From: a virus | IMG/VR virus record: IMGVR_UViG_3300046820_002137 | Coordinates: 1-64,000 of that record | Length of the DNA stretch: 64,000 nt | Direction: 5' to 3' (one strand) | Part shown: positions 1-64,000 of the stretch, in pieces | Layout: the number at the start of each line of letters is the position of its first letter | Numbering within the stretch: position 1 is the first letter of the stretch | Translations under genes and position numbers: made by a program | Notes under the pieces: model-generated | Told to the model about the DNA's origin: nothing | Databases searched by the model: none | The model's input: only the letters and a program-made list of their open reading frames with translations

Positions 1-603
1 GTCCATTTGTTTTGCCGCGTCTTTAAATAATTTTATATAATCTTCAACTCCCTTAACCAAACCAGGACCAACACCAGGAACTTTTTTAACTCCTCTAGCA
101 AGAGGTTCCAATACTTTTGGAGCCCATGTATTAACTTTAGTAAGTAACCCAGCCAAAGGTCCTCCTTGTTTTGCAATTTCTGCCATTTTTGTGGCGTCTC
201 CGGCTAAAGATGCGGCTTTGAACGCTTTAGCGGATGAACCTCCTAGTTTAAATAACCCAACTACAGGTTTAGCTATTAAATCACCAACATAAGGTATCAC
301 TGAAATCCATGATAGAACCGCAAAAAGTTTATCACCTTGTCTCCAATAACTAATACCATTAATTAAATCAACGACACCTGTAGGGTCAAATATACCTACA
401 ATATCCCCAACTGTATTATACCATTTAGATTCTGTGATAAGTCTAGATTTTTCAGGATAGATTTGTTTTAACATTTCTAAAACAATTCTTTTTTCTTTAC
501 CTGATAATGTATCCCATTTTTCTTGGATTATTTTAATTCTTTCCTCATTATAAATCTCATCAATTTTTTTCTCAAGATTTGGGTCAAACGTTATTTTATT
601 CAT
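1..603 (-). CDS. Putative structural or cargo protein, C-terminus beyond window
   Basis: An open frame starts with ATG at 603 and stays open to base 1, giving 201 visible residues; the C-terminus lies to the left. The first 60 residues are charged and helical. A central part around residues 70-110 contains the words FDPTGVVDLING and VIPYVGDLIAKP, followed by an Ala/Gly/Lys-rich region with several G-V-G-P turns. The VIPYVGD type of segment resembles the hydrophobic pre-toxin regions of polymorphic toxins and also occurs in phage virion proteins; this is resemblance only. An ATATTTAT box sits 15 nt upstream of the ATG, as for other late-type genes here, so late expression is inferred. Function unknown. 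Confidence 0.75.
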   Translation of the reverse strand, partial: MNKITFDPNLEKKIDEIYNEERIKIIQEKWDTLSGKEKRIVLEMLKQIYPEKSRLITESKWYNTVGDIVGIFDPTGVVDLINGISYWRQGDKLFAVLSWISVIPYVGDLIAKPVVGLFKLGGSSAKAFKAASLAGDATKMAEIAKQGGPLAGLLTKVNTWAPKVLEPLARGVKKVPGVGPGLVKGVEDYIKLFKDAAKQMD

Positions 604-618
604 GATAATTTTTATTTA

Positions 619-626
619 ATAAATAT
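619..626 (-). promoter_or_regulatory. Candidate late promoter box ATATTTAT
   Basis: The sense strand reads AATATTTATTAAAT, ending 15 nt before the ATG at 603, just after the terminator of the preceding gene. It belongs to the recurrent box described in the findings. Confidence 0.5.
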
Positions 627-638
627 TTCATAAAACTA

Positions 639-662
639 AAAATGGGGATTTCTCCCCATTTT
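639..662 (-). terminator. Rho-independent terminator
   Basis: A perfect 10-bp stem (AAAATGGGGA with TCCCCATTTT) encloses a 4-nt loop that reads GAAA on the - strand, and a T-rich tail follows. It lies about 30 bases after the stop codon at 693, so it ends that transcript. Confidence 0.85.
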
Positions 663-692
663 TTATTTTATACGTTTCATATAAAAATTAGA

Positions 693-1235
693 TTACGCTA
701 AAGTACCTGGTGTTCTCGCAGAAGAGACCGGAGCTTGTTGTACTGGTGCTTGTTGTGTTGGTGCTGCCGTAGGCGCCGCAGTTGCTGGTCCTTTTTCAGG
801 GTCAGGTAATTTTGACGCGATTATTGCATCCAATTCTTTTTCTATACTAGGTAAAAGCGGTAATACTTTGTCTATCGAGGTTGTAATCATATTTACTTGT
901 CCTTTATAAACAGGTATAGCCGCGTTTTTTGACGAAGTAGTACTAGTTTTTAAACCTGTAAAATTATTTTTAAAATTATCAATTTGGCCCTTCATCCATT
1001 TGGCCCAAGATTGTAATTTTTGATGATTCGCGTCAATGTCAGGAGCTCTGTTAACACCTCCAGTTACAGCTTTACCTATGTTTTTACCAACATCAGCCAC
1101 TTTCTGAGCGGCTCCTTGTACTCCAGCCTTAACTCTTTGTCCTAATTGTTCATCAACATTTTCTTTTGTTTGATAGTGTTGTTCCAGTATCGCTCTTTTT
1201 TCTTCTTCAGTTAAATTATTAAATAAATTTTTCAT
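693..1235 (-). CDS. Small late protein with candidate capsid-targeting N-terminus
   Basis: 180 residues from ATG 1235. This start is preferred over an in-frame ATG at 1262 because the upstream one would lie on the far side of the ATATTTAT box at 1252-1259. The N-terminus MKNLFNNLTEEEKRAILEQ ends in I16-L17-E18-Q19, matching the (L/I)-x-E rule of T4-type prohead proteases. An Ala/Gly/Lys-rich stretch and a Thr/Ser region follow. The last 35 residues are an Ala/Pro/Thr/Gln-rich tail with repeated TAAPT and QQAPV words, probably disordered. The gene is a single transcription unit with its own promoter box and terminator. No enzyme domain is recognised; a head-associated structural or internal protein is inferred. 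Confidence 0.75.
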   Translation of the reverse strand: MKNLFNNLTEEEKRAILEQHYQTKENVDEQLGQRVKAGVQGAAQKVADVGKNIGKAVTGGVNRAPDIDANHQKLQSWAKWMKGQIDNFKNNFTGLKTSTTSSKNAAIPVYKGQVNMITTSIDKVLPLLPSIEKELDAIIASKLPDPEKGPATAAPTAAPTQQAPVQQAPVSSARTPGTLA

Positions 1236-1251
1236 GTTCTTTAATTTTATT

Positions 1252-1259
1252 ATAAATAT
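1252..1259 (-). promoter_or_regulatory. Candidate late promoter box ATATTTAT
   Basis: The sense strand reads GATATTTATAATAA, 16 nt upstream of the ATG at 1235 and just beyond the terminator of the methyltransferase unit. Confidence 0.55.
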
Positions 1260-1273
1260 CATTTAAACTAAAA

Positions 1274-1300
1274 AAAATGGAGATTATTCATCTCCATTTT
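1274..1300 (-). terminator. Terminator overlapping the methyltransferase stop
   Basis: The 11-bp stem AAAATGGAGAT with ATCTCCATTTT encloses a 5-nt loop. The arm proximal to the gene encodes the final codons of the methyltransferase and the TAA at 1286-1284 falls at the loop, so the hairpin is built into the gene end. Confidence 0.8.
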
Positions 1301-2141
1301 CAAACTCTAAAACTTGTTGACTCTTTTGGTCAACGAAGGATTGTATCCTTTCTATAGAAATCTTAGTATAATTTTCAGAAAGTTCAATGCCAATCCATCT
1401 CCTGTCTAAAGTTTCCGCAGCTACACAACTTGTTCCGCTTCCATTGAATGGGTCTAGTATTATGTCATTCTTATATGACAATATCTTAATAGCCTTGGTT
1501 GGGATGTCCATTGAAAATGTCGCTTTGGTCATTGGTCTTGAGTCGTTTAGGTATTTCCATTGTCCAAACACAAGTTCCATGAATTCCTTTTTATCCTGTT
1601 CGGTATATAACATTTTTGTCTTACCTTCTTCAGTTGTAATTGGTTCTCCCTTCCATTGTGGTTCACCTTTAACTTTCTTGATATGGTTTTTTTTGTAAGC
1701 TAATATTACACATTCTTTTGGGTTATAGATATATGGACTTGATGGACTCATCCAACTACCCCAAGCGGTTGTCTTACTTCTATGAGGACTATCCTCCTCT
1801 AAGTCAACAATACCGAAGAATTTAAATCCAATTTGTTTCATCACCTGATAGACTTCAGATACAAAAAATATTCTACCACCCTTTTCTTGTCGGTTAATCT
1901 CATAAGGAATGTTCAAAGCAATTCTTCCGTCATCTTTTAAGACTTTATAGGCTTCTGTGAGCCAATTCTTGCTGAACTCAAGATACTCATTGATTTCCAT
2001 GTCATCATCATGAGTGTCATACTTAATGTTCACGCCATATGGAGGAGATGTCACAATCAAATCGACGAATGATTCGGGCATTTCTTTCATTACCTCGATA
2101 CAATCACCATTTATTACTTTATTTATATAGTTTTCAATCAT
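1284..2141 (-). CDS. DNA methyltransferase (N6-adenine/N4-cytosine type)
   Basis: About 285 residues. The catalytic motif TSPPYG lies near residue 32 and the SAM-binding motif DPFNGSGTSCVAAE near the C-terminus. This is the order catalytic motif first, SAM motif last, of beta-class site-specific methyltransferases, which transfer methyl from S-adenosylmethionine to adenine N6 or cytosine N4. The start at 2141 (MIENYINKVINGDC) is chosen because its ATG overlaps the TGA of a small upstream gene; an in-frame ATG at 2237 would run through that gene. No restriction endonuclease lies next to it, so protection of phage DNA against host restriction is the likely role. The recognition sequence cannot be read from the sequence. 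Confidence 0.92.
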   Translation of the reverse strand: MIENYINKVINGDCIEVMKEMPESFVDLIVTSPPYGVNIKYDTHDDDMEINEYLEFSKNWLTEAYKVLKDDGRIALNIPYEINRQEKGGRIFFVSEVYQVMKQIGFKFFGIVDLEEDSPHRSKTTAWGSWMSPSSPYIYNPKECVILAYKKNHIKKVKGEPQWKGEPITTEEGKTKMLYTEQDKKEFMELVFGQWKYLNDSRPMTKATFSMDIPTKAIKILSYKNDIILDPFNGSGTSCVAAETLDRRWIGIELSENYTKISIERIQSFVDQKSQQVLEFENGDE

Positions 2142-2271
2142 CTTGTCTATTAATAATATTTTTTCTCCACCACTTTCCAAATTTACTTTTTGGTTTATAT
2201 GATATAAACCTATCAAAGTATAGAATACTAAAAACAAGTATAGTTGAAATTAAGTAGATTTTCCAAACCAT
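2134..2271 (-). CDS. Small single-span membrane protein
   Basis: A 45-residue frame, MVWKIYLISTIL..., with a hydrophobic segment at about residues 3-19 followed by a basic, Trp-containing tail with KFGKWWRKNII. It starts one base after the TAA of the DUF3310 gene (TAAAATG) and its TGA overlaps the methyltransferase ATG (ATGATTGA). This packing is the main evidence that it is real, together with the coherent membrane-anchor-plus-basic-tail pattern. It is too short for routine gene calling and is masked by an N-terminal extension of the methyltransferase frame. Function unknown. Confidence 0.7.
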   Translation of the reverse strand: MVWKIYLISTILVFSILYFDRFISYKPKSKFGKWWRKNIINRQDD

Positions 2272-2272
2272 T

Positions 2273-2500
2273 TTATTTTTCTAAATTTTTAATTTTTCTA
2301 TCAAGATACCAAAGTGCTTTTTTGAGGTCCTGAAGTTCTTTATCTGAATCTTTTTTACCCGCTCTTGCAACATACTTAACCACATTGAATAGATAAGCGT
2401 CCATATCTAAACCCCAAGCTTCACATACTTTCACAACTTCATACGTATTTTCTTCACCGCCATAATGGTCGGGATGATTAACCATTTCTTTTTTTTCCAT
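2273..2500 (-). CDS. DUF3310-family small protein
   Basis: 75 residues. The N-terminus has the family signature VNHPDHYGG, then EVVKVCEAWGLDMDAYLFN and VKYVARAGKK, and the C-terminus has DLKKALWYLDRKI. DUF3310 proteins are common in phages of many hosts; a relationship to the phage T7 gp1.7 nucleotide kinase has been noted, so a nucleotide-metabolism role is possible but not shown here. It heads a tight unit with the small membrane protein and the methyltransferase. Confidence 0.88.
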   Translation of the reverse strand: MEKKEMVNHPDHYGGEENTYEVVKVCEAWGLDMDAYLFNVVKYVARAGKKDSDKELQDLKKALWYLDRKIKNLEK

Positions 2501-2583
2501 AACTCAATTTATCTTAATGGATTATTCAGTGTGCTCTTGGATTCATTTACACCATATGTAGCTTTAGCCTCTGATAACCCATT

Positions 2584-2772
2584 TTATTTTTGATTTTTTA
2601 CAACATAATAACCTTTACCATACTTACTTTCTTCAACTAATCCCTCATCTACCATTTCATTAATAAATTTTTCAGTGTCTTCTATTGAAATCTTTAGAAT
2701 ATGTCTTGAGATATATGTTATGTGAATTGGGAGTCTTAACTTATCCAATAAATTTTTTTTGATTGTATTCAT
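2584..2772 (-). CDS. Small winged-helix-like protein
   Basis: 62 residues. The pattern LRLPIHITYISRHILKIS, then EKFINEMVDEGLVEES, then YGKGYYVV fits a winged helix: recognition helix followed by a two-strand wing. This suggests a small DNA-binding regulator, inferred from pattern only. Its ATG lies inside the end of the upstream small gene (2741-2914) in another frame. Translation beyond its TAA stays open for 24 more codons, noted in the findings. Confidence 0.65.
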   Translation of the reverse strand: MNTIKKNLLDKLRLPIHITYISRHILKISIEDTEKFINEMVDEGLVEESKYGKGYYVVKNQK

Positions 2773-2914
2773 TTTCTAAGATTTTAAATTTATCTCTTAT
2801 TTCATTGGATTCAAAAATCATCATGTCATACTTTTTGTAGATTTCAAGTAGATTTGAGTCCAATTCTATTTCATTAATTTTGTTTTTTCCAACTATTAAT
2901 TTATTAAACCCCAT
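2741..2914 (-). CDS. Small charged protein in an overlap gap
   Basis: 57 residues beginning MGFNKLIVGKNKINEIELD, acidic and helical, with no recognised domain. The ATG overlaps the last 11 bases of the gene ending at 2904, and the TAA lies inside the start of the winged-helix gene. The frame exactly bridges an otherwise empty gap between two genes, the normal style of this genome. Function unknown. Confidence 0.68.
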   Translation of the reverse strand: MGFNKLIVGKNKINEIELDSNLLEIYKKYDMMIFESNEIRDKFKILENEYNQKKFIG

Positions 2915-3692
2915 TTTCTATAGTTTTACTTTCTTCTAATAATTTTTCAACTTTAATACTTTGATGAATTAAAGATATCACTTTTCTTTTCATTATTGGT
3001 ATCAAAGTTTCATCTAACGGAAACATTTCATGACAAACAACTTCAAATATAGGTAACTTACTCTCATTGTTCTTCTTATACGTGGGTGATGATTGTGATA
3101 TGAGTCCAATGACAGTCAGGTCAGTATTACCACTAAAAATTAACTTAGAGTCAGTTTTAAATTGGTTCTTAACACCTCTTATCTTTTTCATACTATATTT
3201 CCACACATATAAATCGTCCTTGTATTTTGTATAATAAAAACCTGTTTTACTTGATAGATTCTTCTTATTTCTTTTAACATTTGCTGTCACCGAATCATAT
3301 GCCAATGACCATAATGATTTGGCTATATTAAAATAATCAAACAACATAGGTTGACTAACTCTAATTATTTTTTGGTACTCGGCAAATTCCTCATCGTTCA
3401 AATTAGGAATATCCTTAACTTTCAAATCCTTTATAAAAATTTCATCATTATCTGTTGTTAACTTTTTATCGGTGTACAATATTTTGTTTTGTGTCAACAG
3501 TGTTTGAATATTACCCAAATGTATTGAAAGTTCTGTAAACATAGGGTAAATTCTCATTTCTTCCAAATTTCTATTCATCTTTTGGAAATATCCTAAAAGT
3601 ACATATTCTTTTTGTTCGGCATCGATTGTCCCATTAAAGAGCCAATCGGTATCCATAACAAAAGAGTTATTATTTTTAGTTTTTTTAGACAT
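2904..3692 (-). CDS. Hypothetical phage protein
   Basis: 262 residues, soluble and mixed alpha/beta, without a signal peptide or membrane span. It opens with a Lys/Asn-rich MSKKTKNNNSF and then DTDWLFNGTIDAEQKEY. The middle carries basic patches (NVKRNKKNLSSKTGFYYTK). The C-terminus is helical. No catalytic motif is recognised. A TATATTTG element 8 nt upstream of the ATG resembles the -7 element of Bacteroidota promoters, so this may head the unit running down to the methyltransferase. Confidence 0.75.
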   Translation of the reverse strand: MSKKTKNNNSFVMDTDWLFNGTIDAEQKEYVLLGYFQKMNRNLEEMRIYPMFTELSIHLGNIQTLLTQNKILYTDKKLTTDNDEIFIKDLKVKDIPNLNDEEFAEYQKIIRVSQPMLFDYFNIAKSLWSLAYDSVTANVKRNKKNLSSKTGFYYTKYKDDLYVWKYSMKKIRGVKNQFKTDSKLIFSGNTDLTVIGLISQSSPTYKKNNESKLPIFEVVCHEMFPLDETLIPIMKRKVISLIHQSIKVEKLLEESKTIENGV

Positions 3693-3699
3693 CTTATCA

Positions 3700-3707
3700 C
3701 AAATATA
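3700..3707 (-). promoter_or_regulatory. Possible host-type -7 element TATATTTG
   Basis: This matches the Bacteroidota -7 consensus TAnnTTTG, 8 nt upstream of the ATG at 3692. No TTTG lies at the expected distance upstream; the nearest is 14 nt away, so the call is weak. Confidence 0.3.
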
Positions 3708-3733
3708 GTTGATATTGGTGACAAAAAAAAGAT

Positions 3734-5128
3734 TTACCCAATTCTCATTATATAGTAATGTTCATTATTGATATATTCCGTATCATAACTTCCGTCATAT
3801 GAAGCCAAAATCTGATACCCATCACTTTCTGCAAGTCCTTTGGCTAAAGAGTCCATATCAACATATTCACTAATATCCATACCGAATTCAGATAAAGAGC
3901 CTTTTGGGTCATTCATTTTATCTGATACCATTTCATCAATTTTTTCTTCAATCATATCCTCAGTTGGTTCCCCATTGGGTTGCATATTATCAATCTCCTC
4001 TTGTGAGCTATCAATATGACCTTTAATAATATCTATCTTTGACTGAATCTCATCATATCGTTTTCTGTACTCATCTGGGTCCTCAATCTCATCATTTAAG
4101 TTTTCTTGTTTTTGTTCTAATTTACTAATAACTCCTTCCGCCTTACTAATATATTCTTCGAGTTCCCGTTTTCTTTGTTCTTGTTCTTCTGAATCAGGTA
4201 ACTCACTTTCATCAAAATAAACGTCAATGTTACTCCTTACGTCATCATCATAAAAATCTTTGAAGAAATATTCAATTGCGTCGATATCTAAATGGTCGTC
4301 AATAAAATGGTCTCTTAAACCTTCAATACCGACCTCATCAAGGTAGTTTTTAGCGTACTCTAAGGCTGCTCTGTCCATTTCATATTCATCTCCAACTGCA
4401 AATTCTTGACCCTCTAAATCATCAATACCAATAACCTCAAACTGAGATAAACCGTAATAGCTATATTTCATTGATATTATACTATACACATCCGCCGAGT
4501 TTTGTTGTATTTCTTGAATTTTTTCCTCAACATCACTTATCTCATTCGCCAAGTCATCATCCTGACCTTCGGTTTCATTATATCTATTGGTTAAATCCTC
4601 CAAATCCGCTTTCAATCCCTCTAATTCTCCCTGTTTTTCACCTGTTATAGGTTTGATATCTCCATTACGGACCAAATGTTTAAATAAAGCTTGAGCCTTT
4701 AATCCATCATCATCTTCATTATCAATATCCCACTCATTATTTCTTCTTCTCTCATCGGCTTGATTTAGTTTTTCTTGTCGAATGGCCTCACGTCTTCTTC
4801 TATCTATCGGAGTTCCTCCATCCCATATGTAACCATTAACTTTAACGTCAGATAAATCATTAATTTTTGTGTTTCTAATATCTAATCTACCCTCAACATA
4901 TTTAACATTACCCAAAGAATCTGTTGGTGTGTCTGATAGGTCCAAATCACCGGTAATCCATATTGGTTTTCCTCCAAACATTTTGAGTTTACTAACACCT
5001 TTGCCATGATAACTTCCGAACTTCATTAGTTCTGTAAACTCCTCAGGTGAAATTTTGTAAAACTCTTCCTCACTTTGTTCTACCAATATATTCTTTACAG
5101 TATTTCTTAAACTTAGACTCTTTGACAT
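3734..5128 (-). CDS. Acidic coiled-coil protein with LRR-like segment
   Basis: 464 residues from ATG 5128. The N-terminus MSKSLSLRNTVKNILVEQ ends in L15-V16-E17-Q18, a candidate prohead-protease site. Residues about 45-95 hold two leucine-rich-repeat-like turns (GDLDLSDTPTDSL and GRLDIRNTKINDL). Long acidic coiled coils flank a segment rich in D/E/Y/F (FFKDFYDDDVRSNIDVYFDE), a type I recall from other large phages. An ATATTTAT box lies 4 nt upstream of this ATG, so the transcript would be almost leaderless; an in-frame ATG at 5152 lies on the other side of the box. Probably a late protein. Whether it is a virion component is inferred. Confidence 0.72.
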   Translation of the reverse strand: MSKSLSLRNTVKNILVEQSEEEFYKISPEEFTELMKFGSYHGKGVSKLKMFGGKPIWITGDLDLSDTPTDSLGNVKYVEGRLDIRNTKINDLSDVKVNGYIWDGGTPIDRRRREAIRQEKLNQADERRRNNEWDIDNEDDDGLKAQALFKHLVRNGDIKPITGEKQGELEGLKADLEDLTNRYNETEGQDDDLANEISDVEEKIQEIQQNSADVYSIISMKYSYYGLSQFEVIGIDDLEGQEFAVGDEYEMDRAALEYAKNYLDEVGIEGLRDHFIDDHLDIDAIEYFFKDFYDDDVRSNIDVYFDESELPDSEEQEQRKRELEEYISKAEGVISKLEQKQENLNDEIEDPDEYRKRYDEIQSKIDIIKGHIDSSQEEIDNMQPNGEPTEDMIEEKIDEMVSDKMNDPKGSLSEFGMDISEYVDMDSLAKGLAESDGYQILASYDGSYDTEYINNEHYYIMRIG

Positions 5129-5132
5129 AATC

Positions 5133-5140
5133 ATAAATAT
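5133..5140 (-). promoter_or_regulatory. Candidate late promoter box ATATTTAT
   Basis: The sense strand reads AAATATTTATGATT, ending 4 nt before the ATG at 5128. It is one of two divergent boxes in this intergenic region. Confidence 0.45.
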
Positions 5141-5183
5141 TTGTAAATTCAAATAAAATATTTACAATATACTCCAAATTTAG

Positions 5184-5191
5184 ATATTTAT
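5184..5191 (+). promoter_or_regulatory. Candidate late promoter box ATATTTAT
   Basis: The + strand reads AGATATTTATGGTAA, 28 nt upstream of the ATG at 5220. It is divergent to the box at 5133-5140. Confidence 0.5.
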
Positions 5192-5219
5192 GGTAAATAA
5201 ACGTTTAAAATAAAAAGAT

Positions 5220-5390
5220 ATGGGATGCGGGTGTAAAAACAAAGGTAATCAGGCTCAAGCTCAGCCTCAACCTCAGCCATTGAACCAGATTCAACCTCAG
5301 GCTCAACCACAACAAGCTCCACAACAGAGTAACAATCAAAACATTCAAGAGTCGATTAAAAAAGTTGTGGAAAAATATTACAGAAAATAA
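5220..5390 (+). CDS. Small Cys/Gln/Pro-rich protein (MGCGCK-type)
   Basis: 56 residues. MGCGCKNKGNQ is followed by about 30 residues of alternating Q, P and A, and a helical C-terminus IKKVVEKYYRK. The unit is complete, with an ATATTTAT box upstream and a strong hairpin terminator 19 bases after the stop, which argues strongly for expression. The paired cysteines could bind metal. The low-complexity middle suggests a flexible linker. Function unknown. Confidence 0.75.
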   Translation: MGCGCKNKGNQAQAQPQPQPLNQIQPQAQPQQAPQQSNNQNIQESIKKVVEKYYRK

Positions 5391-5408
5391 TTTAATTTTT
5401 TGTACTTT

Positions 5409-5430
5409 AAAGGGGGTTTATAACCCCTTT
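5409..5430 (+). terminator. Rho-independent terminator
   Basis: The stem AAAGGGG with CCCCTTT is extended by G-TT/AA pairing with a one-base bulge and followed by seven T. It closes the one-gene unit 5220-5390. Confidence 0.85.
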
Positions 5431-5490
5431 TTTTATTTAAAGTATTTAGGATTTGAATTTTTTTGTTTATCTATTTCAAAAACATTTTAT

Positions 5491-6315
5491 ATGAAGTACA
5501 TTAATCCAAAATCGAGAAGAGGTATTGTGAATAAGTTTGCGGATTTTATTCTTTGTGAGATTCAAAAAGAAAAAAAATACAAAACAATAATTGAGATTTC
5601 AGACTTTAAAACCTTTTTGGTTGTTGCAGGAAAAACTGAGTCCAAAACTATTTTGGATTTAACTGAAATCAAGGAAAGATTTTATGAAGAAAATAAAGAG
5701 TTGATGGTTGACTTAAATTACGAAAGACTAAATGTAATTGATATAATTGAGTATGATAATATAGGATTTACTGGCACGTTTGAGTCTTATTTTGAATTTC
5801 ATAATACAATTCATCCTTATTTTCATGAAAAGGTGCTAAACTATGTATATAATCACATTGATGTTCAATATAATAGTTTAGACTTTAAAAAGGAATTAAT
5901 CTTTGATTTAGATTATGACCATTTGAATGAACCAAATTCTATGTTCAGTAGAAATTATATTTGCGTGTCGTCGGAATTCCCATATGGTTATAGTTTAGAT
6001 AATGGTAGAGCCCATCTTTATTACTCAGAATATATTTGTAACCAATTATTCTCATCCATTAAAACGGACAAAATAACTTTTAAAATTTCAGACAATAAAG
6101 ATGATAATGGTGATTTAGATATTCAAATTATCTCTAATTCACCTTATCTAACTGAAAAAATTAAATCTATGGTTTTGGATGTTTTTGATTTTAACATACA
6201 AAGATTCATTAATACCACTCTCAAGAAATATGATTTATCAAAAGAGATTGATAGTCAGTTAGAAACCAAACCATGGTTAAAAAAGGACCTAATTAACGAA
6301 TTATTTATTATCTAA
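5491..6315 (+). CDS. Hypothetical protein
   Basis: 274 residues from ATG 5491 (MKYINPKSRRGIVNKFADF). The frame is open upstream to 5365, but those 42 codons would run through the terminator at 5409-5430, so the later start is chosen. The protein is soluble and rich in Asn, Asp, Tyr and Phe, with no recognised motif, signal peptide or membrane span. It is one of the few + strand genes in the left half and converges on the gene at 6312-6836 with a 4-base 3' overlap. Confidence 0.7.
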   Translation: MKYINPKSRRGIVNKFADFILCEIQKEKKYKTIIEISDFKTFLVVAGKTESKTILDLTEIKERFYEENKELMVDLNYERLNVIDIIEYDNIGFTGTFESYFEFHNTIHPYFHEKVLNYVYNHIDVQYNSLDFKKELIFDLDYDHLNEPNSMFSRNYICVSSEFPYGYSLDNGRAHLYYSEYICNQLFSSIKTDKITFKISDNKDDNGDLDIQIISNSPYLTEKIKSMVLDVFDFNIQRFINTTLKKYDLSKEIDSQLETKPWLKKDLINELFII

Positions 6316-6836
6316 ACTCTTTTAGAATAAGATACGACTTGGTAAAAATCTTTTTTATCTTGACAATAATCACTAATCAAAATCAATAGATTTTTGAACA
6401 TAAAAGCGTTAGGTGTTTGTTTCTCACATCTAATGAATAATTCAATTAAAGTTGATACGAATTCAACTGAAAATTCGCCTAAATTATCTATTGTGAAATA
6501 CTTTTCACTAAAATAATCTTTATAAATTAATTGATAATTTTTTCTTTCTTCTTCATTATTAAAGGGTTCCATCTCATCATAAATCTCAATCCATTCATTA
6601 ACAAACTTACATAAATCATCAGGAGCAAATTTTGATTTGATAATTAAATCCACAATCCAATGTGTGTGAGATGGGGCTCTAAGTCGTTTGTTAGGTGCCT
6701 TATACTTAACAATAAAATCTAAATCAGGGTTCGCACCTCTCGAACCCTGATATATTACCACAATATTACCATCCTCCAATTCCCAAAAATTAATAGGTGT
6801 ATGGAGTTTACCATTTTTGTTAAAATTAAGACTCAT
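6312..6836 (-). CDS. Conserved hypothetical protein
   Basis: 174 residues. The N-terminal part has a distinctive basic segment, DLDFIVKYKAPNKRLRAPSH followed by THWIVDLIIK, and the C-terminal half is helical. I recall similar words from hypothetical proteins of phages and bacteria but no established function. It is the last gene of a five-gene run starting with the PcfJ-like gene at 9488. Its ATG overlaps the glutaredoxin stop (TAATG), so it is probably translationally coupled. Confidence 0.72.
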   Translation of the reverse strand: MSLNFNKNGKLHTPINFWELEDGNIVVIYQGSRGANPDLDFIVKYKAPNKRLRAPSHTHWIVDLIIKSKFAPDDLCKFVNEWIEIYDEMEPFNNEEERKNYQLIYKDYFSEKYFTIDNLGEFSVEFVSTLIELFIRCEKQTPNAFMFKNLLILISDYCQDKKDFYQVVSYSKRV

Positions 6837-7117
6837 TAACCAATGTGTTCTTTAATTATACTAACCGCTTTGTCCAATTCTTCATAATCTCTACCTGGCG
6901 CATACAAATGTGAAATAGGATTATTATTTGGCGATTCTATTACCATAAATGATGGTACAAAATCATTACTTGTTGCCTTAACAAACATATCATATTCATC
7001 TTTATTTTCGACTATGTCTCTATTAACAAATTCAATTTTTTCCTCTTTTAACATATTTTTGAACTGTTCACAGAAAGCACACCCTTTCATTGTAAATAAC
7101 ACAACTACCTTATCCAT
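6836..7117 (-). CDS. Glutaredoxin
   Basis: 93 residues with a thioredoxin fold. The active site is CAFC (residues 13-16), and the cis-proline segment is NDFVPSFMVI. Glutaredoxins reduce disulfides using glutathione or related thiols; in T4-like phages they serve as electron donors to ribonucleotide reductase. No reductase is in this window. It overlaps the thioredoxin gene by 8 bases, so the two redox proteins are made together. Confidence 0.9.
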   Translation of the reverse strand: MDKVVVLFTMKGCAFCEQFKNMLKEEKIEFVNRDIVENKDEYDMFVKATSNDFVPSFMVIESPNNNPISHLYAPGRDYEELDKAVSIIKEHIG

Positions 7118-7433
7118 TTAGTATACTATTAGCAAATTCTTTTATTTGTGATTCACCTAAAACACCTACTCTTGTAGATGATTCTTTACCGTTAGAAAAT
7201 GATTTAGTTGTTGGAATACTTCTAACTCCGTATCTTTGTGCAATTTCCCTATTTGAATCAACGTTTATGGTATAAAGAGATACTCCAAAATTTTCGTTAC
7301 GAAGTGATTGAGATACTCTTTCAAATGTTGGTTTCATCATTTTGCATGGTCCACACCAAGGGGCCCAAAATTCAACGACCATCTTTTCGCCGTTCTTTAA
7401 TTTTTGTTCAAATTGTTCTGTTGTTAATTCCAT
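7110..7433 (-). CDS. trxA: Thioredoxin
   Basis: 107 residues, a typical full-length thioredoxin. The canonical WCGPC active site sits in VVEFWAPWCGPCKMMKP, and the cis-proline segment is GVRSIPTTKSF. It acts as a cytoplasmic protein-disulfide reductant, for example for ribonucleotide reductase. It lies between a small unknown gene (7436) and glutaredoxin (7117), overlapping the latter. Confidence 0.95.
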   Translation of the reverse strand: MELTTEQFEQKLKNGEKMVVEFWAPWCGPCKMMKPTFERVSQSLRNENFGVSLYTINVDSNREIAQRYGVRSIPTTKSFSNGKESSTRVGVLGESQIKEFANSILNG

Positions 7434-7435
7434 CT

Positions 7436-7756
7436 TTATTTTGATTTATTTAAATTGTGTATTGTGAATTCAGACACACTTTGTCTATCAATCGTGGTCA
7501 TGAATGTCACATCGGTTATAGGAGATTCTTCATCTCTTAGAATATAAATATAGATACCCATCGCATCATATTCAACTAATTTCTCTTTTATAAACACACC
7601 GTTATGTCTAAAAACGGATGAAAACCATATTGTTCTTGATTTAGAAGTTAGTTTTTCAATACGTTCATCGTTATCCATCTTTATTTGAATAAATGATGGT
7701 TCATAACCAAATGTGGCTTTGAACTTGTCGGTGCAAAATTTAGGTACTTCACTCAT
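7436..7756 (-). CDS. Hypothetical protein
   Basis: 106 residues, predicted mostly beta-strand (GIYIYILRDE, VTFMTTIDR) and soluble. No motif is recognised. It lies 1-2 bases from its neighbours in the run PcfJ-like protein - this protein - thioredoxin - glutaredoxin, so it is co-transcribed with them. Confidence 0.72.
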   Translation of the reverse strand: MSEVPKFCTDKFKATFGYEPSFIQIKMDNDERIEKLTSKSRTIWFSSVFRHNGVFIKEKLVEYDAMGIYIYILRDEESPITDVTFMTTIDRQSVSEFTIHNLNKSK

Positions 7757-7757
7757 A

Positions 7758-9488
7758 TTAGAAATTTAAATCATCATCCAAAATAGTAACTATGTCATTA
7801 CCTGCATAATCAAAATTAGTTATGTTTTTGTCCTCCCAAATTAAATCCTGAGAAGCTTTCAATAAATTAAAAATGTTTGTAGGTCTACCAGGTCTAGTTG
7901 AAATTCCAATAGGTTCTTCAAATTTAGAATCGGATTTAAATTCTTTACTACCAATTTTACATACAATTTTGGGTAACTCAAATAAATTATACACCAATGA
8001 ATTGTTCATTCTCTCATCCAAAATTTCAAGAGCAAAATTCCAATCAAGTCCAGGGTCTTGATTAAATCTACCTCTTGTTTGAACTCTATCAATTCTCATA
8101 GAATGTCCCATACTTATTCTATATTCAACCGTCAATCTTTCTTTAGATTCTTTATCACCCTTTCTAAGTGAAACAATTAATGCAGAAGCTCTTTGAATAT
8201 ATCCTTTAACACAATTTGACTGAACAAACGATTCTAAATTATACTCTTTGGATGTTTTTAAAATCTCAGGATAATATGTTTCAGTTTCATACTTAATCTC
8301 ATTTGAGATATAGTCAACAAACCTGTCTCCATAAATTCGAGTGTAAGTTCCTTTTGTATAATACTGATTCGACTCAGTTAGATTAAGGTGTTCTTCTCTG
8401 AATTCATCATAGGTAGTTGAGTTCCATCTAACGTGTTCAAACCTTCTAATATTTCTAATGAATCTAAAGTGGTCAATATATGTATGAACATCAACTTCGC
8501 CCTTAGCAACTAATTTGAATATTTCAAATATATTATTTCTCTCTTTCTTTGAGGTTATTATGGAGAAGTCCGCGTAGAATTCACTATTACAAGTGGATTC
8601 AAACATACTAATGATAACATCGTCACTCTGACCTAAGATATAATCTTTCCCAAAGAAATTTATGGCGGACCTAAATAAATTTGGATTGAAGTTGTCTACT
8701 TTATGTAAAATTCTTTTTACCTTGTCCCCCGTCAATCCATTTAAAGCCATTATGGAATCCAAATATTTTGGCCCATTCTTCTTATAATCTTTAGTTTTTG
8801 GTTGTGGGTACATACAACTAAACACGGCCCAGTTGTCACAAAGTTTGATTCCCTTTTTTGTCAGTATGGTTTTATAAATTGTTTGACTTGATATTTTATT
8901 GGTGTGATACTGTACACCAGGAATATTTGCCAAAAATTCTTTGACCGCATTGTGACCAAATATGTTATTTATTTTTCTTTCGGGGCGGTCCTCAAAAACA
9001 TGATTGTACCACAAATTTATTGTAATAATTGTGTCTGTGATAATATCTCTATCGAAAGTATGAATCTTAACATGTTTTAAAGCCTTTCGTTTCTTATGAA
9101 AATTAATTATTTTACCAACGTATAAACAATTTCGTTTAACATTATAAGAAACATAATGACAAGTGGTACTAACACGATAAAAAACTTCACCAACTCTTTT
9201 GGTTCGTGAATACATAAAGTATTTGAGGGTGACTTTATCCTCATTCTTAACTACAAAAATACTCAACCTTTTATGTGTTAAGGTACACAAGGTATTCTTT
9301 TTGTTCAATTCGAAATATTCTTTGGTAAGATTTGTGGACTTTTCAGCCCACGATGTTCTTAACCTAGTGTTTCCAAATATATCAAAAACATCAATCTCAT
9401 TTTCTTTTTCTCTATGTTCCAATACATTAAAGTCAAAGAAATCAATTGTTTGAAATGTCTCAAATTTTTGGCTATATACTTCTTGCAT
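7758..9488 (-). CDS. PcfJ-like protein
   Basis: 576 residues. The C-terminal third has the PcfJ-family pattern: SNCVKGYI, then ALIVSLRKGDKESKERLTVE, then a Q-x-R-G-R-F-N segment (VQTRGRFNQDP). PcfJ-type proteins were named from a conjugative plasmid and occur widely in phages; their biochemical role is not established. The N-terminal half is basic and rich in aromatic residues, and unrecognised. It is the first gene of the redox run. The terminator of the preceding gene lies immediately upstream, so transcription must start within or after that hairpin or read through it. Confidence 0.75.
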   Translation of the reverse strand: MQEVYSQKFETFQTIDFFDFNVLEHREKENEIDVFDIFGNTRLRTSWAEKSTNLTKEYFELNKKNTLCTLTHKRLSIFVVKNEDKVTLKYFMYSRTKRVGEVFYRVSTTCHYVSYNVKRNCLYVGKIINFHKKRKALKHVKIHTFDRDIITDTIITINLWYNHVFEDRPERKINNIFGHNAVKEFLANIPGVQYHTNKISSQTIYKTILTKKGIKLCDNWAVFSCMYPQPKTKDYKKNGPKYLDSIMALNGLTGDKVKRILHKVDNFNPNLFRSAINFFGKDYILGQSDDVIISMFESTCNSEFYADFSIITSKKERNNIFEIFKLVAKGEVDVHTYIDHFRFIRNIRRFEHVRWNSTTYDEFREEHLNLTESNQYYTKGTYTRIYGDRFVDYISNEIKYETETYYPEILKTSKEYNLESFVQSNCVKGYIQRASALIVSLRKGDKESKERLTVEYRISMGHSMRIDRVQTRGRFNQDPGLDWNFALEILDERMNNSLVYNLFELPKIVCKIGSKEFKSDSKFEEPIGISTRPGRPTNIFNLLKASQDLIWEDKNITNFDYAGNDIVTILDDDLNF

Positions 9489-9499
9489 AAAAATAAGTT

Positions 9500-9531
9500 A
9501 AATGATGGGAGAGTTTCCTCTCCCATCATTT
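9500..9531 (-). terminator. Strong hairpin terminator
   Basis: A perfect 14-bp stem (AAATGATGGGAGAG with CTCTCCCATCATTT) has a loop reading GAAA on the - strand and a T-rich tail. It lies directly after the DUF932 stop at 9534 and directly before the next gene's ATG at 9488. Confidence 0.9.
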
Positions 9532-9533
9532 GA

Positions 9534-10283
9534 TTAGATGTAGGTCTCAGCGAGTTCCCACAATTTTTGGTTAATCATGGTGTCCATGGCCAGTGATGTG
9601 ATTGGTTTCACTTGACGTGATTTGCTGTTCTGTTGTTTAACAAATCCACCACGAATTAGTTTCTCTTGTACCACATTAAATGTGTTCCAAAGTGTCGGGT
9701 CCATGTCATCACGACGGATTGGATTAAGAATACTATCGATTGTCATAGTTGAGATATCCTCGGTATTCTTCCATCGGATTCCCATGGCCTTGGTTGCAAA
9801 ATCAACCTGTTTGTCTGTGCCCATCTTAACCTCAGTCATACGGTTAACAGAACGTTCTATCACAGGAGTTGACTTGATGAATGTTTCAGTAATCATCTCA
9901 ACCTCATCCATTGAGATTTTCATGTGACGTTGATTGAGTGATATCAACTCTTGTTGTGAGATAACAAGTCCGTTAGAACAAACTAGACGGAATAGTCCCG
10001 CCCCAATTTCGAGCTTTGTGGTGCCGTTGTGTGAATTGGTAATGATGGCTTCTACCAAAGAATCACCGACTTTGGGTAGGACTGAGTTCCTCATACGAAC
10101 TGAGTGTCGTCCAAACGGACCCGAACCTACTTGATTTGCCTTTGAGATTTCCCAACCTGCGTCCATAAATTTATTTACGACATCAATGGTGGGGACCATC
10201 ATATAACGGTCAGATAGTTTTGGGGATTTTTCAGTGGTGAATACTGATGGAGCTACTGATTGAAGTTCTTGGATTGTCATCAT
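9534..10283 (-). CDS. DUF932-family protein
   Basis: 249 residues. Typical DUF932 words are HSVRMRNSVLPKVGDSLVE, then LEIGAGLFRLVCSNGLVIS, then HMKISMDEVEMITETF and NTFNVVQEKLIRGG. The family occurs in phages and plasmids, and its function is not established. The gene is visibly richer in G+C than its neighbours. It is a complete unit on its own: it has the best Bacteroidota-consensus promoter in the window and a 14-bp terminator stem. This points to early, strong expression by the host polymerase and possibly recent acquisition, both inferred. Confidence 0.85.
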   Translation of the reverse strand: MMTIQELQSVAPSVFTTEKSPKLSDRYMMVPTIDVVNKFMDAGWEISKANQVGSGPFGRHSVRMRNSVLPKVGDSLVEAIITNSHNGTTKLEIGAGLFRLVCSNGLVISQQELISLNQRHMKISMDEVEMITETFIKSTPVIERSVNRMTEVKMGTDKQVDFATKAMGIRWKNTEDISTMTIDSILNPIRRDDMDPTLWNTFNVVQEKLIRGGFVKQQNSKSRQVKPITSLAMDTMINQKLWELAETYI

Positions 10284-10307
10284 GGGTTATTGTTTTTAAT
10301 TGTGGTA

Positions 10308-10339
10308 CAAATATATGTCGGAAACTCTATCCCACCAAA
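10308..10339 (-). promoter_or_regulatory. Bacteroidota-type promoter (TTTG-N20-TATATTTG)
   Basis: On the - strand TTTG (10339-10336), a 20-nt spacer and TATATTTG (10315-10308) match the Bacteroidota consensus TTTG-N19-21-TAnnTTTG exactly. It lies about 25 nt upstream of the DUF932 ATG. Confidence 0.7.
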
Positions 10340-10630
10340 TTAATTTAAACAAAAAGTTCCGAACTTGTTTTTAACAAATATTTTGTTAATAACTTCCAAC
10401 TCTTCTTTAGAACCCTTAACACCCTTAATATCCAATACAATATCAATTAATTGTTGATTTGTTAGAGTTACTTCGTCTCCATTTTCAACATTTTCAGTAC
10501 AGGCAACCCTTACTTTATCAAAAAAGATATCTTTCATTGAGGTTCCAATAAGTTCGGTTAAATCGTTTGGGTTTTTCTCAAAAAATGAGATAAGTTGGTT
10601 GAGGTAAATTTCAACATCAATGTTCTTCAT
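10340..10630 (-). CDS. Hypothetical protein
   Basis: 96 residues, acidic and helical, beginning MKNIDVEIYLNQLISFF, with no recognised domain. It follows the leucine-rich-repeat protein by 12 bases and is probably co-transcribed from the ATATTTAT box at 12025. Its 3' end overlaps the -33 element of the DUF932 promoter. Confidence 0.7.
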   Translation of the reverse strand: MKNIDVEIYLNQLISFFEKNPNDLTELIGTSMKDIFFDKVRVACTENVENGDEVTLTNQQLIDIVLDIKGVKGSKEELEVINKIFVKNKFGTFCLN

Positions 10631-10642
10631 ACAAAATATTTT

Positions 10643-12007
10643 TTAAGTAAGATAGTAAAATCCTTCTCCTTCGTCAGACAATACCTCTTTAAGCGCCGGT
10701 GGTATCTCAACATTTGGATTTGCTCCTTTAAGATTGAGTAGGGCCAAATTAGGTATGTCCTTGATTGATTCTGGCAAAGATACTAAATCTTTGTTATTTG
10801 CCAAATTCAAAAACTTCAAATTTTTCAAATCACCCAAATTTTCAGGTAATGTTCTTACAATATTTGACATTAGTAAAGCATCAAGGTTCTTAAATCTTGT
10901 AATACTTTCTGGTACGTCAAGTGCAATATTTTCTTTTGATTTATTTGTAACAATAAGATGTTCAATTGTATCAGGTAAACTTTCAAATAGTTCTTCAAAT
11001 CCATAAAGAGCAATAAACTTACCGGCAGAACTATCAGGATAATTAACCTCAACTTTATTACCACCCTTACTCACCAATCCTTTTGCAAACTCAGGTTTGA
11101 AGAACTCTTTAAGTTCTGACATTGGTCCGTTAAGATATTCAACAAGATTGATTTGTCTATCGTGACGGTCCATAAATTGACTTGATGGGAAGTGGAACTG
11201 AAATCTTTCAACAGGAAGTCCTGATTTTTTACCTCTTTGACCTTTATCGTCATTAGGTAATACAACATACAATGGGCCATCCTTAATATAAGTGTTGAAG
11301 TAATTCAAACCAGGTGATGACGTACACCATCTTGATTCCCCTTCCTCAGGAAGGTAATAACCTCCATAGAAACAAGCAGCGTCTTTACCCAACGCTCCTT
11401 GGTCTTGGATTTTAACAAGAGTCCATGTATTACCTCTGAATATAATTTCACCTCCTGGATGTTCGTATGTCTTACTCGCCTCTTCTTTTTCAGATTTACT
11501 AGCCTTAGTTTTTTGTAGACTCAAATCTTTTGTTAACTCATAAACATCATCTGGAGTTAACTTATTAATATCCCTTTTATCTTGGGGGAATTGATTTTTA
11601 AACCTTTCGTATTTTTTAAGGTCATCAGTAACTTTAAACAAGTCCTCCAAGAATACACGTTGCCATTCCTTAACCGCAGATTTAACCTCAGGGCTATTTG
11701 GGTCAGTGATACCACTTTGTAGTTCAATTTTTGGATTCAAAAAGTTCTTTAACAACCATTGACTGTATTTTCCGACTTTAACATTCTCCATTTTTTCAGG
11801 AGTCAATGTGTCTATATCCTCACCTTGTGGTATTCTTGTAGTTGGGTCAGCTAAGATAATGGCCTTCAAAGTTTCAAAGTCCATTAATCCTTTCGCCTTT
11901 CTACCCTCACCCTCAGTACCTTTTGAAGGTTTAACCATTTTGTCATACAGAACTTGGAAACGTGATTGTTCCAAAATCAAATTTGTTAAAAGTTTTGTAA
12001 ATCTCAT
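10643..12007 (-). CDS. LRR protein with WCT domain and candidate capsid-targeting N-terminus
   Basis: 454 residues. The N-terminus MRFTKLLTNLILEQ ends in I11-L12-E13-Q14, fitting the (L/I)-x-E prohead-cleavage rule. After a helical region comes a domain with ESRWCTSSPGLNYFNTYIKD, then GPLYVVLP, then RFQFHFPSSQFMDRHDRQIN. I recall this arrangement from other large phages; its function is unknown. The C-terminal 120 residues form leucine-rich repeats (LDALLMSNIVRTLPENL, then LKFLNLANNKDLVSLPES, then LALLNLKGA), a protein-binding scaffold. It has its own late-type box 17 nt upstream. A virion-packaged effector is a reasonable but unproven idea. Confidence 0.78.
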   Translation of the reverse strand: MRFTKLLTNLILEQSRFQVLYDKMVKPSKGTEGEGRKAKGLMDFETLKAIILADPTTRIPQGEDIDTLTPEKMENVKVGKYSQWLLKNFLNPKIELQSGITDPNSPEVKSAVKEWQRVFLEDLFKVTDDLKKYERFKNQFPQDKRDINKLTPDDVYELTKDLSLQKTKASKSEKEEASKTYEHPGGEIIFRGNTWTLVKIQDQGALGKDAACFYGGYYLPEEGESRWCTSSPGLNYFNTYIKDGPLYVVLPNDDKGQRGKKSGLPVERFQFHFPSSQFMDRHDRQINLVEYLNGPMSELKEFFKPEFAKGLVSKGGNKVEVNYPDSSAGKFIALYGFEELFESLPDTIEHLIVTNKSKENIALDVPESITRFKNLDALLMSNIVRTLPENLGDLKNLKFLNLANNKDLVSLPESIKDIPNLALLNLKGANPNVEIPPALKEVLSDEGEGFYYLT

Positions 12008-12024
12008 TTGAATGTTTTTACTTA

Positions 12025-12032
12025 ATAAATAT
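12025..12032 (-). promoter_or_regulatory. Candidate late promoter box ATATTTAT
   Basis: The sense strand reads GATATTTATTAAGTA, 17 nt upstream of the ATG at 12007, in the gap after the Dam gene. Confidence 0.55.
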
Positions 12033-12040
12033 CAAATAAA

Positions 12041-12883
12041 TTAAAAATAATTCATAATAAGTAGTTCCTCTCCCATATTTTGGGTCTGTCCTTTCTTAGC
12101 CGCGGCGGCCTTAGCGAACTCTTTCTTTTCCCACCTATATTGGTCTTCAGGAAACCACTCGTGCAAAAGTACGAAATCATAGTAAGATAACGAAAACTTT
12201 CCTTCAATAGTTTTCAACACATTTGCCAGTCTCTCGTGGTCGTCTCGGTCAAAATCGTGGTTTGAGTAGTAATTCTCGGTTTTCCAATACGGGGGGTCAA
12301 GATAAAAATAAGTTGTCGGACTATCAAATTCTTTTATAACATTTTCAAAGTCACCCAATCTAAAATGACTAATCTTATTGAAGTGTTCTACCCACTCAGG
12401 TTTTGATAGTTTGTCTCTGAATGTCAAATACTTTGACTTATACTTACCCTTCAAATCAATAAAAGAACTAGTCTCAGGTTTAGACCCACTGAATACTTGC
12501 GTTAGAACATAAGCATATTTTGCGGCAACATCGTAGTCAGGGTAGTTTATTGTAAATCCATCACCAAATATTTCTTTTTGGAATGTATTAAACTGTTCTC
12601 GGTAAATTGGTGGTGTCACTTCCTCTCCTTGTTGTTGACATGGTATTCTATTTACAGCAGATAACAAAACACCAGGGTTCTGTAAGCACATAAACAAGTT
12701 ATAGTTTAATGGATTGAAGTCGTTATAAACAACCCTTTTTAGTTTGGGGTATTGTTTCAAATCCATATTAAAGAAACACCAGAACATTCCTCCGAATGTT
12801 TCCACGTATGTTTCCATGTCAGTTGGGTAATATGGGACTATCCATTTACCTATTTTTGATTTTCCTCCTATGTAGCTTAGCAT
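12041..12883 (-). CDS. dam: DNA adenine methylase (Dam/D12 class)
   Basis: 280 residues. The N-terminus MLSYIGGKSKIGKWIVPY carries the SAM-binding region of D12-class enzymes, VYNDFNPLNYNLF follows, and the catalytic DPPY motif is in TTYFYLDPPYW. The enzyme methylates adenine N6 in a short target, GATC in the type members; the specificity here is unknown. T4 encodes a Dam of the same class. It lies 6 bases after the EVE-like/nuclease-like gene, so a modified-DNA maker and a possible modified-base reader are made together. It is the second methyltransferase of the window. Confidence 0.9.
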   Translation of the reverse strand: MLSYIGGKSKIGKWIVPYYPTDMETYVETFGGMFWCFFNMDLKQYPKLKRVVYNDFNPLNYNLFMCLQNPGVLLSAVNRIPCQQQGEEVTPPIYREQFNTFQKEIFGDGFTINYPDYDVAAKYAYVLTQVFSGSKPETSSFIDLKGKYKSKYLTFRDKLSKPEWVEHFNKISHFRLGDFENVIKEFDSPTTYFYLDPPYWKTENYYSNHDFDRDDHERLANVLKTIEGKFSLSYYDFVLLHEWFPEDQYRWEKKEFAKAAAAKKGQTQNMGEELLIMNYF

Positions 12884-12889
12884 GATATA

Positions 12890-14146
12890 TTATTGTATTG
12901 TAAGGGCGTATTCAGAGTCCTTATTATTAATGTTTATTTTTTGTACTAATCTTACAACATGTCCTGAGAACTGAACGTTATTTTCACCACTTGCCAATTT
13001 AAACGAACTAACAACATTTTTTATTGTTGATTTTTGTTCAGCGCTTAATTCATCAATAATAAGAAGAACTCTAAGATTGGTTTTGAATGACTCTATTAAT
13101 AATTTTTCAATCTCTCTTTCGATTGAACGTTCTTTAATTTCGGGGTAAATTTCTTTTATCCAACTTATAAACTTAGTTGATTGGATTTCATTGTTATTTA
13201 TATAGTTTATTATTTTATCGACCCAACTTTCAACTGTTTTCATTCTTGTTTGTTCATCAGTTATAATACTAAATGCTGATGCAAATCTCATTAATTGTGG
13301 TATAACAACACTATTTAGATATGTGGATTTGTCAATTTCTCTGTGTTTTTTTTCACCGTAACATTCGTATTCAATTAGATTAATTCTAAATGGATTCTTT
13401 AATTTTTTATCAAATTCAATTAAGATTCCGTCAGGTATTGTTCTAATTCCTTGTACGTTATTTCCGTCAACTTTAAATCCTTTCGTTTTGAATAATCTAT
13501 TTTCAGGAATTAGTAATGTTTTTGTTTCAGGAAATTGAGGAAATAACATATAAAAATTTTCATTAACTAATGGTTCAAGTCCTTTAATTTTATCAGTTTC
13601 GTTTGAAAACTGAACCGTTTGAAAAGTACCCATGATATCAACTTTAACATTAGGTATTTCTTTTTCCAAATTTATGAGTTCTTTTTCATCTTCTATTGTA
13701 ATTTCCCCATATTCTTCATCACTATTCTCAGTAACATAATCATTTTCAAAATTAAATATTCTTTCTGTTTTATTGTTTGAAAATTCTTGTTCTAAAATTT
13801 TAATTGCTTCTTCATCATTAATTGGTTTTGCCCCTTGTATATATTTCATCGCCCAATATTTACCTCCAGCCTCTGAGAGTATTGATATATCAAATGGTTC
13901 ACAAAACTCAATTTGTTTTATAGTAAACACATTTACATATCTCTCAGCATCTTTCCAAGGTTTATAATCTGTTGGCTCATCTAAAATAAATCTTGCCCCG
14001 CACAAACTTTTTTTACCGATTTTAACAGCTAAATAAACTAAATCACCTGATTGGGCACCTCTGTTTGTAAAACCTGATACTTTATCGGTTAAACATAGAT
14101 TATAATTTTCAATTAAAACAGAACAGTGAGAAATTCTTACTTTCAT
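12890..14146 (-). CDS. EVE/PUA-like domain protein with nuclease-like C-terminal half
   Basis: 418 residues. Residues 1-120 read like an EVE/PUA-type domain: SGDLVYLAVKIGKKSLCGAR, then a conserved-looking EPTDYKPWKDAERY around residues 57-70, then KYWAMKYIQGAK. EVE domains bind modified bases in DNA or RNA. Residues 195-330 contain a PDGILIEFD strand pair (D239), INLIEYECYGEK (E259, E261) and a helix with VIPQLMRFAS, which resembles a degenerate PD-(D/E)XK layout without the usual lysine. Both assignments come from pattern only. Co-transcription with Dam makes a role tied to DNA modification attractive, but this is inference. Confidence 0.55.
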   Translation of the reverse strand: MKVRISHCSVLIENYNLCLTDKVSGFTNRGAQSGDLVYLAVKIGKKSLCGARFILDEPTDYKPWKDAERYVNVFTIKQIEFCEPFDISILSEAGGKYWAMKYIQGAKPINDEEAIKILEQEFSNNKTERIFNFENDYVTENSDEEYGEITIEDEKELINLEKEIPNVKVDIMGTFQTVQFSNETDKIKGLEPLVNENFYMLFPQFPETKTLLIPENRLFKTKGFKVDGNNVQGIRTIPDGILIEFDKKLKNPFRINLIEYECYGEKKHREIDKSTYLNSVVIPQLMRFASAFSIITDEQTRMKTVESWVDKIINYINNNEIQSTKFISWIKEIYPEIKERSIEREIEKLLIESFKTNLRVLLIIDELSAEQKSTIKNVVSSFKLASGENNVQFSGHVVRLVQKININNKDSEYALTIQ

Positions 14147-14196
14147 TTTACATTTTTTTTTAATAATAGTAAAGAAATCTCAAAAAAGCAAATAAA

Positions 14197-14204
14197 ATAT
14201 TTAT
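14197..14204 (+). promoter_or_regulatory. Candidate late promoter box ATATTTAT
   Basis: The + strand reads AAATATTTATAGATTTG, 42 nt upstream of the ATG at 14247. The 100-base region between the divergent genes at 14146 and 14247 holds nothing else recognisable. Confidence 0.4.
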
Positions 14205-14246
14205 AGATTTGAAAATAACCCTTATATTTTATTTAAAATTAATAAT

Positions 14247-14417
14247 ATGGAAAACACAGTAATAGAATCTCAACCAAAAAAATCTTGTAAAAAATGTAAC
14301 TCAGCTGAGACTTTAAAAAAAGTTCCAAAAAGTATGATAGTTTTTACAATATACTTTTTAATGGCGGCGGTTTACGGAACTATAGAAATTGTAAAAGATA
14401 TCATATCTCTCTTCTAA
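14247..14417 (+). CDS. Small membrane protein with N-terminal CxxC
   Basis: 56 residues. KKSCKKCNSAE near the N-terminus gives one CxxC pair, and one membrane span covers about residues 30-49 (MIVFTIYFLMAAVYG). The gene fills an otherwise empty 250-base region and has an upstream ATATTTAT box. Its last 17 bases overlap the 3' end of the dnaJ gene on the other strand. The product is probably in the inner membrane; function unknown. Confidence 0.65.
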   Translation: MENTVIESQPKKSCKKCNSAETLKKVPKSMIVFTIYFLMAAVYGTIEIVKDIISLF

Positions 14418-15330
14418 ACTTAACATAAAGTCTTACATAAAGGTCCCCTTTACCTCCAATCTTGAACCCTTTAGATTTCACTCTAAGGGGTTTTGACGTA
14501 TCAAACTCAATAGGGAAATTAACTCTAAGTTCCCCATCAGGATGAGGTACGCTAATAGAATTTTTACTTAAGTCTTCTAATGTTAGAAATGAGTTATATA
14601 TTAAATCATTACCTGATTTTTCAAATGTACCATCATTTAATAAGTTTATTTTTAGTATAAGATTACCATAAACCCCGTTGAATGAGTCACCCATTCTATC
14701 AACTCTCAGCATTTGGCCAGTTTCTGAACCATGAGGGATTACAAATGTCATAGTTTCCATTTTTGGTATTGTTCCGACCCCAGAACAAACACCACATTTA
14801 GTTTTTAAAGTAGAACCCTGTCCTCCGCATAAATCACAACTTTGTTGTACCATTTGTATGAACATACCGTTCCCCATTCGTACGGTTATAAAACCTTGTC
14901 CATTACATTTTCTACATGAAATTCTATCCCCTCCAGTTCCATTACAACTTTCACAGTTATGATTTCTTGTGTAGTTTATTGTTTTTTCTGACCCCATATA
15001 TGAATCAAAAATTGTTATGTCCACATTTATTACTTTTTCAGGGACATTATTCTTTTTACGTCGTCCTCCAAATTGTGAAAAGAAGTCTTCAAAAGGATTA
15101 AATCCCCCTCCCATTCCGCCAAATGGATTATTTTTTTCAGCATCATACTGTTTACGTTTTGATTCGTCACCGATTGTATCATAAGCTTCAGATATTTTTT
15201 TAAATACCTGTTCATCACCACCCTTATCAGGATGATGTTCAACAGCCTTTTTTCTGTAAGCTTTTTTAATTTCATCTTGTGATGCGGTTTCTGAAACCCC
15301 TAAAATGTCATAATAACTCTCAGCACTCAT
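14401..15330 (-). CDS. dnaJ: DnaJ (Hsp40) co-chaperone
   Basis: 309 residues from ATG 15330 (MSAESYYDILGV). It has the complete type I layout. The J domain carries the HPD motif (residues 33-35) for DnaK stimulation, followed by a Gly/Phe linker (GGMGGGFNPFEDFFSQFGGR). Four zinc-binding CxxCxGxG repeats follow (CESCNGTG, CRKCNGQG, CDLCGGQG, CGVCSGVG), then the C-terminal substrate-binding domains. No dnaK or grpE is present, so it would act with host DnaK. A full-length DnaJ is uncommon in a phage; a role in virion assembly or in redirecting host chaperone is inferred. Confidence 0.95.
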   Translation of the reverse strand: MSAESYYDILGVSETASQDEIKKAYRKKAVEHHPDKGGDEQVFKKISEAYDTIGDESKRKQYDAEKNNPFGGMGGGFNPFEDFFSQFGGRRKKNNVPEKVINVDITIFDSYMGSEKTINYTRNHNCESCNGTGGDRISCRKCNGQGFITVRMGNGMFIQMVQQSCDLCGGQGSTLKTKCGVCSGVGTIPKMETMTFVIPHGSETGQMLRVDRMGDSFNGVYGNLILKINLLNDGTFEKSGNDLIYNSFLTLEDLSKNSISVPHPDGELRVNFPIEFDTSKPLRVKSKGFKIGGKGDLYVRLYVKFRREI

Positions 15331-15371
15331 AATCAATATTTAATATTATTCAATAATTCTTATTATTTGGT

Positions 15372-16013
15372 ATGGACTTCAATTTCCAAATTGTTTTATT
15401 CAAAAATAAAGTAAAAAAGAAAATAATCAATAAGTTTAAAACTTATAAAAAAACAAATAATACTTTCAAAACTCTCATTGAGGAGTCCAACAACGTTATT
15501 TTTCCTGTAAAGTATGAGAACGGTAACCCATCTAATTATGAACTAGCCATATTAGAAAAAAAGTCTAATAAAAAAGAAAAAGTATTTATCAAAGATGAAT
15601 TTGGTAGACAAATAAAGGTTGATTTGGACGACGATGAATTTACAATTAGTAAAATTGTTTCATTCAATGTTGAAGAAGAATTTTTGGATTATCAAACTAA
15701 AAAGAAAATAGATTCTAAGAATTTCATTAAGAAATACCTTTCATCCGCCGGTATTAAAATGATATCAAAATTAAATAACAAAATTGTGGTTCAGATTGAT
15801 GAGTCTTACAATTTGTTCACCTTTAAAAACACTTCGGACTCAGATAGATTTTTAGATGATTTGGGTAATCATTTACGTAAAACAAACAAAAACGATTGTA
15901 TATTAGTAAAAGATTATTCAACAATACACAGGAAATATTTATATGATATTTTGGTTAACCAAGGCTTCCCGAGGCATTATCTTCAGAGACATTCAACAAC
16001 TCATCCAAAATAA
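15372..16013 (+). CDS. Conserved hypothetical protein
   Basis: 213 residues. It has a basic N-terminus (FKNKVKKKIINKFKTYKK), then an acidic/beta middle (DEFGRQIKVDLDDDEF), and a C-terminus with LFTFKNTSDSDRFLDDLG and NDCILVKDYSTIHRKYLYD. No domain is assigned. It is divergent from dnaJ across a 41-base gap holding the palindrome AATATTTAATATT, which could serve promoters on both strands. Its last 59 bases overlap a - strand gene. Confidence 0.72.
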   Translation: MDFNFQIVLFKNKVKKKIINKFKTYKKTNNTFKTLIEESNNVIFPVKYENGNPSNYELAILEKKSNKKEKVFIKDEFGRQIKVDLDDDEFTISKIVSFNVEEEFLDYQTKKKIDSKNFIKKYLSSAGIKMISKLNNKIVVQIDESYNLFTFKNTSDSDRFLDDLGNHLRKTNKNDCILVKDYSTIHRKYLYDILVNQGFPRHYLQRHSTTHPK

Positions 16014-16221
16014 AAATAAATTCAACTCCTGATATATCAATTTTAAACTGTGTTAAATCAGGACTTATATTCTTGAATTGTTTTTTTGTTTCTTCGAAAT
16101 CATTTTTTTTCAACTCGACAACTATAACTTTTCTACCATTAACAAATAGATTATCTATCGCGTCAGAAATTAACGCCATTCTTTCTATCGTCCCATAAAT
16201 AATCTCAGAATTATTTTCCAT
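15955..16221 (-). CDS. Small hypothetical protein
   Basis: 88 residues, alpha/beta, with a hydrophobic strand pattern (VIVVELKKND, VEFIFILDELL). Its ATG overlaps the preceding small gene by 37 bases. The 3' end overlaps the + strand gene ending at 16013 by 59 bases, so part of this sequence may be coding on both strands. Function unknown. Confidence 0.65.
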   Translation of the reverse strand: MENNSEIIYGTIERMALISDAIDNLFVNGRKVIVVELKKNDFEETKKQFKNISPDLTQFKIDISGVEFIFILDELLNVSEDNASGSLG

Positions 16222-16370
16222 ATAGTAATCTTTTCCTTTTTAGGAATTATTTCCTCTTTTTTTGTCTTTTTAATTTCTCGGATAAACTTAAGTTTTTCGT
16301 TTTCAATATCTCGTTTATCCTTTTCTATTTCATTTTGTAACCATTGTAGTCGGCTTGAGTTCGTCTTCAT
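16185..16370 (-). CDS. Small basic coiled-coil protein
   Basis: 61 residues. LQWLQNEIEKDKRDIENEK forms a charged coiled coil, a Lys-rich stretch follows, and the C-terminus is TIWKIILRLFMGR, which could be an amphipathic membrane-contact helix. It overlaps genes on both sides in different frames (41 and 37 bases), as is usual in this run of small genes. Function unknown. Confidence 0.68.
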   Translation of the reverse strand: MKTNSSRLQWLQNEIEKDKRDIENEKLKFIREIKKTKKEEIIPKKEKITIWKIILRLFMGR

Positions 16371-16761
16371 TGTCTTCTAATTCTAAAGTTTGTGTTGACT
16401 TAATATCAAATTTAAGATTTTTCAAATTATTTAAACTCTGTTTTTCAAAAACGTTTTTTAACTCATCAACTTTGGATTGAAATAATCTTTCTTTTTCTTC
16501 TCTTTCCAAATTGTATTTGATGATACTTTTTACATTACCTGAAACCTTTTCAACTTCTTCTTCATTAAATTCAGAAACAAATGAAAATAATTTCTCTCCC
16601 ATATTTTGAGATTCCTGTTGTAAGATTTTGTCTTCTTCAATATACTTCTTAGGTAATTTCCATGATTCAGGAAAACTAACATCAAAACTAAGATAATTTT
16701 TTAATTTCCTGACCGATTGTAAGTAAGGAAATAAACTAGAAAATTCTTTATATAGACTCAT
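16330..16761 (-). CDS. Conserved hypothetical protein
   Basis: 143 residues, helical and highly charged. Distinctive words are LQSVRKLKNYLSFDVSFPES, then WKLPKKYIEED, then IIKYNLEREEKERLFQSKVD. I recall closely similar words from other environmental large phages, suggesting a conserved T4-like accessory gene, but no function is established. It sits in a run of small co-directional genes downstream of the Hc1 gene. Confidence 0.75.
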   Translation of the reverse strand: MSLYKEFSSLFPYLQSVRKLKNYLSFDVSFPESWKLPKKYIEEDKILQQESQNMGEKLFSFVSEFNEEEVEKVSGNVKSIIKYNLEREEKERLFQSKVDELKNVFEKQSLNNLKNLKFDIKSTQTLELEDNEDELKPTTMVTK

Positions 16762-16765
16762 ATGA

Positions 16766-16951
16766 TTATCGAAATAAATAAGTTATGATGTATGAAACTG
16801 TTAACCCTAAGATAACAAGCTCCCTATCACTTTTCAAGACTCTTATGTCTGAATTTTGTGATAGGGCGCCTATTAACCTAACTGTTGCTCTTAAAACAAC
16901 TAAAACTGAAAAAATGAAAATGAAAAAAAATAAATTATCTATATTAAGCAT
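16766..16951 (-). CDS. Small membrane protein
   Basis: 61 residues from ATG 16951 (MLNIDNLFFFIFIFSV), whose ATG overlaps the end of the Hc1 gene. It has two hydrophobic segments, about residues 6-24 and 43-60, flanking a polar loop with SQNSDIRVLKSDRE. An in-frame ATG at 16984 would lie deep inside the Hc1 gene and is less likely. Probable inner-membrane protein of unknown function. Confidence 0.68.
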   Translation of the reverse strand: MLNIDNLFFFIFIFSVLVVLRATVRLIGALSQNSDIRVLKSDRELVILGLTVSYIITYLFR

Positions 16952-17126
16952 TCTCAGTTTTTTTTCTTTCTTCCAAAATTTCACCTCTCAAGGTTTGTAA
17001 CAAAGCCTTAAGTTCTTGAGCCGATTTTCTAGCTCTTGTTCCCGCACTTTTATTTCCCTTGAAGAATTTGGTCGCGTCTACTGACAACTCTTCTGTCAAT
17101 GACTTGATTTTTTCTAAAGTTTCCAT
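16944..17126 (-). CDS. Histone H1-like protein Hc1
   Basis: 60 residues. ATKFFKGNKSAGTRARKSAQ and ELKALLQTLRGEILEERKK match the short Hc1-type proteins of Bacteroidota, in which a GNKAAGTRxRK core follows an acidic helix. These proteins bind DNA non-specifically and compact it. In a phage, the protein could organise phage DNA or compact the host nucleoid; which is not decidable here. A TAAATTTG element at 17142-17149 lies 15 nt upstream of the ATG and resembles a host -7 element. Confidence 0.82.
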   Translation of the reverse strand: METLEKIKSLTEELSVDATKFFKGNKSAGTRARKSAQELKALLQTLRGEILEERKKTENA

Positions 17127-17204
17127 CGTAAATATTTTTTACAAATTTATTATTAATTAATATTAATTTTTCCTTCTTGGTAGTAAAGAGAAAAACAATT
17201 TTTT

Positions 17205-17672
17205 TTATTTATTCATATTTTTATCTAAATTTTTATAGACTGAACTTATCATATCTAAATCTGACTTAGTGAATGGTGTTTTTAGGTCAAAAAGGTCAAT
17301 AAAGAATTCAGTTACCGAATCTCTTACCTTTTTATTTTCTTGTTTGTAGAATATTTCTTCAAAAAAAGAAAAAAAATAATCAAAGTGTTCTCCTTTTTTA
17401 TTGAACTTTATTTTTTCTTTTTGAAAATTGTCAACCACTTTATTCCAACACCAAACAAAGTGGTTCACTTTATCCTCCTCAGACATGTTAACTTTTGTTT
17501 CACTAGGTGAATCCGATTCTCCCAAGTAAGTCTCAATAATTAATTCATTTAGTGATTGACAAAAATCTGAAAATAGTTCCAATTTTTCAGGTACTATATT
17601 ATTACTCTTAAACCACAAATCAACTTCTTCAGGTTTAACCTGTTTTGTAACGTAATTAAAAAAATTATCCAT
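17205..17672 (-). CDS. Hypothetical protein
   Basis: 155 residues, acidic and rich in Phe and Trp (NHFVWCWNKVVDNF, FDYFFSFFEEIFYK), all-helical by pattern. No domain is recognised. The start codon lies inside a perfect palindrome with 13-bp arms, so translation or transcription may be controlled there. It is followed by a 78-base gap with a T-rich stretch and no clear hairpin. Confidence 0.75.
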   Translation of the reverse strand: MDNFFNYVTKQVKPEEVDLWFKSNNIVPEKLELFSDFCQSLNELIIETYLGESDSPSETKVNMSEEDKVNHFVWCWNKVVDNFQKEKIKFNKKGEHFDYFFSFFEEIFYKQENKKVRDSVTEFFIDLFDLKTPFTKSDLDMISSVYKNLDKNMNK

Positions 17673-17691
17673 AAGAAATTCTTATGGATAA
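17665..17691. promoter_or_regulatory. Palindrome spanning a start codon
   Basis: The arms TTATCCATAAGAA and TTCTTATGGATAA around a single central base are perfectly complementary. The ATG at 17672-17670 of the downstream gene falls in one arm. It could be an operator or an mRNA hairpin that hides the start codon. Confidence 0.5.
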
Positions 17692-17719
17692 AATATAGTT
17701 AAGATATTTTAGATGTATA

Positions 17720-19033
17720 TTATTGAGTCTTTTGATTGTAACCAATTAAATTTTTCATTCTTTCGAATTCTTCATTAATTTTTTGATTTTTCTTTTCATC
17801 GGTAGACTCTAGTTTCATCAAAATTTTGTTAGCCTTTTCACCGTCTTGTGTGTCTTGGACAATTGGTTGTGGTGACTTATTATAAGCCTTTCTTTTAACT
17901 TTAGCTAACATATTATCTTTTCTTATTTTGTTTCTTTTTTTGTTAACTTCAGATTTACCGGTATTTGCCCATTTAGGATTATTTCCGGTTCTTGAAGAAC
18001 CCTCAATATTATCATTAATCCAATCTTCATTAGGGTGAATCTCATCATAATCAATATTCTCTAAAGCGGCCGCAGTAAAGTTGTCAATATAATCTTTAAC
18101 CGCATCTGATGGTTGATAAGACTTTTTATCCATCTTAGCTAATTCTCCATTTCCTTTTGGAAATATTTCAGGATTCATGTCGTAATTACCTTTAGAGCCA
18201 TCTTTCAAATAATCCTTCATTTTTTTAACCACAGACTGTAAATATTCTTTATTTTCTTTACCTGATGCTGTGTGAGCCTTTTGATAAACATTAAGACCTT
18301 TAGTTTTACCCATTGATTTTAATTTCTTTTCTTCTTGTAAAACAATATTTTCAATGAACTCAATCATTTCACTCTCAGTCATTTGAATAGACTCTCTTAC
18401 ATTAAACTTTTTACCCCCAACTTCAAATGTTTCATCACCATCTTTTTTTGCTTTAGCTAAAGCACCTGTAAAAGCATTTCCTTCTTCAACTTCTTCATCG
18501 GTTTCTTTTTTCATACTTCTTAGTTTTTTGAAGTCAGCTCCTGTTATTTTACCTTTAGGTTCTGCAACATCTATTCTAGATTGTCTTCCATGTAACTTTT
18601 CACTCACTTCACCGCCCATAAATCTTGCTTCATGATATTTACAAGCGGCATCATTATATTCATCACTACTTGTATCACAGAATTTGTTAATCATACCAGC
18701 AGGGTCTGAGTTAAAATTCTCTTCCTCTGCAACGTAATCAAATTCATCAGTTTCATTCATAGAACCAGATGAACACTGTTCACAAATTCCTTCTCTCATT
18801 TCTCCACCGCATTGTTCACAAACAGTACCATCCTCTTCGTAGAATTCTTCATTCATTCGATATCCACATTCAGTACATTCCCCCTCCATTAATGAAGACG
18901 AACCACATTGTTCACAAACTGTGTTATCACTTTCGGTTAATTTTGTAACCAATTCATCCGCTCTTTCTTCGATAGTTTCGTTTATAATTTTTCTTACTAA
19001 CGAATCGATATACTTATTTAATGACTTTTTCAT
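17720..19033 (-). CDS. Zinc-ribbon late protein, possibly head-associated
   Basis: 437 residues. The N-terminal helix MKKSLNKYIDSLVRKIINE ends in I17-N18-E19, a possible prohead-protease site. Residues about 35-95 carry repeated Cys pairs (CEQCGSSS, CTECGY, CEQCGGEMREGICEQC), probably two zinc ribbons. Lys/Glu-rich segments follow, including FNVRESIQMTESEMIEFIE, and the protein ends with NEEFERMKNLIGYNQ, words that recur in head-region proteins of large environmental phages. A late-type box lies 15 nt upstream. A scaffold, core or co-packaged protein is inferred. Confidence 0.72.
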   Translation of the reverse strand: MKKSLNKYIDSLVRKIINETIEERADELVTKLTESDNTVCEQCGSSSLMEGECTECGYRMNEEFYEEDGTVCEQCGGEMREGICEQCSSGSMNETDEFDYVAEEENFNSDPAGMINKFCDTSSDEYNDAACKYHEARFMGGEVSEKLHGRQSRIDVAEPKGKITGADFKKLRSMKKETDEEVEEGNAFTGALAKAKKDGDETFEVGGKKFNVRESIQMTESEMIEFIENIVLQEEKKLKSMGKTKGLNVYQKAHTASGKENKEYLQSVVKKMKDYLKDGSKGNYDMNPEIFPKGNGELAKMDKKSYQPSDAVKDYIDNFTAAALENIDYDEIHPNEDWINDNIEGSSRTGNNPKWANTGKSEVNKKRNKIRKDNMLAKVKRKAYNKSPQPIVQDTQDGEKANKILMKLESTDEKKNQKINEEFERMKNLIGYNQKTQ

Positions 19034-19048
19034 GCGATTTTTTTATTA

Positions 19049-19056
19049 ATAAATAT
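19049..19056 (-). promoter_or_regulatory. Candidate late promoter box ATATTTAT
   Basis: The sense strand reads GATATTTATTAATAAA, 15 nt upstream of the ATG at 19033. It is identical over GATATTTATTAA to the box at 12025. Confidence 0.58.
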
Positions 19057-19068
19057 CTAATTTTTACG

Positions 19069-20004
19069 TTATAGTTTATCTTTTATCAAATTATATTCAT
19101 ATTCTATAATGTTCTTAACAACCTGTTCACTAACATTATATTTTTTACTAACTTCTTTAATTACTCTATCAAGAGTTTTATTTTCAAATATATTTAAGGC
19201 CTTGATATCCCCTTGGTTACAATAAGGAAACTTTTTACATTTCTTTTTTACTTGTACAAACTTTCCTCCGGGTATCTGTGTTTTTTTGTATGACCTTCCT
19301 GAACCTCGTTCATGATTACCTTTCATATTAACATCCTCAAAACCTGGAGCGTCATATGCTCCAGCTGAAGATGCTCCTGTTGCCTCAGTTGCTTCAACTT
19401 TTTTAGGTGTCTCTTTAAAACTTTTCTTAACAAAATCACTATTAGGATTAAATCCTACGGGCCCTACAAAAGCACCAGCAGAACCTGAACCTGTCGATTC
19501 CTTACTTTCAATTTTTTCTAATTTGTCGTAATATTTTGGGTCTTCAAATAAATGGTCCATTGATATTTCTTTGGCTCTTTCTTTGTCATCCGTATGTTCC
19601 ATTTCAACTTTAATACCTTTGTTAAGTTGTTTTTTTAACATACTTTCAACTTCTGATTTTTTTCTACCACCCTTTGAATATTTACCGACTAAATCATTAA
19701 AGGTTTTTTTGTCGGCCTTTCCCCCTTTTAACTTTTCTTCGTTAGTCTCTTTCTTTTTTCTACCTTGGCAATGGGCCTTTTGACTAAATCCTTTTGGGTT
19801 ACTACAATCTATACTTTTCTTATATTTTTCAGACCATTTTTCTTCAATTTCTTCATTAGATTCTATCTTTTTAGTTAGATTATTAATCTCCTTAAACCCT
19901 TCTCCAGCATCTGTACTCATTATATTAGAGTTGGTCATTATTTTTTTAGAAATCTCGTCCTTCAGTTGGGTGAGCATATTTTCTTTTAGTCTATCTTTAC
20001 CCAT
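19069..20004 (-). CDS. DUF5661-like protein, possibly head-associated
   Basis: 311 residues, very Lys-rich. A central segment, NKGIKVEMEHTDDKERAKEI followed by SMDHLFEDPKYY, resembles the DUF5661 family. An earlier SIDCSNPKGFSQKAHCQGRK is a recurrent phage word with two cysteines. The linker contains two Ser/Gly/Ala repeats (STGSGSAGAFVGP and ATGASSAGAYDAP), and a Cys pair CKKFPYC lies near the end. It follows the spanin-like gene by one base. Function unknown; such modules are often found near phage head genes. Confidence 0.68.
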   Translation of the reverse strand: MGKDRLKENMLTQLKDEISKKIMTNSNIMSTDAGEGFKEINNLTKKIESNEEIEEKWSEKYKKSIDCSNPKGFSQKAHCQGRKKKETNEEKLKGGKADKKTFNDLVGKYSKGGRKKSEVESMLKKQLNKGIKVEMEHTDDKERAKEISMDHLFEDPKYYDKLEKIESKESTGSGSAGAFVGPVGFNPNSDFVKKSFKETPKKVEATEATGASSAGAYDAPGFEDVNMKGNHERGSGRSYKKTQIPGGKFVQVKKKCKKFPYCNQGDIKALNIFENKTLDRVIKEVSKKYNVSEQVVKNIIEYEYNLIKDKL

Positions 20005-20005
20005 T

Positions 20006-20410
20006 TTAAATAACTAATAATAGTAGTACAAGGAATACACCTCCTGCGATAGTACCTCGTTTATACCACTTGAATTGTTTATTCTTAGAATCCAATTGAC
20101 TTTGTAGTTTAGTATTTGCTTTACCGTACTCAACAATTTGTCCATCTTTTTCTTTTATTATGAACTGATACGTTGAATCTTTTTTCTCCAAATAAGTTAT
20201 CATGGTATCTTTCAAAGATTCCCTTTCTTCTAACTTTCCTATTTTGATGTAGGCTTGAGTTAGTTCATCTTTACAACCATCATATTTAATTAAATCCTTA
20301 ATAATCAGTCTAGCTGTCTGAGTACTAATTTCTAGTTGAGTTGTATCTTTTTGAGAAAAACTTTTTAAGCTCAGAATGAGTATACTTATCAACATTAATA
20401 ACCTTACCAT
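20006..20410 (-). CDS. Spanin-like protein with two hydrophobic ends
   Basis: 134 residues. The N-terminus MVRLLMLISILILSLKSFSQ looks like a signal peptide without a lipobox cysteine. A periplasmic-type coiled coil follows, and a C-terminal hydrophobic helix (GTIAGGVFLVLLLLVI) is preceded by KWYKR. Its first 86 bases lie inside the 3' end of the upstream coiled-coil membrane gene in another frame, recalling nested Rz/Rz1 spanin pairs, though the topology differs from a classical Rz1 lipoprotein. Location after the amidase supports a lysis role; this is inferred. Confidence 0.6.
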   Translation of the reverse strand: MVRLLMLISILILSLKSFSQKDTTQLEISTQTARLIIKDLIKYDGCKDELTQAYIKIGKLEERESLKDTMITYLEKKDSTYQFIIKEKDGQIVEYGKANTKLQSQLDSKNKQFKWYKRGTIAGGVFLVLLLLVI

Positions 20411-20672
20411 TTGTTTGAAGTTTAATATCGTTTATAGTTTGGTCTACCGCCAAAATTTCGTTAGTTACATTATTTATGTCCGCATCTAATTTCAATAGTT
20501 TCTCATCAATCATAGAATTAACCGCAGTTGCGGAATCGATGGATATTTGTAAACTATCTATTTTATCATAGTGTGATTGAACATCAGTTTTAATCCCATT
20601 GGTCAGGAAAACTGAGTACCCTACCATTATCACTATGACAAATAACAATACCGTTTTTAAAATTTCGTTCAT
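20325..20672 (-). CDS. Putative inner-membrane spanin-like protein
   Basis: 115 residues. One N-terminal membrane span (LKTVLLFVIVIMVGYSVFL) is followed by an extracytoplasmic coiled coil, the layout of an Rz-type i-spanin. Its ATG overlaps the previous gene by 4 bases, and the next gene begins 86 bases before its end in another frame. I-spanins disrupt the outer membrane together with an o-spanin at lysis. There is no sequence motif that proves this role. Confidence 0.6.
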   Translation of the reverse strand: MNEILKTVLLFVIVIMVGYSVFLTNGIKTDVQSHYDKIDSLQISIDSATAVNSMIDEKLLKLDADINNVTNEILAVDQTINDIKLQTNGKVINVDKYTHSELKKFFSKRYNSTRN

Positions 20673-21277
20673 TTTTCTACCTTATTTGTTTTTTTACGTG
20701 AAGCCAAAACTTTAGCCCATTTTGACTTAAACTTATCATAATAAGTTTTTAACTTATTAATCATTTCTACAAAATTTTCATCAGCCTTAATCATATCACC
20801 GTTGATGTACATTCCTCCATCCTCACCAATAGAAAAGAAAAATTCAATATCAAAATCGATAATTTTTCCTGACCATTCAACATTATTTGGATATACATTT
20901 AGTTTATTGAAGTCAACTAAATCTGATACCTCGTTAACAAACTCATCCATTGTTTCTTGGAATGCAATTTTATCATCGGTTGTCAATTCCAAATCTGAAG
21001 AATCTTTACCGTGTAGGACCATAATACCACCTGAGATTCTATATCCCTGACTTTTATCTCTATCGGGTTCAGTATCATCTTCGATTTTATCCTCAACAGA
21101 TTTAGCAATATTCATTTTTTTGGTTATATTGTCTGAAGCCAAATCGGAACCTTGTTCTGTTATGATACCATATCTATTCTTAATTTCACTTATCTGTTCA
21201 TTAATAGTATTATTCGAGAGCATATTTCTCGAAGCCTTTAACAACTTCTTAATTTCATCATGTGAATTGTTCATCAT
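20669..21277 (-). CDS. Conserved phage protein with tandem [IL]-x-E-Q sites
   Basis: 202 residues (201 from the second Met). The N-terminal 40 residues contain two [IL]-x-E-Q sequences (TINEQ and IITEQ). The core is YRISGGIMVLHGKDSSDLEL, then DKIAFQETMDEFVNEVSDLV, then NVYPNNVEWSGKIIDFDIEF, then DEFF-like acidic and IGEDGGMYINGDMIK segments, and the tail is basic (KSKWAKVLASRKK). I recall this core as well conserved among marine T4-like phages. The two sites suggest head targeting. It overlaps the amidase end by 20 bases. Confidence 0.75.
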   Translation of the reverse strand: MMNNSHDEIKKLLKASRNMLSNNTINEQISEIKNRYGIITEQGSDLASDNITKKMNIAKSVEDKIEDDTEPDRDKSQGYRISGGIMVLHGKDSSDLELTTDDKIAFQETMDEFVNEVSDLVDFNKLNVYPNNVEWSGKIIDFDIEFFFSIGEDGGMYINGDMIKADENFVEMINKLKTYYDKFKSKWAKVLASRKKTNKVEK

Positions 21278-21863
21278 TCAAATATTTTAAAAATGTTTCG
21301 AAATTAAAGGCCGGACTCAAATCAGTATATATACTATCAAAGTTACTTTTTGAGGTTATACCTTTAAACTTCTCAACTCCATTTATACGTGTGTTATGTT
21401 CAACAACCTCACTTGGTATACCTGTCTCATCTAAAATTTTCTTACACAATTTAGCCGTGTATTCTATTTGTGTTTCGGTATAAGGTTGCCAAAAAAAATA
21501 GTCTCTCCATTTTTTTTCATAAGCATCACCCTTATAAATATCTCCAATCCAGTTAACATATTGATTATTTAACGGTTCTTTTTCTAACCATCCCAAATTT
21601 TCCAATGAAATAATTATGGAATTTCTGTTTATGTTTTCTTCTGAAAATATTTTAGAGTGAGATTCGTTTTCTAAAAGTTGTAATATCTTTCCATCTCGAC
21701 TAATAACATAGTTAGGTATTTTTTTATACCCACCGTTAAATCTATACTTCAAACTAAGGAGATATTCCTCAATATTTCTTGAGGTGTGTTGTAATATAAT
21801 TTGTTGTTTTTTCTTCTGTTTACCTGTCGGCTTGAAATCACCGTACTTGACAACATCCATCAT
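21258..21863 (-). CDS. N-acetylmuramoyl-L-alanine amidase (endolysin)
   Basis: 201 residues resembling the amidase_2/PGRP fold. IILQHTSRNIEEYLLSLKYR carries the first zinc-ligand histidine. NYVISRDGKILQLLE and NRNSIIISLENLGWL are the typical core strands, and SEVVEHNTRINGVEKFKGI carries the second histidine. The usual third ligand (Asp or Cys in a DPG-type word) is not obvious. The enzyme cleaves the amide bond between MurNAc and the peptide stem. With no signal peptide it needs a holin. A palindrome sits just upstream of its ATG. Confidence 0.75.
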   Translation of the reverse strand: MMDVVKYGDFKPTGKQKKKQQIILQHTSRNIEEYLLSLKYRFNGGYKKIPNYVISRDGKILQLLENESHSKIFSEENINRNSIIISLENLGWLEKEPLNNQYVNWIGDIYKGDAYEKKWRDYFFWQPYTETQIEYTAKLCKKILDETGIPSEVVEHNTRINGVEKFKGITSKSNFDSIYTDLSPAFNFETFLKYLNDEQFT

Positions 21864-21868
21864 AATAT

Positions 21869-21883
21869 ATCACAATTTGTGAT
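21869..21883. promoter_or_regulatory. Palindrome in the gap before the endolysin
   Basis: ATCACAATTTGTGAT has 7-bp arms around one central base. It fills the 20-base gap between the membrane-protein stop (21884) and the amidase ATG (21863), exactly where a ribosome would bind. Confidence 0.35.
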
Positions 21884-22606
21884 TTATTTTCTATAGGTTA
21901 ATCTTTTTACCTGAGAATCAGTTTCAGTAGGTTCTTCTATAATTTCTTCTGTTTTGGTTTCTACTGGAACTTCCACTATTTTTTCAACCTCAATTATTTT
22001 TTCTACAATAACTTCTTTTTCAATTGGGACCTCTACAATCTTTTCAACGGGAACTTCAACAATTTTTTCCACTATAACCTCTTTTTCAACCGGTATTTGG
22101 ACAATTTTTTCCACTATAACCTCATTTTCTGTCACTTTTTTTCCACTATCGTACTTTGTAAAGAAGTGTAAAGATGTTAACGATATAATAGGAAGTAACC
22201 CCCCTTCTAAAAAAGCTAACCATCTTTTCAGTGAAATAACATCATTTACATCAGAGCCAAGTGATTCCCAAAGTGGTGAAGTCAATTCTACCCATGATTT
22301 GAATAGTTCACTGTTTGCATCGATTTCTTTATATGAGTAAAATATATTACCAATCATTTGTATTAAGGTAACCAACCCAAACATAAACCAAACTCCTCCC
22401 TTGATTTTATTGGTTGCCGCGACAAGAGCTGTCATCGCACCTACCTCAATTGCGATTGAAAGATAAATCGCCCAATTAATCGGGTTGGCTATATCATACC
22501 ATGAAACTACGTGGGAGATTGATATTCCCGCAACCAATATAATTGGTACTAGGAACATTGTTCTATTTGGATTATCCTTAATCCATTGTATAGACTTATT
22601 TATCAT
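21884..22606 (-). CDS. Polytopic membrane protein with VEK repeats (holin candidate)
   Basis: 240 residues. Four hydrophobic segments lie at about residues 16-36, 43-64, 70-90 and 128-148. The C-terminal 80 residues are a striking repeat of VEK, IVE, VPVEK and KEVIVEK words, charged and heptad-like. Similar VEK words occur in the coiled-coil protein at 27287-27784. Its place directly upstream of the amidase makes a holin possible, but the long repeat tail is atypical. Its ATG overlaps the previous stop (TAATG). Confidence 0.65.
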   Translation of the reverse strand: MINKSIQWIKDNPNRTMFLVPIILVAGISISHVVSWYDIANPINWAIYLSIAIEVGAMTALVAATNKIKGGVWFMFGLVTLIQMIGNIFYSYKEIDANSELFKSWVELTSPLWESLGSDVNDVISLKRWLAFLEGGLLPIISLTSLHFFTKYDSGKKVTENEVIVEKIVQIPVEKEVIVEKIVEVPVEKIVEVPIEKEVIVEKIIEVEKIVEVPVETKTEEIIEEPTETDSQVKRLTYRK

Positions 22607-22899
22607 TACTGGGCTCTTAAACTGTCGATTATCTCTCCAATTTTACCCTGTCTATTAACGTCCATAATATCTCTGTCGGTTGATTGAATCATTCTTCTTT
22701 CGGTTTCAAGTCCTTCGATTCTGATTTCTTTTCTCAACTCAATGGCCAAAGAATCTATTTTTGCGTTGTTTAATTGTACTTGTGTTTTAACTTTATCTAC
22801 TCGAGAGTTAGTAGAACAAGTTTTCATAAAAATAATAAGAACTAATAGGGTCATTAATCTAACACCCCATACGTCCAAAATGTTTAAAAAATTTTTCAT
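22606..22899 (-). CDS. Single-span membrane coiled-coil protein
   Basis: 97 residues. One span near the N-terminus (VRLMTLLVLIIFMKTCS) is followed by a soluble coiled coil with NAKIDSLAIELRKEIRIEGL. The cysteine after the span could be a lipid or disulfide site. The layout is again spanin-like. It heads the lysis-like operon; a variant of the ATATTTAT box lies in the loop of the terminator upstream. Confidence 0.65.
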   Translation of the reverse strand: MKNFLNILDVWGVRLMTLLVLIIFMKTCSTNSRVDKVKTQVQLNNAKIDSLAIELRKEIRIEGLETERRMIQSTDRDIMDVNRQGKIGEIIDSLRAQ

Positions 22900-22923
22900 A
22901 TCAAATTAGTTTTTAAATAAAAT

Positions 22924-22959
22924 AAAAAACCTTCTACCATAATAAATAGAAGGTTTTTT
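22924..22959 (-). terminator. Terminator of the sigma-factor unit, loop holds a promoter-like box
   Basis: A perfect 13-bp stem (AAAAAACCTTCTA with TAGAAGGTTTTTT) encloses a 10-nt loop. It lies 5 bases after the sigma-factor stop. The - strand sequence across the loop edge reads CTATTTATTATGG (box 22942-22949), one base off ATATTTAT, placed 42 nt before the next ATG. Confidence 0.85.
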
Positions 22960-22964
22960 GTTTT

Positions 22965-23765
22965 TTACATGTAGTCGAACAAAACCGAACTCTCATTCCT
23001 TAGTTTTCTTAGTGCCTTTTCTTTAATTTGTCGTACTCTCTCTTTAGTCAAATTAAAGTCAGAACCAATATCCTCAAGAGTTCTTGGAGTTCCCGATAGC
23101 CCGAAATAATCCAATATGATTATTCTTTCCCGTTCATCCAATACATTTAATAATCCTATCAACTCAGTTTTAAGAACATCTTTGTTATTAAACACCGCGT
23201 CAGGCATATCTGCGTCCTCATTCTTAATCACATCTACCAAAGTATCACCTTCCTCATTGATATTCATATCCAAATCAATAATTGATGGTAACATTTCAAA
23301 TCGGTCATCCAATTTACCACCCTTAGATTCAACTTCTTTCTTTGCTCGTTGGAGGTCCTGAACCACATTTACAGGGAGTCGGATAGTACGAGCGTTATCG
23401 TTAAGAGATTGTAGAATAGATTGTTTAACCCACCAAACCGCATAAGATATAAATCTCAAGTTTTTACTCCAATCGAAGTTTTGGATGGCCTTCAGTAGAC
23501 CTAAGTTACCCTCAGCAATCAAATCAGGAAAATCCAAACCTTGATTTTGATATTGTTTTGCTACAGTGATAACAAACCTTAGATTTCCTTCCAAAATTTC
23601 TTGATTAATCTCATCACGTTGTTGTTTGGTTAGGTTTTCAGATTGAATCATCTTAGCCAACTCACGTTCCCTTTCGGGTGTCATAACCTTAATTTTACGA
23701 ATATCCTTAAGATAATGTTGGATTTCTTCTTGATTAATCGGAATACCGGTGTTTTTTTCTTTCAT
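22965..23765 (-). CDS. RNA polymerase sigma-70 factor, RpoD-like
   Basis: 266 residues. It has all the main conserved regions of a primary-type sigma factor: region 1.2 (IQHYLKDIRKIKVMTPERER), region 2 (NLRFVITVAKQYQNQGLDFP, then DLIAEGNLGLLKAIQNFDWS, then FISYAVWWVKQSIL), region 3, and region 4 with the helix-turn-helix TLEDIGSDFNLTKERVRQIK. It lacks the long N-terminal region 1.1, as do the short RpoD proteins of Bacteroidota. It would redirect host RNA polymerase. T4-like late sigma gp55 is much more diverged, so this is an unusual solution. Upstream is a host-type promoter (24334-24363), and downstream units carry a distinct box. Confidence 0.95.
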   Translation of the reverse strand: MKEKNTGIPINQEEIQHYLKDIRKIKVMTPERERELAKMIQSENLTKQQRDEINQEILEGNLRFVITVAKQYQNQGLDFPDLIAEGNLGLLKAIQNFDWSKNLRFISYAVWWVKQSILQSLNDNARTIRLPVNVVQDLQRAKKEVESKGGKLDDRFEMLPSIIDLDMNINEEGDTLVDVIKNEDADMPDAVFNNKDVLKTELIGLLNVLDERERIIILDYFGLSGTPRTLEDIGSDFNLTKERVRQIKEKALRKLRNESSVLFDYM

Positions 23766-23766
23766 A

Positions 23767-24321
23767 TTATATGTTTGAGTATTTTTCTAAAAGTTGTTTG
23801 TCTTCTTCTGTCAGCGAATTTAAGCCATTTTCATTAATCTGGTCCAAAATTTCATCAAGAGTTTTGATTGGTTTTTTCTTTTTTAATCTTGGCAGTATCT
23901 CAATATCAATCTCATCATCATAATCATCGATACCCTCCTTCAAATTCTCCAAAGCCTCATCTAATCTTGAGAAAAAAGTTTGTGGTTCAACCAAATCCAT
24001 GTCATCGGAATTGGGCATTTCCTCATCTAAATCCTTTCCAAACAGATGTTCAAGGGTTGCTTCGTCAATTCTCGCATTAATTTCGAAATCACTATATGGT
24101 AACAAAAAGTATGAAACATTAATGTTTTTCAATATTTCTGTAACTTTTTTAGAAACCTCGTCAAATGGAGTTTCGCTTTTGAATGTATAGACACATGATG
24201 TATCCCCATAAAAAAACTTAATGTAGTCAACATTTATGTTTAAAATGATATTATCACATACAAGATTAACAAATTTATCTTGATTATCCGTTTCTCCAAA
24301 TATAAAAATAATGTACTTCAT
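23767..24321 (-). CDS. Conserved hypothetical protein upstream of sigma factor
   Basis: 184 residues. The N-terminal half is alpha/beta with hydrophobic strands (MKYIIFIFGETDNQDKFVN, SYFLLPYSDFEIN). It is followed by an acidic linker and a C-terminal helical hairpin with TLDEILDQINENGLNSLTEE, a short motif that recurs at the C-termini of unrelated proteins. Its stop lies one base before the sigma ATG, so the two are co-transcribed and perhaps functionally linked. No function is known. Confidence 0.78.
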   Translation of the reverse strand: MKYIIFIFGETDNQDKFVNLVCDNIILNINVDYIKFFYGDTSCVYTFKSETPFDEVSKKVTEILKNINVSYFLLPYSDFEINARIDEATLEHLFGKDLDEEMPNSDDMDLVEPQTFFSRLDEALENLKEGIDDYDDEIDIEILPRLKKKKPIKTLDEILDQINENGLNSLTEEDKQLLEKYSNI

Positions 24322-24333
24322 ATAATTTTTTTA

Positions 24334-24363
24334 CAAAAATAAACAAAACTACTGATTCACAAA
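24334..24363 (-). promoter_or_regulatory. Host-type promoter candidate (TTTG-N18-TATTTTTG)
   Basis: On the - strand TTTG (24363-24360), 18 nt, then TATTTTTG (24341-24334), which matches TAnnTTTG. It is 12 nt upstream of the ATG at 24321 and would drive the unit containing the sigma factor. Confidence 0.5.
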
Positions 24364-26721
24364 ACTAATGTTATCAACTTTTTCTATTCTGACAACATTA
24401 TCTGACCAATTTGTAACCAAAGGGTTGTGTGTTATTACAAATATTTTCTCAAAATATTCTTTAATTTTCTTAAAGAACTCAGATACCATATCAAGGTTTT
24501 CATTTGAAATTTTTCCGAATACTTCATCGAAAACGATAATGTTTGGTTTTGGTAAAGAACATATCTTACTTAATACCGCTCTTAAAGCCAATGATGCGAT
24601 TGTTCTTTCATAACCTGAACCAGATGACATTAACTTTTCAATTTGAGTATTATTATCAATCATCAAAAACTCAACCTCATTTTTGTCATTGATTCTAATT
24701 TCCAATCTAAAATGACAACTATCCTCAAGTAACCTTTGTAATTCAGAATTAATCAATGGCATCATTGTTTTCATAATTAGTTTGGAGATACCATTTTTTC
24801 CAAATGTTTCCAAATATACCTTATAAACCCGTTCCTTCGACGATTCTTCCTTAATTTTTTCAATTAACTTTTTATTTTTGTCAATCTTTTCATTAAGATT
24901 ACCATTTTCAAACTGATATCCTGTTATCTTTTTGTTGATATCTGTTTTTTCTTTTTCCAACTCCCCAAGTCTAATGTCCGCTTTTATCAACAATTCATCA
25001 ATCTTATTGTTAGCCTGAATTTTTTCTTGAGCTTGTTCGTATTTTGTAAGCTTTTCGTTAAGTTTTTCAATTTTCATGTTAAAACTTTCAATACTAAGTT
25101 CCAACTTCTCCTTGATTAACTTATTCTTTTCATACTCATCAAACTCTTTCTTTAGGTTAACAAATCCCTTCTCTTTGCTTGATAAATCCTGCATTAAGTC
25201 CTCAATTTCCTTTTTATGCGTGAGATATCCGTCAAGTTCTGAGATTCTTGATTGAGTAATGGCCGCGTTCATAAGTTCAATACCACAGTGTTCACATTTA
25301 ATACCACCGCTAACAGAACTTTTCAACTTTTCAATTGATGAGATATTGGTTTCAACTTCAACCTTTTTCTTAAACGCCGAGTTATATTCATCCTTAACCT
25401 CATCATGTTTGTCCTCGTGATAATATTCACTAGGTTCAACAACTTTAACTTCAGATAATTGTTTCTCAACTTGAGATTTTTGTGTTTCAAATCCTGAAAT
25501 TTCAATCTTAACTTTATCAGGTTGTAATAAACCAATCTCCTTATCAATATCCATGTGTTTGTTTTTCAACAATCCATCACGATATTCTTGTCCTTTAATA
25601 ATACGTCCTTGAACATCAATCAAGTTACCTTGTTCAGTTGTGATAAGGTTCTCATTGGTTTTAATAGTCTCCTCATAAGTCTCGATATCATTCTTAAGTT
25701 GTTCACTATTGTAAACATTTGATGTCATTGATTTTGAAAACTCAGAATAAATCTCCTTGCCCGCTTCTTCCTTTCTTTTTAAGAAATCCAAACCCATAAA
25801 ACGAGATAACACCTGTCCTCTTGCGGTTGGTTTAGAGTCAATCAATTCCTCAAGGTTTGTTGCCGTTGTTAGGATTGTCATCAAAAAGTCATCCTTAGAA
25901 CCAATTGATGTTTTGATAAACGCCTCAGTTTCTCTACGTTGTTCTCCAGTGAAGTTCTGTAAACTACCATCGGATAACTTTTTAAAGAAATCTAATTCAG
26001 TTTTAACATTCCATTCCCCTGACTTTGCTTTCTTTCTCTCAATGTTACGAACAATAATATACTCATCGCCATCAATAATAATTTCACCTTTAACCGATAC
26101 TTTATTCTTATCGGTAAATCTATTGAACACTTCTTCGGCCTTTGTTGTTTTAGTTGTTTCGTTGAAGAAAAGAAATAAAAGTAGGTCAACCGTCAGAACC
26201 GTCTTACCACCAAAATTTGGGGGATTAGACTCAACTACACTAATACCATTACACTTTTCAAAGTCCAACTTTTGGTTTTCACCATAAGATAGGAAATTTG
26301 AGAACTCAATGTTTTTAATATACCATCTCTTGAATGGGGACGCTTCTGACTGGTCTAACACCAATTTGTTATCTACCACTGAATCCAATTTGTAAACCTC
26401 TTCAAATAATTCCTCATTTGATTTGGATTTCAAATATGATTTGATTAGTTCATGTTGATAGTTCTTATCAAGAATGTTAAAAGATATGTCGACAGTATGT
26501 GTCGTCTCTTCAGTTATGATTGTTTTGGTTATAACATTCACATTGGTTGAGAAGTATTTTTTTTGAAAATACTGTCTAACACTTTTAATTTTTTCTTGAG
26601 TGAAGTTCTCAGCATAATCCTCCCAAACGACTTGTATATAAGGGTTTTCTAAATTTTCTACTTCTAAATCGTGAGTCATATTTTTATAATTAAAATTGGG
26701 TGGTGGATTAAACAAATCCAT
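24349..26721 (-). CDS. 46: Recombination endonuclease subunit, T4 gp46/Rad50/SbcC type
   Basis: 790 residues. The ATPase head starts near residue 135 (IKNIEFSNFLSYGENQ). The Walker A region is SNPPNFGGKTVLT (K173-T174). Long coiled coils flank a zinc hook CEHC. The C-terminal head has the signature MSSGSGYERTIASLALR and Walker B NIIVFDEVFG, followed by VITHNP. With gp47 it forms the complex that resects DNA ends for recombination-dependent replication. Two oddities are an extra N-terminal segment of about 130 residues and a Walker A lacking the usual first glycine (P replaces G). The stop is TAG. Confidence 0.93.
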   Translation of the reverse strand: MDLFNPPPNFNYKNMTHDLEVENLENPYIQVVWEDYAENFTQEKIKSVRQYFQKKYFSTNVNVITKTIITEETTHTVDISFNILDKNYQHELIKSYLKSKSNEELFEEVYKLDSVVDNKLVLDQSEASPFKRWYIKNIEFSNFLSYGENQKLDFEKCNGISVVESNPPNFGGKTVLTVDLLLFLFFNETTKTTKAEEVFNRFTDKNKVSVKGEIIIDGDEYIIVRNIERKKAKSGEWNVKTELDFFKKLSDGSLQNFTGEQRRETEAFIKTSIGSKDDFLMTILTTATNLEELIDSKPTARGQVLSRFMGLDFLKRKEEAGKEIYSEFSKSMTSNVYNSEQLKNDIETYEETIKTNENLITTEQGNLIDVQGRIIKGQEYRDGLLKNKHMDIDKEIGLLQPDKVKIEISGFETQKSQVEKQLSEVKVVEPSEYYHEDKHDEVKDEYNSAFKKKVEVETNISSIEKLKSSVSGGIKCEHCGIELMNAAITQSRISELDGYLTHKKEIEDLMQDLSSKEKGFVNLKKEFDEYEKNKLIKEKLELSIESFNMKIEKLNEKLTKYEQAQEKIQANNKIDELLIKADIRLGELEKEKTDINKKITGYQFENGNLNEKIDKNKKLIEKIKEESSKERVYKVYLETFGKNGISKLIMKTMMPLINSELQRLLEDSCHFRLEIRINDKNEVEFLMIDNNTQIEKLMSSGSGYERTIASLALRAVLSKICSLPKPNIIVFDEVFGKISNENLDMVSEFFKKIKEYFEKIFVITHNPLVTNWSDNVVRIEKVDNISFVNQ

Positions 26722-26724
26722 ATA

Positions 26725-26919
26725 TTAAATTGGGGTAACGTCAACAACTTCTGAGTTGTTCTCTTCGGTCATTGCCGACATTTGTTCTTGATATTGCTGA
26801 AGTTGTTTTTCCAACATTTCAGTATATTCTTTTTCCATCTTACGACGAACGCCCTTGAGTAGGTTGTTACGATTTTCAACCTTTTGTTTGTGATTTTTTC
26901 TAGTTCTTGATTTTGGCAT
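26725..26919 (-). CDS. Small basic protein between gp46 and gp47 genes
   Basis: 64 residues from ATG 26919 (MPKSRTRKNHKQKVENRNN); an in-frame ATG at 26976 overlaps the neighbour by 47 bases and is less likely. The N-terminus is strongly basic and could bind nucleic acid. A Gln/Glu-rich coiled coil follows (EMLEKQLQQYQEQM), then an acidic tail. I recall MPKSRTRKNHK-type proteins from other T4-like phages. Function unknown. Confidence 0.75.
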   Translation of the reverse strand: MPKSRTRKNHKQKVENRNNLLKGVRRKMEKEYTEMLEKQLQQYQEQMSAMTEENNSEVVDVTPI

Positions 26920-26929
26920 AATATTAAAT

Positions 26930-27274
26930 TTATAAATGATTAGTTTTTGGTCTGTTTTCTTCGAACCACTCAACAACTGAGTTAATAGCCCATACCGCCC
27001 CTGAAGCCATTAGTCCGTCAAAGAACCATGATATCCATTTTGGAGTTAGGAAAAGGTAATGAGAGGGGGAAATAAGTACAAGTCCCAAGAAAAATCCAAC
27101 CCATGTAGAAGTACACATCATACAGGACAATAGGTCAGAGAAGAATTTAAATACTGAGAATCTTACTCCCAATAAACTTATGGTATTTCTAAATCCTTCG
27201 AAAATACTACCATAAACCATAATGTTGGAGAACCCGTAGGCCAACACGAACCACGCAATTAAAGTTGTCATCAT
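26930..27274 (-). CDS. Conserved membrane protein
   Basis: 114 residues with two to three hydrophobic segments: MMTTLIAWFVLAYGFSNIMV, WVGFFLGLVLISPSHYLFL and the region around FFDGLMASGAVWAI. The cytoplasmic-type word LLSCMMCTSTWVGFF resembles DUF1360-like membrane proteins. It lies between the recombination genes. A role in anchoring is possible but there is no direct evidence. Confidence 0.72.
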   Translation of the reverse strand: MMTTLIAWFVLAYGFSNIMVYGSIFEGFRNTISLLGVRFSVFKFFSDLLSCMMCTSTWVGFFLGLVLISPSHYLFLTPKWISWFFDGLMASGAVWAINSVVEWFEENRPKTNHL

Positions 27275-27286
27275 TTTTTGTTTGTT

Positions 27287-27784
27287 TTATAATCTATCTT
27301 TTAAATTTGAACTTTTCATGTAGAAAGCATAAGAAGTTTTTGTGAGATTTTCAAGGTCCTCAACCTTATTTCTTAATTCTTTTATCACATCATTCTTTTC
27401 ACCGAGTTGTCTGTTTAAGTTCATCAAAGTTTCCTGTAATTTACCACATTCAACTTCTTTTTGATTTTCAAGTTTACCTTTCAAAATATAAATTTCGTTT
27501 TGTAACTCTTCAATCTTTGTGTTATCAATTACAGGTTTTTCAATAAAAACTTCCTTCTCAACTATAACTTCTTTAATAACCTCTTTCTCCAATTCACGGT
27601 CAATAACTTCAGGTAATTGACCTTGATTTAATAAACCATACTTCTCTATATAATACCCCTTTCTGAAACAAAGTCTTGCGAAGTCATCAACTAACTTAAT
27701 TTCATTAAGGTCACAAAATGTCATCAAGTCTTTATAGTCTTGAATACTTAAATCAATAGTTAAGGAGTTTTTCTGTTCCATCAA
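27287..27784 (-). CDS. Coiled-coil protein with VEK motif
   Basis: 165 residues. The N-terminal 60 residues resemble a small alpha domain (DLSIQDYKDLMTFCDLNEIK). A VEKEVFIEKP-type repeat follows, like the tail of the membrane protein at 21884, and the C-terminus is a long coiled coil. The gene overlaps the start of its downstream neighbour and the gp47 gene (32 bases), so translation is coupled. It is possibly an accessory to the gp46/47 complex by position only. Confidence 0.72.
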   Translation of the reverse strand: MMEQKNSLTIDLSIQDYKDLMTFCDLNEIKLVDDFARLCFRKGYYIEKYGLLNQGQLPEVIDRELEKEVIKEVIVEKEVFIEKPVIDNTKIEELQNEIYILKGKLENQKEVECGKLQETLMNLNRQLGEKNDVIKELRNKVEDLENLTKTSYAFYMKSSNLKDRL

Positions 27785-28532
27785 TTATTTGGTCATAAGA
27801 ATTTAATTTGAATGATAGGAAAGGTTTTGGATTTACCAAATTAACAAACTCATATTTGTCATTTTCCACATCATATACGCCATATCCATGTTTTTCGATT
27901 GTCTCACCAAAGTTTTGTTGGATGGTTGACCCAATCATGTAAGCCTTCTTACCTCCAGGTATATTGAACACTTGTCTCTTATGTATGTCACCACACAATA
28001 CTAAGTCACATCCATCAAACTTATCAGATTCAAATCCACTATCAAACTTATATCCAACATCAGTTGTCAGACCTTGAACTGGACCATGGAACAATCCGAT
28101 TTTCTTTCTATCATTTTTTGTAATATCAGGTGGAATGTTGTGGTCCATAAGTGAATAGACACACCAATCAATATTTTCATCTTGATAAACACCTCTGTTC
28201 TTATAGTAAACAACCATTTCATTTTTCAATGAATCAACTACCGGTGTTAATGCATCCAACCTTTCCATATTGTTTTCAAGAAAGTCGTGGTTTCCCGGTA
28301 TCAATATTGTTTTTGCAATTTTAGAACACTCGTTTAATGTCCACGCTATGAACTCAACAAGTTCAGGTGTCATTTGGTTTTTACTATGAACTAAGTCACC
28401 CGTGAATACAATACGGTCAGGATTAATTTTCCTCCACTGACTAAATGCCTCTTCCAATATACTTCGGTATAGGTTATGGTCCTTAAACAACCTAACGTGT
28501 AGGTCACTAAAGTGTACTAGTTTTTTTATCAT
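27753..28532 (-). CDS. 47: Recombination endonuclease subunit, T4 gp47/Mre11/SbcD type
   Basis: 259 residues. The metallophosphoesterase motifs are in order: HFSDLHVR, VFTGDLVHSK, LIPGNHDFLE, IGLFHGPVQG and LVLCGDIHKRQ. The phosphoesterase binds two metal ions and provides the nuclease activity of the Mre11-Rad50 complex; its partner is the gene at 24349-26721. It is shorter than many SbcD proteins, as in T4. The preceding zinc-ribbon gene overlaps by 4 bases. Confidence 0.95.
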   Translation of the reverse strand: MIKKLVHFSDLHVRLFKDHNLYRSILEEAFSQWRKINPDRIVFTGDLVHSKNQMTPELVEFIAWTLNECSKIAKTILIPGNHDFLENNMERLDALTPVVDSLKNEMVVYYKNRGVYQDENIDWCVYSLMDHNIPPDITKNDRKKIGLFHGPVQGLTTDVGYKFDSGFESDKFDGCDLVLCGDIHKRQVFNIPGGKKAYMIGSTIQQNFGETIEKHGYGVYDVENDKYEFVNLVNPKPFLSFKLNSYDQIIDGTEKLLNY

Positions 28533-28753
28533 AGTTGAGTTCCTTTATCAAATAAAGCAAATTCTTTGTTAACATATCCACACTTTTCACACATGTATGT
28601 AGGAAAAGGAACAAGGGTGTCCTCAGAACTACCTGTGTATAGTTTAGACACCCTTTTAATTAAAACGACTTCCTTAAAATATTCACTTCCACAACTTTCA
28701 CAAACCTCAGTAGGTTGTGTTTTCAAATCAATTTTTGGTAATAAATCTTCCAT
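28529..28753 (-). CDS. Small zinc-ribbon protein
   Basis: 74 residues. Two Cys pairs, VCESCGSEYF and MCEKCGYVN, are separated by about 35 residues, forming one zinc ribbon. Such proteins often bind DNA, RNA or protein. The ATG of gp47 overlaps its stop, so they are translated together. A TTG-N20-TATGTTTT sequence upstream is one base off the host-type promoter consensus. Confidence 0.78.
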   Translation of the reverse strand: MEDLLPKIDLKTQPTEVCESCGSEYFKEVVLIKRVSKLYTGSSEDTLVPFPTYMCEKCGYVNKEFALFDKGTQL

Positions 28754-28799
28754 ATTTTTTTATGAAAACATACTAAACAAAAACCGAACAATCAAGTAC

Positions 28800-29336
28800 C
28801 TATCCTTTGATTGTTAAAAACTCAATGTTGTCTTTTTCCACAGGATTTGGTATCCAATATTTTAAATAATCTTTTTTAACACCCTGTTGTGCATATTTGT
28901 TAATAATTGGTCTACCCGTGTTATATGCTCCCAATACTTTTTTCCAATCTCCATACTTTTTAAAGTGTTGGGATAAAACTTTCATAGAAATATAAACATT
29001 CAAATCAATACTATCTTTTAGTTGTTTTTTACTTACTGGAAATCCTGCAAAAAATGAAGCGTATTGAGGCATAATTTGCATTGGTCCAACAGCGCCAGCT
29101 TTAGATACTTGTTTGTGATTATAATTTTTATGGTTTGGTCCTAAATAACCTGTCTCCATTCGTGCCACATTGAATGCGATATGAAGTGGTACGTCAAATG
29201 AGTCAGCATGAACTAAAATAGATTCATACATTTTTTCCGCATTTGTTTTAGGTTTACAGTCGGGATTTTTATGAGTTACTTGAGCGTAAATAAAAATTGT
29301 TGTAATAAGTGAAAATAAAATTAATAAGTTTTTCAT
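28800..29336 (-). CDS. Secreted lytic transglycosylase (SLT domain)
   Basis: 178 residues. The N-terminal signal peptide is MKNLLILFSLITTIFIYAQ. The SLT/goose-lysozyme-like motifs follow: NVARMETGYLG with the catalytic Glu, AGAVGPMQIMPQYA, and VLGAYNTGRP. The enzyme cleaves the MurNAc-GlcNAc bond with formation of 1,6-anhydroMurNAc. The signal peptide means that it can reach the periplasm without a holin. It may be a second lysis enzyme or a cell-wall remodeller; there is no sign of virion attachment. Confidence 0.9.
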   Translation of the reverse strand: MKNLLILFSLITTIFIYAQVTHKNPDCKPKTNAEKMYESILVHADSFDVPLHIAFNVARMETGYLGPNHKNYNHKQVSKAGAVGPMQIMPQYASFFAGFPVSKKQLKDSIDLNVYISMKVLSQHFKKYGDWKKVLGAYNTGRPIINKYAQQGVKKDYLKYWIPNPVEKDNIEFLTIKG

Positions 29337-29354
29337 AGCGTTTATTTTTTAGTG

Positions 29355-30209
29355 TTAAGATAAATATTGTTTCATATCCATAGAAAATACAGTATCAATA
29401 ACATCTTTGGGCACTCTAAACTCCTCAAAATCGGAATTTTCTTTCAATAGTACAATGATACAACCAAAAAAGTTAATATCCTCATACTTTGACCCTTTTA
29501 ACATTTCCTTAAGTAATTTTCCGTAAAATGGTAGTTGTAAAAAGTAGTGTCCTAACGCATTGTCAGGGTGTTTTTGGAAAGGAGCCTTCATTCTTTTTGT
29601 GAATTGGTTCTCCTCGAAATTTTTTGGCTTGTTAGTTTTCCAATCAGTTATGATTAACCCTACACTATTTTTATCTTTACCTTCGATTAACCAAACTTTA
29701 TCGGGTTGCCCGGTATAACCAAGACCAGGGTCACCTAAAACAATCTCGGTGTCCAAAAGTTCAGCGCCCCTTTCCTTCATTAGTTTTAGGTAATTAGTTC
29801 CAGCATTAATCATACTATCACCTTTAAGTATTTGAGTGAAATCACAATCAAATTCAGGAACCCTTACTTCTTTATCATAATCATACATTTCGAGTATTTT
29901 CTTTTCCAAAAAATAATGAACACGACTACCCATATTTGTTGAGTAGTCCCCCGCAGCTTTCCATTCGGCAAGTAATCTTTGTTGTTCCACGACATCACCC
30001 TTAGCCTTTTTTAATGAAATTTCTTCAGCAGGAAACTCCTCATAAAACTTTTTTAATAATTTAGAAACTGAAGGAAAGTTGTTTCTTATGTTCCCATCTA
30101 ACCCCTTCATATAATAGGTGTGAGTGTCCTCAACAAAGGTTAACTCAAGTTCTTTTCTTTTATCTTCAAGAATCTGTCTTATTTCAGACGCAATTTTATT
30201 TAATTTCAT
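29355..30209 (-). CDS. PD-(D/E)XK nuclease (RecB/Cas4-like)
   Basis: 284 residues. The nuclease core shows a conserved histidine region (MGSRVHYFLEKKI), then YTGQPDKVWLI with the catalytic Asp, then GLIITDWKTNK with D-x-K, then LQLPFYGKLL, the QxxxY-type helix of RecB-family nucleases. These are metal-dependent DNA exonucleases acting in recombination or repair. It is co-directional with the primase and overlaps the ParB-like gene by 4 bases, so it belongs to the replication/recombination block. Confidence 0.88.
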   Translation of the reverse strand: MKLNKIASEIRQILEDKRKELELTFVEDTHTYYMKGLDGNIRNNFPSVSKLLKKFYEEFPAEEISLKKAKGDVVEQQRLLAEWKAAGDYSTNMGSRVHYFLEKKILEMYDYDKEVRVPEFDCDFTQILKGDSMINAGTNYLKLMKERGAELLDTEIVLGDPGLGYTGQPDKVWLIEGKDKNSVGLIITDWKTNKPKNFEENQFTKRMKAPFQKHPDNALGHYFLQLPFYGKLLKEMLKGSKYEDINFFGCIIVLLKENSDFEEFRVPKDVIDTVFSMDMKQYLS

Positions 30210-30583
30210 TTTTTATTCCTTTTTTTAATAATTCTATGATTTAGAAGTCCATTTCTTTTAGGGTCATCTTCGTTGTAATTAATAAACATATGTTTTATAA
30301 AAATTATAGGTAACATAATAACCGCAATTATTCTTAATATATTAAATGTAATAAATTTTTTTTTTACAATTATTTTATAGTCACCCCCAAATTTTTGGAG
30401 TAATAAACAAAATCGATTATTACCGTTTAATATTTTGTTATCAAATCCTACAGTTATAACACCTTTTCTTGGTTTATAACCTTCTTTTAAAAATTCTTTT
30501 TTAAAATTTTGTCTTTCGATTGTTTCGAAGGATACACAGTGACTTTGTTTAAGTTTATTTAATTCAATCCTTTTGAAGCTCAT
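30206..30583 (-). CDS. ParB/Srx-like membrane protein, copy B
   Basis: 125 residues. The N-terminus FKRIELNKLKQSHCVSFETI and ILNGNNRFCLLLQKFGGDYK give the short ParB/sulfiredoxin-like pattern with an NGN-x-R box. A C-terminal membrane span (IIAVIMLPIIFIKHMF) and a basic tail follow. It is clearly paralogous to the gene directly upstream (30564-30908), with the same order of motifs. Catalytic competence is unknown. Confidence 0.68.
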   Translation of the reverse strand: MSFKRIELNKLKQSHCVSFETIERQNFKKEFLKEGYKPRKGVITVGFDNKILNGNNRFCLLLQKFGGDYKIIVKKKFITFNILRIIAVIMLPIIFIKHMFINYNEDDPKRNGLLNHRIIKKRNKK

Positions 30584-30908
30584 TTTCAGATGATTTCTTA
30601 ATTTGTTGATGGGCTATAAAAAATGGAAAAAAAATAATAAACAATATAATGAATATGAATTTTATTATGTCGTAAGTAATAATTTTTTTTCTTACTATTA
30701 TTGTATGATTTTCACCGTATTCTTCTAATAACAAACAGTATCTATGATTCCCATTTATAATTTTATTATCTGAACCAACAATTATAGAATCTTTTCTTAC
30801 ATCATACCCTTGCAAAATAAAATTATCCTCTAATTCTTTTCTTTTTTTTATGTATTCAACACAATTACTTTGTTTTATATCTTTTAATTTAATCCTCACA
30901 TATGACAT
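30564..30908 (-). CDS. ParB/Srx-like membrane protein, copy A
   Basis: 114 residues. VRIKLKDIKQSNCVEYIKKR, then IIVGSDNKIINGNHRYCLLL, then GENHTIIVRKKIITYDIIKF, and a C-terminal membrane span (FIFIILFIIFFPFFIA). NGNHRYCLL matches the DG-x-HR-type box of ParB/Srx-fold proteins. It overlaps copy B by 20 bases and starts one base after the primase stop. The pair arose by tandem duplication. Confidence 0.7.
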   Translation of the reverse strand: MSYVRIKLKDIKQSNCVEYIKKRKELEDNFILQGYDVRKDSIIVGSDNKIINGNHRYCLLLEEYGENHTIIVRKKIITYDIIKFIFIILFIIFFPFFIAHQQIKKSSENELQKD

Positions 30909-30909
30909 A

Positions 30910-31812
30910 TCAATATTTCATTTCACAATAAAAATCATTTATATTACCTCTTAAATCGCATACATCTTTATCTTTAGGTAAGTGGACAATTTTTATTTGC
31001 CCATATAACTTACCACCATTAAGTTCATAATATAATTTAACCGCATTATCCCATGCATCACCATCCAAGGCTATTATAATATTCTTTTTAACTTTATCGT
31101 ATAGAGTTTTAAATAGTAGCTCACTAATATGTTTCCCTAGCATTGGTATACTATTGGGTAAAAAAAATGCATCAAAAACTCCTTCTACCAAATAGATATC
31201 TTTATTCCAATCAATTAAGTGTTGGTTAAAGATTATCTTATCTTTTTCAGCTTGGGGGTTTTTATATTTGGCTCGTGACTTCGGGTCCCAACTTCTTGCT
31301 ATATAATAATTCAATTCACCCTCAATATCATATGATGGTACAATAATCCTACCAGCATGGCTCCCGTTATCACAAAAACCAATAGAATACTTTTCAATAA
31401 TATCATCGGTTATACCTCTGTTTTTCAAGTAATTATACGCTTGTTTATAAACAGGATAGATTGGGTTTGAATCCTTAAATAAAACAAAACTTTCAGGTAA
31501 CCTTAACTTTTGTTTTGGTTTCTCCTTAGGTTTTATGTCTTCAGGTTGGAAAAGTTTATAAACCTTTTTATGTTTTTTGTTTCCATAGTTGTCTATTAGT
31601 TTTCCAAGTGGTCCATGCATACCATTTGTTTCAGAGCAACTCCAACATTTATATACGTGTTGGAAATAATTGACCTCTAAATTACCCTTGTTTCGGTCCT
31701 CGTCACATAGGGGGCAGTTGAAGGAGATTTGTCCTCGATGTTCATAGTGCATCTTCTCATCACCAAGTATTTCCCTTAGTAATTCAACTAATATTTCTTT
31801 TTCATCGGACAT
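30910..31812 (-). CDS. DNA primase (DnaG-type, T4 gp61-like role)
   Basis: 300 residues. An N-terminal zinc-binding domain has C33-x2-C36 and C56-x2-C59 (NCPLC and KCWSC). A linker follows, and a TOPRIM domain carries IYLVEGVFDAFFL (catalytic Glu) and IIIALDGDAWDNA (DxD). The enzyme makes RNA primers for lagging-strand synthesis. It is shorter than bacterial DnaG because the C-terminal helicase-binding domain is missing. It is divergent from the fibre cluster, at the junction between replication and structural regions. Confidence 0.93.
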   Translation of the reverse strand: MSDEKEILVELLREILGDEKMHYEHRGQISFNCPLCDEDRNKGNLEVNYFQHVYKCWSCSETNGMHGPLGKLIDNYGNKKHKKVYKLFQPEDIKPKEKPKQKLRLPESFVLFKDSNPIYPVYKQAYNYLKNRGITDDIIEKYSIGFCDNGSHAGRIIVPSYDIEGELNYYIARSWDPKSRAKYKNPQAEKDKIIFNQHLIDWNKDIYLVEGVFDAFFLPNSIPMLGKHISELLFKTLYDKVKKNIIIALDGDAWDNAVKLYYELNGGKLYGQIKIVHLPKDKDVCDLRGNINDFYCEMKY

Positions 31813-31871
31813 CAGGTAAAAATAAGGTACAAATTAGTTCATGTCAACTTCACAAGTTTTATGGTCCTATT

Positions 31872-31879
31872 ATATTTAT
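31872..31879 (+). promoter_or_regulatory. Candidate late promoter box ATATTTAT
   Basis: The + strand reads TATATTTATAAAAATAAA, 17 nt upstream of the ATG at 31897. It would drive the whole + strand fibre cluster. On the other strand the same gap holds only a weak host-type element (TAATTTG) before the primase. Confidence 0.58.
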
Positions 31880-31896
31880 AAAAATAAAATTAATAA

Positions 31897-32115
31897 ATGC
31901 CTTTAACTATTACAATAAACACTTTGAATGGGACGAGTCCTTTTGATGTATACCTATGTGATGACCCAATCACAACTTGTATATACATAGACACAATAAA
32001 TTCAGCGCCTTATGATTTTGTAGTTCCAACTATTTTAGAAAATTTAGGAGTTTATAATATAAAAGTTATTGATGATAACGGTTGTGAGGCAACAACAAAT
32101 TTAATTACTCCTTAA
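31897..32115 (+). CDS. Small adhesin-type domain protein
   Basis: 72 residues, all-beta by pattern: ITINTLNGTSPFDVYLCDDP, then PYDFVVPTILENLGVYNIKV, then a terminal DNGCEATTNL. It is homologous to the first 70 residues of the giant fibre at 35276, with matching TPPYDIYVCD and cysteine positions, and the ending resembles an SprB-type repeat. It is the first gene of the fibre cluster and ends one base before the next ATG. Probably a virion surface or fibre-associated domain. Confidence 0.75.
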   Translation: MPLTITINTLNGTSPFDVYLCDDPITTCIYIDTINSAPYDFVVPTILENLGVYNIKVIDDNGCEATTNLITP

Positions 32116-32116
32116 A

Positions 32117-34033
32117 ATGGCGGCATGTGTAAATTCAAATTATTGTATAACAGGAACAGGTAACCCTTTGTGGGATGACTCTTACTCAATACAGGGAGGT
32201 CTTCACAATGGATATTCATATTTTCAAGGTATTACTAATGGGTATTATGTTTTTTTCTCGGTAGAAGGTTATTGGTGTTTGTCGGATACTTTAGATGGAA
32301 CTTGTTTTTTATCAGGTCACTATCCTTGTACAACAGATTGTCCTGATTTATGTGATGGTTTTTTTATAGTCAATATATGTTTAACACCAACTCCAACTCC
32401 AACCGTAAACTGTAGTGTATTTGACTTTGATGCAATTTTTGATTGTCAAGTTGCTGAAACTCCAACACCAACACCTACAATAACCAATACTCAAACACCA
32501 ACACCTACAATAACAACAACAAATTTTTGTCCTTTTATAGGTGTAAATGCCACTATACAAAATATACCCCCAACACCTAGTGTTACAACAACCGTAACTC
32601 CAAGTATAACCCCTTCACAATTCCCTAGAGATTGTGACTTTACAGGTGAGGTTACATTCTTCACCATTAACACACAGATATCGTGTCCAATTAGTAAACA
32701 ATTCCAAAATTGTTCAACAGGTGAAATGTATTACACAGCTGATGTTTTACAAACACCATATGGAACTACATTACAACCATTCGAGGTGTTTACATCTAAT
32801 GTAGATGGTGTTTACCAATGTATTACATTCATCGGATTTAACCAAAATGTAATAGGTATTAACGTGATACAACTACTTAACGGTCCTTTAGGTTATTCTA
32901 ATTTAAACGACTGTCTATCATTGTGCGCTGGAGTTCCTCCAACACCTCAAGTAACACCAACTCCTTCATCGACACCTCCACCATTTGGTTTAAGGACTTG
33001 TTCAGTTATTTACTTAAGTGATGAAAATGGTGGAACTGAAAGTAACATTTATTTATATGATGTAGTTACAAATGACAGTACTAAACTTTCATTCACCGAT
33101 GTTATTCCAGGTTATAGAGACATCGCTCATACAGATACGAAAGTTTGGATTCAAAATGAAAACGAGTTAAGAGAATGGGATATAGTTTCGTTACCATTCT
33201 CATCAACTTATATTGGTAAGATGTCGCTACCAGCTAATTTAACACTCAGTGATGGATTAGTCGCTAAAGATAATAATACATTAATTGGTGTAACCTCGTC
33301 ACCTCAAACTGTTGTAGAAATATCGGTATCAACCGGGGTTGTAAATTCATTTACTAATCTATTCTTAGTTCCATCAGGTAGAGAAATTTCAGGAGACATT
33401 AGTTTAACAACACAAGGAAATTTAATTATAACATATGTCAACACTTCAACAAGTCAGTCATGGATTACTGAACACGAATATCAAACAGGTACTTTAGGAT
33501 TTGTTGCTTACGAATTTGAATTGTCTCCAACAATTACACAACCTGAGGGTATATTCCAAGTAGGAGGTGTGACATACATTGTTGATAAACAAACAGGTTT
33601 AGTATATAGTTTAACAAACATATTAACATCACCAAGTTTAAACCTTGTCGAGACAATCGGAATTGACGTTGACGGTATTTCTCAACAATCTTCTTGTTTA
33701 AATAATCTGACTACAGTTTCATTATATGTATTTAGAAAATGTCCTAATACTAACTATTATATTGTTCAAACAGAACAATCTATAACTACAACACCTAATA
33801 GAGTTATTTATGACGTTGCTAATAATGAATGTTGGGAGTTCTTATACACCACAATAACGACCCCAACATTCCTACCAACAGATAATGTATTGTATTGGAC
33901 GGGTAATTATTTCCAATCTGTTTTATCTTCAGTATATACAACTTGTACATCTTGTATTAACACTAATATAAACCCACCTCCTCCGCCTCCCCCAGTAGGT
34001 GGCAGAAATACAATTTTCTTACATATAGAATAA
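32117..34033 (+). CDS. Fibre/adhesin with Pro-Thr linkers and beta-propeller module
   Basis: 638 residues. The N-terminal domain is Cys-rich (residues 1-90). Pro/Thr linkers (TPTPTPT, SVTTTVTPSITPS) connect small Cys domains. A module of about 235 residues (bases 32995-33710) has repeated DIAHTDTKVWIQ-, REWDI- and GDISLTTQGNL-type words, fitting a beta-propeller; the same module recurs in neighbouring genes. A C-terminal Cys domain ends in PPPPPPVGGR. There is no signal peptide, as expected for a virion protein. Host-surface binding is inferred. Confidence 0.8.
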   Translation: MAACVNSNYCITGTGNPLWDDSYSIQGGLHNGYSYFQGITNGYYVFFSVEGYWCLSDTLDGTCFLSGHYPCTTDCPDLCDGFFIVNICLTPTPTPTVNCSVFDFDAIFDCQVAETPTPTPTITNTQTPTPTITTTNFCPFIGVNATIQNIPPTPSVTTTVTPSITPSQFPRDCDFTGEVTFFTINTQISCPISKQFQNCSTGEMYYTADVLQTPYGTTLQPFEVFTSNVDGVYQCITFIGFNQNVIGINVIQLLNGPLGYSNLNDCLSLCAGVPPTPQVTPTPSSTPPPFGLRTCSVIYLSDENGGTESNIYLYDVVTNDSTKLSFTDVIPGYRDIAHTDTKVWIQNENELREWDIVSLPFSSTYIGKMSLPANLTLSDGLVAKDNNTLIGVTSSPQTVVEISVSTGVVNSFTNLFLVPSGREISGDISLTTQGNLIITYVNTSTSQSWITEHEYQTGTLGFVAYEFELSPTITQPEGIFQVGGVTYIVDKQTGLVYSLTNILTSPSLNLVETIGIDVDGISQQSSCLNNLTTVSLYVFRKCPNTNYYIVQTEQSITTTPNRVIYDVANNECWEFLYTTITTPTFLPTDNVLYWTGNYFQSVLSSVYTTCTSCINTNINPPPPPPPVGGRNTIFLHIE

Positions 34034-34045
34034 AAATAATAACTT

Positions 34046-35266
34046 ATGGACCAAGAAAAGATTAAAAAAAAAGTAAAAGAGATTTTTGAATCTAATGAAA
34101 AAATAACCGGAGTTTCTTTTGGATATAAAAAGAAAGATGGAAAAAGAACAGGCGAAATAGGGTTCTTAATTACCGTTAAAGAAAAAAAGAATGTTGAGGA
34201 ACTAAGTCCTCAGGAAATTATACCTCAGTCTTACTGGGTAGATGGTATTGAGTACCCTACTGATGTTATAGAAATTGAGTCTAACGAATTTTTAGCTTGT
34301 CCTTCTCAATGTTTAGTACAAAGCACTTATCCAAATATGTTCAAACAAAGACCTATTATGGGGGGATTGAGTATAGGTAATTCTTACGGCCCTTGTTGTG
34401 GGTCAGGTACTATGGGGTTTATCGCTGTTGATAATGTTAGTAACTGTTTGGTTGGTGTTACAAATAGTCACGTTGTTATGGGTATTGATTTTAGAAAATA
34501 CTATACCTCACAATGGAGTGTAAACTCTCAATTAATTAATGGTTTCTCCGATGGAGCTGCGTATCAACCTGGATTATATCCTACAGATGGTGCAAATCCT
34601 TCAACAGACGGAGTTGGTAGGTTAATAAGATACGTACCTCAAACACCACCTACTTCTTACAATAAAGTGGATGGTGCGGTAATGTCTTTAAGTGGTAGTG
34701 TAATAGATTATAATGAGTCATTTAAACAATTTGGTTTAAGTTATAACTCACCAATGGAATTTGCAACAACATCAGAGATAAATAATTTACTTTCAACTCA
34801 TGGTAGTGGAGGTGTATATTCTAGTGGTAGAACTACAGGTCCAAAAGGACCAGGTCCTTGTGAATTAAAAATAACCTCAATTAATGGTGTTGTTACTTTT
34901 TCTGACTCTTGGTTTGAAGATAGTATATTTTATGAAAGAGTTAATTCAGATTGTTTTAATCCTGTTAGGGGTGGCGATTCCGGTTCGGCATTGATTGCCG
35001 ATTTTGGTGGAACTTGGAAAATAATTGGATTAGTTTATATGGGAGCATTTAACAATTCTGGAGTCGCTCTATACGGTGGGGCTTGTCGAATTGACGATGT
35101 TGCCGAATTGTTGGATATTAGCGCTTGGGACGGAGGTCCTAATCCTGTTGTCAGTGTAGTTGAGTATATAACAGTTCCAGGAGGTAGTAATAATAATATG
35201 ATAACATGTAATGGAAAAGAATATTGGCAAATTGGTATGACCGCATTTAACAGTCAATGTACTTAA
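34046..35266 (+). CDS. Trypsin-like serine protease in the fibre cluster
   Basis: 406 residues. The chymotrypsin-fold triad can be read in order: H142 in GVTNSHVVMG, D209 in NKVDGAVMSL and S312 in VRGGDSGSALIAD, followed by IIGLVYMG. The N-terminal 80 residues are charged (KIKKKVKEIFESNEK) and could be a pro-segment or attachment domain. The C-terminus ends with a Cys-containing tail. It lies between two fibre genes at 9-12 base spacing, so it is made with them. It could mature fibre proteins or cleave host surface proteins. Confidence 0.85.
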   Translation: MDQEKIKKKVKEIFESNEKITGVSFGYKKKDGKRTGEIGFLITVKEKKNVEELSPQEIIPQSYWVDGIEYPTDVIEIESNEFLACPSQCLVQSTYPNMFKQRPIMGGLSIGNSYGPCCGSGTMGFIAVDNVSNCLVGVTNSHVVMGIDFRKYYTSQWSVNSQLINGFSDGAAYQPGLYPTDGANPSTDGVGRLIRYVPQTPPTSYNKVDGAVMSLSGSVIDYNESFKQFGLSYNSPMEFATTSEINNLLSTHGSGGVYSSGRTTGPKGPGPCELKITSINGVVTFSDSWFEDSIFYERVNSDCFNPVRGGDSGSALIADFGGTWKIIGLVYMGAFNNSGVALYGGACRIDDVAELLDISAWDGGPNPVVSVVEYITVPGGSNNNMITCNGKEYWQIGMTAFNSQCT

Positions 35267-35275
35267 TATAAATGA

Positions 35276-38200
35276 ATGACTAGTGTTTCAATAAACCAAA
35301 TAACGGGGTGTACTCCCCCATATGATATATACGTTTGTGACGTATATGGTAACCAATGCGTTTGGGTTTTATACGTCGACACTTTTGTACCTCCACCAAT
35401 TACTATAATATTACCGTCTCAATTTGATGACGCCCCCGCGGCGGGAGTTAAAATTGTCTCAATACTTACAGGTTGTGAGGACTTTGAAATCTGTACCTGT
35501 ATTCCTGAACCTACCCCAACTCCAGTACCTACTTTAACTCAAACGATTACGTCAACTATTACTCCTACGGTTACTCAAACTTCAACAATAACCTCAACAC
35601 AAACTAAAACTCAAACTCAAACTCCAACCCAAACTTCAACAATAACACCGACTAATACTCAAACTCAAACAATAACCCCCACTAAAACTCAAACTCAAAC
35701 TCAAACAATAACTCCGACTGTTACAAAAACAGTTACACAAACTAAAACTCAAACTCAAACAATAACACAGACACCAACAATAACAAAAACACAGACTCAA
35801 ACAGTAACACAAACACCAACAGTTACAAAAACAGTTACACAAACTAAAACACAGACTCAAACAGTAACACAAACTCAGACAATAACTCAAACTCAAACAA
35901 TAACTCAAACAATAACTCCAACTATTACATTAACCCAAACTATCACAGTAACCCCAACAATAACAAAAACTCAAACACCAACTGTGACCCAAACTATAAC
36001 TCAAACTATAACAATAACTCCTACAATAACCAAAACTAAAACACCAACCAAAACTCAAACACAAACTATTACAATAACCAAAACAAAAACATCAACAATA
36101 ACACCAACTCCTGATGTTTCTCCAACAGTAACTCCAACTATAACTCCAACTATAACTAAAACTTCAACTATAACTCCAACTATAACTAAAACTTCAACTA
36201 TAACTGTAACTCCAACCATAACCCCAACTATAACTCCAACTGTAACTCCAACCATAACTAAAACACAAACACAAACTGTCACTATCACACCAACAACAAC
36301 TCCAACAATAACTAAAACTATAACACAAACTGTTACAAAAACTCAAACATCTACAGTGACACAAACTGTAACATCTACCATAACACCTACCATAACACCT
36401 ACCATAACTAAAACTCAAACACAAACAATAACACCTACAAAAACAATAACACCTACAAAAACAAAAACACAAACTGTGACATCAACTCCTGATGTTTGTT
36501 ATTGTTATACTGTTTTAAAGAAAAATCCATCAGCAGGTTGTAGTTTATATTGGACTGATTGTAGTGGGGTGTTGCAGTTAAGTGGTACCACTTCATTACC
36601 TGATGTTGAATTTTATCTGTGTGTTAGAAACAAGGATATAGGATTAAATGGTCTTTGTCCGATTGACTCGGTTGAATTGACCGAAGGAAATGTTTGTTTT
36701 TCTTATAACGACTGTCAACCAATAACCCCAACACCAACTAAAACTTCAACATTGACCCCTACTGTAACTCCAAGTCAAACTTCTCCTCCCGGAATTTCAG
36801 AATGCTCGGTAATATTAAACAGTACAAATCCAGTAAGTGCTTACACATATGACGTTGGTTCGTCAACTTTAATACCAATTAATATACCATCAATACTTTC
36901 ATCTCAAGATATTTCTCACATATGGCTAGGCTCCTCTGGGTATCTTTGGATGTATAGTAATGGAGGTCAAATAATTAGACAGTGGGCAATTTCAAGTTTA
37001 GACCCGTTTGTTATAAGTCCAACATTTACTGATATTAGTTATCCACCAGGCTTCCCTGGATTAGGTAATGGTTTAGGATGTATCGATTCAACAACTTTAA
37101 TTTCTTCAACCGCATCTAATCCGTCAAGTATTATTGAAATCGATATTTCAACTACTCCATTTACCTATACAACTTTAGTAACATTACCGTCGGGGTATGT
37201 AATTTCCGGTGATATATTGTTATCTACAACAGGTCAATTAATTTTCACAGTTAGAAGGCCTATTCCATTACCCGCACAATCATTCATATATCAATATGAT
37301 TACCCATCAATGAGTAATGAATTGATAATCGATATTACTTCAACAATCTCATCTCCTTTAGGTATTTTCCAAGATAGTGGTAATTTTTATATCGCCTCTT
37401 CAAATGGAACAATATATGAGGTAAGTACATCTTCTCCATATACCACAACTCAAGTTGATTCCGTTTCGTCTACTTTGAATGGTGCATCTCAATCTCCACA
37501 ATGTATAACAACTAGTTTCCAACCAATACCCCCTTCATTTTTCGTGGTAAGTGTTGCTTCAGGTTTAGACACCACAGAATCTTGTGAGAATTGGGTTAAC
37601 CCAATTAATAGATTTAATGTTTATTCGTCACCTTATGGTTCAGGCTCAATAACCGCTAATACTTCTTATTTTTATTCGGATTCATCTTTAACCACACCAT
37701 TACCATTTGGAAGTAGAGTTTCTGATGGCATTAAATCATATGAGATTGGGTCACTAGGATTAGTTATTAGTGATTCGACATGTGTAACCCCAACTCCAAC
37801 AATGACAAATACCATTACTCCAACTCAAACTATGACCATTACGTCAACAAATACCATTACTCCAACTCAGACCACAACTCCAACAGTGACAAATACTATT
37901 ACTTCAACTCAGACCACAACTCCAACAGTGACAAATACTATTACTCCAACTCAAACTATCACTAAAACAGTAACAAATACGATTACCCCAACCCCGACTA
38001 TGACTCTAACAGTAACAAATACTGTAACTAATACAACAACAATTACTCCAACATTTTATCCACCAGAAAAAGCTTTCTTTAGTGGGTGTTGTAAAGAATA
38101 CGGAAATATTTTAATTTATGATATACCATTTTCTGTTTTTTCAGGTTTGGTTGATAATACTGTTTACTATATTAATAACACATTCTTCAACGGATGTGCA

Positions 38201-41200
38201 ACATATAAAACAAATTTATCAAGTTCAATATTTGAATACCAATATTCTATAACAGATTCATTTTCATCTCAAACAGATTGTAATTCTTGTTCGGTAAATT
38301 CATCTGTATTTTGTCCTTCGCCAACACCAACGCCAACTAAAACATCTACAGTTACACCAACACCAACTAAAACATCTACGGTAACACCAACCCTAACTAA
38401 GACATCTACAGTAACTCCAACCCCTGCGTACTGTTTAGAAACTTGTGATATTATTTATACAAATTCAGTAAATGTAACTTATCTATATAGACCAGCAACA
38501 GATACTAGTTTCCTTCTTTTACCAAATCCTGGATTTTTAGTGAGTGGTTTAGCTCACTCCGCTAACAAATTATGGATGAATACTTCAAATTCAGCATTAA
38601 TACGAGAATGGGATATTACATTATGTCGTTTTTCATACACACCAAGTGCCACAATTAACACTCCTTGGAATGTAGGTGGGGGATTATTTGCCATAAATGA
38701 CTCGACATTAATTGTTTCTAGAACATACACCAATCAAACTGGTGATGTTATATACGAATTAGACGTTTCGGTCGCACCTCCATTATCCACTTTAAAATTC
38801 TCATTAGGATTTGAAAGAAAATTACAGGATATGGTATTAACAACAACTAACAAATTAATAACTATAACATTCAATATTAACACCTTAGTTTGTTTTTTGA
38901 ATCAATTTAATTATTCCACAAATGTAAATGAATTACAAATAACTTTACCTTGGGTTGCCGCTGGTTTATTCCAATATAATAACGAACTATACCTTGTAAC
39001 TCAAAGTGGAGGAAATTATTATAAGATAGATTTAACTTTTCCATTTAACTTAACTTTTGTTCAAAACTTAGCATTTTCAACAAATGACTTATCTCAAATA
39101 TACGGTTGCATAACATTACAATTTGAAATACCTACCCCTACTCCAACATTGACCCAAACTCCAACCATAACCCCAACCATAACTACAACAATAACAACAA
39201 CTCTGACTCCTACTCCAACATTGACCCAAACTCAATTACCAGTTATTTCGGAATGTTCGGTTTTATTAAACAGTTCTTCACCCGCTAGCGCATACACCTA
39301 TAATTTAGGTTCCTCTGTTGTAGTACCATTAAATCTACCAGATATAATTTCTTCACAAGATATATCTCATTTTTGGTCAGGTTCAACAGGATATATTTGG
39401 TTATATAATAATGTTTTAGATGTTATTAGACAATGGGAAATAACAAGTTTAAATCCATTTTTAGTTAATCCTTCTTATACAGATATTTCATATGATGCAG
39501 GTATAAGCGCATTAGGTAATGGATTAGGATGTATAAACTCAACCACACTAATATCTTCAATTGCCTCTAACCCATCACAAATTATAACTATCGATATTTC
39601 AACTAGTCCATTTACTTACACAACAATATATGAATTACCAAGTAATTATGTAATTGCCGGTGATTTACTATTAACAACTAATAATAAATTAATTTTTACC
39701 GCAAGATTAGTTAGTGTACCATCTCAGTCATTTGTTTATCAATATGATTTTCCATCTATGACTAATGAAGTTGAGGTGAATATTACTTCAACAATTACTT
39801 CTCCTTTAGGATTATTCCAAGATAGCGGTAATTTGTATGTAGTATCCTCTTCAGGTCAAATGTATCAAATAAATAATAATTATCCTTATAATTTAACTCT
39901 TATTGATTCGGTATCAACTAACTTAAATGGGGCATCACAATCACCTCAATGTATAACCACTGGATTAACTTACTATGAACCATTACAATTGACTTTTGAG
40001 AATTGTTGTGATGGGACAATATTATACGTTTATAACATACCTTTCTCCACCGCATCTACTATTAGTATTGGACAAACCTATTATATAGAAACAGATAATT
40101 ATTCAGGTTGTTATTTTAATGTTGTAGAACAAACTCCAAATTATATAAGTCAGTTTGTAGATATATCAACATTATTCTTAAATTGTATTGATTGTACAAA
40201 TTTATATAATTGTCCTGGAGTTACTCCAACCCCAACTACAACTGTTACATCAACAAATACCCCAACTATGTCAATCACACCAACAATAACTTTAAGCCCA
40301 ACTATAACTAAAACTGTAACCGTAACAAATACACCTAATGTTTGTTATTGTTATACTTTATTAAAGGAAAACCCTTCAATAAGTTGTGATTTATATTGGA
40401 CAGATTGTGATGGAGTATTAAAGGTGAGTGGTACAACTTCTCTACCTGATGGTAATTTTTATTTATGTGTTCAAAATAAAGTAATAGGTACTTCAGGTTC
40501 ATGTTTTGCAAATGCTGTTGAATTTACTGAAGGTGGAATTTGTTTCTCAGATATCGATTGTTTACCTCCGACCCCAAGTCCAACTACAACCCCCACCATT
40601 ACACCAACAGTAACAAGAACTCCAACGATGAGTATTACACCTACAATAACTTTAAGTCCAACTATAACACAAACCAACACTCAGACCATAACAATTACCC
40701 CGAGTCCATCTTCTTACCCTATTTTAGCCTTTGTTAGTGTATGGTCAGGTTCATCAGTTACGTTACCTTACAATGGAATTGGTACTTATACAGGAACAAT
40801 TTATTGGGGGGATGGTTCTGTATCTGCAAATACGTTTGCAAATAGGACTCATACGTACTCAGGTAGTGGTACATGGACAATTGTGATTGATGGTACTATA
40901 ACTGGATGGTCATCAGGAAATGCTCCAACTCAAAGTAATAAATTATTAGAAATAAAACAGTGGGGTAAAGTTAAAAATGTTTTTGGTCAGTCAGCCTCAT
41001 TTAGTGGATGTAGTAACTTGGTATTAACAGGCGTTACAGACACTTATGACTTTAATGGTGTAACTAATACTGTAAATATGTTCCCAGGTTGTACTTCAAT
41101 AACGACAATAAACAATATATCAAGTTGGAATGTTTCCGGTGTAACTAATCTTGGTAACATGTTTAATGGATGTATTAATTTTAATGATGATATTACTACT

Positions 41201-41503
41201 TGGGATGTTTCTAATGTAATTTCAGTATCTAACATGTTATATAGTGCAACTTCATTTAATCAAAATTTAGGTAGTTGGGATATTTCTAATGTATCTGGTT
41301 TTAGTGACTTTATGGCCTACTGTGGAATATCAACTGCGAATTATGATAATACTTTGGTAGGATGGGCTAATTTAACATTACAAACTGGAAGGTATTTTGG
41401 AGCGTATGGTTTAACATATACATCCGCAGGTGCGGGCGGAACGGCTAGAAGTTCCATAATCTCAAATTATTCTTGGAGCTTTGTGGGAGACTCTGGTGTA
41501 TAA
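35276..41503 (+). CDS. Giant modular tail fibre/adhesin (2075 residues)
   Basis: In order, from the N-terminus: a domain like the 72-residue protein at 31897; a Thr-rich linker of over 300 residues (T-x-T-x-T, bases 35510-36485); a Cys domain with VCYCYT; a beta-propeller (36790-37513); a small domain; Thr linker; a Cys domain; a second propeller (38442-39127); linker; a third propeller (39247-39965); a Cys domain; linker; a second VCYCYT domain; linker; a PKD-like segment (TIYWGDGSVSAN); and C-terminal BspA/DUF285-type repeats (WNVSGVTNLGNMF, WDVSNVISVSNML, WDISNVSGF). Such modules bind proteins or glycans. A long, flexible, multi-headed receptor-binding fibre is inferred. A terminator follows directly. 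Confidence 0.85.
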   Translation: MTSVSINQITGCTPPYDIYVCDVYGNQCVWVLYVDTFVPPPITIILPSQFDDAPAAGVKIVSILTGCEDFEICTCIPEPTPTPVPTLTQTITSTITPTVTQTSTITSTQTKTQTQTPTQTSTITPTNTQTQTITPTKTQTQTQTITPTVTKTVTQTKTQTQTITQTPTITKTQTQTVTQTPTVTKTVTQTKTQTQTVTQTQTITQTQTITQTITPTITLTQTITVTPTITKTQTPTVTQTITQTITITPTITKTKTPTKTQTQTITITKTKTSTITPTPDVSPTVTPTITPTITKTSTITPTITKTSTITVTPTITPTITPTVTPTITKTQTQTVTITPTTTPTITKTITQTVTKTQTSTVTQTVTSTITPTITPTITKTQTQTITPTKTITPTKTKTQTVTSTPDVCYCYTVLKKNPSAGCSLYWTDCSGVLQLSGTTSLPDVEFYLCVRNKDIGLNGLCPIDSVELTEGNVCFSYNDCQPITPTPTKTSTLTPTVTPSQTSPPGISECSVILNSTNPVSAYTYDVGSSTLIPINIPSILSSQDISHIWLGSSGYLWMYSNGGQIIRQWAISSLDPFVISPTFTDISYPPGFPGLGNGLGCIDSTTLISSTASNPSSIIEIDISTTPFTYTTLVTLPSGYVISGDILLSTTGQLIFTVRRPIPLPAQSFIYQYDYPSMSNELIIDITSTISSPLGIFQDSGNFYIASSNGTIYEVSTSSPYTTTQVDSVSSTLNGASQSPQCITTSFQPIPPSFFVVSVASGLDTTESCENWVNPINRFNVYSSPYGSGSITANTSYFYSDSSLTTPLPFGSRVSDGIKSYEIGSLGLVISDSTCVTPTPTMTNTITPTQTMTITSTNTITPTQTTTPTVTNTITSTQTTTPTVTNTITPTQTITKTVTNTITPTPTMTLTVTNTVTNTTTITPTFYPPEKAFFSGCCKEYGNILIYDIPFSVFSGLVDNTVYYINNTFFNGCATYKTNLSSSIFEYQYSITDSFSSQTDCNSCSVNSSVFCPSPTPTPTKTSTVTPTPTKTSTVTPTLTKTSTVTPTPAYCLETCDIIYTNSVNVTYLYRPATDTSFLLLPNPGFLVSGLAHSANKLWMNTSNSALIREWDITLCRFSYTPSATINTPWNVGGGLFAINDSTLIVSRTYTNQTGDVIYELDVSVAPPLSTLKFSLGFERKLQDMVLTTTNKLITITFNINTLVCFLNQFNYSTNVNELQITLPWVAAGLFQYNNELYLVTQSGGNYYKIDLTFPFNLTFVQNLAFSTNDLSQIYGCITLQFEIPTPTPTLTQTPTITPTITTTITTTLTPTPTLTQTQLPVISECSVLLNSSSPASAYTYNLGSSVVVPLNLPDIISSQDISHFWSGSTGYIWLYNNVLDVIRQWEITSLNPFLVNPSYTDISYDAGISALGNGLGCINSTTLISSIASNPSQIITIDISTSPFTYTTIYELPSNYVIAGDLLLTTNNKLIFTARLVSVPSQSFVYQYDFPSMTNEVEVNITSTITSPLGLFQDSGNLYVVSSSGQMYQINNNYPYNLTLIDSVSTNLNGASQSPQCITTGLTYYEPLQLTFENCCDGTILYVYNIPFSTASTISIGQTYYIETDNYSGCYFNVVEQTPNYISQFVDISTLFLNCIDCTNLYNCPGVTPTPTTTVTSTNTPTMSITPTITLSPTITKTVTVTNTPNVCYCYTLLKENPSISCDLYWTDCDGVLKVSGTTSLPDGNFYLCVQNKVIGTSGSCFANAVEFTEGGICFSDIDCLPPTPSPTTTPTITPTVTRTPTMSITPTITLSPTITQTNTQTITITPSPSSYPILAFVSVWSGSSVTLPYNGIGTYTGTIYWGDGSVSANTFANRTHTYSGSGTWTIVIDGTITGWSSGNAPTQSNKLLEIKQWGKVKNVFGQSASFSGCSNLVLTGVTDTYDFNGVTNTVNMFPGCTSITTINNISSWNVSGVTNLGNMFNGCINFNDDITTWDVSNVISVSNMLYSATSFNQNLGSWDISNVSGFSDFMAYCGISTANYDNTLVGWANLTLQTGRYFGAYGLTYTSAGAGGTARSSIISNYSWSFVGDSGV
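35510..36485 (+). repeat. Low-complexity Thr-coding repeat (G-poor, A/C-rich)
   Basis: Nearly 1 kb consists of imperfect 6- and 12-base units such as ACTCAAACT, ACAATAACA and CCAACTATAACT, encoding T-Q-T, T-I-T, T-P-T and T-K-T. The + strand is almost free of G. Related shorter tracts occur at about 37785-38055, 38320-38425, 39130-39235, 40225-40335 and 40570-40700. These are flexible linkers and likely sites of length change. Confidence 0.9.
36489..36720 (+). repeat. VCYCYT domain, copy 1 (copy 2 at 40337-40562)
   Basis: Both copies encode about 75 residues with VCYCYT, YWTDC, SGTTSLPD and FYLCV in the same order. DNA similarity is visible by eye, so this is a recent intragenic duplication inside the giant fibre gene. 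Confidence 0.85.
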
Positions 41504-41508
41504 TAAAA

Positions 41509-41532
41509 AATCCCGTAAATATTTACGGGATT
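41509..41532. terminator. Bidirectional terminator between convergent genes
   Basis: AATCCCGTAAAT with ATTTACGGGATT forms a perfect 24-base palindrome. On the - strand it is followed by six T, and on the + strand by an AT-rich tail. It separates the fibre gene (stop 41503) and the RuvC-like gene (stop 41554). Confidence 0.85.
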
Positions 41533-41553
41533 AATCTATTTAAAAAATTTTAA

Positions 41554-42144
41554 TTATTTTTTATTAAGATAACTCAATACAACAGTATATGAGTCGGACA
41601 TATCAAAATTTTCTTTTTTGAGTGTGTTGTTTTTTGTATACATCCACTGAATTTGTGGTTCTCTTTTAGCCACTAAATCCCAAATTATTTGTTTTTTATC
41701 ACAATCTTTAGGATGTCCTCCAAATAAAACAAACTTACCTTTATCATTCTTTTGTACTAACTCAGGAAATGCGGTTTTTCTTGACTCATATGTTGAAATA
41801 TATTCAGGTACAATTCCAAGAACATCATAAACTTCTTTACTTATTAAAGTATTATATCTTAATAAAGTACCAATTGTGTACGCGTTATTTGAATTTAATA
41901 GTGGTTCTTCGATAACACACTTAACAATACCTAAACCCTTATACTCTTCTAATTTTTTTCTAAAAGAAGTTGATTTAAGAAGTAATTCTTCCATCTTGTT
42001 TTCTGAAGTTGGTTTAGGTCTAGGAGATATATGAGTTAACTCTAAAAGTTGTTTAGTGTTCATGTCAAATAGAGCCCAACCAATGGTTTTGGTGGATATA
42101 TCAAGTCCTAAAATTTTAGGACTTTCTTTTAAAGATTTCTTCAT
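41554..42144 (-). CDS. RuvC-like (RNase H fold) resolvase
   Basis: 196 residues from ATG 42144 (MKKSLKESPKILGLD), just after the stop of the tail gene. Acidic residues are placed as in RuvC: D in ILGLDISTKTIGWALFD, E in KCVIEEPLL, and D in a late helix (ENFDMSDSYTVVLSYL). These enzymes cut Holliday junctions or branched DNA before packaging. It lies at the end of the tail operon rather than with other DNA-processing genes, which is unusual. It may process DNA late in infection. Confidence 0.82.
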   Translation of the reverse strand: MKKSLKESPKILGLDISTKTIGWALFDMNTKQLLELTHISPRPKPTSENKMEELLLKSTSFRKKLEEYKGLGIVKCVIEEPLLNSNNAYTIGTLLRYNTLISKEVYDVLGIVPEYISTYESRKTAFPELVQKNDKGKFVLFGGHPKDCDKKQIIWDLVAKREPQIQWMYTKNNTLKKENFDMSDSYTVVLSYLNKK

Positions 42145-42148
42145 AAAA

Positions 42149-44542
42149 TTAAAAATCAAACTTTATCAAAAACTGTTGTATGCCTGTTCTTAGAACGGGA
42201 GACTGCATTTTTGATATAATCATAAGATTTTTGTCGTCATCGTAAAGACCAATGTCTGTTATATAAGAAGAAGTACCAGGGGTCCAAGTAGGATTTGTTG
42301 TATTTTGGAAATCAGCATTACCCAAATTAACTTTATATCTCATCTCATATATTGTCGCTTGAATGTCAGTTTCAATAGAACCATAAAAATAATATTCATC
42401 TCCAAAATTCAAAGTAATCCCTTGTTGACCTATTGTTGTTAATGAAATTAAGTCAGCCAAGTTAAATGGGGAGGCATTACTATAATCATCACTAGTTATT
42501 ACAAAAGTTGTCGATGAAAAAGCTCCAGGAGGAATAAACCCATTAATTAAATAATCTTGTAAATCCAATGTTTTATTAATAACCCTCCAATCAGATGGGT
42601 CGGGCCTTTGGTCCCCCTCAACTATTTGAGCTAAAACATAAAATTGGTCAGCAATAAAACCTTGTACATTTGAGGGTGAGGCGTCAGGAACATTCATACA
42701 GGCGAACTCATTACCAAAATTAATCGCAACATCTTTTGCAACAGAATCACAACTAGGGTTTGGACCTTGTATTTTTGAATAGTAATTACAGTGTAAAAAA
42801 TTAGTAAATGTTGTTGAATTATACATCAAATATGTTATGTACATATACTGAGTATTCCCAGTTAACAATCCATCATAAGGTGTGGTTCCGCTTCCTCCAC
42901 AAACATTAGGAACAACTAAGCTTAATCTAGGTGCTGGCAAAGTCCAATTTCGATTAGACTTATATGACATCGCAGCAATTATTTCCTCATCATCAATAAT
43001 AATAATATGGTCATCAGGAAATACTTTACCAATTCTGCTAGGATAACCATCTTCATTAGCATTACCATCCCAAAGGTGAAAATATCTATGACCAGGTCTG
43101 TTCATATCTTGGTTAAAATTTGATGTTAAATAATGAGCTTGGAATAAATTTAAAGTCGCAAACCCTGGAGGGTCTACCCAAAATGTTTGTCCGCTACAAC
43201 ATGTCGGTGATTTATGCCACATTAACCAAGGTATGTGTAATCTAAAATTACGCCCCTCTCCTGTTGTATCAGCAGGTAGTGATGGGTCATGAGCCTGCAT
43301 TGCAAACTTTTCCCCATAAAAATAATCTATAGTTTGATTTGTATAATGTATTATCGCAATTGCCTTTTGTTCTTCAGGTCTAACAGTTATTCTATCACCT
43401 AATGAGTTATTATAAAAAACAGAACTACTATCTGTTTGTCCAGAACTTGATGAATATCCATAGTATTCTTTACTACCAAGATATTCAACTGAACCAAATC
43501 CTGCGTAATCTACGTATGTTGATGACATTAACCCTGCCGGATTTTCAGACCAAGGAATATTCATATTCCAAATTTTTGTATCAAATTGGTCAGTATCACA
43601 AACAGATTCAAAATTAATAACATCATCTCTCCAATGTTCTCTTGGGGTAAGACTATCGTAAAGTTCAGTCATACCAGATGGGTAAAATAAAATTCTTCCG
43701 AAACAACCGCTCGCAAAGTAACTAAAGTTCGGTGTAGGTCTATCCAATTCAATTATATTATTACAAAATGAAACTACTTTATACGTTAGTATCGGATAAC
43801 AATTTGTAAATGACATTAAACATGGTGTAGGTTCAGGTGGGGTGCAAATGAATCTAGTAGGTTCAGGTGGACAATTAGTACCTGATGGGGTTGGTGTTGG
43901 TAATGGGGTTTCACAAGGATATTCAGGTTGTTGTGGGGGTGTTGATGACGGAGTTGGTGTTGGAGTAGGTGAAGTTGGGATTACACAACTACAATTATTA
44001 GCCCCAACTCCATTGTAATATATTGTTATAATATCTCCTGATTGAGGTAGTCTTAATATATTACTGTTACATGCTGAAAAAGACACCTCTATTGTATTAC
44101 TACCATTTAAAGTAGTCATATCAACAATATAGTTTGAATTTAAAGCTATATTACCTGTAGTAATAGCACTCCAATCTAAAGTACTAGCGGTTAAATCAGC
44201 ACTAAAAAATCCTCTCATAGCGGCGGTATTAAACACATCGTATATTTGAGAATCTGCATTTGGTACTCCATATGTGTTACCTTGCAAACCTTTAACGTAA
44301 TACGGATATTTGATATATTGTTTATTAGGTTCACATCCAAAACTATTATTATGAGAGTTGAATCCAGGTGTTAATATCATAGTGTCAAACTGATTGTAGG
44401 TTGAAGGTAAATTATAAGTAACCTCACAATCTCCAATTTGAAAATAAGATATATTAAAGTTACCTTGTGATAGTTTTTTTCTACCTGCGTCAGTTAACCT
44501 TGAATTTATTAGACCTGATGTATTTTTAAGTATGTAACTCAT
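42149..44542 (-). CDS. Tail/baseplate structural protein with Pro-Thr insert
   Basis: 797 residues. The N-terminus has LINSRLTDAGRKKLSQGNFN followed by ISYFQIGD, a start shared with tail-collar or baseplate-attached proteins of large phages. An insert near residues 190-230 is PTPTP-rich (TSPTPTPTPSSTPP). The C-terminus ends YITDIGLYDDDKNLMIISKM and QQFLIKFDF, a typical virion-assembly end. The middle region (HIPWLMWHKSPTCC, HRYFHLWDGN) is unrecognised. A late-type box lies 5 nt upstream of the ATG. Confidence 0.75.
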   Translation of the reverse strand: MSYILKNTSGLINSRLTDAGRKKLSQGNFNISYFQIGDCEVTYNLPSTYNQFDTMILTPGFNSHNNSFGCEPNKQYIKYPYYVKGLQGNTYGVPNADSQIYDVFNTAAMRGFFSADLTASTLDWSAITTGNIALNSNYIVDMTTLNGSNTIEVSFSACNSNILRLPQSGDIITIYYNGVGANNCSCVIPTSPTPTPTPSSTPPQQPEYPCETPLPTPTPSGTNCPPEPTRFICTPPEPTPCLMSFTNCYPILTYKVVSFCNNIIELDRPTPNFSYFASGCFGRILFYPSGMTELYDSLTPREHWRDDVINFESVCDTDQFDTKIWNMNIPWSENPAGLMSSTYVDYAGFGSVEYLGSKEYYGYSSSSGQTDSSSVFYNNSLGDRITVRPEEQKAIAIIHYTNQTIDYFYGEKFAMQAHDPSLPADTTGEGRNFRLHIPWLMWHKSPTCCSGQTFWVDPPGFATLNLFQAHYLTSNFNQDMNRPGHRYFHLWDGNANEDGYPSRIGKVFPDDHIIIIDDEEIIAAMSYKSNRNWTLPAPRLSLVVPNVCGGSGTTPYDGLLTGNTQYMYITYLMYNSTTFTNFLHCNYYSKIQGPNPSCDSVAKDVAINFGNEFACMNVPDASPSNVQGFIADQFYVLAQIVEGDQRPDPSDWRVINKTLDLQDYLINGFIPPGAFSSTTFVITSDDYSNASPFNLADLISLTTIGQQGITLNFGDEYYFYGSIETDIQATIYEMRYKVNLGNADFQNTTNPTWTPGTSSYITDIGLYDDDKNLMIISKMQSPVLRTGIQQFLIKFDF

Positions 44543-44547
44543 TTGTT

Positions 44548-44555
44548 ATAAATAT
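44548..44555 (-). promoter_or_regulatory. Candidate late promoter box ATATTTAT
   Basis: The sense strand reads GTATATTTATAACAA, ending 5 nt before the ATG at 44542. If it is a -10 element the transcript would be leaderless. Confidence 0.45.
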
Positions 44556-44569
44556 ACTTTTTAAAGTTT

Positions 44570-47500
44570 TTAAGTAATTACTACTTGACAATAATTACAT
44601 CCACTAATTACCGCGTTCGCCAGTGTGTAATTTTCAACCGCCTTAGAACTGTAGCAATAGTTAGAGATATTTTTAACTATCGTGGTAGTAGTTTCTACAT
44701 TAATAGAATCACCTGAAATCATGTAGACAGTGTTCCAATTCTCAGTAGAAGCCGTAATGTATTTAGAATTACTTTGGCAGCCTGCGGCAAAATTAGTTCC
44801 AGTAGATGTACTTGAACCGCTTGAACTTATCGCTTGTGGAACGTTGTTCAATTTTAATATGGAGTTAGTTGTAAGTGTGGATGCGGTTTGAGATGGCGAT
44901 GTATCAAACGTATTGGTATGTAAAACATCAAATATAATAGTCGTACCTGTTGGTAAGGACGGTGTGACGTTTACTATTGTATTATATTGTTTTGTAAGTG
45001 TGGTTGTGGTATTCGAAACTATAGATTGACTAGTTGTTAAATATAAATTGTATACGGTTATGTTTTGAGCAGAGGTTAATGTAATTTTTTGTGTAGTTGT
45101 TGCACCACTTAAGTCTTTACCTATCACAATATAATCACCACCTTTTAGTCCGTTAAAAATTGGGTAACTCTTATAAGTTGTTCCATTGTCTATTGAATAC
45201 TGATATGGGGGAGTTCCTCCTGTTACATTAAACACGATGGAACCATTAGATTCTTGTGTTGGGTTATTTTGAGATATTTTCATTCCTAATGTTGGATTAT
45301 ATGTACATAATCCTTGTGAAATTGTAAGGTCATACGATGACCCTGATATTGTATAAATACCAAATGGACTAACCGGATTGTGAGTCGCCTCAGATAAGAA
45401 CCCTGTCGAACCCGTTACCCCACTAGTCTCCCATTTTGTGGTATCGGTGTTAAAATATAATACCCAATCATCCCCTGTCTCACCACATGGTAATTGACCA
45501 GTCCAACTTGCTTGACCATTTATTTCACCATTATAAGTTAATTCAAAAATGTCCTCTCCACATTCAGACGGATTATCGAATGATGCACAAACATCACCAC
45601 TATAACATAAACCTTCGAAAACTCTAGCCGTTATTGTTGAATAGGTTGACCCTATAACCCCCCAACCCGTTACTGGTGGCGACTTAGGACTATAGTTTAA
45701 TATTTTATATGATTCCCCATAAAATCCTTGGATAAACCAATAAGGTTGTTTACTATCATTAACCCAATAAATTGAATAATCGCCACTGTTATCAACCCAA
45801 CTTGGTTTACCATTAATTAATCTTTGGTTATCATTAAATTGATATTGATTTGGTGTTCCATCAATTGTTATTGTAACACATAATTTTGGTTCGGGTGATA
45901 ATGATGTTGGCGAAATGGATAAAGTTGATGTGAAATTTTGAGGTCCTGAAACAACACAGACTGTAACTGCCGTAAAATCATAGTAATAGTCAGTAGTTGT
46001 TGCGGTGTATTCTCCAGGTAATAATTGGTATAAATTTGGTCCACTTTGCCCATTACTCCATGTTGTAAGATATGGTGGGGTTCCTCCAGTTATTGTTAAT
46101 GTTGCAGTTCCATCACCAACTACAGATTGTGAAGAAGTTGTAGAACATATCACCCCCATGGGATATAAAACAATCGGAGCACATTCATTACCTAATAAGT
46201 AATAAGTACCACATTGATTAGTTCCACTTACAGATGGATATAATGTTGTAGGGTCAGGGTCAGGTGGGTCACAACCTTGTAAAACGCTAGTAACTGTAGT
46301 TGCCGTACACGCGGAACAATTAATAAAATAATTAGACTGAAATAGATTAACACTAGCATCATAAATGATTGATGATGGAGGTATAGCGGTTCCATATACC
46401 TCGCAGCACCCTGTAAAATGACGCATTTCTAAATAATACGACTCACCAGGTATTGGTATTTTATTTTGTAAGGATTGAGCTACAGGTTGAACTCCAGAAC
46501 TTAATGTAAAATTATTTGTTGGGAAATTTTGTACCCCGAAAAATGAACTTGGGTTTCCCGAATCATCATCACAAATTTTAAAATAAACAGGAGGGTTTGA
46601 ACCATAGGAAGTACTAAACCAATCACTAGCACTTATACAAGTAGTTGGAGTTGAGTCCTGCCATTCATAAACAGTACCAACCGGATAAGTTGAATTTATA
46701 TTTAATATACTTAATAAGGTATTAGTTGACACTTCCCTACATTCCCACCAAAATTCAATATCATTCCAAAATATAATACCGTTTATATTATTATTACCGT
46801 TTTTTAATGTAAATTCAAAGGCATTTCTACCTCCAATTATACCCGCATCTGAAGCGTTAACAATTCCACATTGTGAATACACAACTAATAATGTATTAGA
46901 CGCAGGTGGTGTTGGTCCACCTCCAGTTGGAGTTGGGGTCTGTGGTGGTGTTGGTGTTATTGGAGGTGTTGACCCTCCTCCTCCCCCTGTTGGTGGTGTT
47001 ATTGTTGGAGTTGGTGTTGGGGTACCACCTGGTGGTACCGCCCCCATTGAATTTAATAGGGGTTCTCTAGCTCCTCCAGGTGCGAAAAGAGCTAAAGACC
47101 TTGATACTTGCCCCGGTGAAAACATAAACATACAAGCACTACGTGTATAGTCCATGTAATTCATCGTCATTTCAATTGGATTACCAGGGCAACTAGAATA
47201 GTGAGGATAAGCTGGGCATCCTGAGTTTGGTCCATCGTGTTCTGGTGTATCACTAACCCCATCACTAGCTCCACACCCACTACCTCCCCATATATGTTTT
47301 AAATTTAACCAGTGTCCTATTTCATGTACAGCAATCCTACCAATGCCGTATATAGAGTTAGACGGGTTTGGATTCGATATACTACCAACTGAAAAATATG
47401 ATATAACTATACCGTCACGTTCAGGTGACCCTCCCGGATAAGGGGCGTAACCACCTAAACCAGGTTCTAAAGCACACACCCAAATATTTAAATAACTGTC

Positions 47501-47965
47501 TCTATCCCAAGCATCAAATCCACCATCTGAAAAAAATCTAGGGTCATTTGGACCGTCAAAATAATCCAAATTAGTAGTTCTTCTCTGTATACCAGTTGTA
47601 GGGTCACCATTTGGGGCTCTTGACGCAATAGTAAATTGTATACCCATGTTACCCGCCGGTTGGAATATTGGTGGTACGTCAACTATATCAGGGTTTGTTG
47701 CACTAAAATCTAAATTTAATTGGTCTATTTGTGCTTGTAATAAATCATAGGAAACATTTTGTTCCGTTGTTTTATATATAACATGGAAAACTACAGGTAT
47801 TGTAATTATCTGAGTTGAAGTGTAGGAAGGATTAATTGCTAAAAATGCCGTTGTGAAATTTTCAACCGCTGTTTTTCCAGACGCGTAACTAGGGTCAACT
47901 AAGTTTAAATAATCCTCTTGAGCGTCTAATCCACAAGGTAAAGATATTTCAGTAAAACTACTCAT
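44570..47965 (-). CDS. M43-type metalloprotease fused to SprB-like adhesin repeats
   Basis: 1131 residues. Residues 50-300 are a pappalysin/cytophagalysin-type zinc metalloprotease: HEIGHWLNLKH gives H214, E215, H218 and H224, and the Met-turn is in MNYMDYTRSACMFMFSPGQ (M271). Pro/Gly/Thr linkers follow (near residue 315-355), then Cys domains. SprB-type repeats come next, with GGTPPYLTTWSNGQSG and GGTPPYQYSIDNGTT. The C-terminal part is Ser/Thr-rich. M43 enzymes are normally secreted by Bacteroidota; here there is no signal peptide and the gene sits in a tail operon. A virion-borne protease that clears or anchors to host surface proteins is inferred. Confidence 0.88.
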   Translation of the reverse strand: MSSFTEISLPCGLDAQEDYLNLVDPSYASGKTAVENFTTAFLAINPSYTSTQIITIPVVFHVIYKTTEQNVSYDLLQAQIDQLNLDFSATNPDIVDVPPIFQPAGNMGIQFTIASRAPNGDPTTGIQRRTTNLDYFDGPNDPRFFSDGGFDAWDRDSYLNIWVCALEPGLGGYAPYPGGSPERDGIVISYFSVGSISNPNPSNSIYGIGRIAVHEIGHWLNLKHIWGGSGCGASDGVSDTPEHDGPNSGCPAYPHYSSCPGNPIEMTMNYMDYTRSACMFMFSPGQVSRSLALFAPGGAREPLLNSMGAVPPGGTPTPTPTITPPTGGGGGSTPPITPTPPQTPTPTGGGPTPPASNTLLVVYSQCGIVNASDAGIIGGRNAFEFTLKNGNNNINGIIFWNDIEFWWECREVSTNTLLSILNINSTYPVGTVYEWQDSTPTTCISASDWFSTSYGSNPPVYFKICDDDSGNPSSFFGVQNFPTNNFTLSSGVQPVAQSLQNKIPIPGESYYLEMRHFTGCCEVYGTAIPPSSIIYDASVNLFQSNYFINCSACTATTVTSVLQGCDPPDPDPTTLYPSVSGTNQCGTYYLLGNECAPIVLYPMGVICSTTSSQSVVGDGTATLTITGGTPPYLTTWSNGQSGPNLYQLLPGEYTATTTDYYYDFTAVTVCVVSGPQNFTSTLSISPTSLSPEPKLCVTITIDGTPNQYQFNDNQRLINGKPSWVDNSGDYSIYWVNDSKQPYWFIQGFYGESYKILNYSPKSPPVTGWGVIGSTYSTITARVFEGLCYSGDVCASFDNPSECGEDIFELTYNGEINGQASWTGQLPCGETGDDWVLYFNTDTTKWETSGVTGSTGFLSEATHNPVSPFGIYTISGSSYDLTISQGLCTYNPTLGMKISQNNPTQESNGSIVFNVTGGTPPYQYSIDNGTTYKSYPIFNGLKGGDYIVIGKDLSGATTTQKITLTSAQNITVYNLYLTTSQSIVSNTTTTLTKQYNTIVNVTPSLPTGTTIIFDVLHTNTFDTSPSQTASTLTTNSILKLNNVPQAISSSGSSTSTGTNFAAGCQSNSKYITASTENWNTVYMISGDSINVETTTTIVKNISNYCYSSKAVENYTLANAVISGCNYCQVVIT

Positions 47966-48055
47966 TTAAATAAAATTACAATTTTCCATTTTTATAAAAC
48001 TTGAACTATAATTAATAATTATCAAAATATTCAAAACAACTACAAAAAAACTATT

Positions 48056-50905
48056 TTATGGTATTAATTCCTCCGTTAAACATTCGTAATATTGATTACC
48101 AACCAATAAATTAGTAGGTGTTGGTGGTGATGGCATAACATATTCAAAAGTTACCGTATAAGGACTTGATGTATCTACAGAATAAACTCTTAAATCATCC
48201 TGATTCATAACGTATAATGTAGTTGCAATTTGGAATACACTATATGAAGAACCTGGTGGTAATAATGCTTGAGCTTCTAAATAACCAGTACTAGTATATT
48301 GACTTAAGAAATTATTATTATCAACGTCTAATGTTGTAATAAATATTTTACCAGTATTTGTGAAACTAATTGAATTTTTAATTTCAGTAAATGGAATTAG
48401 TGACAAATTGAATTTAGGAGTAACATTTCCATTACTTAGGTCAACTTGCATTAAATCATAGGACCCACTAACGTTACATAATAATGTATTACTATCGAAA
48501 TATGATAATCCATAAGTCAGTGTTTGTGATAAAATAATTTCTCTATTATATGTCAAATCAATAGGACACAAATTATTTATATCATATTCAAAAATACTAC
48601 CCCCACCGCCATCTAATACCCACAATTTATTTTCACTTCTTGTTATACCTAATGATGTAGTATATTGAGTTGTGGTTGGTAATATCTCATATAGATTAGT
48701 ACTAGGATTAAAATCATATACGTCATTATCTGAAGCGAATAAAACATCACAAACTTTAACACAAGCGACGTTACAAGTTTCACAGGAGATATCATATAAA
48801 ATTTTAACCGCAACGTTTACAACTAAGTCTGATAAATTATTTTGATTAATACCACAACCAGCAATAATTGTAATAGTACCATTTGGGTAATTAAATATTA
48901 TCTCATCTATACCTGTTATCTGTAATATAAGTTGTCTAATAGTTTCAAAAAAGACATTGTCCGTTGGATAATCTCCTAACCCATAACCATAATAAAATAT
49001 TTCACTCAATACCGCAGCCCCAATGGTTACTTCCGCAGTCCATGTTGTTTGGTTTAAAATACAATTAGTATCCCCCGCAGTTAAATCAAAATAACCCTCA
49101 GACAACATTTCTTTAAGTCCTTTTTTAACTATAATACCGTTGTCTTGGATATCACCATTACAAACATTATAAGTTTGCTGGGAACTAAACACTAAAGGTC
49201 CTACTAATGTTATATCTTTAGTTAAAGTACACCCATTACTATCATTAATGGTTAATGTGTAAGTTCCTGGTGATAAATTTATTACTGTCAATCCGGTTTG
49301 ACCATTAACGTTATTACTCCAAGTTAATGTAAATGGTGGTTCACCTTGTGTAATGAAAGTCGTAATACTACCATTGACTCCATTAGTTGGATTTATACCT
49401 TGTAAACTAAAGTCCACAGGTGGTATGGTGTCGATAATAAATGTTTCTTGTATTTGACAACCTGTGTCGTCAGTAACACTAATAAAATAACCCCCAACGG
49501 TTAACCCATTAAAAGTGTAATTAGTGTTTGAGGTCGTAACCGGTGGTAACCCGTTTACCTCGTAAGTGTATGTGGAACTTGTTCCAAAAACTTCTACATA
49601 TAACGAACCTACAGAAGTTAAACAATCGGCATCGGTAGTCGTAATCTGTATTGAAAAATTATCAATAGTGTTAATCGTAACGCTTTGGTAAAATGTACAT
49701 GGTCCATTATCACTTATATTTAAATCATAGATACCACCCTGTAAATTAGAAAATGTTATTGTAGGCACATTACTTGTTAGTGTTTGTAAAAATCCGCTAG
49801 TATTAGACAATACAAATGTGTAAATAGGGGTACCTCCAATTAGATTAACCGTTATAGTTCCTTGTCCATTGTCACACACACTGTCTGTGGTAATTATAGA
49901 TTGTAACGAAAAACCTCCAGCTGTTAGTAATGAGGTTTGGATTACGGTAGTACAAAGTCCAGCATCAGTTACTGTCACTGTGTACGGACCTGATGGTAAA
50001 TCTATAAAGGTATACGAATTAGAAAAACTAATGTCTTCAAATCCATTCGATAGTTGGTACCTAAATGGTGCCGTTCCACCACTTAGATATAATGTAAATG
50101 ACCCATCTGCAGCATAACATGAAGGTGGATTAAGAGTTAATGCAACTTGTCCTAACGATTCTACCAAATTTACATCAACTGATTTATTAACAACACACCC
50201 ATTAGAATCCGTAACTGTCACGTTGTATGAACCGTATGTCAATCCTGATATTGATGATGTTGTTTCTCCATTTGACCATAGATAAGTGTATGGAGCACTA
50301 CCGGTTAAACCTGTTACGAATAATTTACCTGAATTAGCAAAACATGCAGAATCATTTACAATGTAAAATCCATAATCAAATGAAGTTGATGATAATATTA
50401 TACAAGTTTCTGATTTTCCTGTACATCCCCCTCCATCATCCGCTATCACATACCATATTCCAGCAGGAACTGTGGTGGTGTAGAAATTATTTAAAGATGT
50501 ACCAGAATTGTAAAATCCATTTGTAGTTTCATAAACATAGTATGTCGATTCCCCATAAGAATTTGAGGTTTGAGCAGTTAAGCTACCACTATTTACACCA
50601 CATGTAGTATCAATATGGTCAGTTATAGAAACACACGCACCGCTTGAAATAAAAAAACTAACTAAAACGGGGTCAGGATTTGATATACAACTATCATATA
50701 ATTGAAAGGTATATGTTCCAGCGCTTAAATTGTATTCAGTGTATGTTGTAACTCCCGGCCCTAAAAAAACTAAATCAGTTCTTGGGTAAACCCATTGTAC
50801 TGAATAGTCAGGAGCACTACCAAAGATTTCCAAATTAAATATTCCAGAGTCAGTTATCGAGCAGTCACCAGTTAATGTTAAAAGGGTTTGTAGATTACAC
50901 GCCAT
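48056..50905 (-). CDS. SprB-repeat adhesin with C-terminal beta-propeller
   Basis: 949 residues from ATG 50905, which overlaps the upstream stop (TAATG). Residues about 100-590 contain roughly six SprB-type repeats, for example SGKLFVTGLTGSAPYTYLWS, then TYGSYNVTVTDSNGC, and SPGTYTLTINDSNGC. SprB is the mobile gliding adhesin of flavobacteria, and such repeats bind surface polysaccharide or proteins. A middle domain of about 110 residues is unrecognised. The last 235 residues are the same propeller module as in the + strand fibres (VCDVLFASDND, ENKLWVLDGGGG). Receptor-binding role inferred. Confidence 0.85.
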   Translation of the reverse strand: MACNLQTLLTLTGDCSITDSGIFNLEIFGSAPDYSVQWVYPRTDLVFLGPGVTTYTEYNLSAGTYTFQLYDSCISNPDPVLVSFFISSGACVSITDHIDTTCGVNSGSLTAQTSNSYGESTYYVYETTNGFYNSGTSLNNFYTTTVPAGIWYVIADDGGGCTGKSETCIILSSTSFDYGFYIVNDSACFANSGKLFVTGLTGSAPYTYLWSNGETTSSISGLTYGSYNVTVTDSNGCVVNKSVDVNLVESLGQVALTLNPPSCYAADGSFTLYLSGGTAPFRYQLSNGFEDISFSNSYTFIDLPSGPYTVTVTDAGLCTTVIQTSLLTAGGFSLQSIITTDSVCDNGQGTITVNLIGGTPIYTFVLSNTSGFLQTLTSNVPTITFSNLQGGIYDLNISDNGPCTFYQSVTINTIDNFSIQITTTDADCLTSVGSLYVEVFGTSSTYTYEVNGLPPVTTSNTNYTFNGLTVGGYFISVTDDTGCQIQETFIIDTIPPVDFSLQGINPTNGVNGSITTFITQGEPPFTLTWSNNVNGQTGLTVINLSPGTYTLTINDSNGCTLTKDITLVGPLVFSSQQTYNVCNGDIQDNGIIVKKGLKEMLSEGYFDLTAGDTNCILNQTTWTAEVTIGAAVLSEIFYYGYGLGDYPTDNVFFETIRQLILQITGIDEIIFNYPNGTITIIAGCGINQNNLSDLVVNVAVKILYDISCETCNVACVKVCDVLFASDNDVYDFNPSTNLYEILPTTTQYTTSLGITRSENKLWVLDGGGGSIFEYDINNLCPIDLTYNREIILSQTLTYGLSYFDSNTLLCNVSGSYDLMQVDLSNGNVTPKFNLSLIPFTEIKNSISFTNTGKIFITTLDVDNNNFLSQYTSTGYLEAQALLPPGSSYSVFQIATTLYVMNQDDLRVYSVDTSSPYTVTFEYVMPSPPTPTNLLVGNQYYECLTEELIP

Positions 50906-53900
50906 TAATAACACAAAATATTAAAGTTTATACCGACATCTATTTTGATGTTAACACCAACTTTGTCAGTAGAACAACTCATGTCATAAATAATGACATC
51001 ATCGTTAGTTCCAAAATAATAACCATATCCTAAAGAATCTAAATTATTTAATGCAATATTAAGTGCGAAGTCCCACTCTCCAGTTGACGGTGAACTGAGT
51101 GGCCCTGTGTAACCAACACCATTATACGCCGGGTAAGAGACTACTTGTGCATTGTCTATTTGTATGATAACAAACCATTCGGAAGTTAGTGTGTTTAATT
51201 CACAACTATTTAACGAATAACCTATAGAGTTCAAGTACGAATTTAAGACCGAACCTAAAATTCCATCAAAGTCGGGTACTTGTGGATTATTACTAAATGG
51301 ATATCTTTGGCAGGTTACTGACGTGACAGCACATCCAACATCATAAATGTCAGTAGTCACAATACAAGGTCTGCAAGGTACAGGTACTAATTGACAACCA
51401 GCTTGTCTTCTCCATACAAATTTTTGTCTGTGAAATATAGAATTTTCATATCTAACACCTGTGTTCCATATTGTTGTTGCGGGTATCATTTGTTCAACCA
51501 GTCTAATCCAATAATCTCCAAGTCCATTAACATATTCCATCATATTTTGATACTTGAAGTTATTATTTTCTAATCCGGCTAGTTTTTGAGATTCTATATA
51601 TTTCCAATAAATCGACTGTAATGTCGGATATGCACTTGTTTTACCGTCGGTTTGGTATTGTCTATTTCTAACATTAATCATGTTTTTCCAAAAAGTTTGG
51701 GCAAACTCGAAAAATGTTTTTCTTTTTGGTTGTGGGTTAATTTGAGTCCAATCAACTCCCCCACGATATGGGTATTCTATTCTTGGGTTTGGATTACATC
51801 TAGTTGGTCTTGGTTCAAATAAACCTCTATTAGGTATTGGATAATTATATTGGGTTGACATATACCATACATCATACACAATTCCTTGTGCTGGATTTAG
51901 AAATAAATCAACATTTTTAGCATTTAATACTAATCTATCATCTTGTGTAGTATATCTCGCGTTAAAAGAACTATCTCTATTAATTCTTAAACCTATTTCA
52001 TTATCAACCCAGCTTTTATTGTTATCAACAACTGGTGATAAATTAAAACCTAAATTCATATATGGGAAATCCCTGAATCTATTCAAATATATTTGTCCAT
52101 ACGTGAATGGTGCCAACTCTGTTTGATAATTAGGATTAGACCCTGTAAAAACACTATTAGTTAAATCAAAAATTTCAGGCGACCTATGTGAAGGGGTTGA
52201 TTCAAACCAACCAGCACCCATTTGGAAATAATAGTCCTCGGTACTATCGGGAGCTAACGGAAACCCTTCATCATCTACAGGGTAATTATCTCTTACCAAA
52301 TCAACATCTTGTATTGATAATGCGGTAGTAAACCCTGTATATTTTACTCCGAATATTGAGAAGACATTTGTAGGGTCTAATTGTGGAGCTTCGGTAACAT
52401 ATGTTCCTCCTGATATCTGAGCGTAATACGTATTAAATTGTGATATGTTTATTTTTTGGTCAACCAAATAAATAAACTCATTAAACTCCACCAAAGCATC
52501 GGGAGCACCAATAAGTCTCATTAATATCTCAATTGACTTTCTTGTTCCCTTAGATTTAAACAAATAAGCAGAATTTAAAATTAAATTTCTATAATATTGA
52601 TAATTTAATTCATCTGGTGTTTTTTCAACACCTACACCTGAAAAAGAAGACTCGTTACTATTTTTTTCTCCAAAAACCGAACCTAAAAAGTCCTCATTAC
52701 TTATTGGTGATATGTTGGTTGTCCAACCTAATGTTTGAGCTAAATTTTTTAAAAGTTTTGATGGGATATCGTCTCCAACATTATAATTAACAGAATTCAT
52801 AAAGGCAAGAGCGTTTATGAATTTATTAACTTCATCAAAACTTCTACCATAAATCTGAAGAACTTTCTCCATTTTTTGACCTATGGTATCGAAATCTTTA
52901 TAAGAACCAGTAGTTAAGAATCTTGAAATTAAATTAGTCCTAAATGAATCAAAATATTCACTTATTTGGTTTAACTTTATTAAATATTGTTCGAATCCAT
53001 TTGACATAATATCAATGTTCCAAACACCATTCATTGGCCACGTTACACTCTCGGTAGAAATATAAAAACTTCCATCATCCGCCTCTTTAGGTACTCTAAA
53101 ATTAGAAGTATATATAGGGGTTCCATTTCTGTTAAGTAAAAAGTTTTCAACCTCGTCCAAATCATCACTATAAACTTTATTAACCTCCATATCATTTGGA
53201 CGTATAATTAAAGTGTCATAAGTTGTGGATGAACCTGAAAATGGATTACCGTTAACTGTTATAGTTAAAGTTCCTGTTGTTAAAGAATTAGTTGGTATTA
53301 TTTTTTTTAAAGAATAACCCGTTCCATTGTAGTACAAAGAATACTTCGAATATTCCGTTGTCATATTTCTTAACTCAGAAACCTCAATTTCTCTTAATTC
53401 AAGATTTCTAGTAGATGCCGTTGTAAAATCAATTCCAAATGGATTTCTGATTCTACTTATTGTTAAATTAAAAGTTGTTAAATCTTGAACAACGTCATAA
53501 ATAATATTTTGGGCCGTTGGACCATCTTTATAATTTAAACCAATTCTATTAGATTCAATACCCGCAGGGAAATAACTAATTATTTTGGTTACCGATGATG
53601 ATATCCTTTTCGCCATCGAACCAAACTGAACAAAATTAGTTACTTCAGATAAATCAAAATTAGGATATACTTTAAAATTATTTTCAAAAATAATTTTGGA
53701 TTGTTCTATCGAATAAACACCTAGATTCTCTAAATTAATTGGTTCTGAAAATACTCCAGTATAAAAAGTTCTATCAGATTTTTCAGTGATAGAGCTTGTA
53801 AAATTAAAATTCCCTTGCGTAAGTCCTCCCCCTTGGACTAGTTGAAATCCAACTAAATCATCCGAAAACGTTCCCGCTCCTGATGCCGGTGTAGGTGGGC

Positions 53901-53925
53901 AAATGAATTTTTTTTGTGTCGCCAT
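50905..53925 (-). CDS. Baseplate/tail protein with P2 gpI-like segment
   Basis: 1006 residues. Residues about 370-470 contain LLKNLAQTLGW, then YRNLILNSAYLFKSKGTRKS and IEILMRLIG, the pattern of P2 gpI-type baseplate proteins (short LA-x-LGW word, then KGT and a helix). Further conserved-looking words are GLGDYWIRLVEQMIPATTIW and FVWRRQAGCQLVPVPCRPC. Start and stop overlap the neighbours (TAATG at both ends). This is a contractile-tail baseplate component by family resemblance; the exact T4 counterpart is not clear. Confidence 0.75.
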   Translation of the reverse strand: MATQKKFICPPTPASGAGTFSDDLVGFQLVQGGGLTQGNFNFTSSITEKSDRTFYTGVFSEPINLENLGVYSIEQSKIIFENNFKVYPNFDLSEVTNFVQFGSMAKRISSSVTKIISYFPAGIESNRIGLNYKDGPTAQNIIYDVVQDLTTFNLTISRIRNPFGIDFTTASTRNLELREIEVSELRNMTTEYSKYSLYYNGTGYSLKKIIPTNSLTTGTLTITVNGNPFSGSSTTYDTLIIRPNDMEVNKVYSDDLDEVENFLLNRNGTPIYTSNFRVPKEADDGSFYISTESVTWPMNGVWNIDIMSNGFEQYLIKLNQISEYFDSFRTNLISRFLTTGSYKDFDTIGQKMEKVLQIYGRSFDEVNKFINALAFMNSVNYNVGDDIPSKLLKNLAQTLGWTTNISPISNEDFLGSVFGEKNSNESSFSGVGVEKTPDELNYQYYRNLILNSAYLFKSKGTRKSIEILMRLIGAPDALVEFNEFIYLVDQKINISQFNTYYAQISGGTYVTEAPQLDPTNVFSIFGVKYTGFTTALSIQDVDLVRDNYPVDDEGFPLAPDSTEDYYFQMGAGWFESTPSHRSPEIFDLTNSVFTGSNPNYQTELAPFTYGQIYLNRFRDFPYMNLGFNLSPVVDNNKSWVDNEIGLRINRDSSFNARYTTQDDRLVLNAKNVDLFLNPAQGIVYDVWYMSTQYNYPIPNRGLFEPRPTRCNPNPRIEYPYRGGVDWTQINPQPKRKTFFEFAQTFWKNMINVRNRQYQTDGKTSAYPTLQSIYWKYIESQKLAGLENNNFKYQNMMEYVNGLGDYWIRLVEQMIPATTIWNTGVRYENSIFHRQKFVWRRQAGCQLVPVPCRPCIVTTDIYDVGCAVTSVTCQRYPFSNNPQVPDFDGILGSVLNSYLNSIGYSLNSCELNTLTSEWFVIIQIDNAQVVSYPAYNGVGYTGPLSSPSTGEWDFALNIALNNLDSLGYGYYFGTNDDVIIYDMSCSTDKVGVNIKIDVGINFNILCY

Positions 53926-54833
53926 TAAGATGTTATATTAGTGAAGTTTTTACTGAAATCGATATTATTACCTCTATCTTGTCTAACTTCAAATAATAAG
54001 TTATTAAATTGGTCTCTAATTTCGTATAAGTTATATTGTTTGTAAATGTTATTTTGAGTATCGTACATTGTGTAAATACCGTCATCAATAGCCTTGGTTT
54101 GATTACCGAACAGAGCGATTGCCATTGTTGAGAAATCGTGCTCAGCCATTTCAATGTCCAATGTTATTGGATTAAAAAACGTATTTGTAATTATTATATT
54201 TTGATTAGGTTGTCCAATATATGGAACCGCATTTGGTTTGTTTGAAGGTGATGATGATGGTGATAATGTACAGAAAACAATATTGGTATTATTATCAGTA
54301 TAACGATATCTTATGGCCTTTGCCGAAGTATTTGTTAAGTTTTGTACGACAGGTTCACAAAAGAAACTAGAGGTAATTATTCTAAAAAAATTAGGTATTT
54401 TACTACCGTCAGAATTTAAATATTCAACTCTAAATCCTACAAGTCCTTGTGTTACAAATTTGTTTCGATACTCAGAAGGAACCGAGTTTAAATCAATGAC
54501 TATCCCTCTAACATTAGGTAAGGACGATAAAACACCACAATCTAATATTGTAGTTCTAATCTGTGCAGGTCTAATATATAGTGTATAGATACCGATTCTA
54601 TTAAAGGTATCTACAGGTAATTTTAAATTATATAAACCACCTAAAATTTCAACATCTGCATTACCACCGGTATTTGCGTTATTGAAATAAGGTCTAAGTA
54701 AAGCCGCCGCATCTAACTTTGTCAATAAAAAATTACTAGTATCATCTCTAGATGGTGTATAATTTAATATGATTTCTACGTCCTCTGGTGAAACATCCGC
54801 CGGTCTTATTGTTCCATATGTACCTGTTGCCAT
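53925..54833 (-). CDS. Putative baseplate wedge protein
   Basis: 302 residues, beta-rich. It begins MATGTYGTIRPADVSPEDVE, then IILNYTPSRDDTSNF, and has YTLYIRPAQI, then RGIVIDLNSVPSE and GLVGFRVEYL. The C-terminal half includes FFNPITLDIEMAEHDFSTM and a terminal helix. I recall this N-terminus from tail regions of other large marine phages. It is the first gene after a late-type box (25 nt upstream) and is coupled to the next gene by TAATG. Confidence 0.68.
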   Translation of the reverse strand: MATGTYGTIRPADVSPEDVEIILNYTPSRDDTSNFLLTKLDAAALLRPYFNNANTGGNADVEILGGLYNLKLPVDTFNRIGIYTLYIRPAQIRTTILDCGVLSSLPNVRGIVIDLNSVPSEYRNKFVTQGLVGFRVEYLNSDGSKIPNFFRIITSSFFCEPVVQNLTNTSAKAIRYRYTDNNTNIVFCTLSPSSSPSNKPNAVPYIGQPNQNIIITNTFFNPITLDIEMAEHDFSTMAIALFGNQTKAIDDGIYTMYDTQNNIYKQYNLYEIRDQFNNLLFEVRQDRGNNIDFSKNFTNITS

Positions 54834-54858
54834 TGTTTAAAAATAATTTGATTTTATT

Positions 54859-54866
54859 ATAAATAC
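54859..54866 (-). promoter_or_regulatory. Candidate late promoter box (GTATTTAT variant)
   Basis: The sense strand reads AGGTATTTATAATAAAA, 25 nt upstream of the ATG at 54833, with one mismatch to ATATTTAT. Confidence 0.42.
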
Positions 54867-54879
54867 CTTTTATTGTATT

Positions 54880-56061
54880 TTATGTGGATACAATATTGAA
54901 AAATCCATATCCATAATTCTCTAAATCCCCCACGTTATTAACCTCTCCAAGTCTTTGTATTCTTTCTAGCGCCGAGTTCTTACCTCTTTCAATAAAGACA
55001 TTAGAATAAACTTCGGTATCAAAAACAACGTTCATTAAAACTTCGTTTTTAGTAACTGCACTACATTCTAAATCAGTACATCCTGAAGAAGAAATTACAA
55101 ATATTGTTGTTCCATCATTGTAATCATAATAATCTATGTCATTAACGGTATAGGCTGTATAAGGTAATGAAGGATTTGGACTGTAAACAATTCCTATGGA
55201 CCCTGACGAACCAGTAACTAAAACGTTTGGTTTAAATTTACCGTCACCAATTCTTGTTGGGTCTCCTTTTCTTCCCCATTGTACTAAATCATTCAAAGAC
55301 GATTTAGTATAACCTGTTATTATAAATGGAATTGTGGTGAATTGGCAACATGGTACCGTAGTTTCACACACCGCATCTCCTGAAAAAATAAAGTCATATT
55401 GTAGTGGTGTTGTCGACCAACTTCCTCCTTGTGGGGTAAAAAATGCAGTCCCATTAGGATTTGTTGCTACTATATCAACATATGGTACAGTTATTTCTTT
55501 AACTATTACGTTGTATCCCCATGGACTTAATCCTGACATAGTAATTGTGTAAGTACCACTTGAAGAATATGTATGTTGGTAATAGTTCGGTGAAAATGAT
55601 GTCACTGTTTGAACCCCTGTTCCGTCACCCCAATCAACATAATAATTAGAAAACTCTAAATATTTTTTAAATTCTACGTCAGAGGTATTAAAGAAAAATA
55701 TATCAAATGGACTTGAGGTCTCTGCGGTGAATATAAAATTCATCATAGTATCTTTCTGAGTCACAGCACCATCGAATACAGAATAGTATCCTATATCAAC
55801 AGCGTTTTGACTTAAAAACACAGGTATTGACAAGTCACTTAATAAAGAGTCCCCGTTAGTTCCTCCTGACAGGATTTGAGTCATCGATGAATATACGTAA
55901 GTGTTTGCGGTAGTATTTACTGTTCTTGGGTCAGGTGGTAATATGCAGCATGGGTCAATCTCTCCATTAACCAAATATGTATTATCAATAAATGGTATTG
56001 GGAATAAATCATTCCTGACATTTTCAGGTGATATTCGTATGTAATATGACCTATCTTGCAT
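54880..56061 (-). CDS. Tail protein with PKD-like domain
   Basis: 393 residues. A PKD-type beta-sandwich is visible around residues 140-180: YYVDWGDGTGVQTVT, then YYQHTYSSSGTYTITMSG. PKD domains are common in secreted Bacteroidota proteins and mediate protein or glycan contacts. The C-terminus has a segment (FIERGKNSALERIQRLGEVN, then NVGDLENYGYGFF) that probably joins the baseplate. The gene is coupled to the upstream gene by TAATG. Confidence 0.75.
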   Translation of the reverse strand: MQDRSYYIRISPENVRNDLFPIPFIDNTYLVNGEIDPCCILPPDPRTVNTTANTYVYSSMTQILSGGTNGDSLLSDLSIPVFLSQNAVDIGYYSVFDGAVTQKDTMMNFIFTAETSSPFDIFFFNTSDVEFKKYLEFSNYYVDWGDGTGVQTVTSFSPNYYQHTYSSSGTYTITMSGLSPWGYNVIVKEITVPYVDIVATNPNGTAFFTPQGGSWSTTPLQYDFIFSGDAVCETTVPCCQFTTIPFIITGYTKSSLNDLVQWGRKGDPTRIGDGKFKPNVLVTGSSGSIGIVYSPNPSLPYTAYTVNDIDYYDYNDGTTIFVISSSGCTDLECSAVTKNEVLMNVVFDTEVYSNVFIERGKNSALERIQRLGEVNNVGDLENYGYGFFNIVST

Positions 56062-56876
56062 TATTGTGGCGGATTTACATATTCATACCAATTTATGGGT
56101 GTTCCTATTCCTTCTCTATTACCAGTTAAAATATCATATATTTTATAGGTGTATGTTGAATAATCTAATTCTATTTTTTTATAAAAATAAGTTTCGGGTG
56201 GAAATAAATATTTTTCAGGTAATGTTCCTTGTGGTGTTGTCATCATTTTTATGAAATCACCATTCTTAGCATCAAAAAATTTAGCCGTCATGTAGAAGGT
56301 ATCTAGATTAATTACGTTCCGGTCTCTTAACCAATAAATAAAAAAACCTTCTTTTTTGCCAATATAATCTAATGGATATTCGGGGATTGTAATATCCACA
56401 TTACTAACAACCGGAGATATAGTAACATTTTCACTTCTTGGTCCATCTGATGATAATATAATTGTAAAATAATTTTTTTGAGTTGTGGTTATTGTAGTGT
56501 CATAAAAATCCAATTTAAAGAATGACTTTTTAAATTGTTTGGTTTGATAGTACACTTCGAAAGCCCCTAAAGTAGCCGCAGTAAAACTACAAACCCAATC
56601 AGATGCCGACGACCCAGGGACATCAACATCCGATAATGTAAAAAAATTAAACTTATATACAATTTCACTTAAATTAATTAATGGTGGAATATCATAATAA
56701 TCATGACCAAATCTAACAATTTCATAGTCTTTAGGTGAACCGATAATTTCCTCAACCACCTCGTCTTCATAAATTTCAATACTATCATTTCGGCCATGAA
56801 AATCCCATTTAATCTCGATAGGTATATCAATAGATTGGTCTGTTTTTGGTAATATGAATCTATAATTATTATTCAC
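56061..56876 (-). CDS. Tail/baseplate protein, unassigned
   Basis: 271 residues, beta-rich, beginning MNNNYRFILPKTDQSIDIPI, with WVCSFTAATLGAFEVYYQT in the middle and an end rich in Tyr and Pro. No domain is recognised. It overlaps the next upstream gene by 8 bases and the downstream gene by 1 base, within the tail operon, so a virion role is inferred from position. Confidence 0.65.
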   Translation of the reverse strand: MNNNYRFILPKTDQSIDIPIEIKWDFHGRNDSIEIYEDEVVEEIIGSPKDYEIVRFGHDYYDIPPLINLSEIVYKFNFFTLSDVDVPGSSASDWVCSFTAATLGAFEVYYQTKQFKKSFFKLDFYDTTITTTQKNYFTIILSSDGPRSENVTISPVVSNVDITIPEYPLDYIGKKEGFFIYWLRDRNVINLDTFYMTAKFFDAKNGDFIKMMTTPQGTLPEKYLFPPETYFYKKIELDYSTYTYKIYDILTGNREGIGTPINWYEYVNPPQ

Positions 56877-58662
56877 AGGGGTCTATAAATGGGTCTTCTA
56901 CATCATTAAATAGTTTATAGTTAGTTCCTTCAGGTATTAATTTAAAAATTAAATTTTTAAATGGATGATGTTTTCCATTCAAAAATGGTTGGTCTACTCC
57001 GATTCCGTTGGAATCTATGTAACCATATGAATACAGGTCTCTCCAAACAAAGGTATTTCTATTCTCAGAAAATGTTGCATAGTTAGGAATATCAACAACA
57101 TTTCTTGGGTCACCTTCCTCTAAATAATCTGAAAAAGCCCTAATTGGTATAGAATATAACGGTTGATAGAAATAACCCGGATTAAACTGAAATCCGTTGT
57201 CATTTTGCAACACACATGAAAAATTATTATTATTAAACTTAATTTTGTGATATCTATGTGAAATTACTCTTTCGGTTTGTTCATAATCATTCCATTCACA
57301 TAGGTCACCGTCTATAGTATCACCACTAACAAGAGGATTTGTATATATAAAATCGAATGGAGCCCCACCGGCGTTATTAACATATGGATATGGATTTAAA
57401 TTATTATAAGTTGTTGTATTTAAATATGTGTTAGAGTTTGGGGATGCCCACCATGTTGATGGTACCCCTGCCATTGGAACTAATGGTAGGTTAAAGTCAA
57501 ACCCCCATCTTAACCCCTCAGTCCACCCCATATATCCTTTCCAAATTACAGTTACGAATAATTCAGATACCGGTCTTTTTTGATTGTCTATTAATTTATT
57601 TAAATCAAAATCTTTATTAAAACTCAACGTATAAGTATCAGAACCTTCTTTCAAAGAAATTCTACCAACATTATTTGGGGTTCTTGCAGGATATTCATAC
57701 TTTTTTTCATTTTTGAATGGATTAGTTTCAAATCCTGAATTTACTAAAACAATATCTTCAGGATTATTCAAAATAATGTGTTTTCTTATATAATATTTGG
57801 ACTTGGATTCTACAGGTGCATTTTGTAAAATAACTCTTTTTGCAGTACCTTGTACTCCTGGATTGAATGTACCTCCTAAAAACCCAACATTAATTATGTT
57901 AAATATATATAAATCACTTTCGTAAGTTCCATCACCTAAAGAATAAACTTGGAATAAATTGTTACCTAAATAATCAAAACTTAATTCCACAAATTCACCA
58001 ACATTAAACCCATGCTTTACAGGACATACAAATGTAATTAACCTCCTACCGCTTAAAGTCGTGTCTCTTATATAAAAAGGTATTCCGTCAGCCACGTCCC
58101 AATTTAAATTATGAACAGTAGTACCATCATAAAGAATGGCGTTTAATGCTTCATTAACAATATTTTCATAAGGATAACTTATATAAAAACTCCAATTATA
58201 AGATGATGCACTTTTAGCTTGTAATATTTGATGATATTCAGGTGGCGTTCCTGAATCAGGTGCCGTGTAACCTAAAAAATTATAATCAGTTCGAATAAAA
58301 CTAAACTCATCGTACCCAGGAAATCCAGCCCATAAAGTTGGTGATGTGCCTCCCGTACATTGTATTTGAGCATCAATATTTCCATTAACATAATACAAAC
58401 TATTTATAAATGGTTCATATGCACTTACACCTGTGTATGAATTTTTAAATATAAAAGTAAGTTTAGACGCTGGTCTAAAAGTTGTGGATTTTTGTCTTTC
58501 TCTATCAAAAACAATTTGTAAATCAATATCAACACTTCTATCGTATTCCGTTAGTTCTTTAACAGTTTGTACAAAAGGTACCTTGATTGAAAAATCAACG
58601 TCAACGGCACTTTTATATCTCAAAGAACCTAATAAAAGTCTGATTTCTTGTTGATTACCCAT
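56869..58662 (-). CDS. Large baseplate-region structural protein
   Basis: 597 residues, beta-rich. It begins MGNQQEIRLLLGSLRYKSAV and contains FDRERQKSTTFRPASKLTFI, then VSELFVTVIWKGYMGWTEGL and RWGFDFNLP, and ends with HHPFKNLIFKLIPEGTNYKL. I know no enzyme with these words; they fit a baseplate or tail-tip protein. It overlaps the giant upstream gene by one base (TAATG) and the downstream gene by 8 bases. Confidence 0.68.
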   Translation of the reverse strand: MGNQQEIRLLLGSLRYKSAVDVDFSIKVPFVQTVKELTEYDRSVDIDLQIVFDRERQKSTTFRPASKLTFIFKNSYTGVSAYEPFINSLYYVNGNIDAQIQCTGGTSPTLWAGFPGYDEFSFIRTDYNFLGYTAPDSGTPPEYHQILQAKSASSYNWSFYISYPYENIVNEALNAILYDGTTVHNLNWDVADGIPFYIRDTTLSGRRLITFVCPVKHGFNVGEFVELSFDYLGNNLFQVYSLGDGTYESDLYIFNIINVGFLGGTFNPGVQGTAKRVILQNAPVESKSKYYIRKHIILNNPEDIVLVNSGFETNPFKNEKKYEYPARTPNNVGRISLKEGSDTYTLSFNKDFDLNKLIDNQKRPVSELFVTVIWKGYMGWTEGLRWGFDFNLPLVPMAGVPSTWWASPNSNTYLNTTTYNNLNPYPYVNNAGGAPFDFIYTNPLVSGDTIDGDLCEWNDYEQTERVISHRYHKIKFNNNNFSCVLQNDNGFQFNPGYFYQPLYSIPIRAFSDYLEEGDPRNVVDIPNYATFSENRNTFVWRDLYSYGYIDSNGIGVDQPFLNGKHHPFKNLIFKLIPEGTNYKLFNDVEDPFIDPCE

Positions 58663-61600
58663 TAAAATTCATAAACATCAGTTTTTATCCACTTAACCAA
58701 AAATCTATCGTAAGCAGTTTTACCTAAGCTTATACCAAAGTAAAAATAATAGGGACCAGATGATGTAAAAGTTCGGTTACTATTACCTGGTGGTAATGGA
58801 GGTTCTGGGTCAATTTCTCCGGCCGGATTTACGTTGAATATATAGGCTTTATTATAAGTATACAGAGTCGGGTTTTCGGGATGCATAAAATCCGAATCCG
58901 GGGAAGATGCACCTAATCTGTCAAATTCTTGATAATACGAATCAAAAAATACGGGAGATGGGTCAGTGGCCCAATCATTATCTTGGTCACCAAAAATACT
59001 ATCGTCATCTGAATTTTGTTTTATTATCCACTGATAAATTGGAACTCTTTGTGAAAATATTGGTATGTCATTGTATACACATGGATTTGACAAATCACCT
59101 GTTGGGGTAACAACCAATCTATGAGGTGAAATCCAATCTCTTAATTGAACTTCTTCTTTATAGAATATTCCAAAAACGTTATTTCTAGCACCTGAGGAGT
59201 TTAAAAAAACCGAACTAGTAGGTACAATTGGAATTGAGTTTGGTTCAGAACCATAGTATTCGTCAGGGTCAAATTCTTTAATCCCTATTTGTGAGTTTAT
59301 GGCAACCATTTGAGCGTAGTCACCATCGACTTTTTTAAACCCTCTATCATTAAATAACCTTTGAATCATGTCGGTAGCGACCCCTGCAGCCCCGCCACCT
59401 AATATAGCCGCAAATTGTTCTAAAATTAAACCCGCAATACTCCTACTAAGTAATCTAGACAAGAAAAATTGACTTATTAATTCTGAAACATCTTTAAACG
59501 AGGTATGATATAAACGATTCATAACGTATCCATCGTATCTCGGGTCCAAAACCAATTCACTAGTATATTTGGTTCTAGGTCCCATATCCAAAATTGTAGT
59601 TGGATTTTGTAACAATTTAACATTTGCACCAGATGAGTCCTCGAATTCAATATCAAATGGACCAAATCCAAATGCGTTTGTTTTTCCAACAAATCCGGTT
59701 GGGTGTCTGTATGGTGAAGACCTGTAATATAATACATTGGTTTCGTAATCAGGAAATACTAACTGATTACAAGAACAAATATATGGTGAATTCTCAGGTG
59801 GTGGTGTAAATCTTACTTGATTCCTTACTGGATACATAAATAATGTTCCGTTTATCCACTGATTAGTAAACATATGTCCAAATACGTTTCTACAGGCCGC
59901 AAAATTCAATTTAATTCTAGCGGACCACTCAAACACCAAATAGAAATCTAAAGGGATTGTTAACATGGGGGCGGTTACCAATTTATAACATCCGTTTTCG
60001 ACTATTAGGTCTCTTTGTGGAGGACTTATACTAATATTACCTAAATTAACAACATTTCGATAACAATCGTTATTAGTGTCAGGTTCTAATATTATCATAC
60101 CATCACTATCGGTACTATAACATCGTAAAGGTGCTAATCCCGCACAATCCAAAGATTCCGCAACATTGTTAGGTAACGCCGGATTATTTTGTAATTCTGT
60201 CAAGTTGTCCGCAGCAGCACCAGCGTCTCCTGTTCCGGGTGGGGATGACGCTGAGGATACTAATCCATTATCATTAACAGTGTTAACTGCTAATAAATTA
60301 TTCGCCATTAAAGGATAACTAATTTCTATATAATGCCCTGTGGGTGTACTTGTACCATCACAATATAACATAGTACTTGACATAAATAATCTGTCCGACC
60401 TCATTACAATCCTTTCTGAATTATCAAAAATCATGTCCTCAATAAACGCAGGGTCATTGTTATATGGAACACAGTAATATGCCGAAAAAGGTGGACTAGC
60501 CTCAAATCCATTAGACCAATTATATATCGGTGGGGTATTGAATACAAAAGTAGTGGCATCAAATGGTGAGTATGACGCCGCTAATCTAGAGTCATTAGTA
60601 TAAACATATGAACCTCCTTCAACTATTTCATTAAGAAAATACCCCTTACAAGCTCTACCATTTGTGGTTGTATTATAAAATAAACCATTATTAGAAAATA
60701 AATCACCTGTAGTGTAAACGTCAGGTGCTATTGATGGGTAGGAATTGGAGCCACCATAAGGTCGATAGAAAGGAGAAATTGGTAACGGTTCAACCGAATT
60801 CCAAAAATCTCTAGTCATCCTATTATTACTTATAATTCTCAAAGTACCACTAGGTCCTAAAGTCTCAACAGCAGGGGGCCATCCGTCAATAGTATTTGTA
60901 TAATATGTAGAATCCATTCTTGAGTAAGTTGTTGTAGCACTAGATGTGAATGTTTGAAATAAACTAGGGTCTAAGGATAGTTCATATGATGGATGAAACA
61001 AATATTCACCAGGTGTATACACATCAGCACTACCATTAGAACCTAAATGTCTAACACACTTAAATCCTCCTTGGATTGGTATATTTAATTTAAAATTATC
61101 TTCAACAATATAAAATGGGTCGGCAGCCCATGCGGAATTAAAATCGGTGTCAACCCCGTACAATCTACTAATATCAAATCGGCATCTTTGTCTTGTTGAG
61201 TATGGGTCAACCCCTCTTACTAAAAAAATTAATTTCTGTAATGAAAAATCTTTAAGACAAGTAAAACCTAAGTTACCACTAGCACCGTACGTAGTGAACG
61301 GAAAGACCCAAGTAGGGGGATAATCGAACGGGGGAATTGGGGGAATTGTAAACGGATAACTATTATCCACACCGGCAACATCCGTTCTAAAAAGATACTG
61401 GAATGTGGTCATATCACTATTCATTACTCGGTTATATAGTGTTCCAGGAAAAGGGTTACCCACCGCTTGAGCTCTCGCCATATATTCTCCAACAGTTGTG
61501 TTGTGAATAACTTGGAAGTATTCAACATCCATTTGAAATTTAGCATAATTATTGTTAGTTCTTGCAGTCAAGTTATAGTAAGTTGGATTATTACCAGTAC

Positions 61601-64000
61601 CATCCGGTCTTGCCCATAATACTTCAGCATTATCTATTTGGTAATATAATATATCATCATCTGTAGGATTTCCGGGGTCATTAATCTCAATTACCGGAGT
61701 TCCTCTTGTTGACCCAGTAATTGCTCTATTATTAAACTGATTATCATTGGTTAGGCCAGTTAAATTTGGGTCTTGTGAATTTGTAGGTTCAATAAAAGAT
61801 ACCATTTGACCTACATTCCAATTTACAGATGGTTTAGCCATCAATATTATCACATTATCTAAGTGCCATTTACTAATACCATTCCCAGGTAAATCAATTG
61901 CAAAAGACGCCTTTATTCTATTATACCCTCCTCCAGGATTAAAAGCGCTTTCATCAAAATACTTAGCTTTGGTATTTAAAATATTAAGTCTTTCCCAGAA
62001 AGGTAAACTTGGAGAGTATATAAATTCAAATCCCGGTTCATCATCAATCTCAAATGGTACAGGATATGGTGCTCTAGATATTTCACTTCCATTATATGGT
62101 CTTCCCGCAATTATTAATCCATATGCGGCATCAGGATTTCCGGCCGGGCAAATTCTCCAATTTGAAGGTTGGAAAAATGGGGTGATGAAGGTTGATGCTC
62201 CTATTTGGTTTGCCGTATTTAATAAGTCAGCTCCTGCCGATGAAACCGAGCCAACACTAGTTTGACTACCACCATCTTGTGCCGGTTCATCACATGAGCA
62301 CATTTCACAATTAGGATAGGTTAACATTGGTAGGTTCATTGACCCATTTCGACATCTATCTTCGAAGTCATCAGCAATACCTTGGAATTTGTCGCACACC
62401 CTAGATAATGTATCACATAATCCACTTAAAAATCCAAATGGGGTTATATTTAAAAAAGAAGTTCCAGCAATAGAACAAATACCATCCGCAATTGCACATA
62501 TAAAACCAGCAATACCTTCCATAACCACCCAAAGAATACACACAATCAAACCAACTATATGTTTTAAAAGTATTACTGCAAATAATATTGGTGTGAAAAT
62601 TCCTAATATAAATGTGAACAATATATATATTATATCGTTTTGGAACATACCGTCGTTTGCGGGAAACTTATTGTGAGTACCCTCACATTCCTCATTCAAA
62701 ATATCTTTAATCGCAATTATTTTATATCTATTCAAACCACCTCTATGTTCGGAAATCATTTGTGACACAGTATAAACTTTACTGTGAATCATTTCATAAA
62801 ATCTGTCTTCACAATTAACCGCCTCATCAACCATAAGTAATCCGGTTGGAGTTAGGTTACCTCCTGAGTCGGTCTCTCCATATTCATTCCAATCCAAACT
62901 AAAAGCATAAGATGCTCTAACCTGTTTATACTGAGGACTAGCCAATAAAGTAGTTGTTGGTGCAATACACCCTACAAAAGCTTCAGTTAAGAAGTTAGCA
63001 TCTTGTATTGATGGGTCTTGGTCATAAGAATCCCAACCCCATTCTTTAATGTTTGGTACCAAAAAAGCGCCTCTAATAACTTCATTAGACAGTGAAGGCG
63101 CTTGTTCCCATTTAACTTTAAACCTATATTTTCCTTTTGTTGGTATACCTACGTTAGGGTCGTTAGAAATTTGTCTATTACCAAATTCATCAGTATAAAC
63201 ATAATCTAAATTCATAGGTACATCTATTAACCATGTCCCATTTTCGTCTACACATTTACCTCCATTTTCTAATTCATAGGTTTCAAGTACAGGTCTTCCG
63301 TCTGAATCTATATTTATAGTTTGTCTTATTGACAATAGTTCCCCAGGACCTGTAATTAAATTACACAAATTTCCAATTTTTTTTCTAGCCTTACAGTTTC
63401 TTTTCACCGCCTCTTTATCAACATTAGAAAATATTGACCCCATAAAAATAGCCGCGGGTTCTATTTTGATACCAAATTCTTGTGATAAATCAAAATCTAT
63501 TCTTGTAATACCTAAATAACATATTTCAGGTTGTCCCCATAATGGAACTACTTCAATAGTTCTATTTGATTGTTTTATTTGTGGTAGTTCTCCTAAATTT
63601 GTAGACGCTCTAAATTCAGTTCCTGATACTTGCTGTTCATTAGCTAAATTAAGTCTTATCATATCCTGTGGTGATAATGAAAATTCACCAATATCCGATA
63701 AGTCAACATCTAAGTGAACTATTTGAGTACCGACAGGTACTCCAAATAACATAAAGTCACCACTATCATTTGTTTTAGTCGTATATTTATAATATTTTTC
63801 AAAAACCTCGGAAACTTCAGGTATAATTAAAACGTCTTCCCTCGATGGAAAAGTACCTGTTGGTATATGACCTCCGTGTGATTTTTCATAAGGAAGTAAA
63901 TTATAACGATATCCGTCATCATTTAAGTCATTGAGGGTCTTATATGGATAAATGTCATTGAGCGTAGGATTATTTTCATCACTATCTGATAATGGTATAA
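58662..64000 (-). CDS. Giant baseplate-region protein, N-terminus beyond window
   Basis: At least 1778 residues. The frame is open past the in-frame ATG at 63752 to the right edge, and the extra 82 residues read as good protein (KTNDSGDFMLFGVPVGTQIV is a continuous carboxypeptidase-regulatory-like beta-sandwich word), so the start lies outside. Around bases 62460-62640 is a long hydrophobic stretch (YILFTFILGIFTPILFAVIL, then HIVGLIVCILWVVMEGIAGF) followed by a Cys-rich segment (CEMCSC). The rest is beta-rich with many Pro/Asn. A baseplate or tail-tip component is inferred; the hydrophobic stretch hints at membrane contact during DNA delivery. Confidence 0.75.
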   Translation of the reverse strand, partial: IPLSDSDENNPTLNDIYPYKTLNDLNDDGYRYNLLPYEKSHGGHIPTGTFPSREDVLIIPEVSEVFEKYYKYTTKTNDSGDFMLFGVPVGTQIVHLDVDLSDIGEFSLSPQDMIRLNLANEQQVSGTEFRASTNLGELPQIKQSNRTIEVVPLWGQPEICYLGITRIDFDLSQEFGIKIEPAAIFMGSIFSNVDKEAVKRNCKARKKIGNLCNLITGPGELLSIRQTINIDSDGRPVLETYELENGGKCVDENGTWLIDVPMNLDYVYTDEFGNRQISNDPNVGIPTKGKYRFKVKWEQAPSLSNEVIRGAFLVPNIKEWGWDSYDQDPSIQDANFLTEAFVGCIAPTTTLLASPQYKQVRASYAFSLDWNEYGETDSGGNLTPTGLLMVDEAVNCEDRFYEMIHSKVYTVSQMISEHRGGLNRYKIIAIKDILNEECEGTHNKFPANDGMFQNDIIYILFTFILGIFTPILFAVILLKHIVGLIVCILWVVMEGIAGFICAIADGICSIAGTSFLNITPFGFLSGLCDTLSRVCDKFQGIADDFEDRCRNGSMNLPMLTYPNCEMCSCDEPAQDGGSQTSVGSVSSAGADLLNTANQIGASTFITPFFQPSNWRICPAGNPDAAYGLIIAGRPYNGSEISRAPYPVPFEIDDEPGFEFIYSPSLPFWERLNILNTKAKYFDESAFNPGGGYNRIKASFAIDLPGNGISKWHLDNVIILMAKPSVNWNVGQMVSFIEPTNSQDPNLTGLTNDNQFNNRAITGSTRGTPVIEINDPGNPTDDDILYYQIDNAEVLWARPDGTGNNPTYYNLTARTNNNYAKFQMDVEYFQVIHNTTVGEYMARAQAVGNPFPGTLYNRVMNSDMTTFQYLFRTDVAGVDNSYPFTIPPIPPFDYPPTWVFPFTTYGASGNLGFTCLKDFSLQKLIFLVRGVDPYSTRQRCRFDISRLYGVDTDFNSAWAADPFYIVEDNFKLNIPIQGGFKCVRHLGSNGSADVYTPGEYLFHPSYELSLDPSLFQTFTSSATTTYSRMDSTYYTNTIDGWPPAVETLGPSGTLRIISNNRMTRDFWNSVEPLPISPFYRPYGGSNSYPSIAPDVYTTGDLFSNNGLFYNTTTNGRACKGYFLNEIVEGGSYVYTNDSRLAASYSPFDATTFVFNTPPIYNWSNGFEASPPFSAYYCVPYNNDPAFIEDMIFDNSERIVMRSDRLFMSSTMLYCDGTSTPTGHYIEISYPLMANNLLAVNTVNDNGLVSSASSPPGTGDAGAAADNLTELQNNPALPNNVAESLDCAGLAPLRCYSTDSDGMIILEPDTNNDCYRNVVNLGNISISPPQRDLIVENGCYKLVTAPMLTIPLDFYLVFEWSARIKLNFAACRNVFGHMFTNQWINGTLFMYPVRNQVRFTPPPENSPYICSCNQLVFPDYETNVLYYRSSPYRHPTGFVGKTNAFGFGPFDIEFEDSSGANVKLLQNPTTILDMGPRTKYTSELVLDPRYDGYVMNRLYHTSFKDVSELISQFFLSRLLSRSIAGLILEQFAAILGGGAAGVATDMIQRLFNDRGFKKVDGDYAQMVAINSQIGIKEFDPDEYYGSEPNSIPIVPTSSVFLNSSGARNNVFGIFYKEEVQLRDWISPHRLVVTPTGDLSNPCVYNDIPIFSQRVPIYQWIIKQNSDDDSIFGDQDNDWATDPSPVFFDSYYQEFDRLGASSPDSDFMHPENPTLYTYNKAYIFNVNPAGEIDPEPPLPPGNSNRTFTSSGPYYFYFGISLGKTAYDRFLVKWIKTDVYEF

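What the first reader, a model, noticed from the sequence alone, without database searches (positions are those of the whole stretch)
693..21277. Five proteins share an N-terminal helix ending in [IL]-x-E, usually followed by Q: a candidate capsid-targeting tag
The genes at 693-1235 (ILEQ, residues 16-19), 3734-5128 (LVEQ, 15-18), 10643-12007 (ILEQ, 11-14), 17720-19033 (INET, 17-20) and 20669-21277 (INEQ and ITEQ) begin with a short basic or amphipathic helix ending in this word. T4-type prohead proteases (gp21) cut after (L/I)-x-E, and internal head proteins of T4 carry such cleavable N-terminal tags. Four of the five genes lie directly behind an ATATTTAT box. The mature parts are unrelated (LRR/WCT domain, zinc ribbons, coiled coil, low complexity), which is what co-packaged cargo would look like. 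No protease gene is in this window.
Basis: partly seen in the sequence, partly recalled or inferred. Interest (0 to 1): 0.78.

Follow-up and report, generated by a model that had tools for sequence, protein, structure and literature searches.

The report
Cleavable head-packaging tags on phage proteins
Five genes of a T4-like phage, probably of Bacteroidota, make unrelated proteins that start with a short helical tag ending in the word its relatives' head-maturation protease should cut; relatives carry dozens of such tagged proteins, so these phages probably load and may inject a large cargo of proteins, as T4 does with only a handful.

Summary
In this genome alone the word is weak evidence ([IL]xE 30 proteins vs 23.6±4.0 shuffled; [IL]xEQ 5 vs 1.0±1.0). 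Comparison makes the case. In relatives, N-termini recur on proteins whose remainders are unrelated (459 pairs vs 28 for internal segments). Orthologues carry different tags of different length, yet all end in [ILV]-x-E next to the mature domain. Capsid proteins of relatives have the same site (INE|A). A gp21-type protease is in every searched relative record of 229 kb or more; the 120-kb record lacks all head genes and is a fragment. Tagged genes share the box with terminase, scaffold and tail genes. Two corrections: the conserved site of 20669-21277 is ITE41|Q, not INE27|Q, and in 693-1235 VDE29|Q is at least as likely as ILE18|Q. At least three more tagged proteins lie outside the window, one a superoxide dismutase whose tag ends exactly at the domain. 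It works like the T4 capsid-targeting sequence, greatly expanded. Packaging, cutting and ejection are inferred; I found no virion proteomics for these phages.

The parts
693..1235 (-). Tagged protein 1 (180 aa, low-complexity mature part, no relative found). Tag of the '(S/T)EEEKxxIL' family.
   Evidence: N-terminus pairs with G003_44761 MKHLLNDLSEEEKNRIREQH, rest dissimilar; no relative of the whole protein
1149..1235 (-). Predicted propeptide of protein 1: MKNLFNNLTEEEKRAILEQHYQTKENVDE|Q; alternative cut after ILE18 (1182)
   Evidence: by eye against the same tag family in relatives (NQYLINE|QS, LHNINE|QS); inference
1252..1259 (-). ATATTTAT box before protein 1
3734..5128 (-). Tagged protein 2 (464 aa)
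5078..5128 (-). Predicted propeptide of protein 2, MSKSLSLRNTVKNILVE|Q; orthologues end MLVE|, VLLE|, LLKE|
5133..5140 (-). ATATTTAT box before protein 2
10643..12007 (-). Tagged protein 3 (454 aa, C-terminal leucine-rich repeats; middle domain with invariant WCTS)
11969..12007 (-). Predicted propeptide of protein 3, MRFTKLLTNLILE|Q; I11 and E13 invariant in 34 homologues, residue after the cut variable
   Evidence: predicted helix 2-13 of low confidence ending at E13
12025..12032 (-). ATATTTAT box before protein 3
17720..19033 (-). Tagged protein 4 (437 aa; weak zinc-ribbon match)
18977..19033 (-). Predicted propeptide of protein 4, MKKSLNKYIDSLVRKIINE|T; orthologues VLSE|, LVSE|, IISE|
19049..19056 (-). 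ATATTTAT box before protein 4
20669..21277 (-). Tagged protein 5 (202 aa; folded domain about 72-199, no PDB match)
21155..21277 (-). Predicted 41-residue propeptide of protein 5 ending GIITE41|Q; E41 is the only invariant column among the first 78 residues in 36 homologues; INE27 is not conserved

Best explanation
The five proteins (and at least three more in the record) are late-expressed internal head proteins. Each is made with a short, mostly basic, helical N-terminal propeptide that takes it into the prohead core; during head maturation a gp21-type protease (Peptidase_S77), encoded in the part of the genome missing from this record, cuts after [I/L/V]-x-E, frees the mature protein inside the head and leaves the DNA to be packaged around it. 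By analogy with T4 Alt and the IP proteins, the mature cargo would be ejected with the DNA. Tags are exchangeable modules, so any protein can become cargo by gaining one. Shown here: the recurring tags, conservation of the site, the protease and the matching capsid site in relatives, the shared box. Inferred: packaging, cutting, ejection and what the cargo does.
For: N-termini recur on otherwise unrelated proteins: 459 pairs/135 proteins vs 28 pairs for internal segments (includes some signal peptides); a tag HMM finds 78 N-termini and 1 internal segment. In 12 orthologous families a site [ILV]xE is kept while the tags differ in sequence and length; at 234 sites P3 is I 159, L 67, V 7, M 1 (P1 and P3 follow from the search pattern, the finding is that every anchored member has a site). 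Tag swaps in orthologues: RYMFF gene (MKKIKLTESELTNIVKRVLEE| vs MKNLNNIIKKVLKE|), DHH gene (7-aa vs 16-aa tag), the gene downstream of the capsid gene, and a superoxide dismutase whose tag stops exactly at the domain. Capsid proteins of relatives: INE|A in 36 of 38, IYE|A and VSE|A in the others. Protease with invariant H85 and S140 (T4 numbering) in G003, G004, G005, G007, immuto and Mel-JY01; found in all 7 searched records of 229 kb or more. Tagged genes are enriched for the ATATTTAT box (G005 21/37 vs 30/204, p=2e-7; G003 22/38 vs 40/270, p=3e-8), which also precedes terminase, scaffold, sheath and tube genes. T4 read from its record: ipII/III FIAE|A, ipI TITE|A, Alt MELITE|L, gp23 FLTE|A; gp21 motif L/I-X-E and CTS function in PMC9026906.
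Against: No virion proteomics; no cleavage shown. The window's own genome is incomplete, so its protease and capsid are inferred from relatives. One conserved neighbour (record 76469-76693, RITE) has RVTQ in G007 and may not be cut. The commonest small-gene family ('MKYLITES...') often has only the first LTE/ITE word. Some members of the tag lists may be false positives.
Confidence: 0.85

Rival explanations
1. The helix is a docking peptide for the scaffold or another head part and is not cut; the E ends the helix for structural reasons.
For: Predicted helices end at or near the E; no cutting was shown.
Against: The same [IL]xE|A is present in the capsid proteins, whose T4 counterpart is cut there; the site is kept when the tag before it is replaced or changes length; P2 and P1' vary freely.
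Confidence: 0.08
2. A short common word met by chance in lysine- and isoleucine-rich N-termini.
For: [IL]xE in this genome is only slightly above shuffles (30 vs 23.6±4.0); NrdB and others show chance words.
Against: Column conservation in 34-36 homologues, tag recurrence on unrelated proteins, association with the box.
Confidence: 0.02
3. The N-terminal helices send proteins elsewhere (membrane, an intracellular compartment, a host partner) or are a regulatory domain.
For: Tags are basic and amphipathic; the commonest is found almost only in phages.
Against: It would not explain the terminal word shared with the capsid protein, nor the late-type box shared with virion genes.
Confidence: 0.05

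Closest known systems
T4 capsid-targeting sequences on IPI, IPII, IPIII and Alt, cut by gp21
   Same: Short N-terminal propeptide, end word [L/I]-x-E, same protease family, same word in the major capsid protein, divergent mature parts.
   Different: T4 has a handful of such proteins; here 38 family-recognised tagged proteins in each of G003 and G005, several unrelated tag families about 7-45 residues long, many kinds of mature domain.
Propeptides of ejection proteins of giant phages phiKZ and SPN3US
   Same: Propeptide removed by a prohead protease after a glutamate; paralogues may share an identical N-terminus while the rest has diverged (gp53/gp54).
   Different: Several of those propeptides exceed 100 residues and the SPN3US motif is A-x-E (phiKZ S-x-E) rather than [IL]-x-E; no swapping of short tags across dozens of proteins is described in the passages read.
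bS21-encoding phages of freshwater Bacteroidetes (Chen et al. 2022, PMC9723584)
   Same: Relatives G003-G005 and G007 have the described layout: an S21-like gene on the opposite strand beside terminase, portal, protease and capsid genes.
   Different: I found no mention of N-terminal tags or packaged cargo of this kind in the passages read; the paper only speculates that bS21 itself might be encapsulated.

Membership tests
T4-type gp21-processed internal head proteins (CTS) | N-terminal propeptide ending in [L/I]-x-E | tested here: met
T4-type gp21-processed internal head proteins (CTS) | gp21-family (Peptidase_S77) protease in the same genome | tested here: inconclusive
   absent from the 120-kb fragment, present in all 7 searched records of 229 kb or more
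T4-type gp21-processed internal head proteins (CTS) | Same word at the major capsid cleavage site | tested here: met
   in relatives: INE|A 36 of 38; the capsid gene of the window's own phage is not in the record
T4-type gp21-processed internal head proteins (CTS) | Tag portable between unrelated mature parts | tested here: met
T4-type gp21-processed internal head proteins (CTS) | Expression with virion genes | tested here: inconclusive
   shared ATATTTAT box; no expression data
T4-type gp21-processed internal head proteins (CTS) | Present in the virion and cut after the glutamate | not testable with these tools
   needs virion proteomics
T4-type gp21-processed internal head proteins (CTS) | Ejected into the host | not testable with these tools
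   needs experiment
Signal peptides | Hydrophobic core and signal peptidase site | tested here: not met
   by inspection the tags are basic/amphipathic; true signal peptides (ending FSQ, FAQ) form separate clusters

The most novel reading that the evidence does not exclude
A whole lineage of T4-like Bacteroidota phages uses exchangeable cleavable tags as a general packaging code that loads some 40 or more different enzymes and effectors per genome (superoxide dismutase, polyphosphate kinase 2 fused to lysozyme, amidase, peptidoglycan binders, a SET-domain protein, WYL) into the head for delivery at the next infection.
Probability: 0.5. Interest if true: 0.85.

Novelty: new variant of a known kind. 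Interest (0 to 1): 0.72.

Why it matters
Which proteins a phage packages and injects is normally found one at a time by mass spectrometry. Here the packaging signal can be read from sequence, so likely cargo, including many candidate early-infection effectors of unknown function, can be listed for a large group of environmental phages. It also makes an open question testable, namely how T4-like phages recruit new internal proteins: the swaps between orthologues suggest that tags move while mature domains stay. A cultured relative (Flavobacterium phage immuto) carries the same kind of tags, so the prediction can be tested directly.

Tried and rejected
The word statistic alone: too weak in this genome. 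Q as part of the word: rejected, P1' varies. INE27 as the cut in 20669-21277: rejected, not conserved. A whole-protein relative of 693-1235: none found. tblastn of the 23-residue tag against phage records: no match, uninformative for so short a query. Gp23 Pfam search in eight relatives gave nothing, and the tool warned that nothing rang in its controls either; not used. PDB fold search: only LRR for protein 3, nothing for protein 5. PADLOC: no convincing defence match among tagged proteins. A first modularity run with phmmer timed out and was replaced by blastp. No paper found that describes these tags.

Full report
What the window is. The window is the first 64 kb of a 120,573-bp virus record. 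The record encodes sheath, tube, baseplate, DNA polymerase and glycosyltransferases, but no terminase, portal, protease or capsid gene was seen in its open frames, and protease searches of the record were empty. Relatives holding homologues of the 454-aa tagged protein reach 322 kb. Every one of the seven searched records of 229 kb or more has a gp21-type protease; among those below 229 kb only three do. The absence here is therefore best read as fragmentation. The relatives share the S21-like gene beside the head genes described for phages of freshwater Bacteroidetes.

The observation. All words and coordinates are correct. In this genome [IL]xE in residues 4-30 is barely above shuffles (30 vs 23.6±4.0), [IL]xEQ clearly so (5 vs 1.0±1.0), and in G005 [IL]xE is 119 vs 79.1±6.6. 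The ATATTTAT box is real as a positional signal: upstream of starts it is found 16 times on the sense strand and 3 times reversed in this record; 6 of 8 tagged genes have it against 10 of 80 others; in G005 and G003 the association has p=2e-7 and 3e-8. Other genes with the box include sheath, tube and other virion-type genes here and terminase, scaffold and tail-type genes in G005, so it looks like a late promoter element (inference).

Conservation of the site. In 34 homologues of 10643-12007 the invariant residues among the first 20 are T4, L7, I11 and E13: the I and E of ILE, with the middle residue and the following residue free. In 36 homologues of 20669-21277 E41 is the only invariant column of the first 78, which moves the predicted cut from INE27 to ITE41. 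Homologues of 3734-5128 and 17720-19033, found also in distant relatives, end their tags in LVE, LLE, LKE and in INE, LSE, VSE, ISE. For 693-1235 no relative of the whole protein was found; its N-terminus belongs to a tag family whose other members end further on (LINE|Q, NINE|Q), so VDE29|Q is at least as likely as ILE18|Q (alignment by eye). AlphaFold models of proteins 3 and 5 show low-confidence helical N-termini that end at or near the predicted cut.

The tags are modules. Comparing six genomes, the first 32 residues are similar while the rest is not in 459 pairs of proteins, against 28 pairs for either of two internal segments; ordinary signal peptides account for some clusters, but the largest cluster, 56 proteins, is the 'MKKIVRLTESDLxxIVKRVIxE' / 'MKYLITES' group. 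A profile of that group hits 78 N-termini and one internal segment. G005 and G003 each have 38 proteins recognised this way, most of them in a block in the first 50 kb. Orthologues show swaps: a 'RYMFF' protein has the RLTES-type tag in G003 and a short unrelated one in G005; a DHH protein has a 7-residue tag in four phages and a 16-residue one in G004; the gene downstream of the capsid gene has tags of 8 to 46 residues by automatic start choice (the longest may be wrong starts); superoxide dismutase begins with a 30-residue extension ending ITE|M, LTE|M, INE|M or ISE|I at the domain start. In 12 families all anchored members have an [ILVM]xE word upstream of the anchor; for some families the allowed distance was wide (up to 70 residues), so the per-family fractions are not a strict test.

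Protease and capsid. The protease aligns with T4 gp21 including H85 and S140. The capsid proteins of relatives carry LINE|A; immuto has IVSE|A and Mel-JY01 LISE|A at the corresponding place. T4's own substrates, read from its record, show the same word, and Alt's MELITE| is strikingly like MKYLITE|. The T4 motif, the targeting role of the propeptide and ejection of Alt and IPs are from PMC9026906.

Cargo. Pfam finds Fe/Mn superoxide dismutase, polyphosphate kinase 2 fused to phage lysozyme, amidase_2, peptidoglycan-binding domains (one with MORN repeats), a GH19 domain, SET and DHH in one protein, WYL and GNAT acetyltransferases among tagged proteins; most have no family. The peptidoglycan enzymes might act in entry rather than in the cytoplasm (inference).

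Novelty. The principle is that of T4 (capsid-targeting sequence plus gp21). What differs is scale, diversity of tags and the evidence for tag exchange; I found no paper describing it, within a library that lacks most subscription journals.

Limits. Nothing here shows a protein in a particle, a cut, or an ejection. The host is inferred from relatives and published work. Gene starts were chosen by rule (first ATG), which can misplace some N-termini. The tag lists contain some false members. The most economical reading is that these proteins are cargo of the T4 capsid-targeting kind, in a greatly expanded form.

Noticed in passing
record 100707-101480 (L002:18704-19480): Fe/Mn superoxide dismutase with an N-terminal extension ending LITE|MKRIGIDKLP exactly at the domain; possibly a packaged SOD.
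   Followed up: partly
L089:9908-11695 (G005 28908-30695): Polyphosphate kinase 2 fused to a phage lysozyme domain, with a candidate tag and an ATATTTAT box.
   Followed up: partly
G005 2.5-48 kb (L088-L090): Block of small genes with near-identical N-termini and many 'MKYLITES...' paralogues of about 110 aa.
   Followed up: partly
window 32117-41503: Very long proteins with threonine-proline repeats (TPTPT, TQTPTxT), adhesin-like.
   Followed up: no
L143:7261-9507 (G004 216449-218695): 748-aa protein with DHH and SET domains behind a tag; its orthologues are about 465 aa.
   Followed up: no
G003, G004, G005, G007 between portal and protease genes: Opposite-strand S21-like ribosomal protein gene of about 60 aa.
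   Followed up: partly
window 19069-20004: DUF5661 protein without a clear tag; an immuto protein with a similar stretch (113188-113946) has one (IIKE|A).
   Followed up: no
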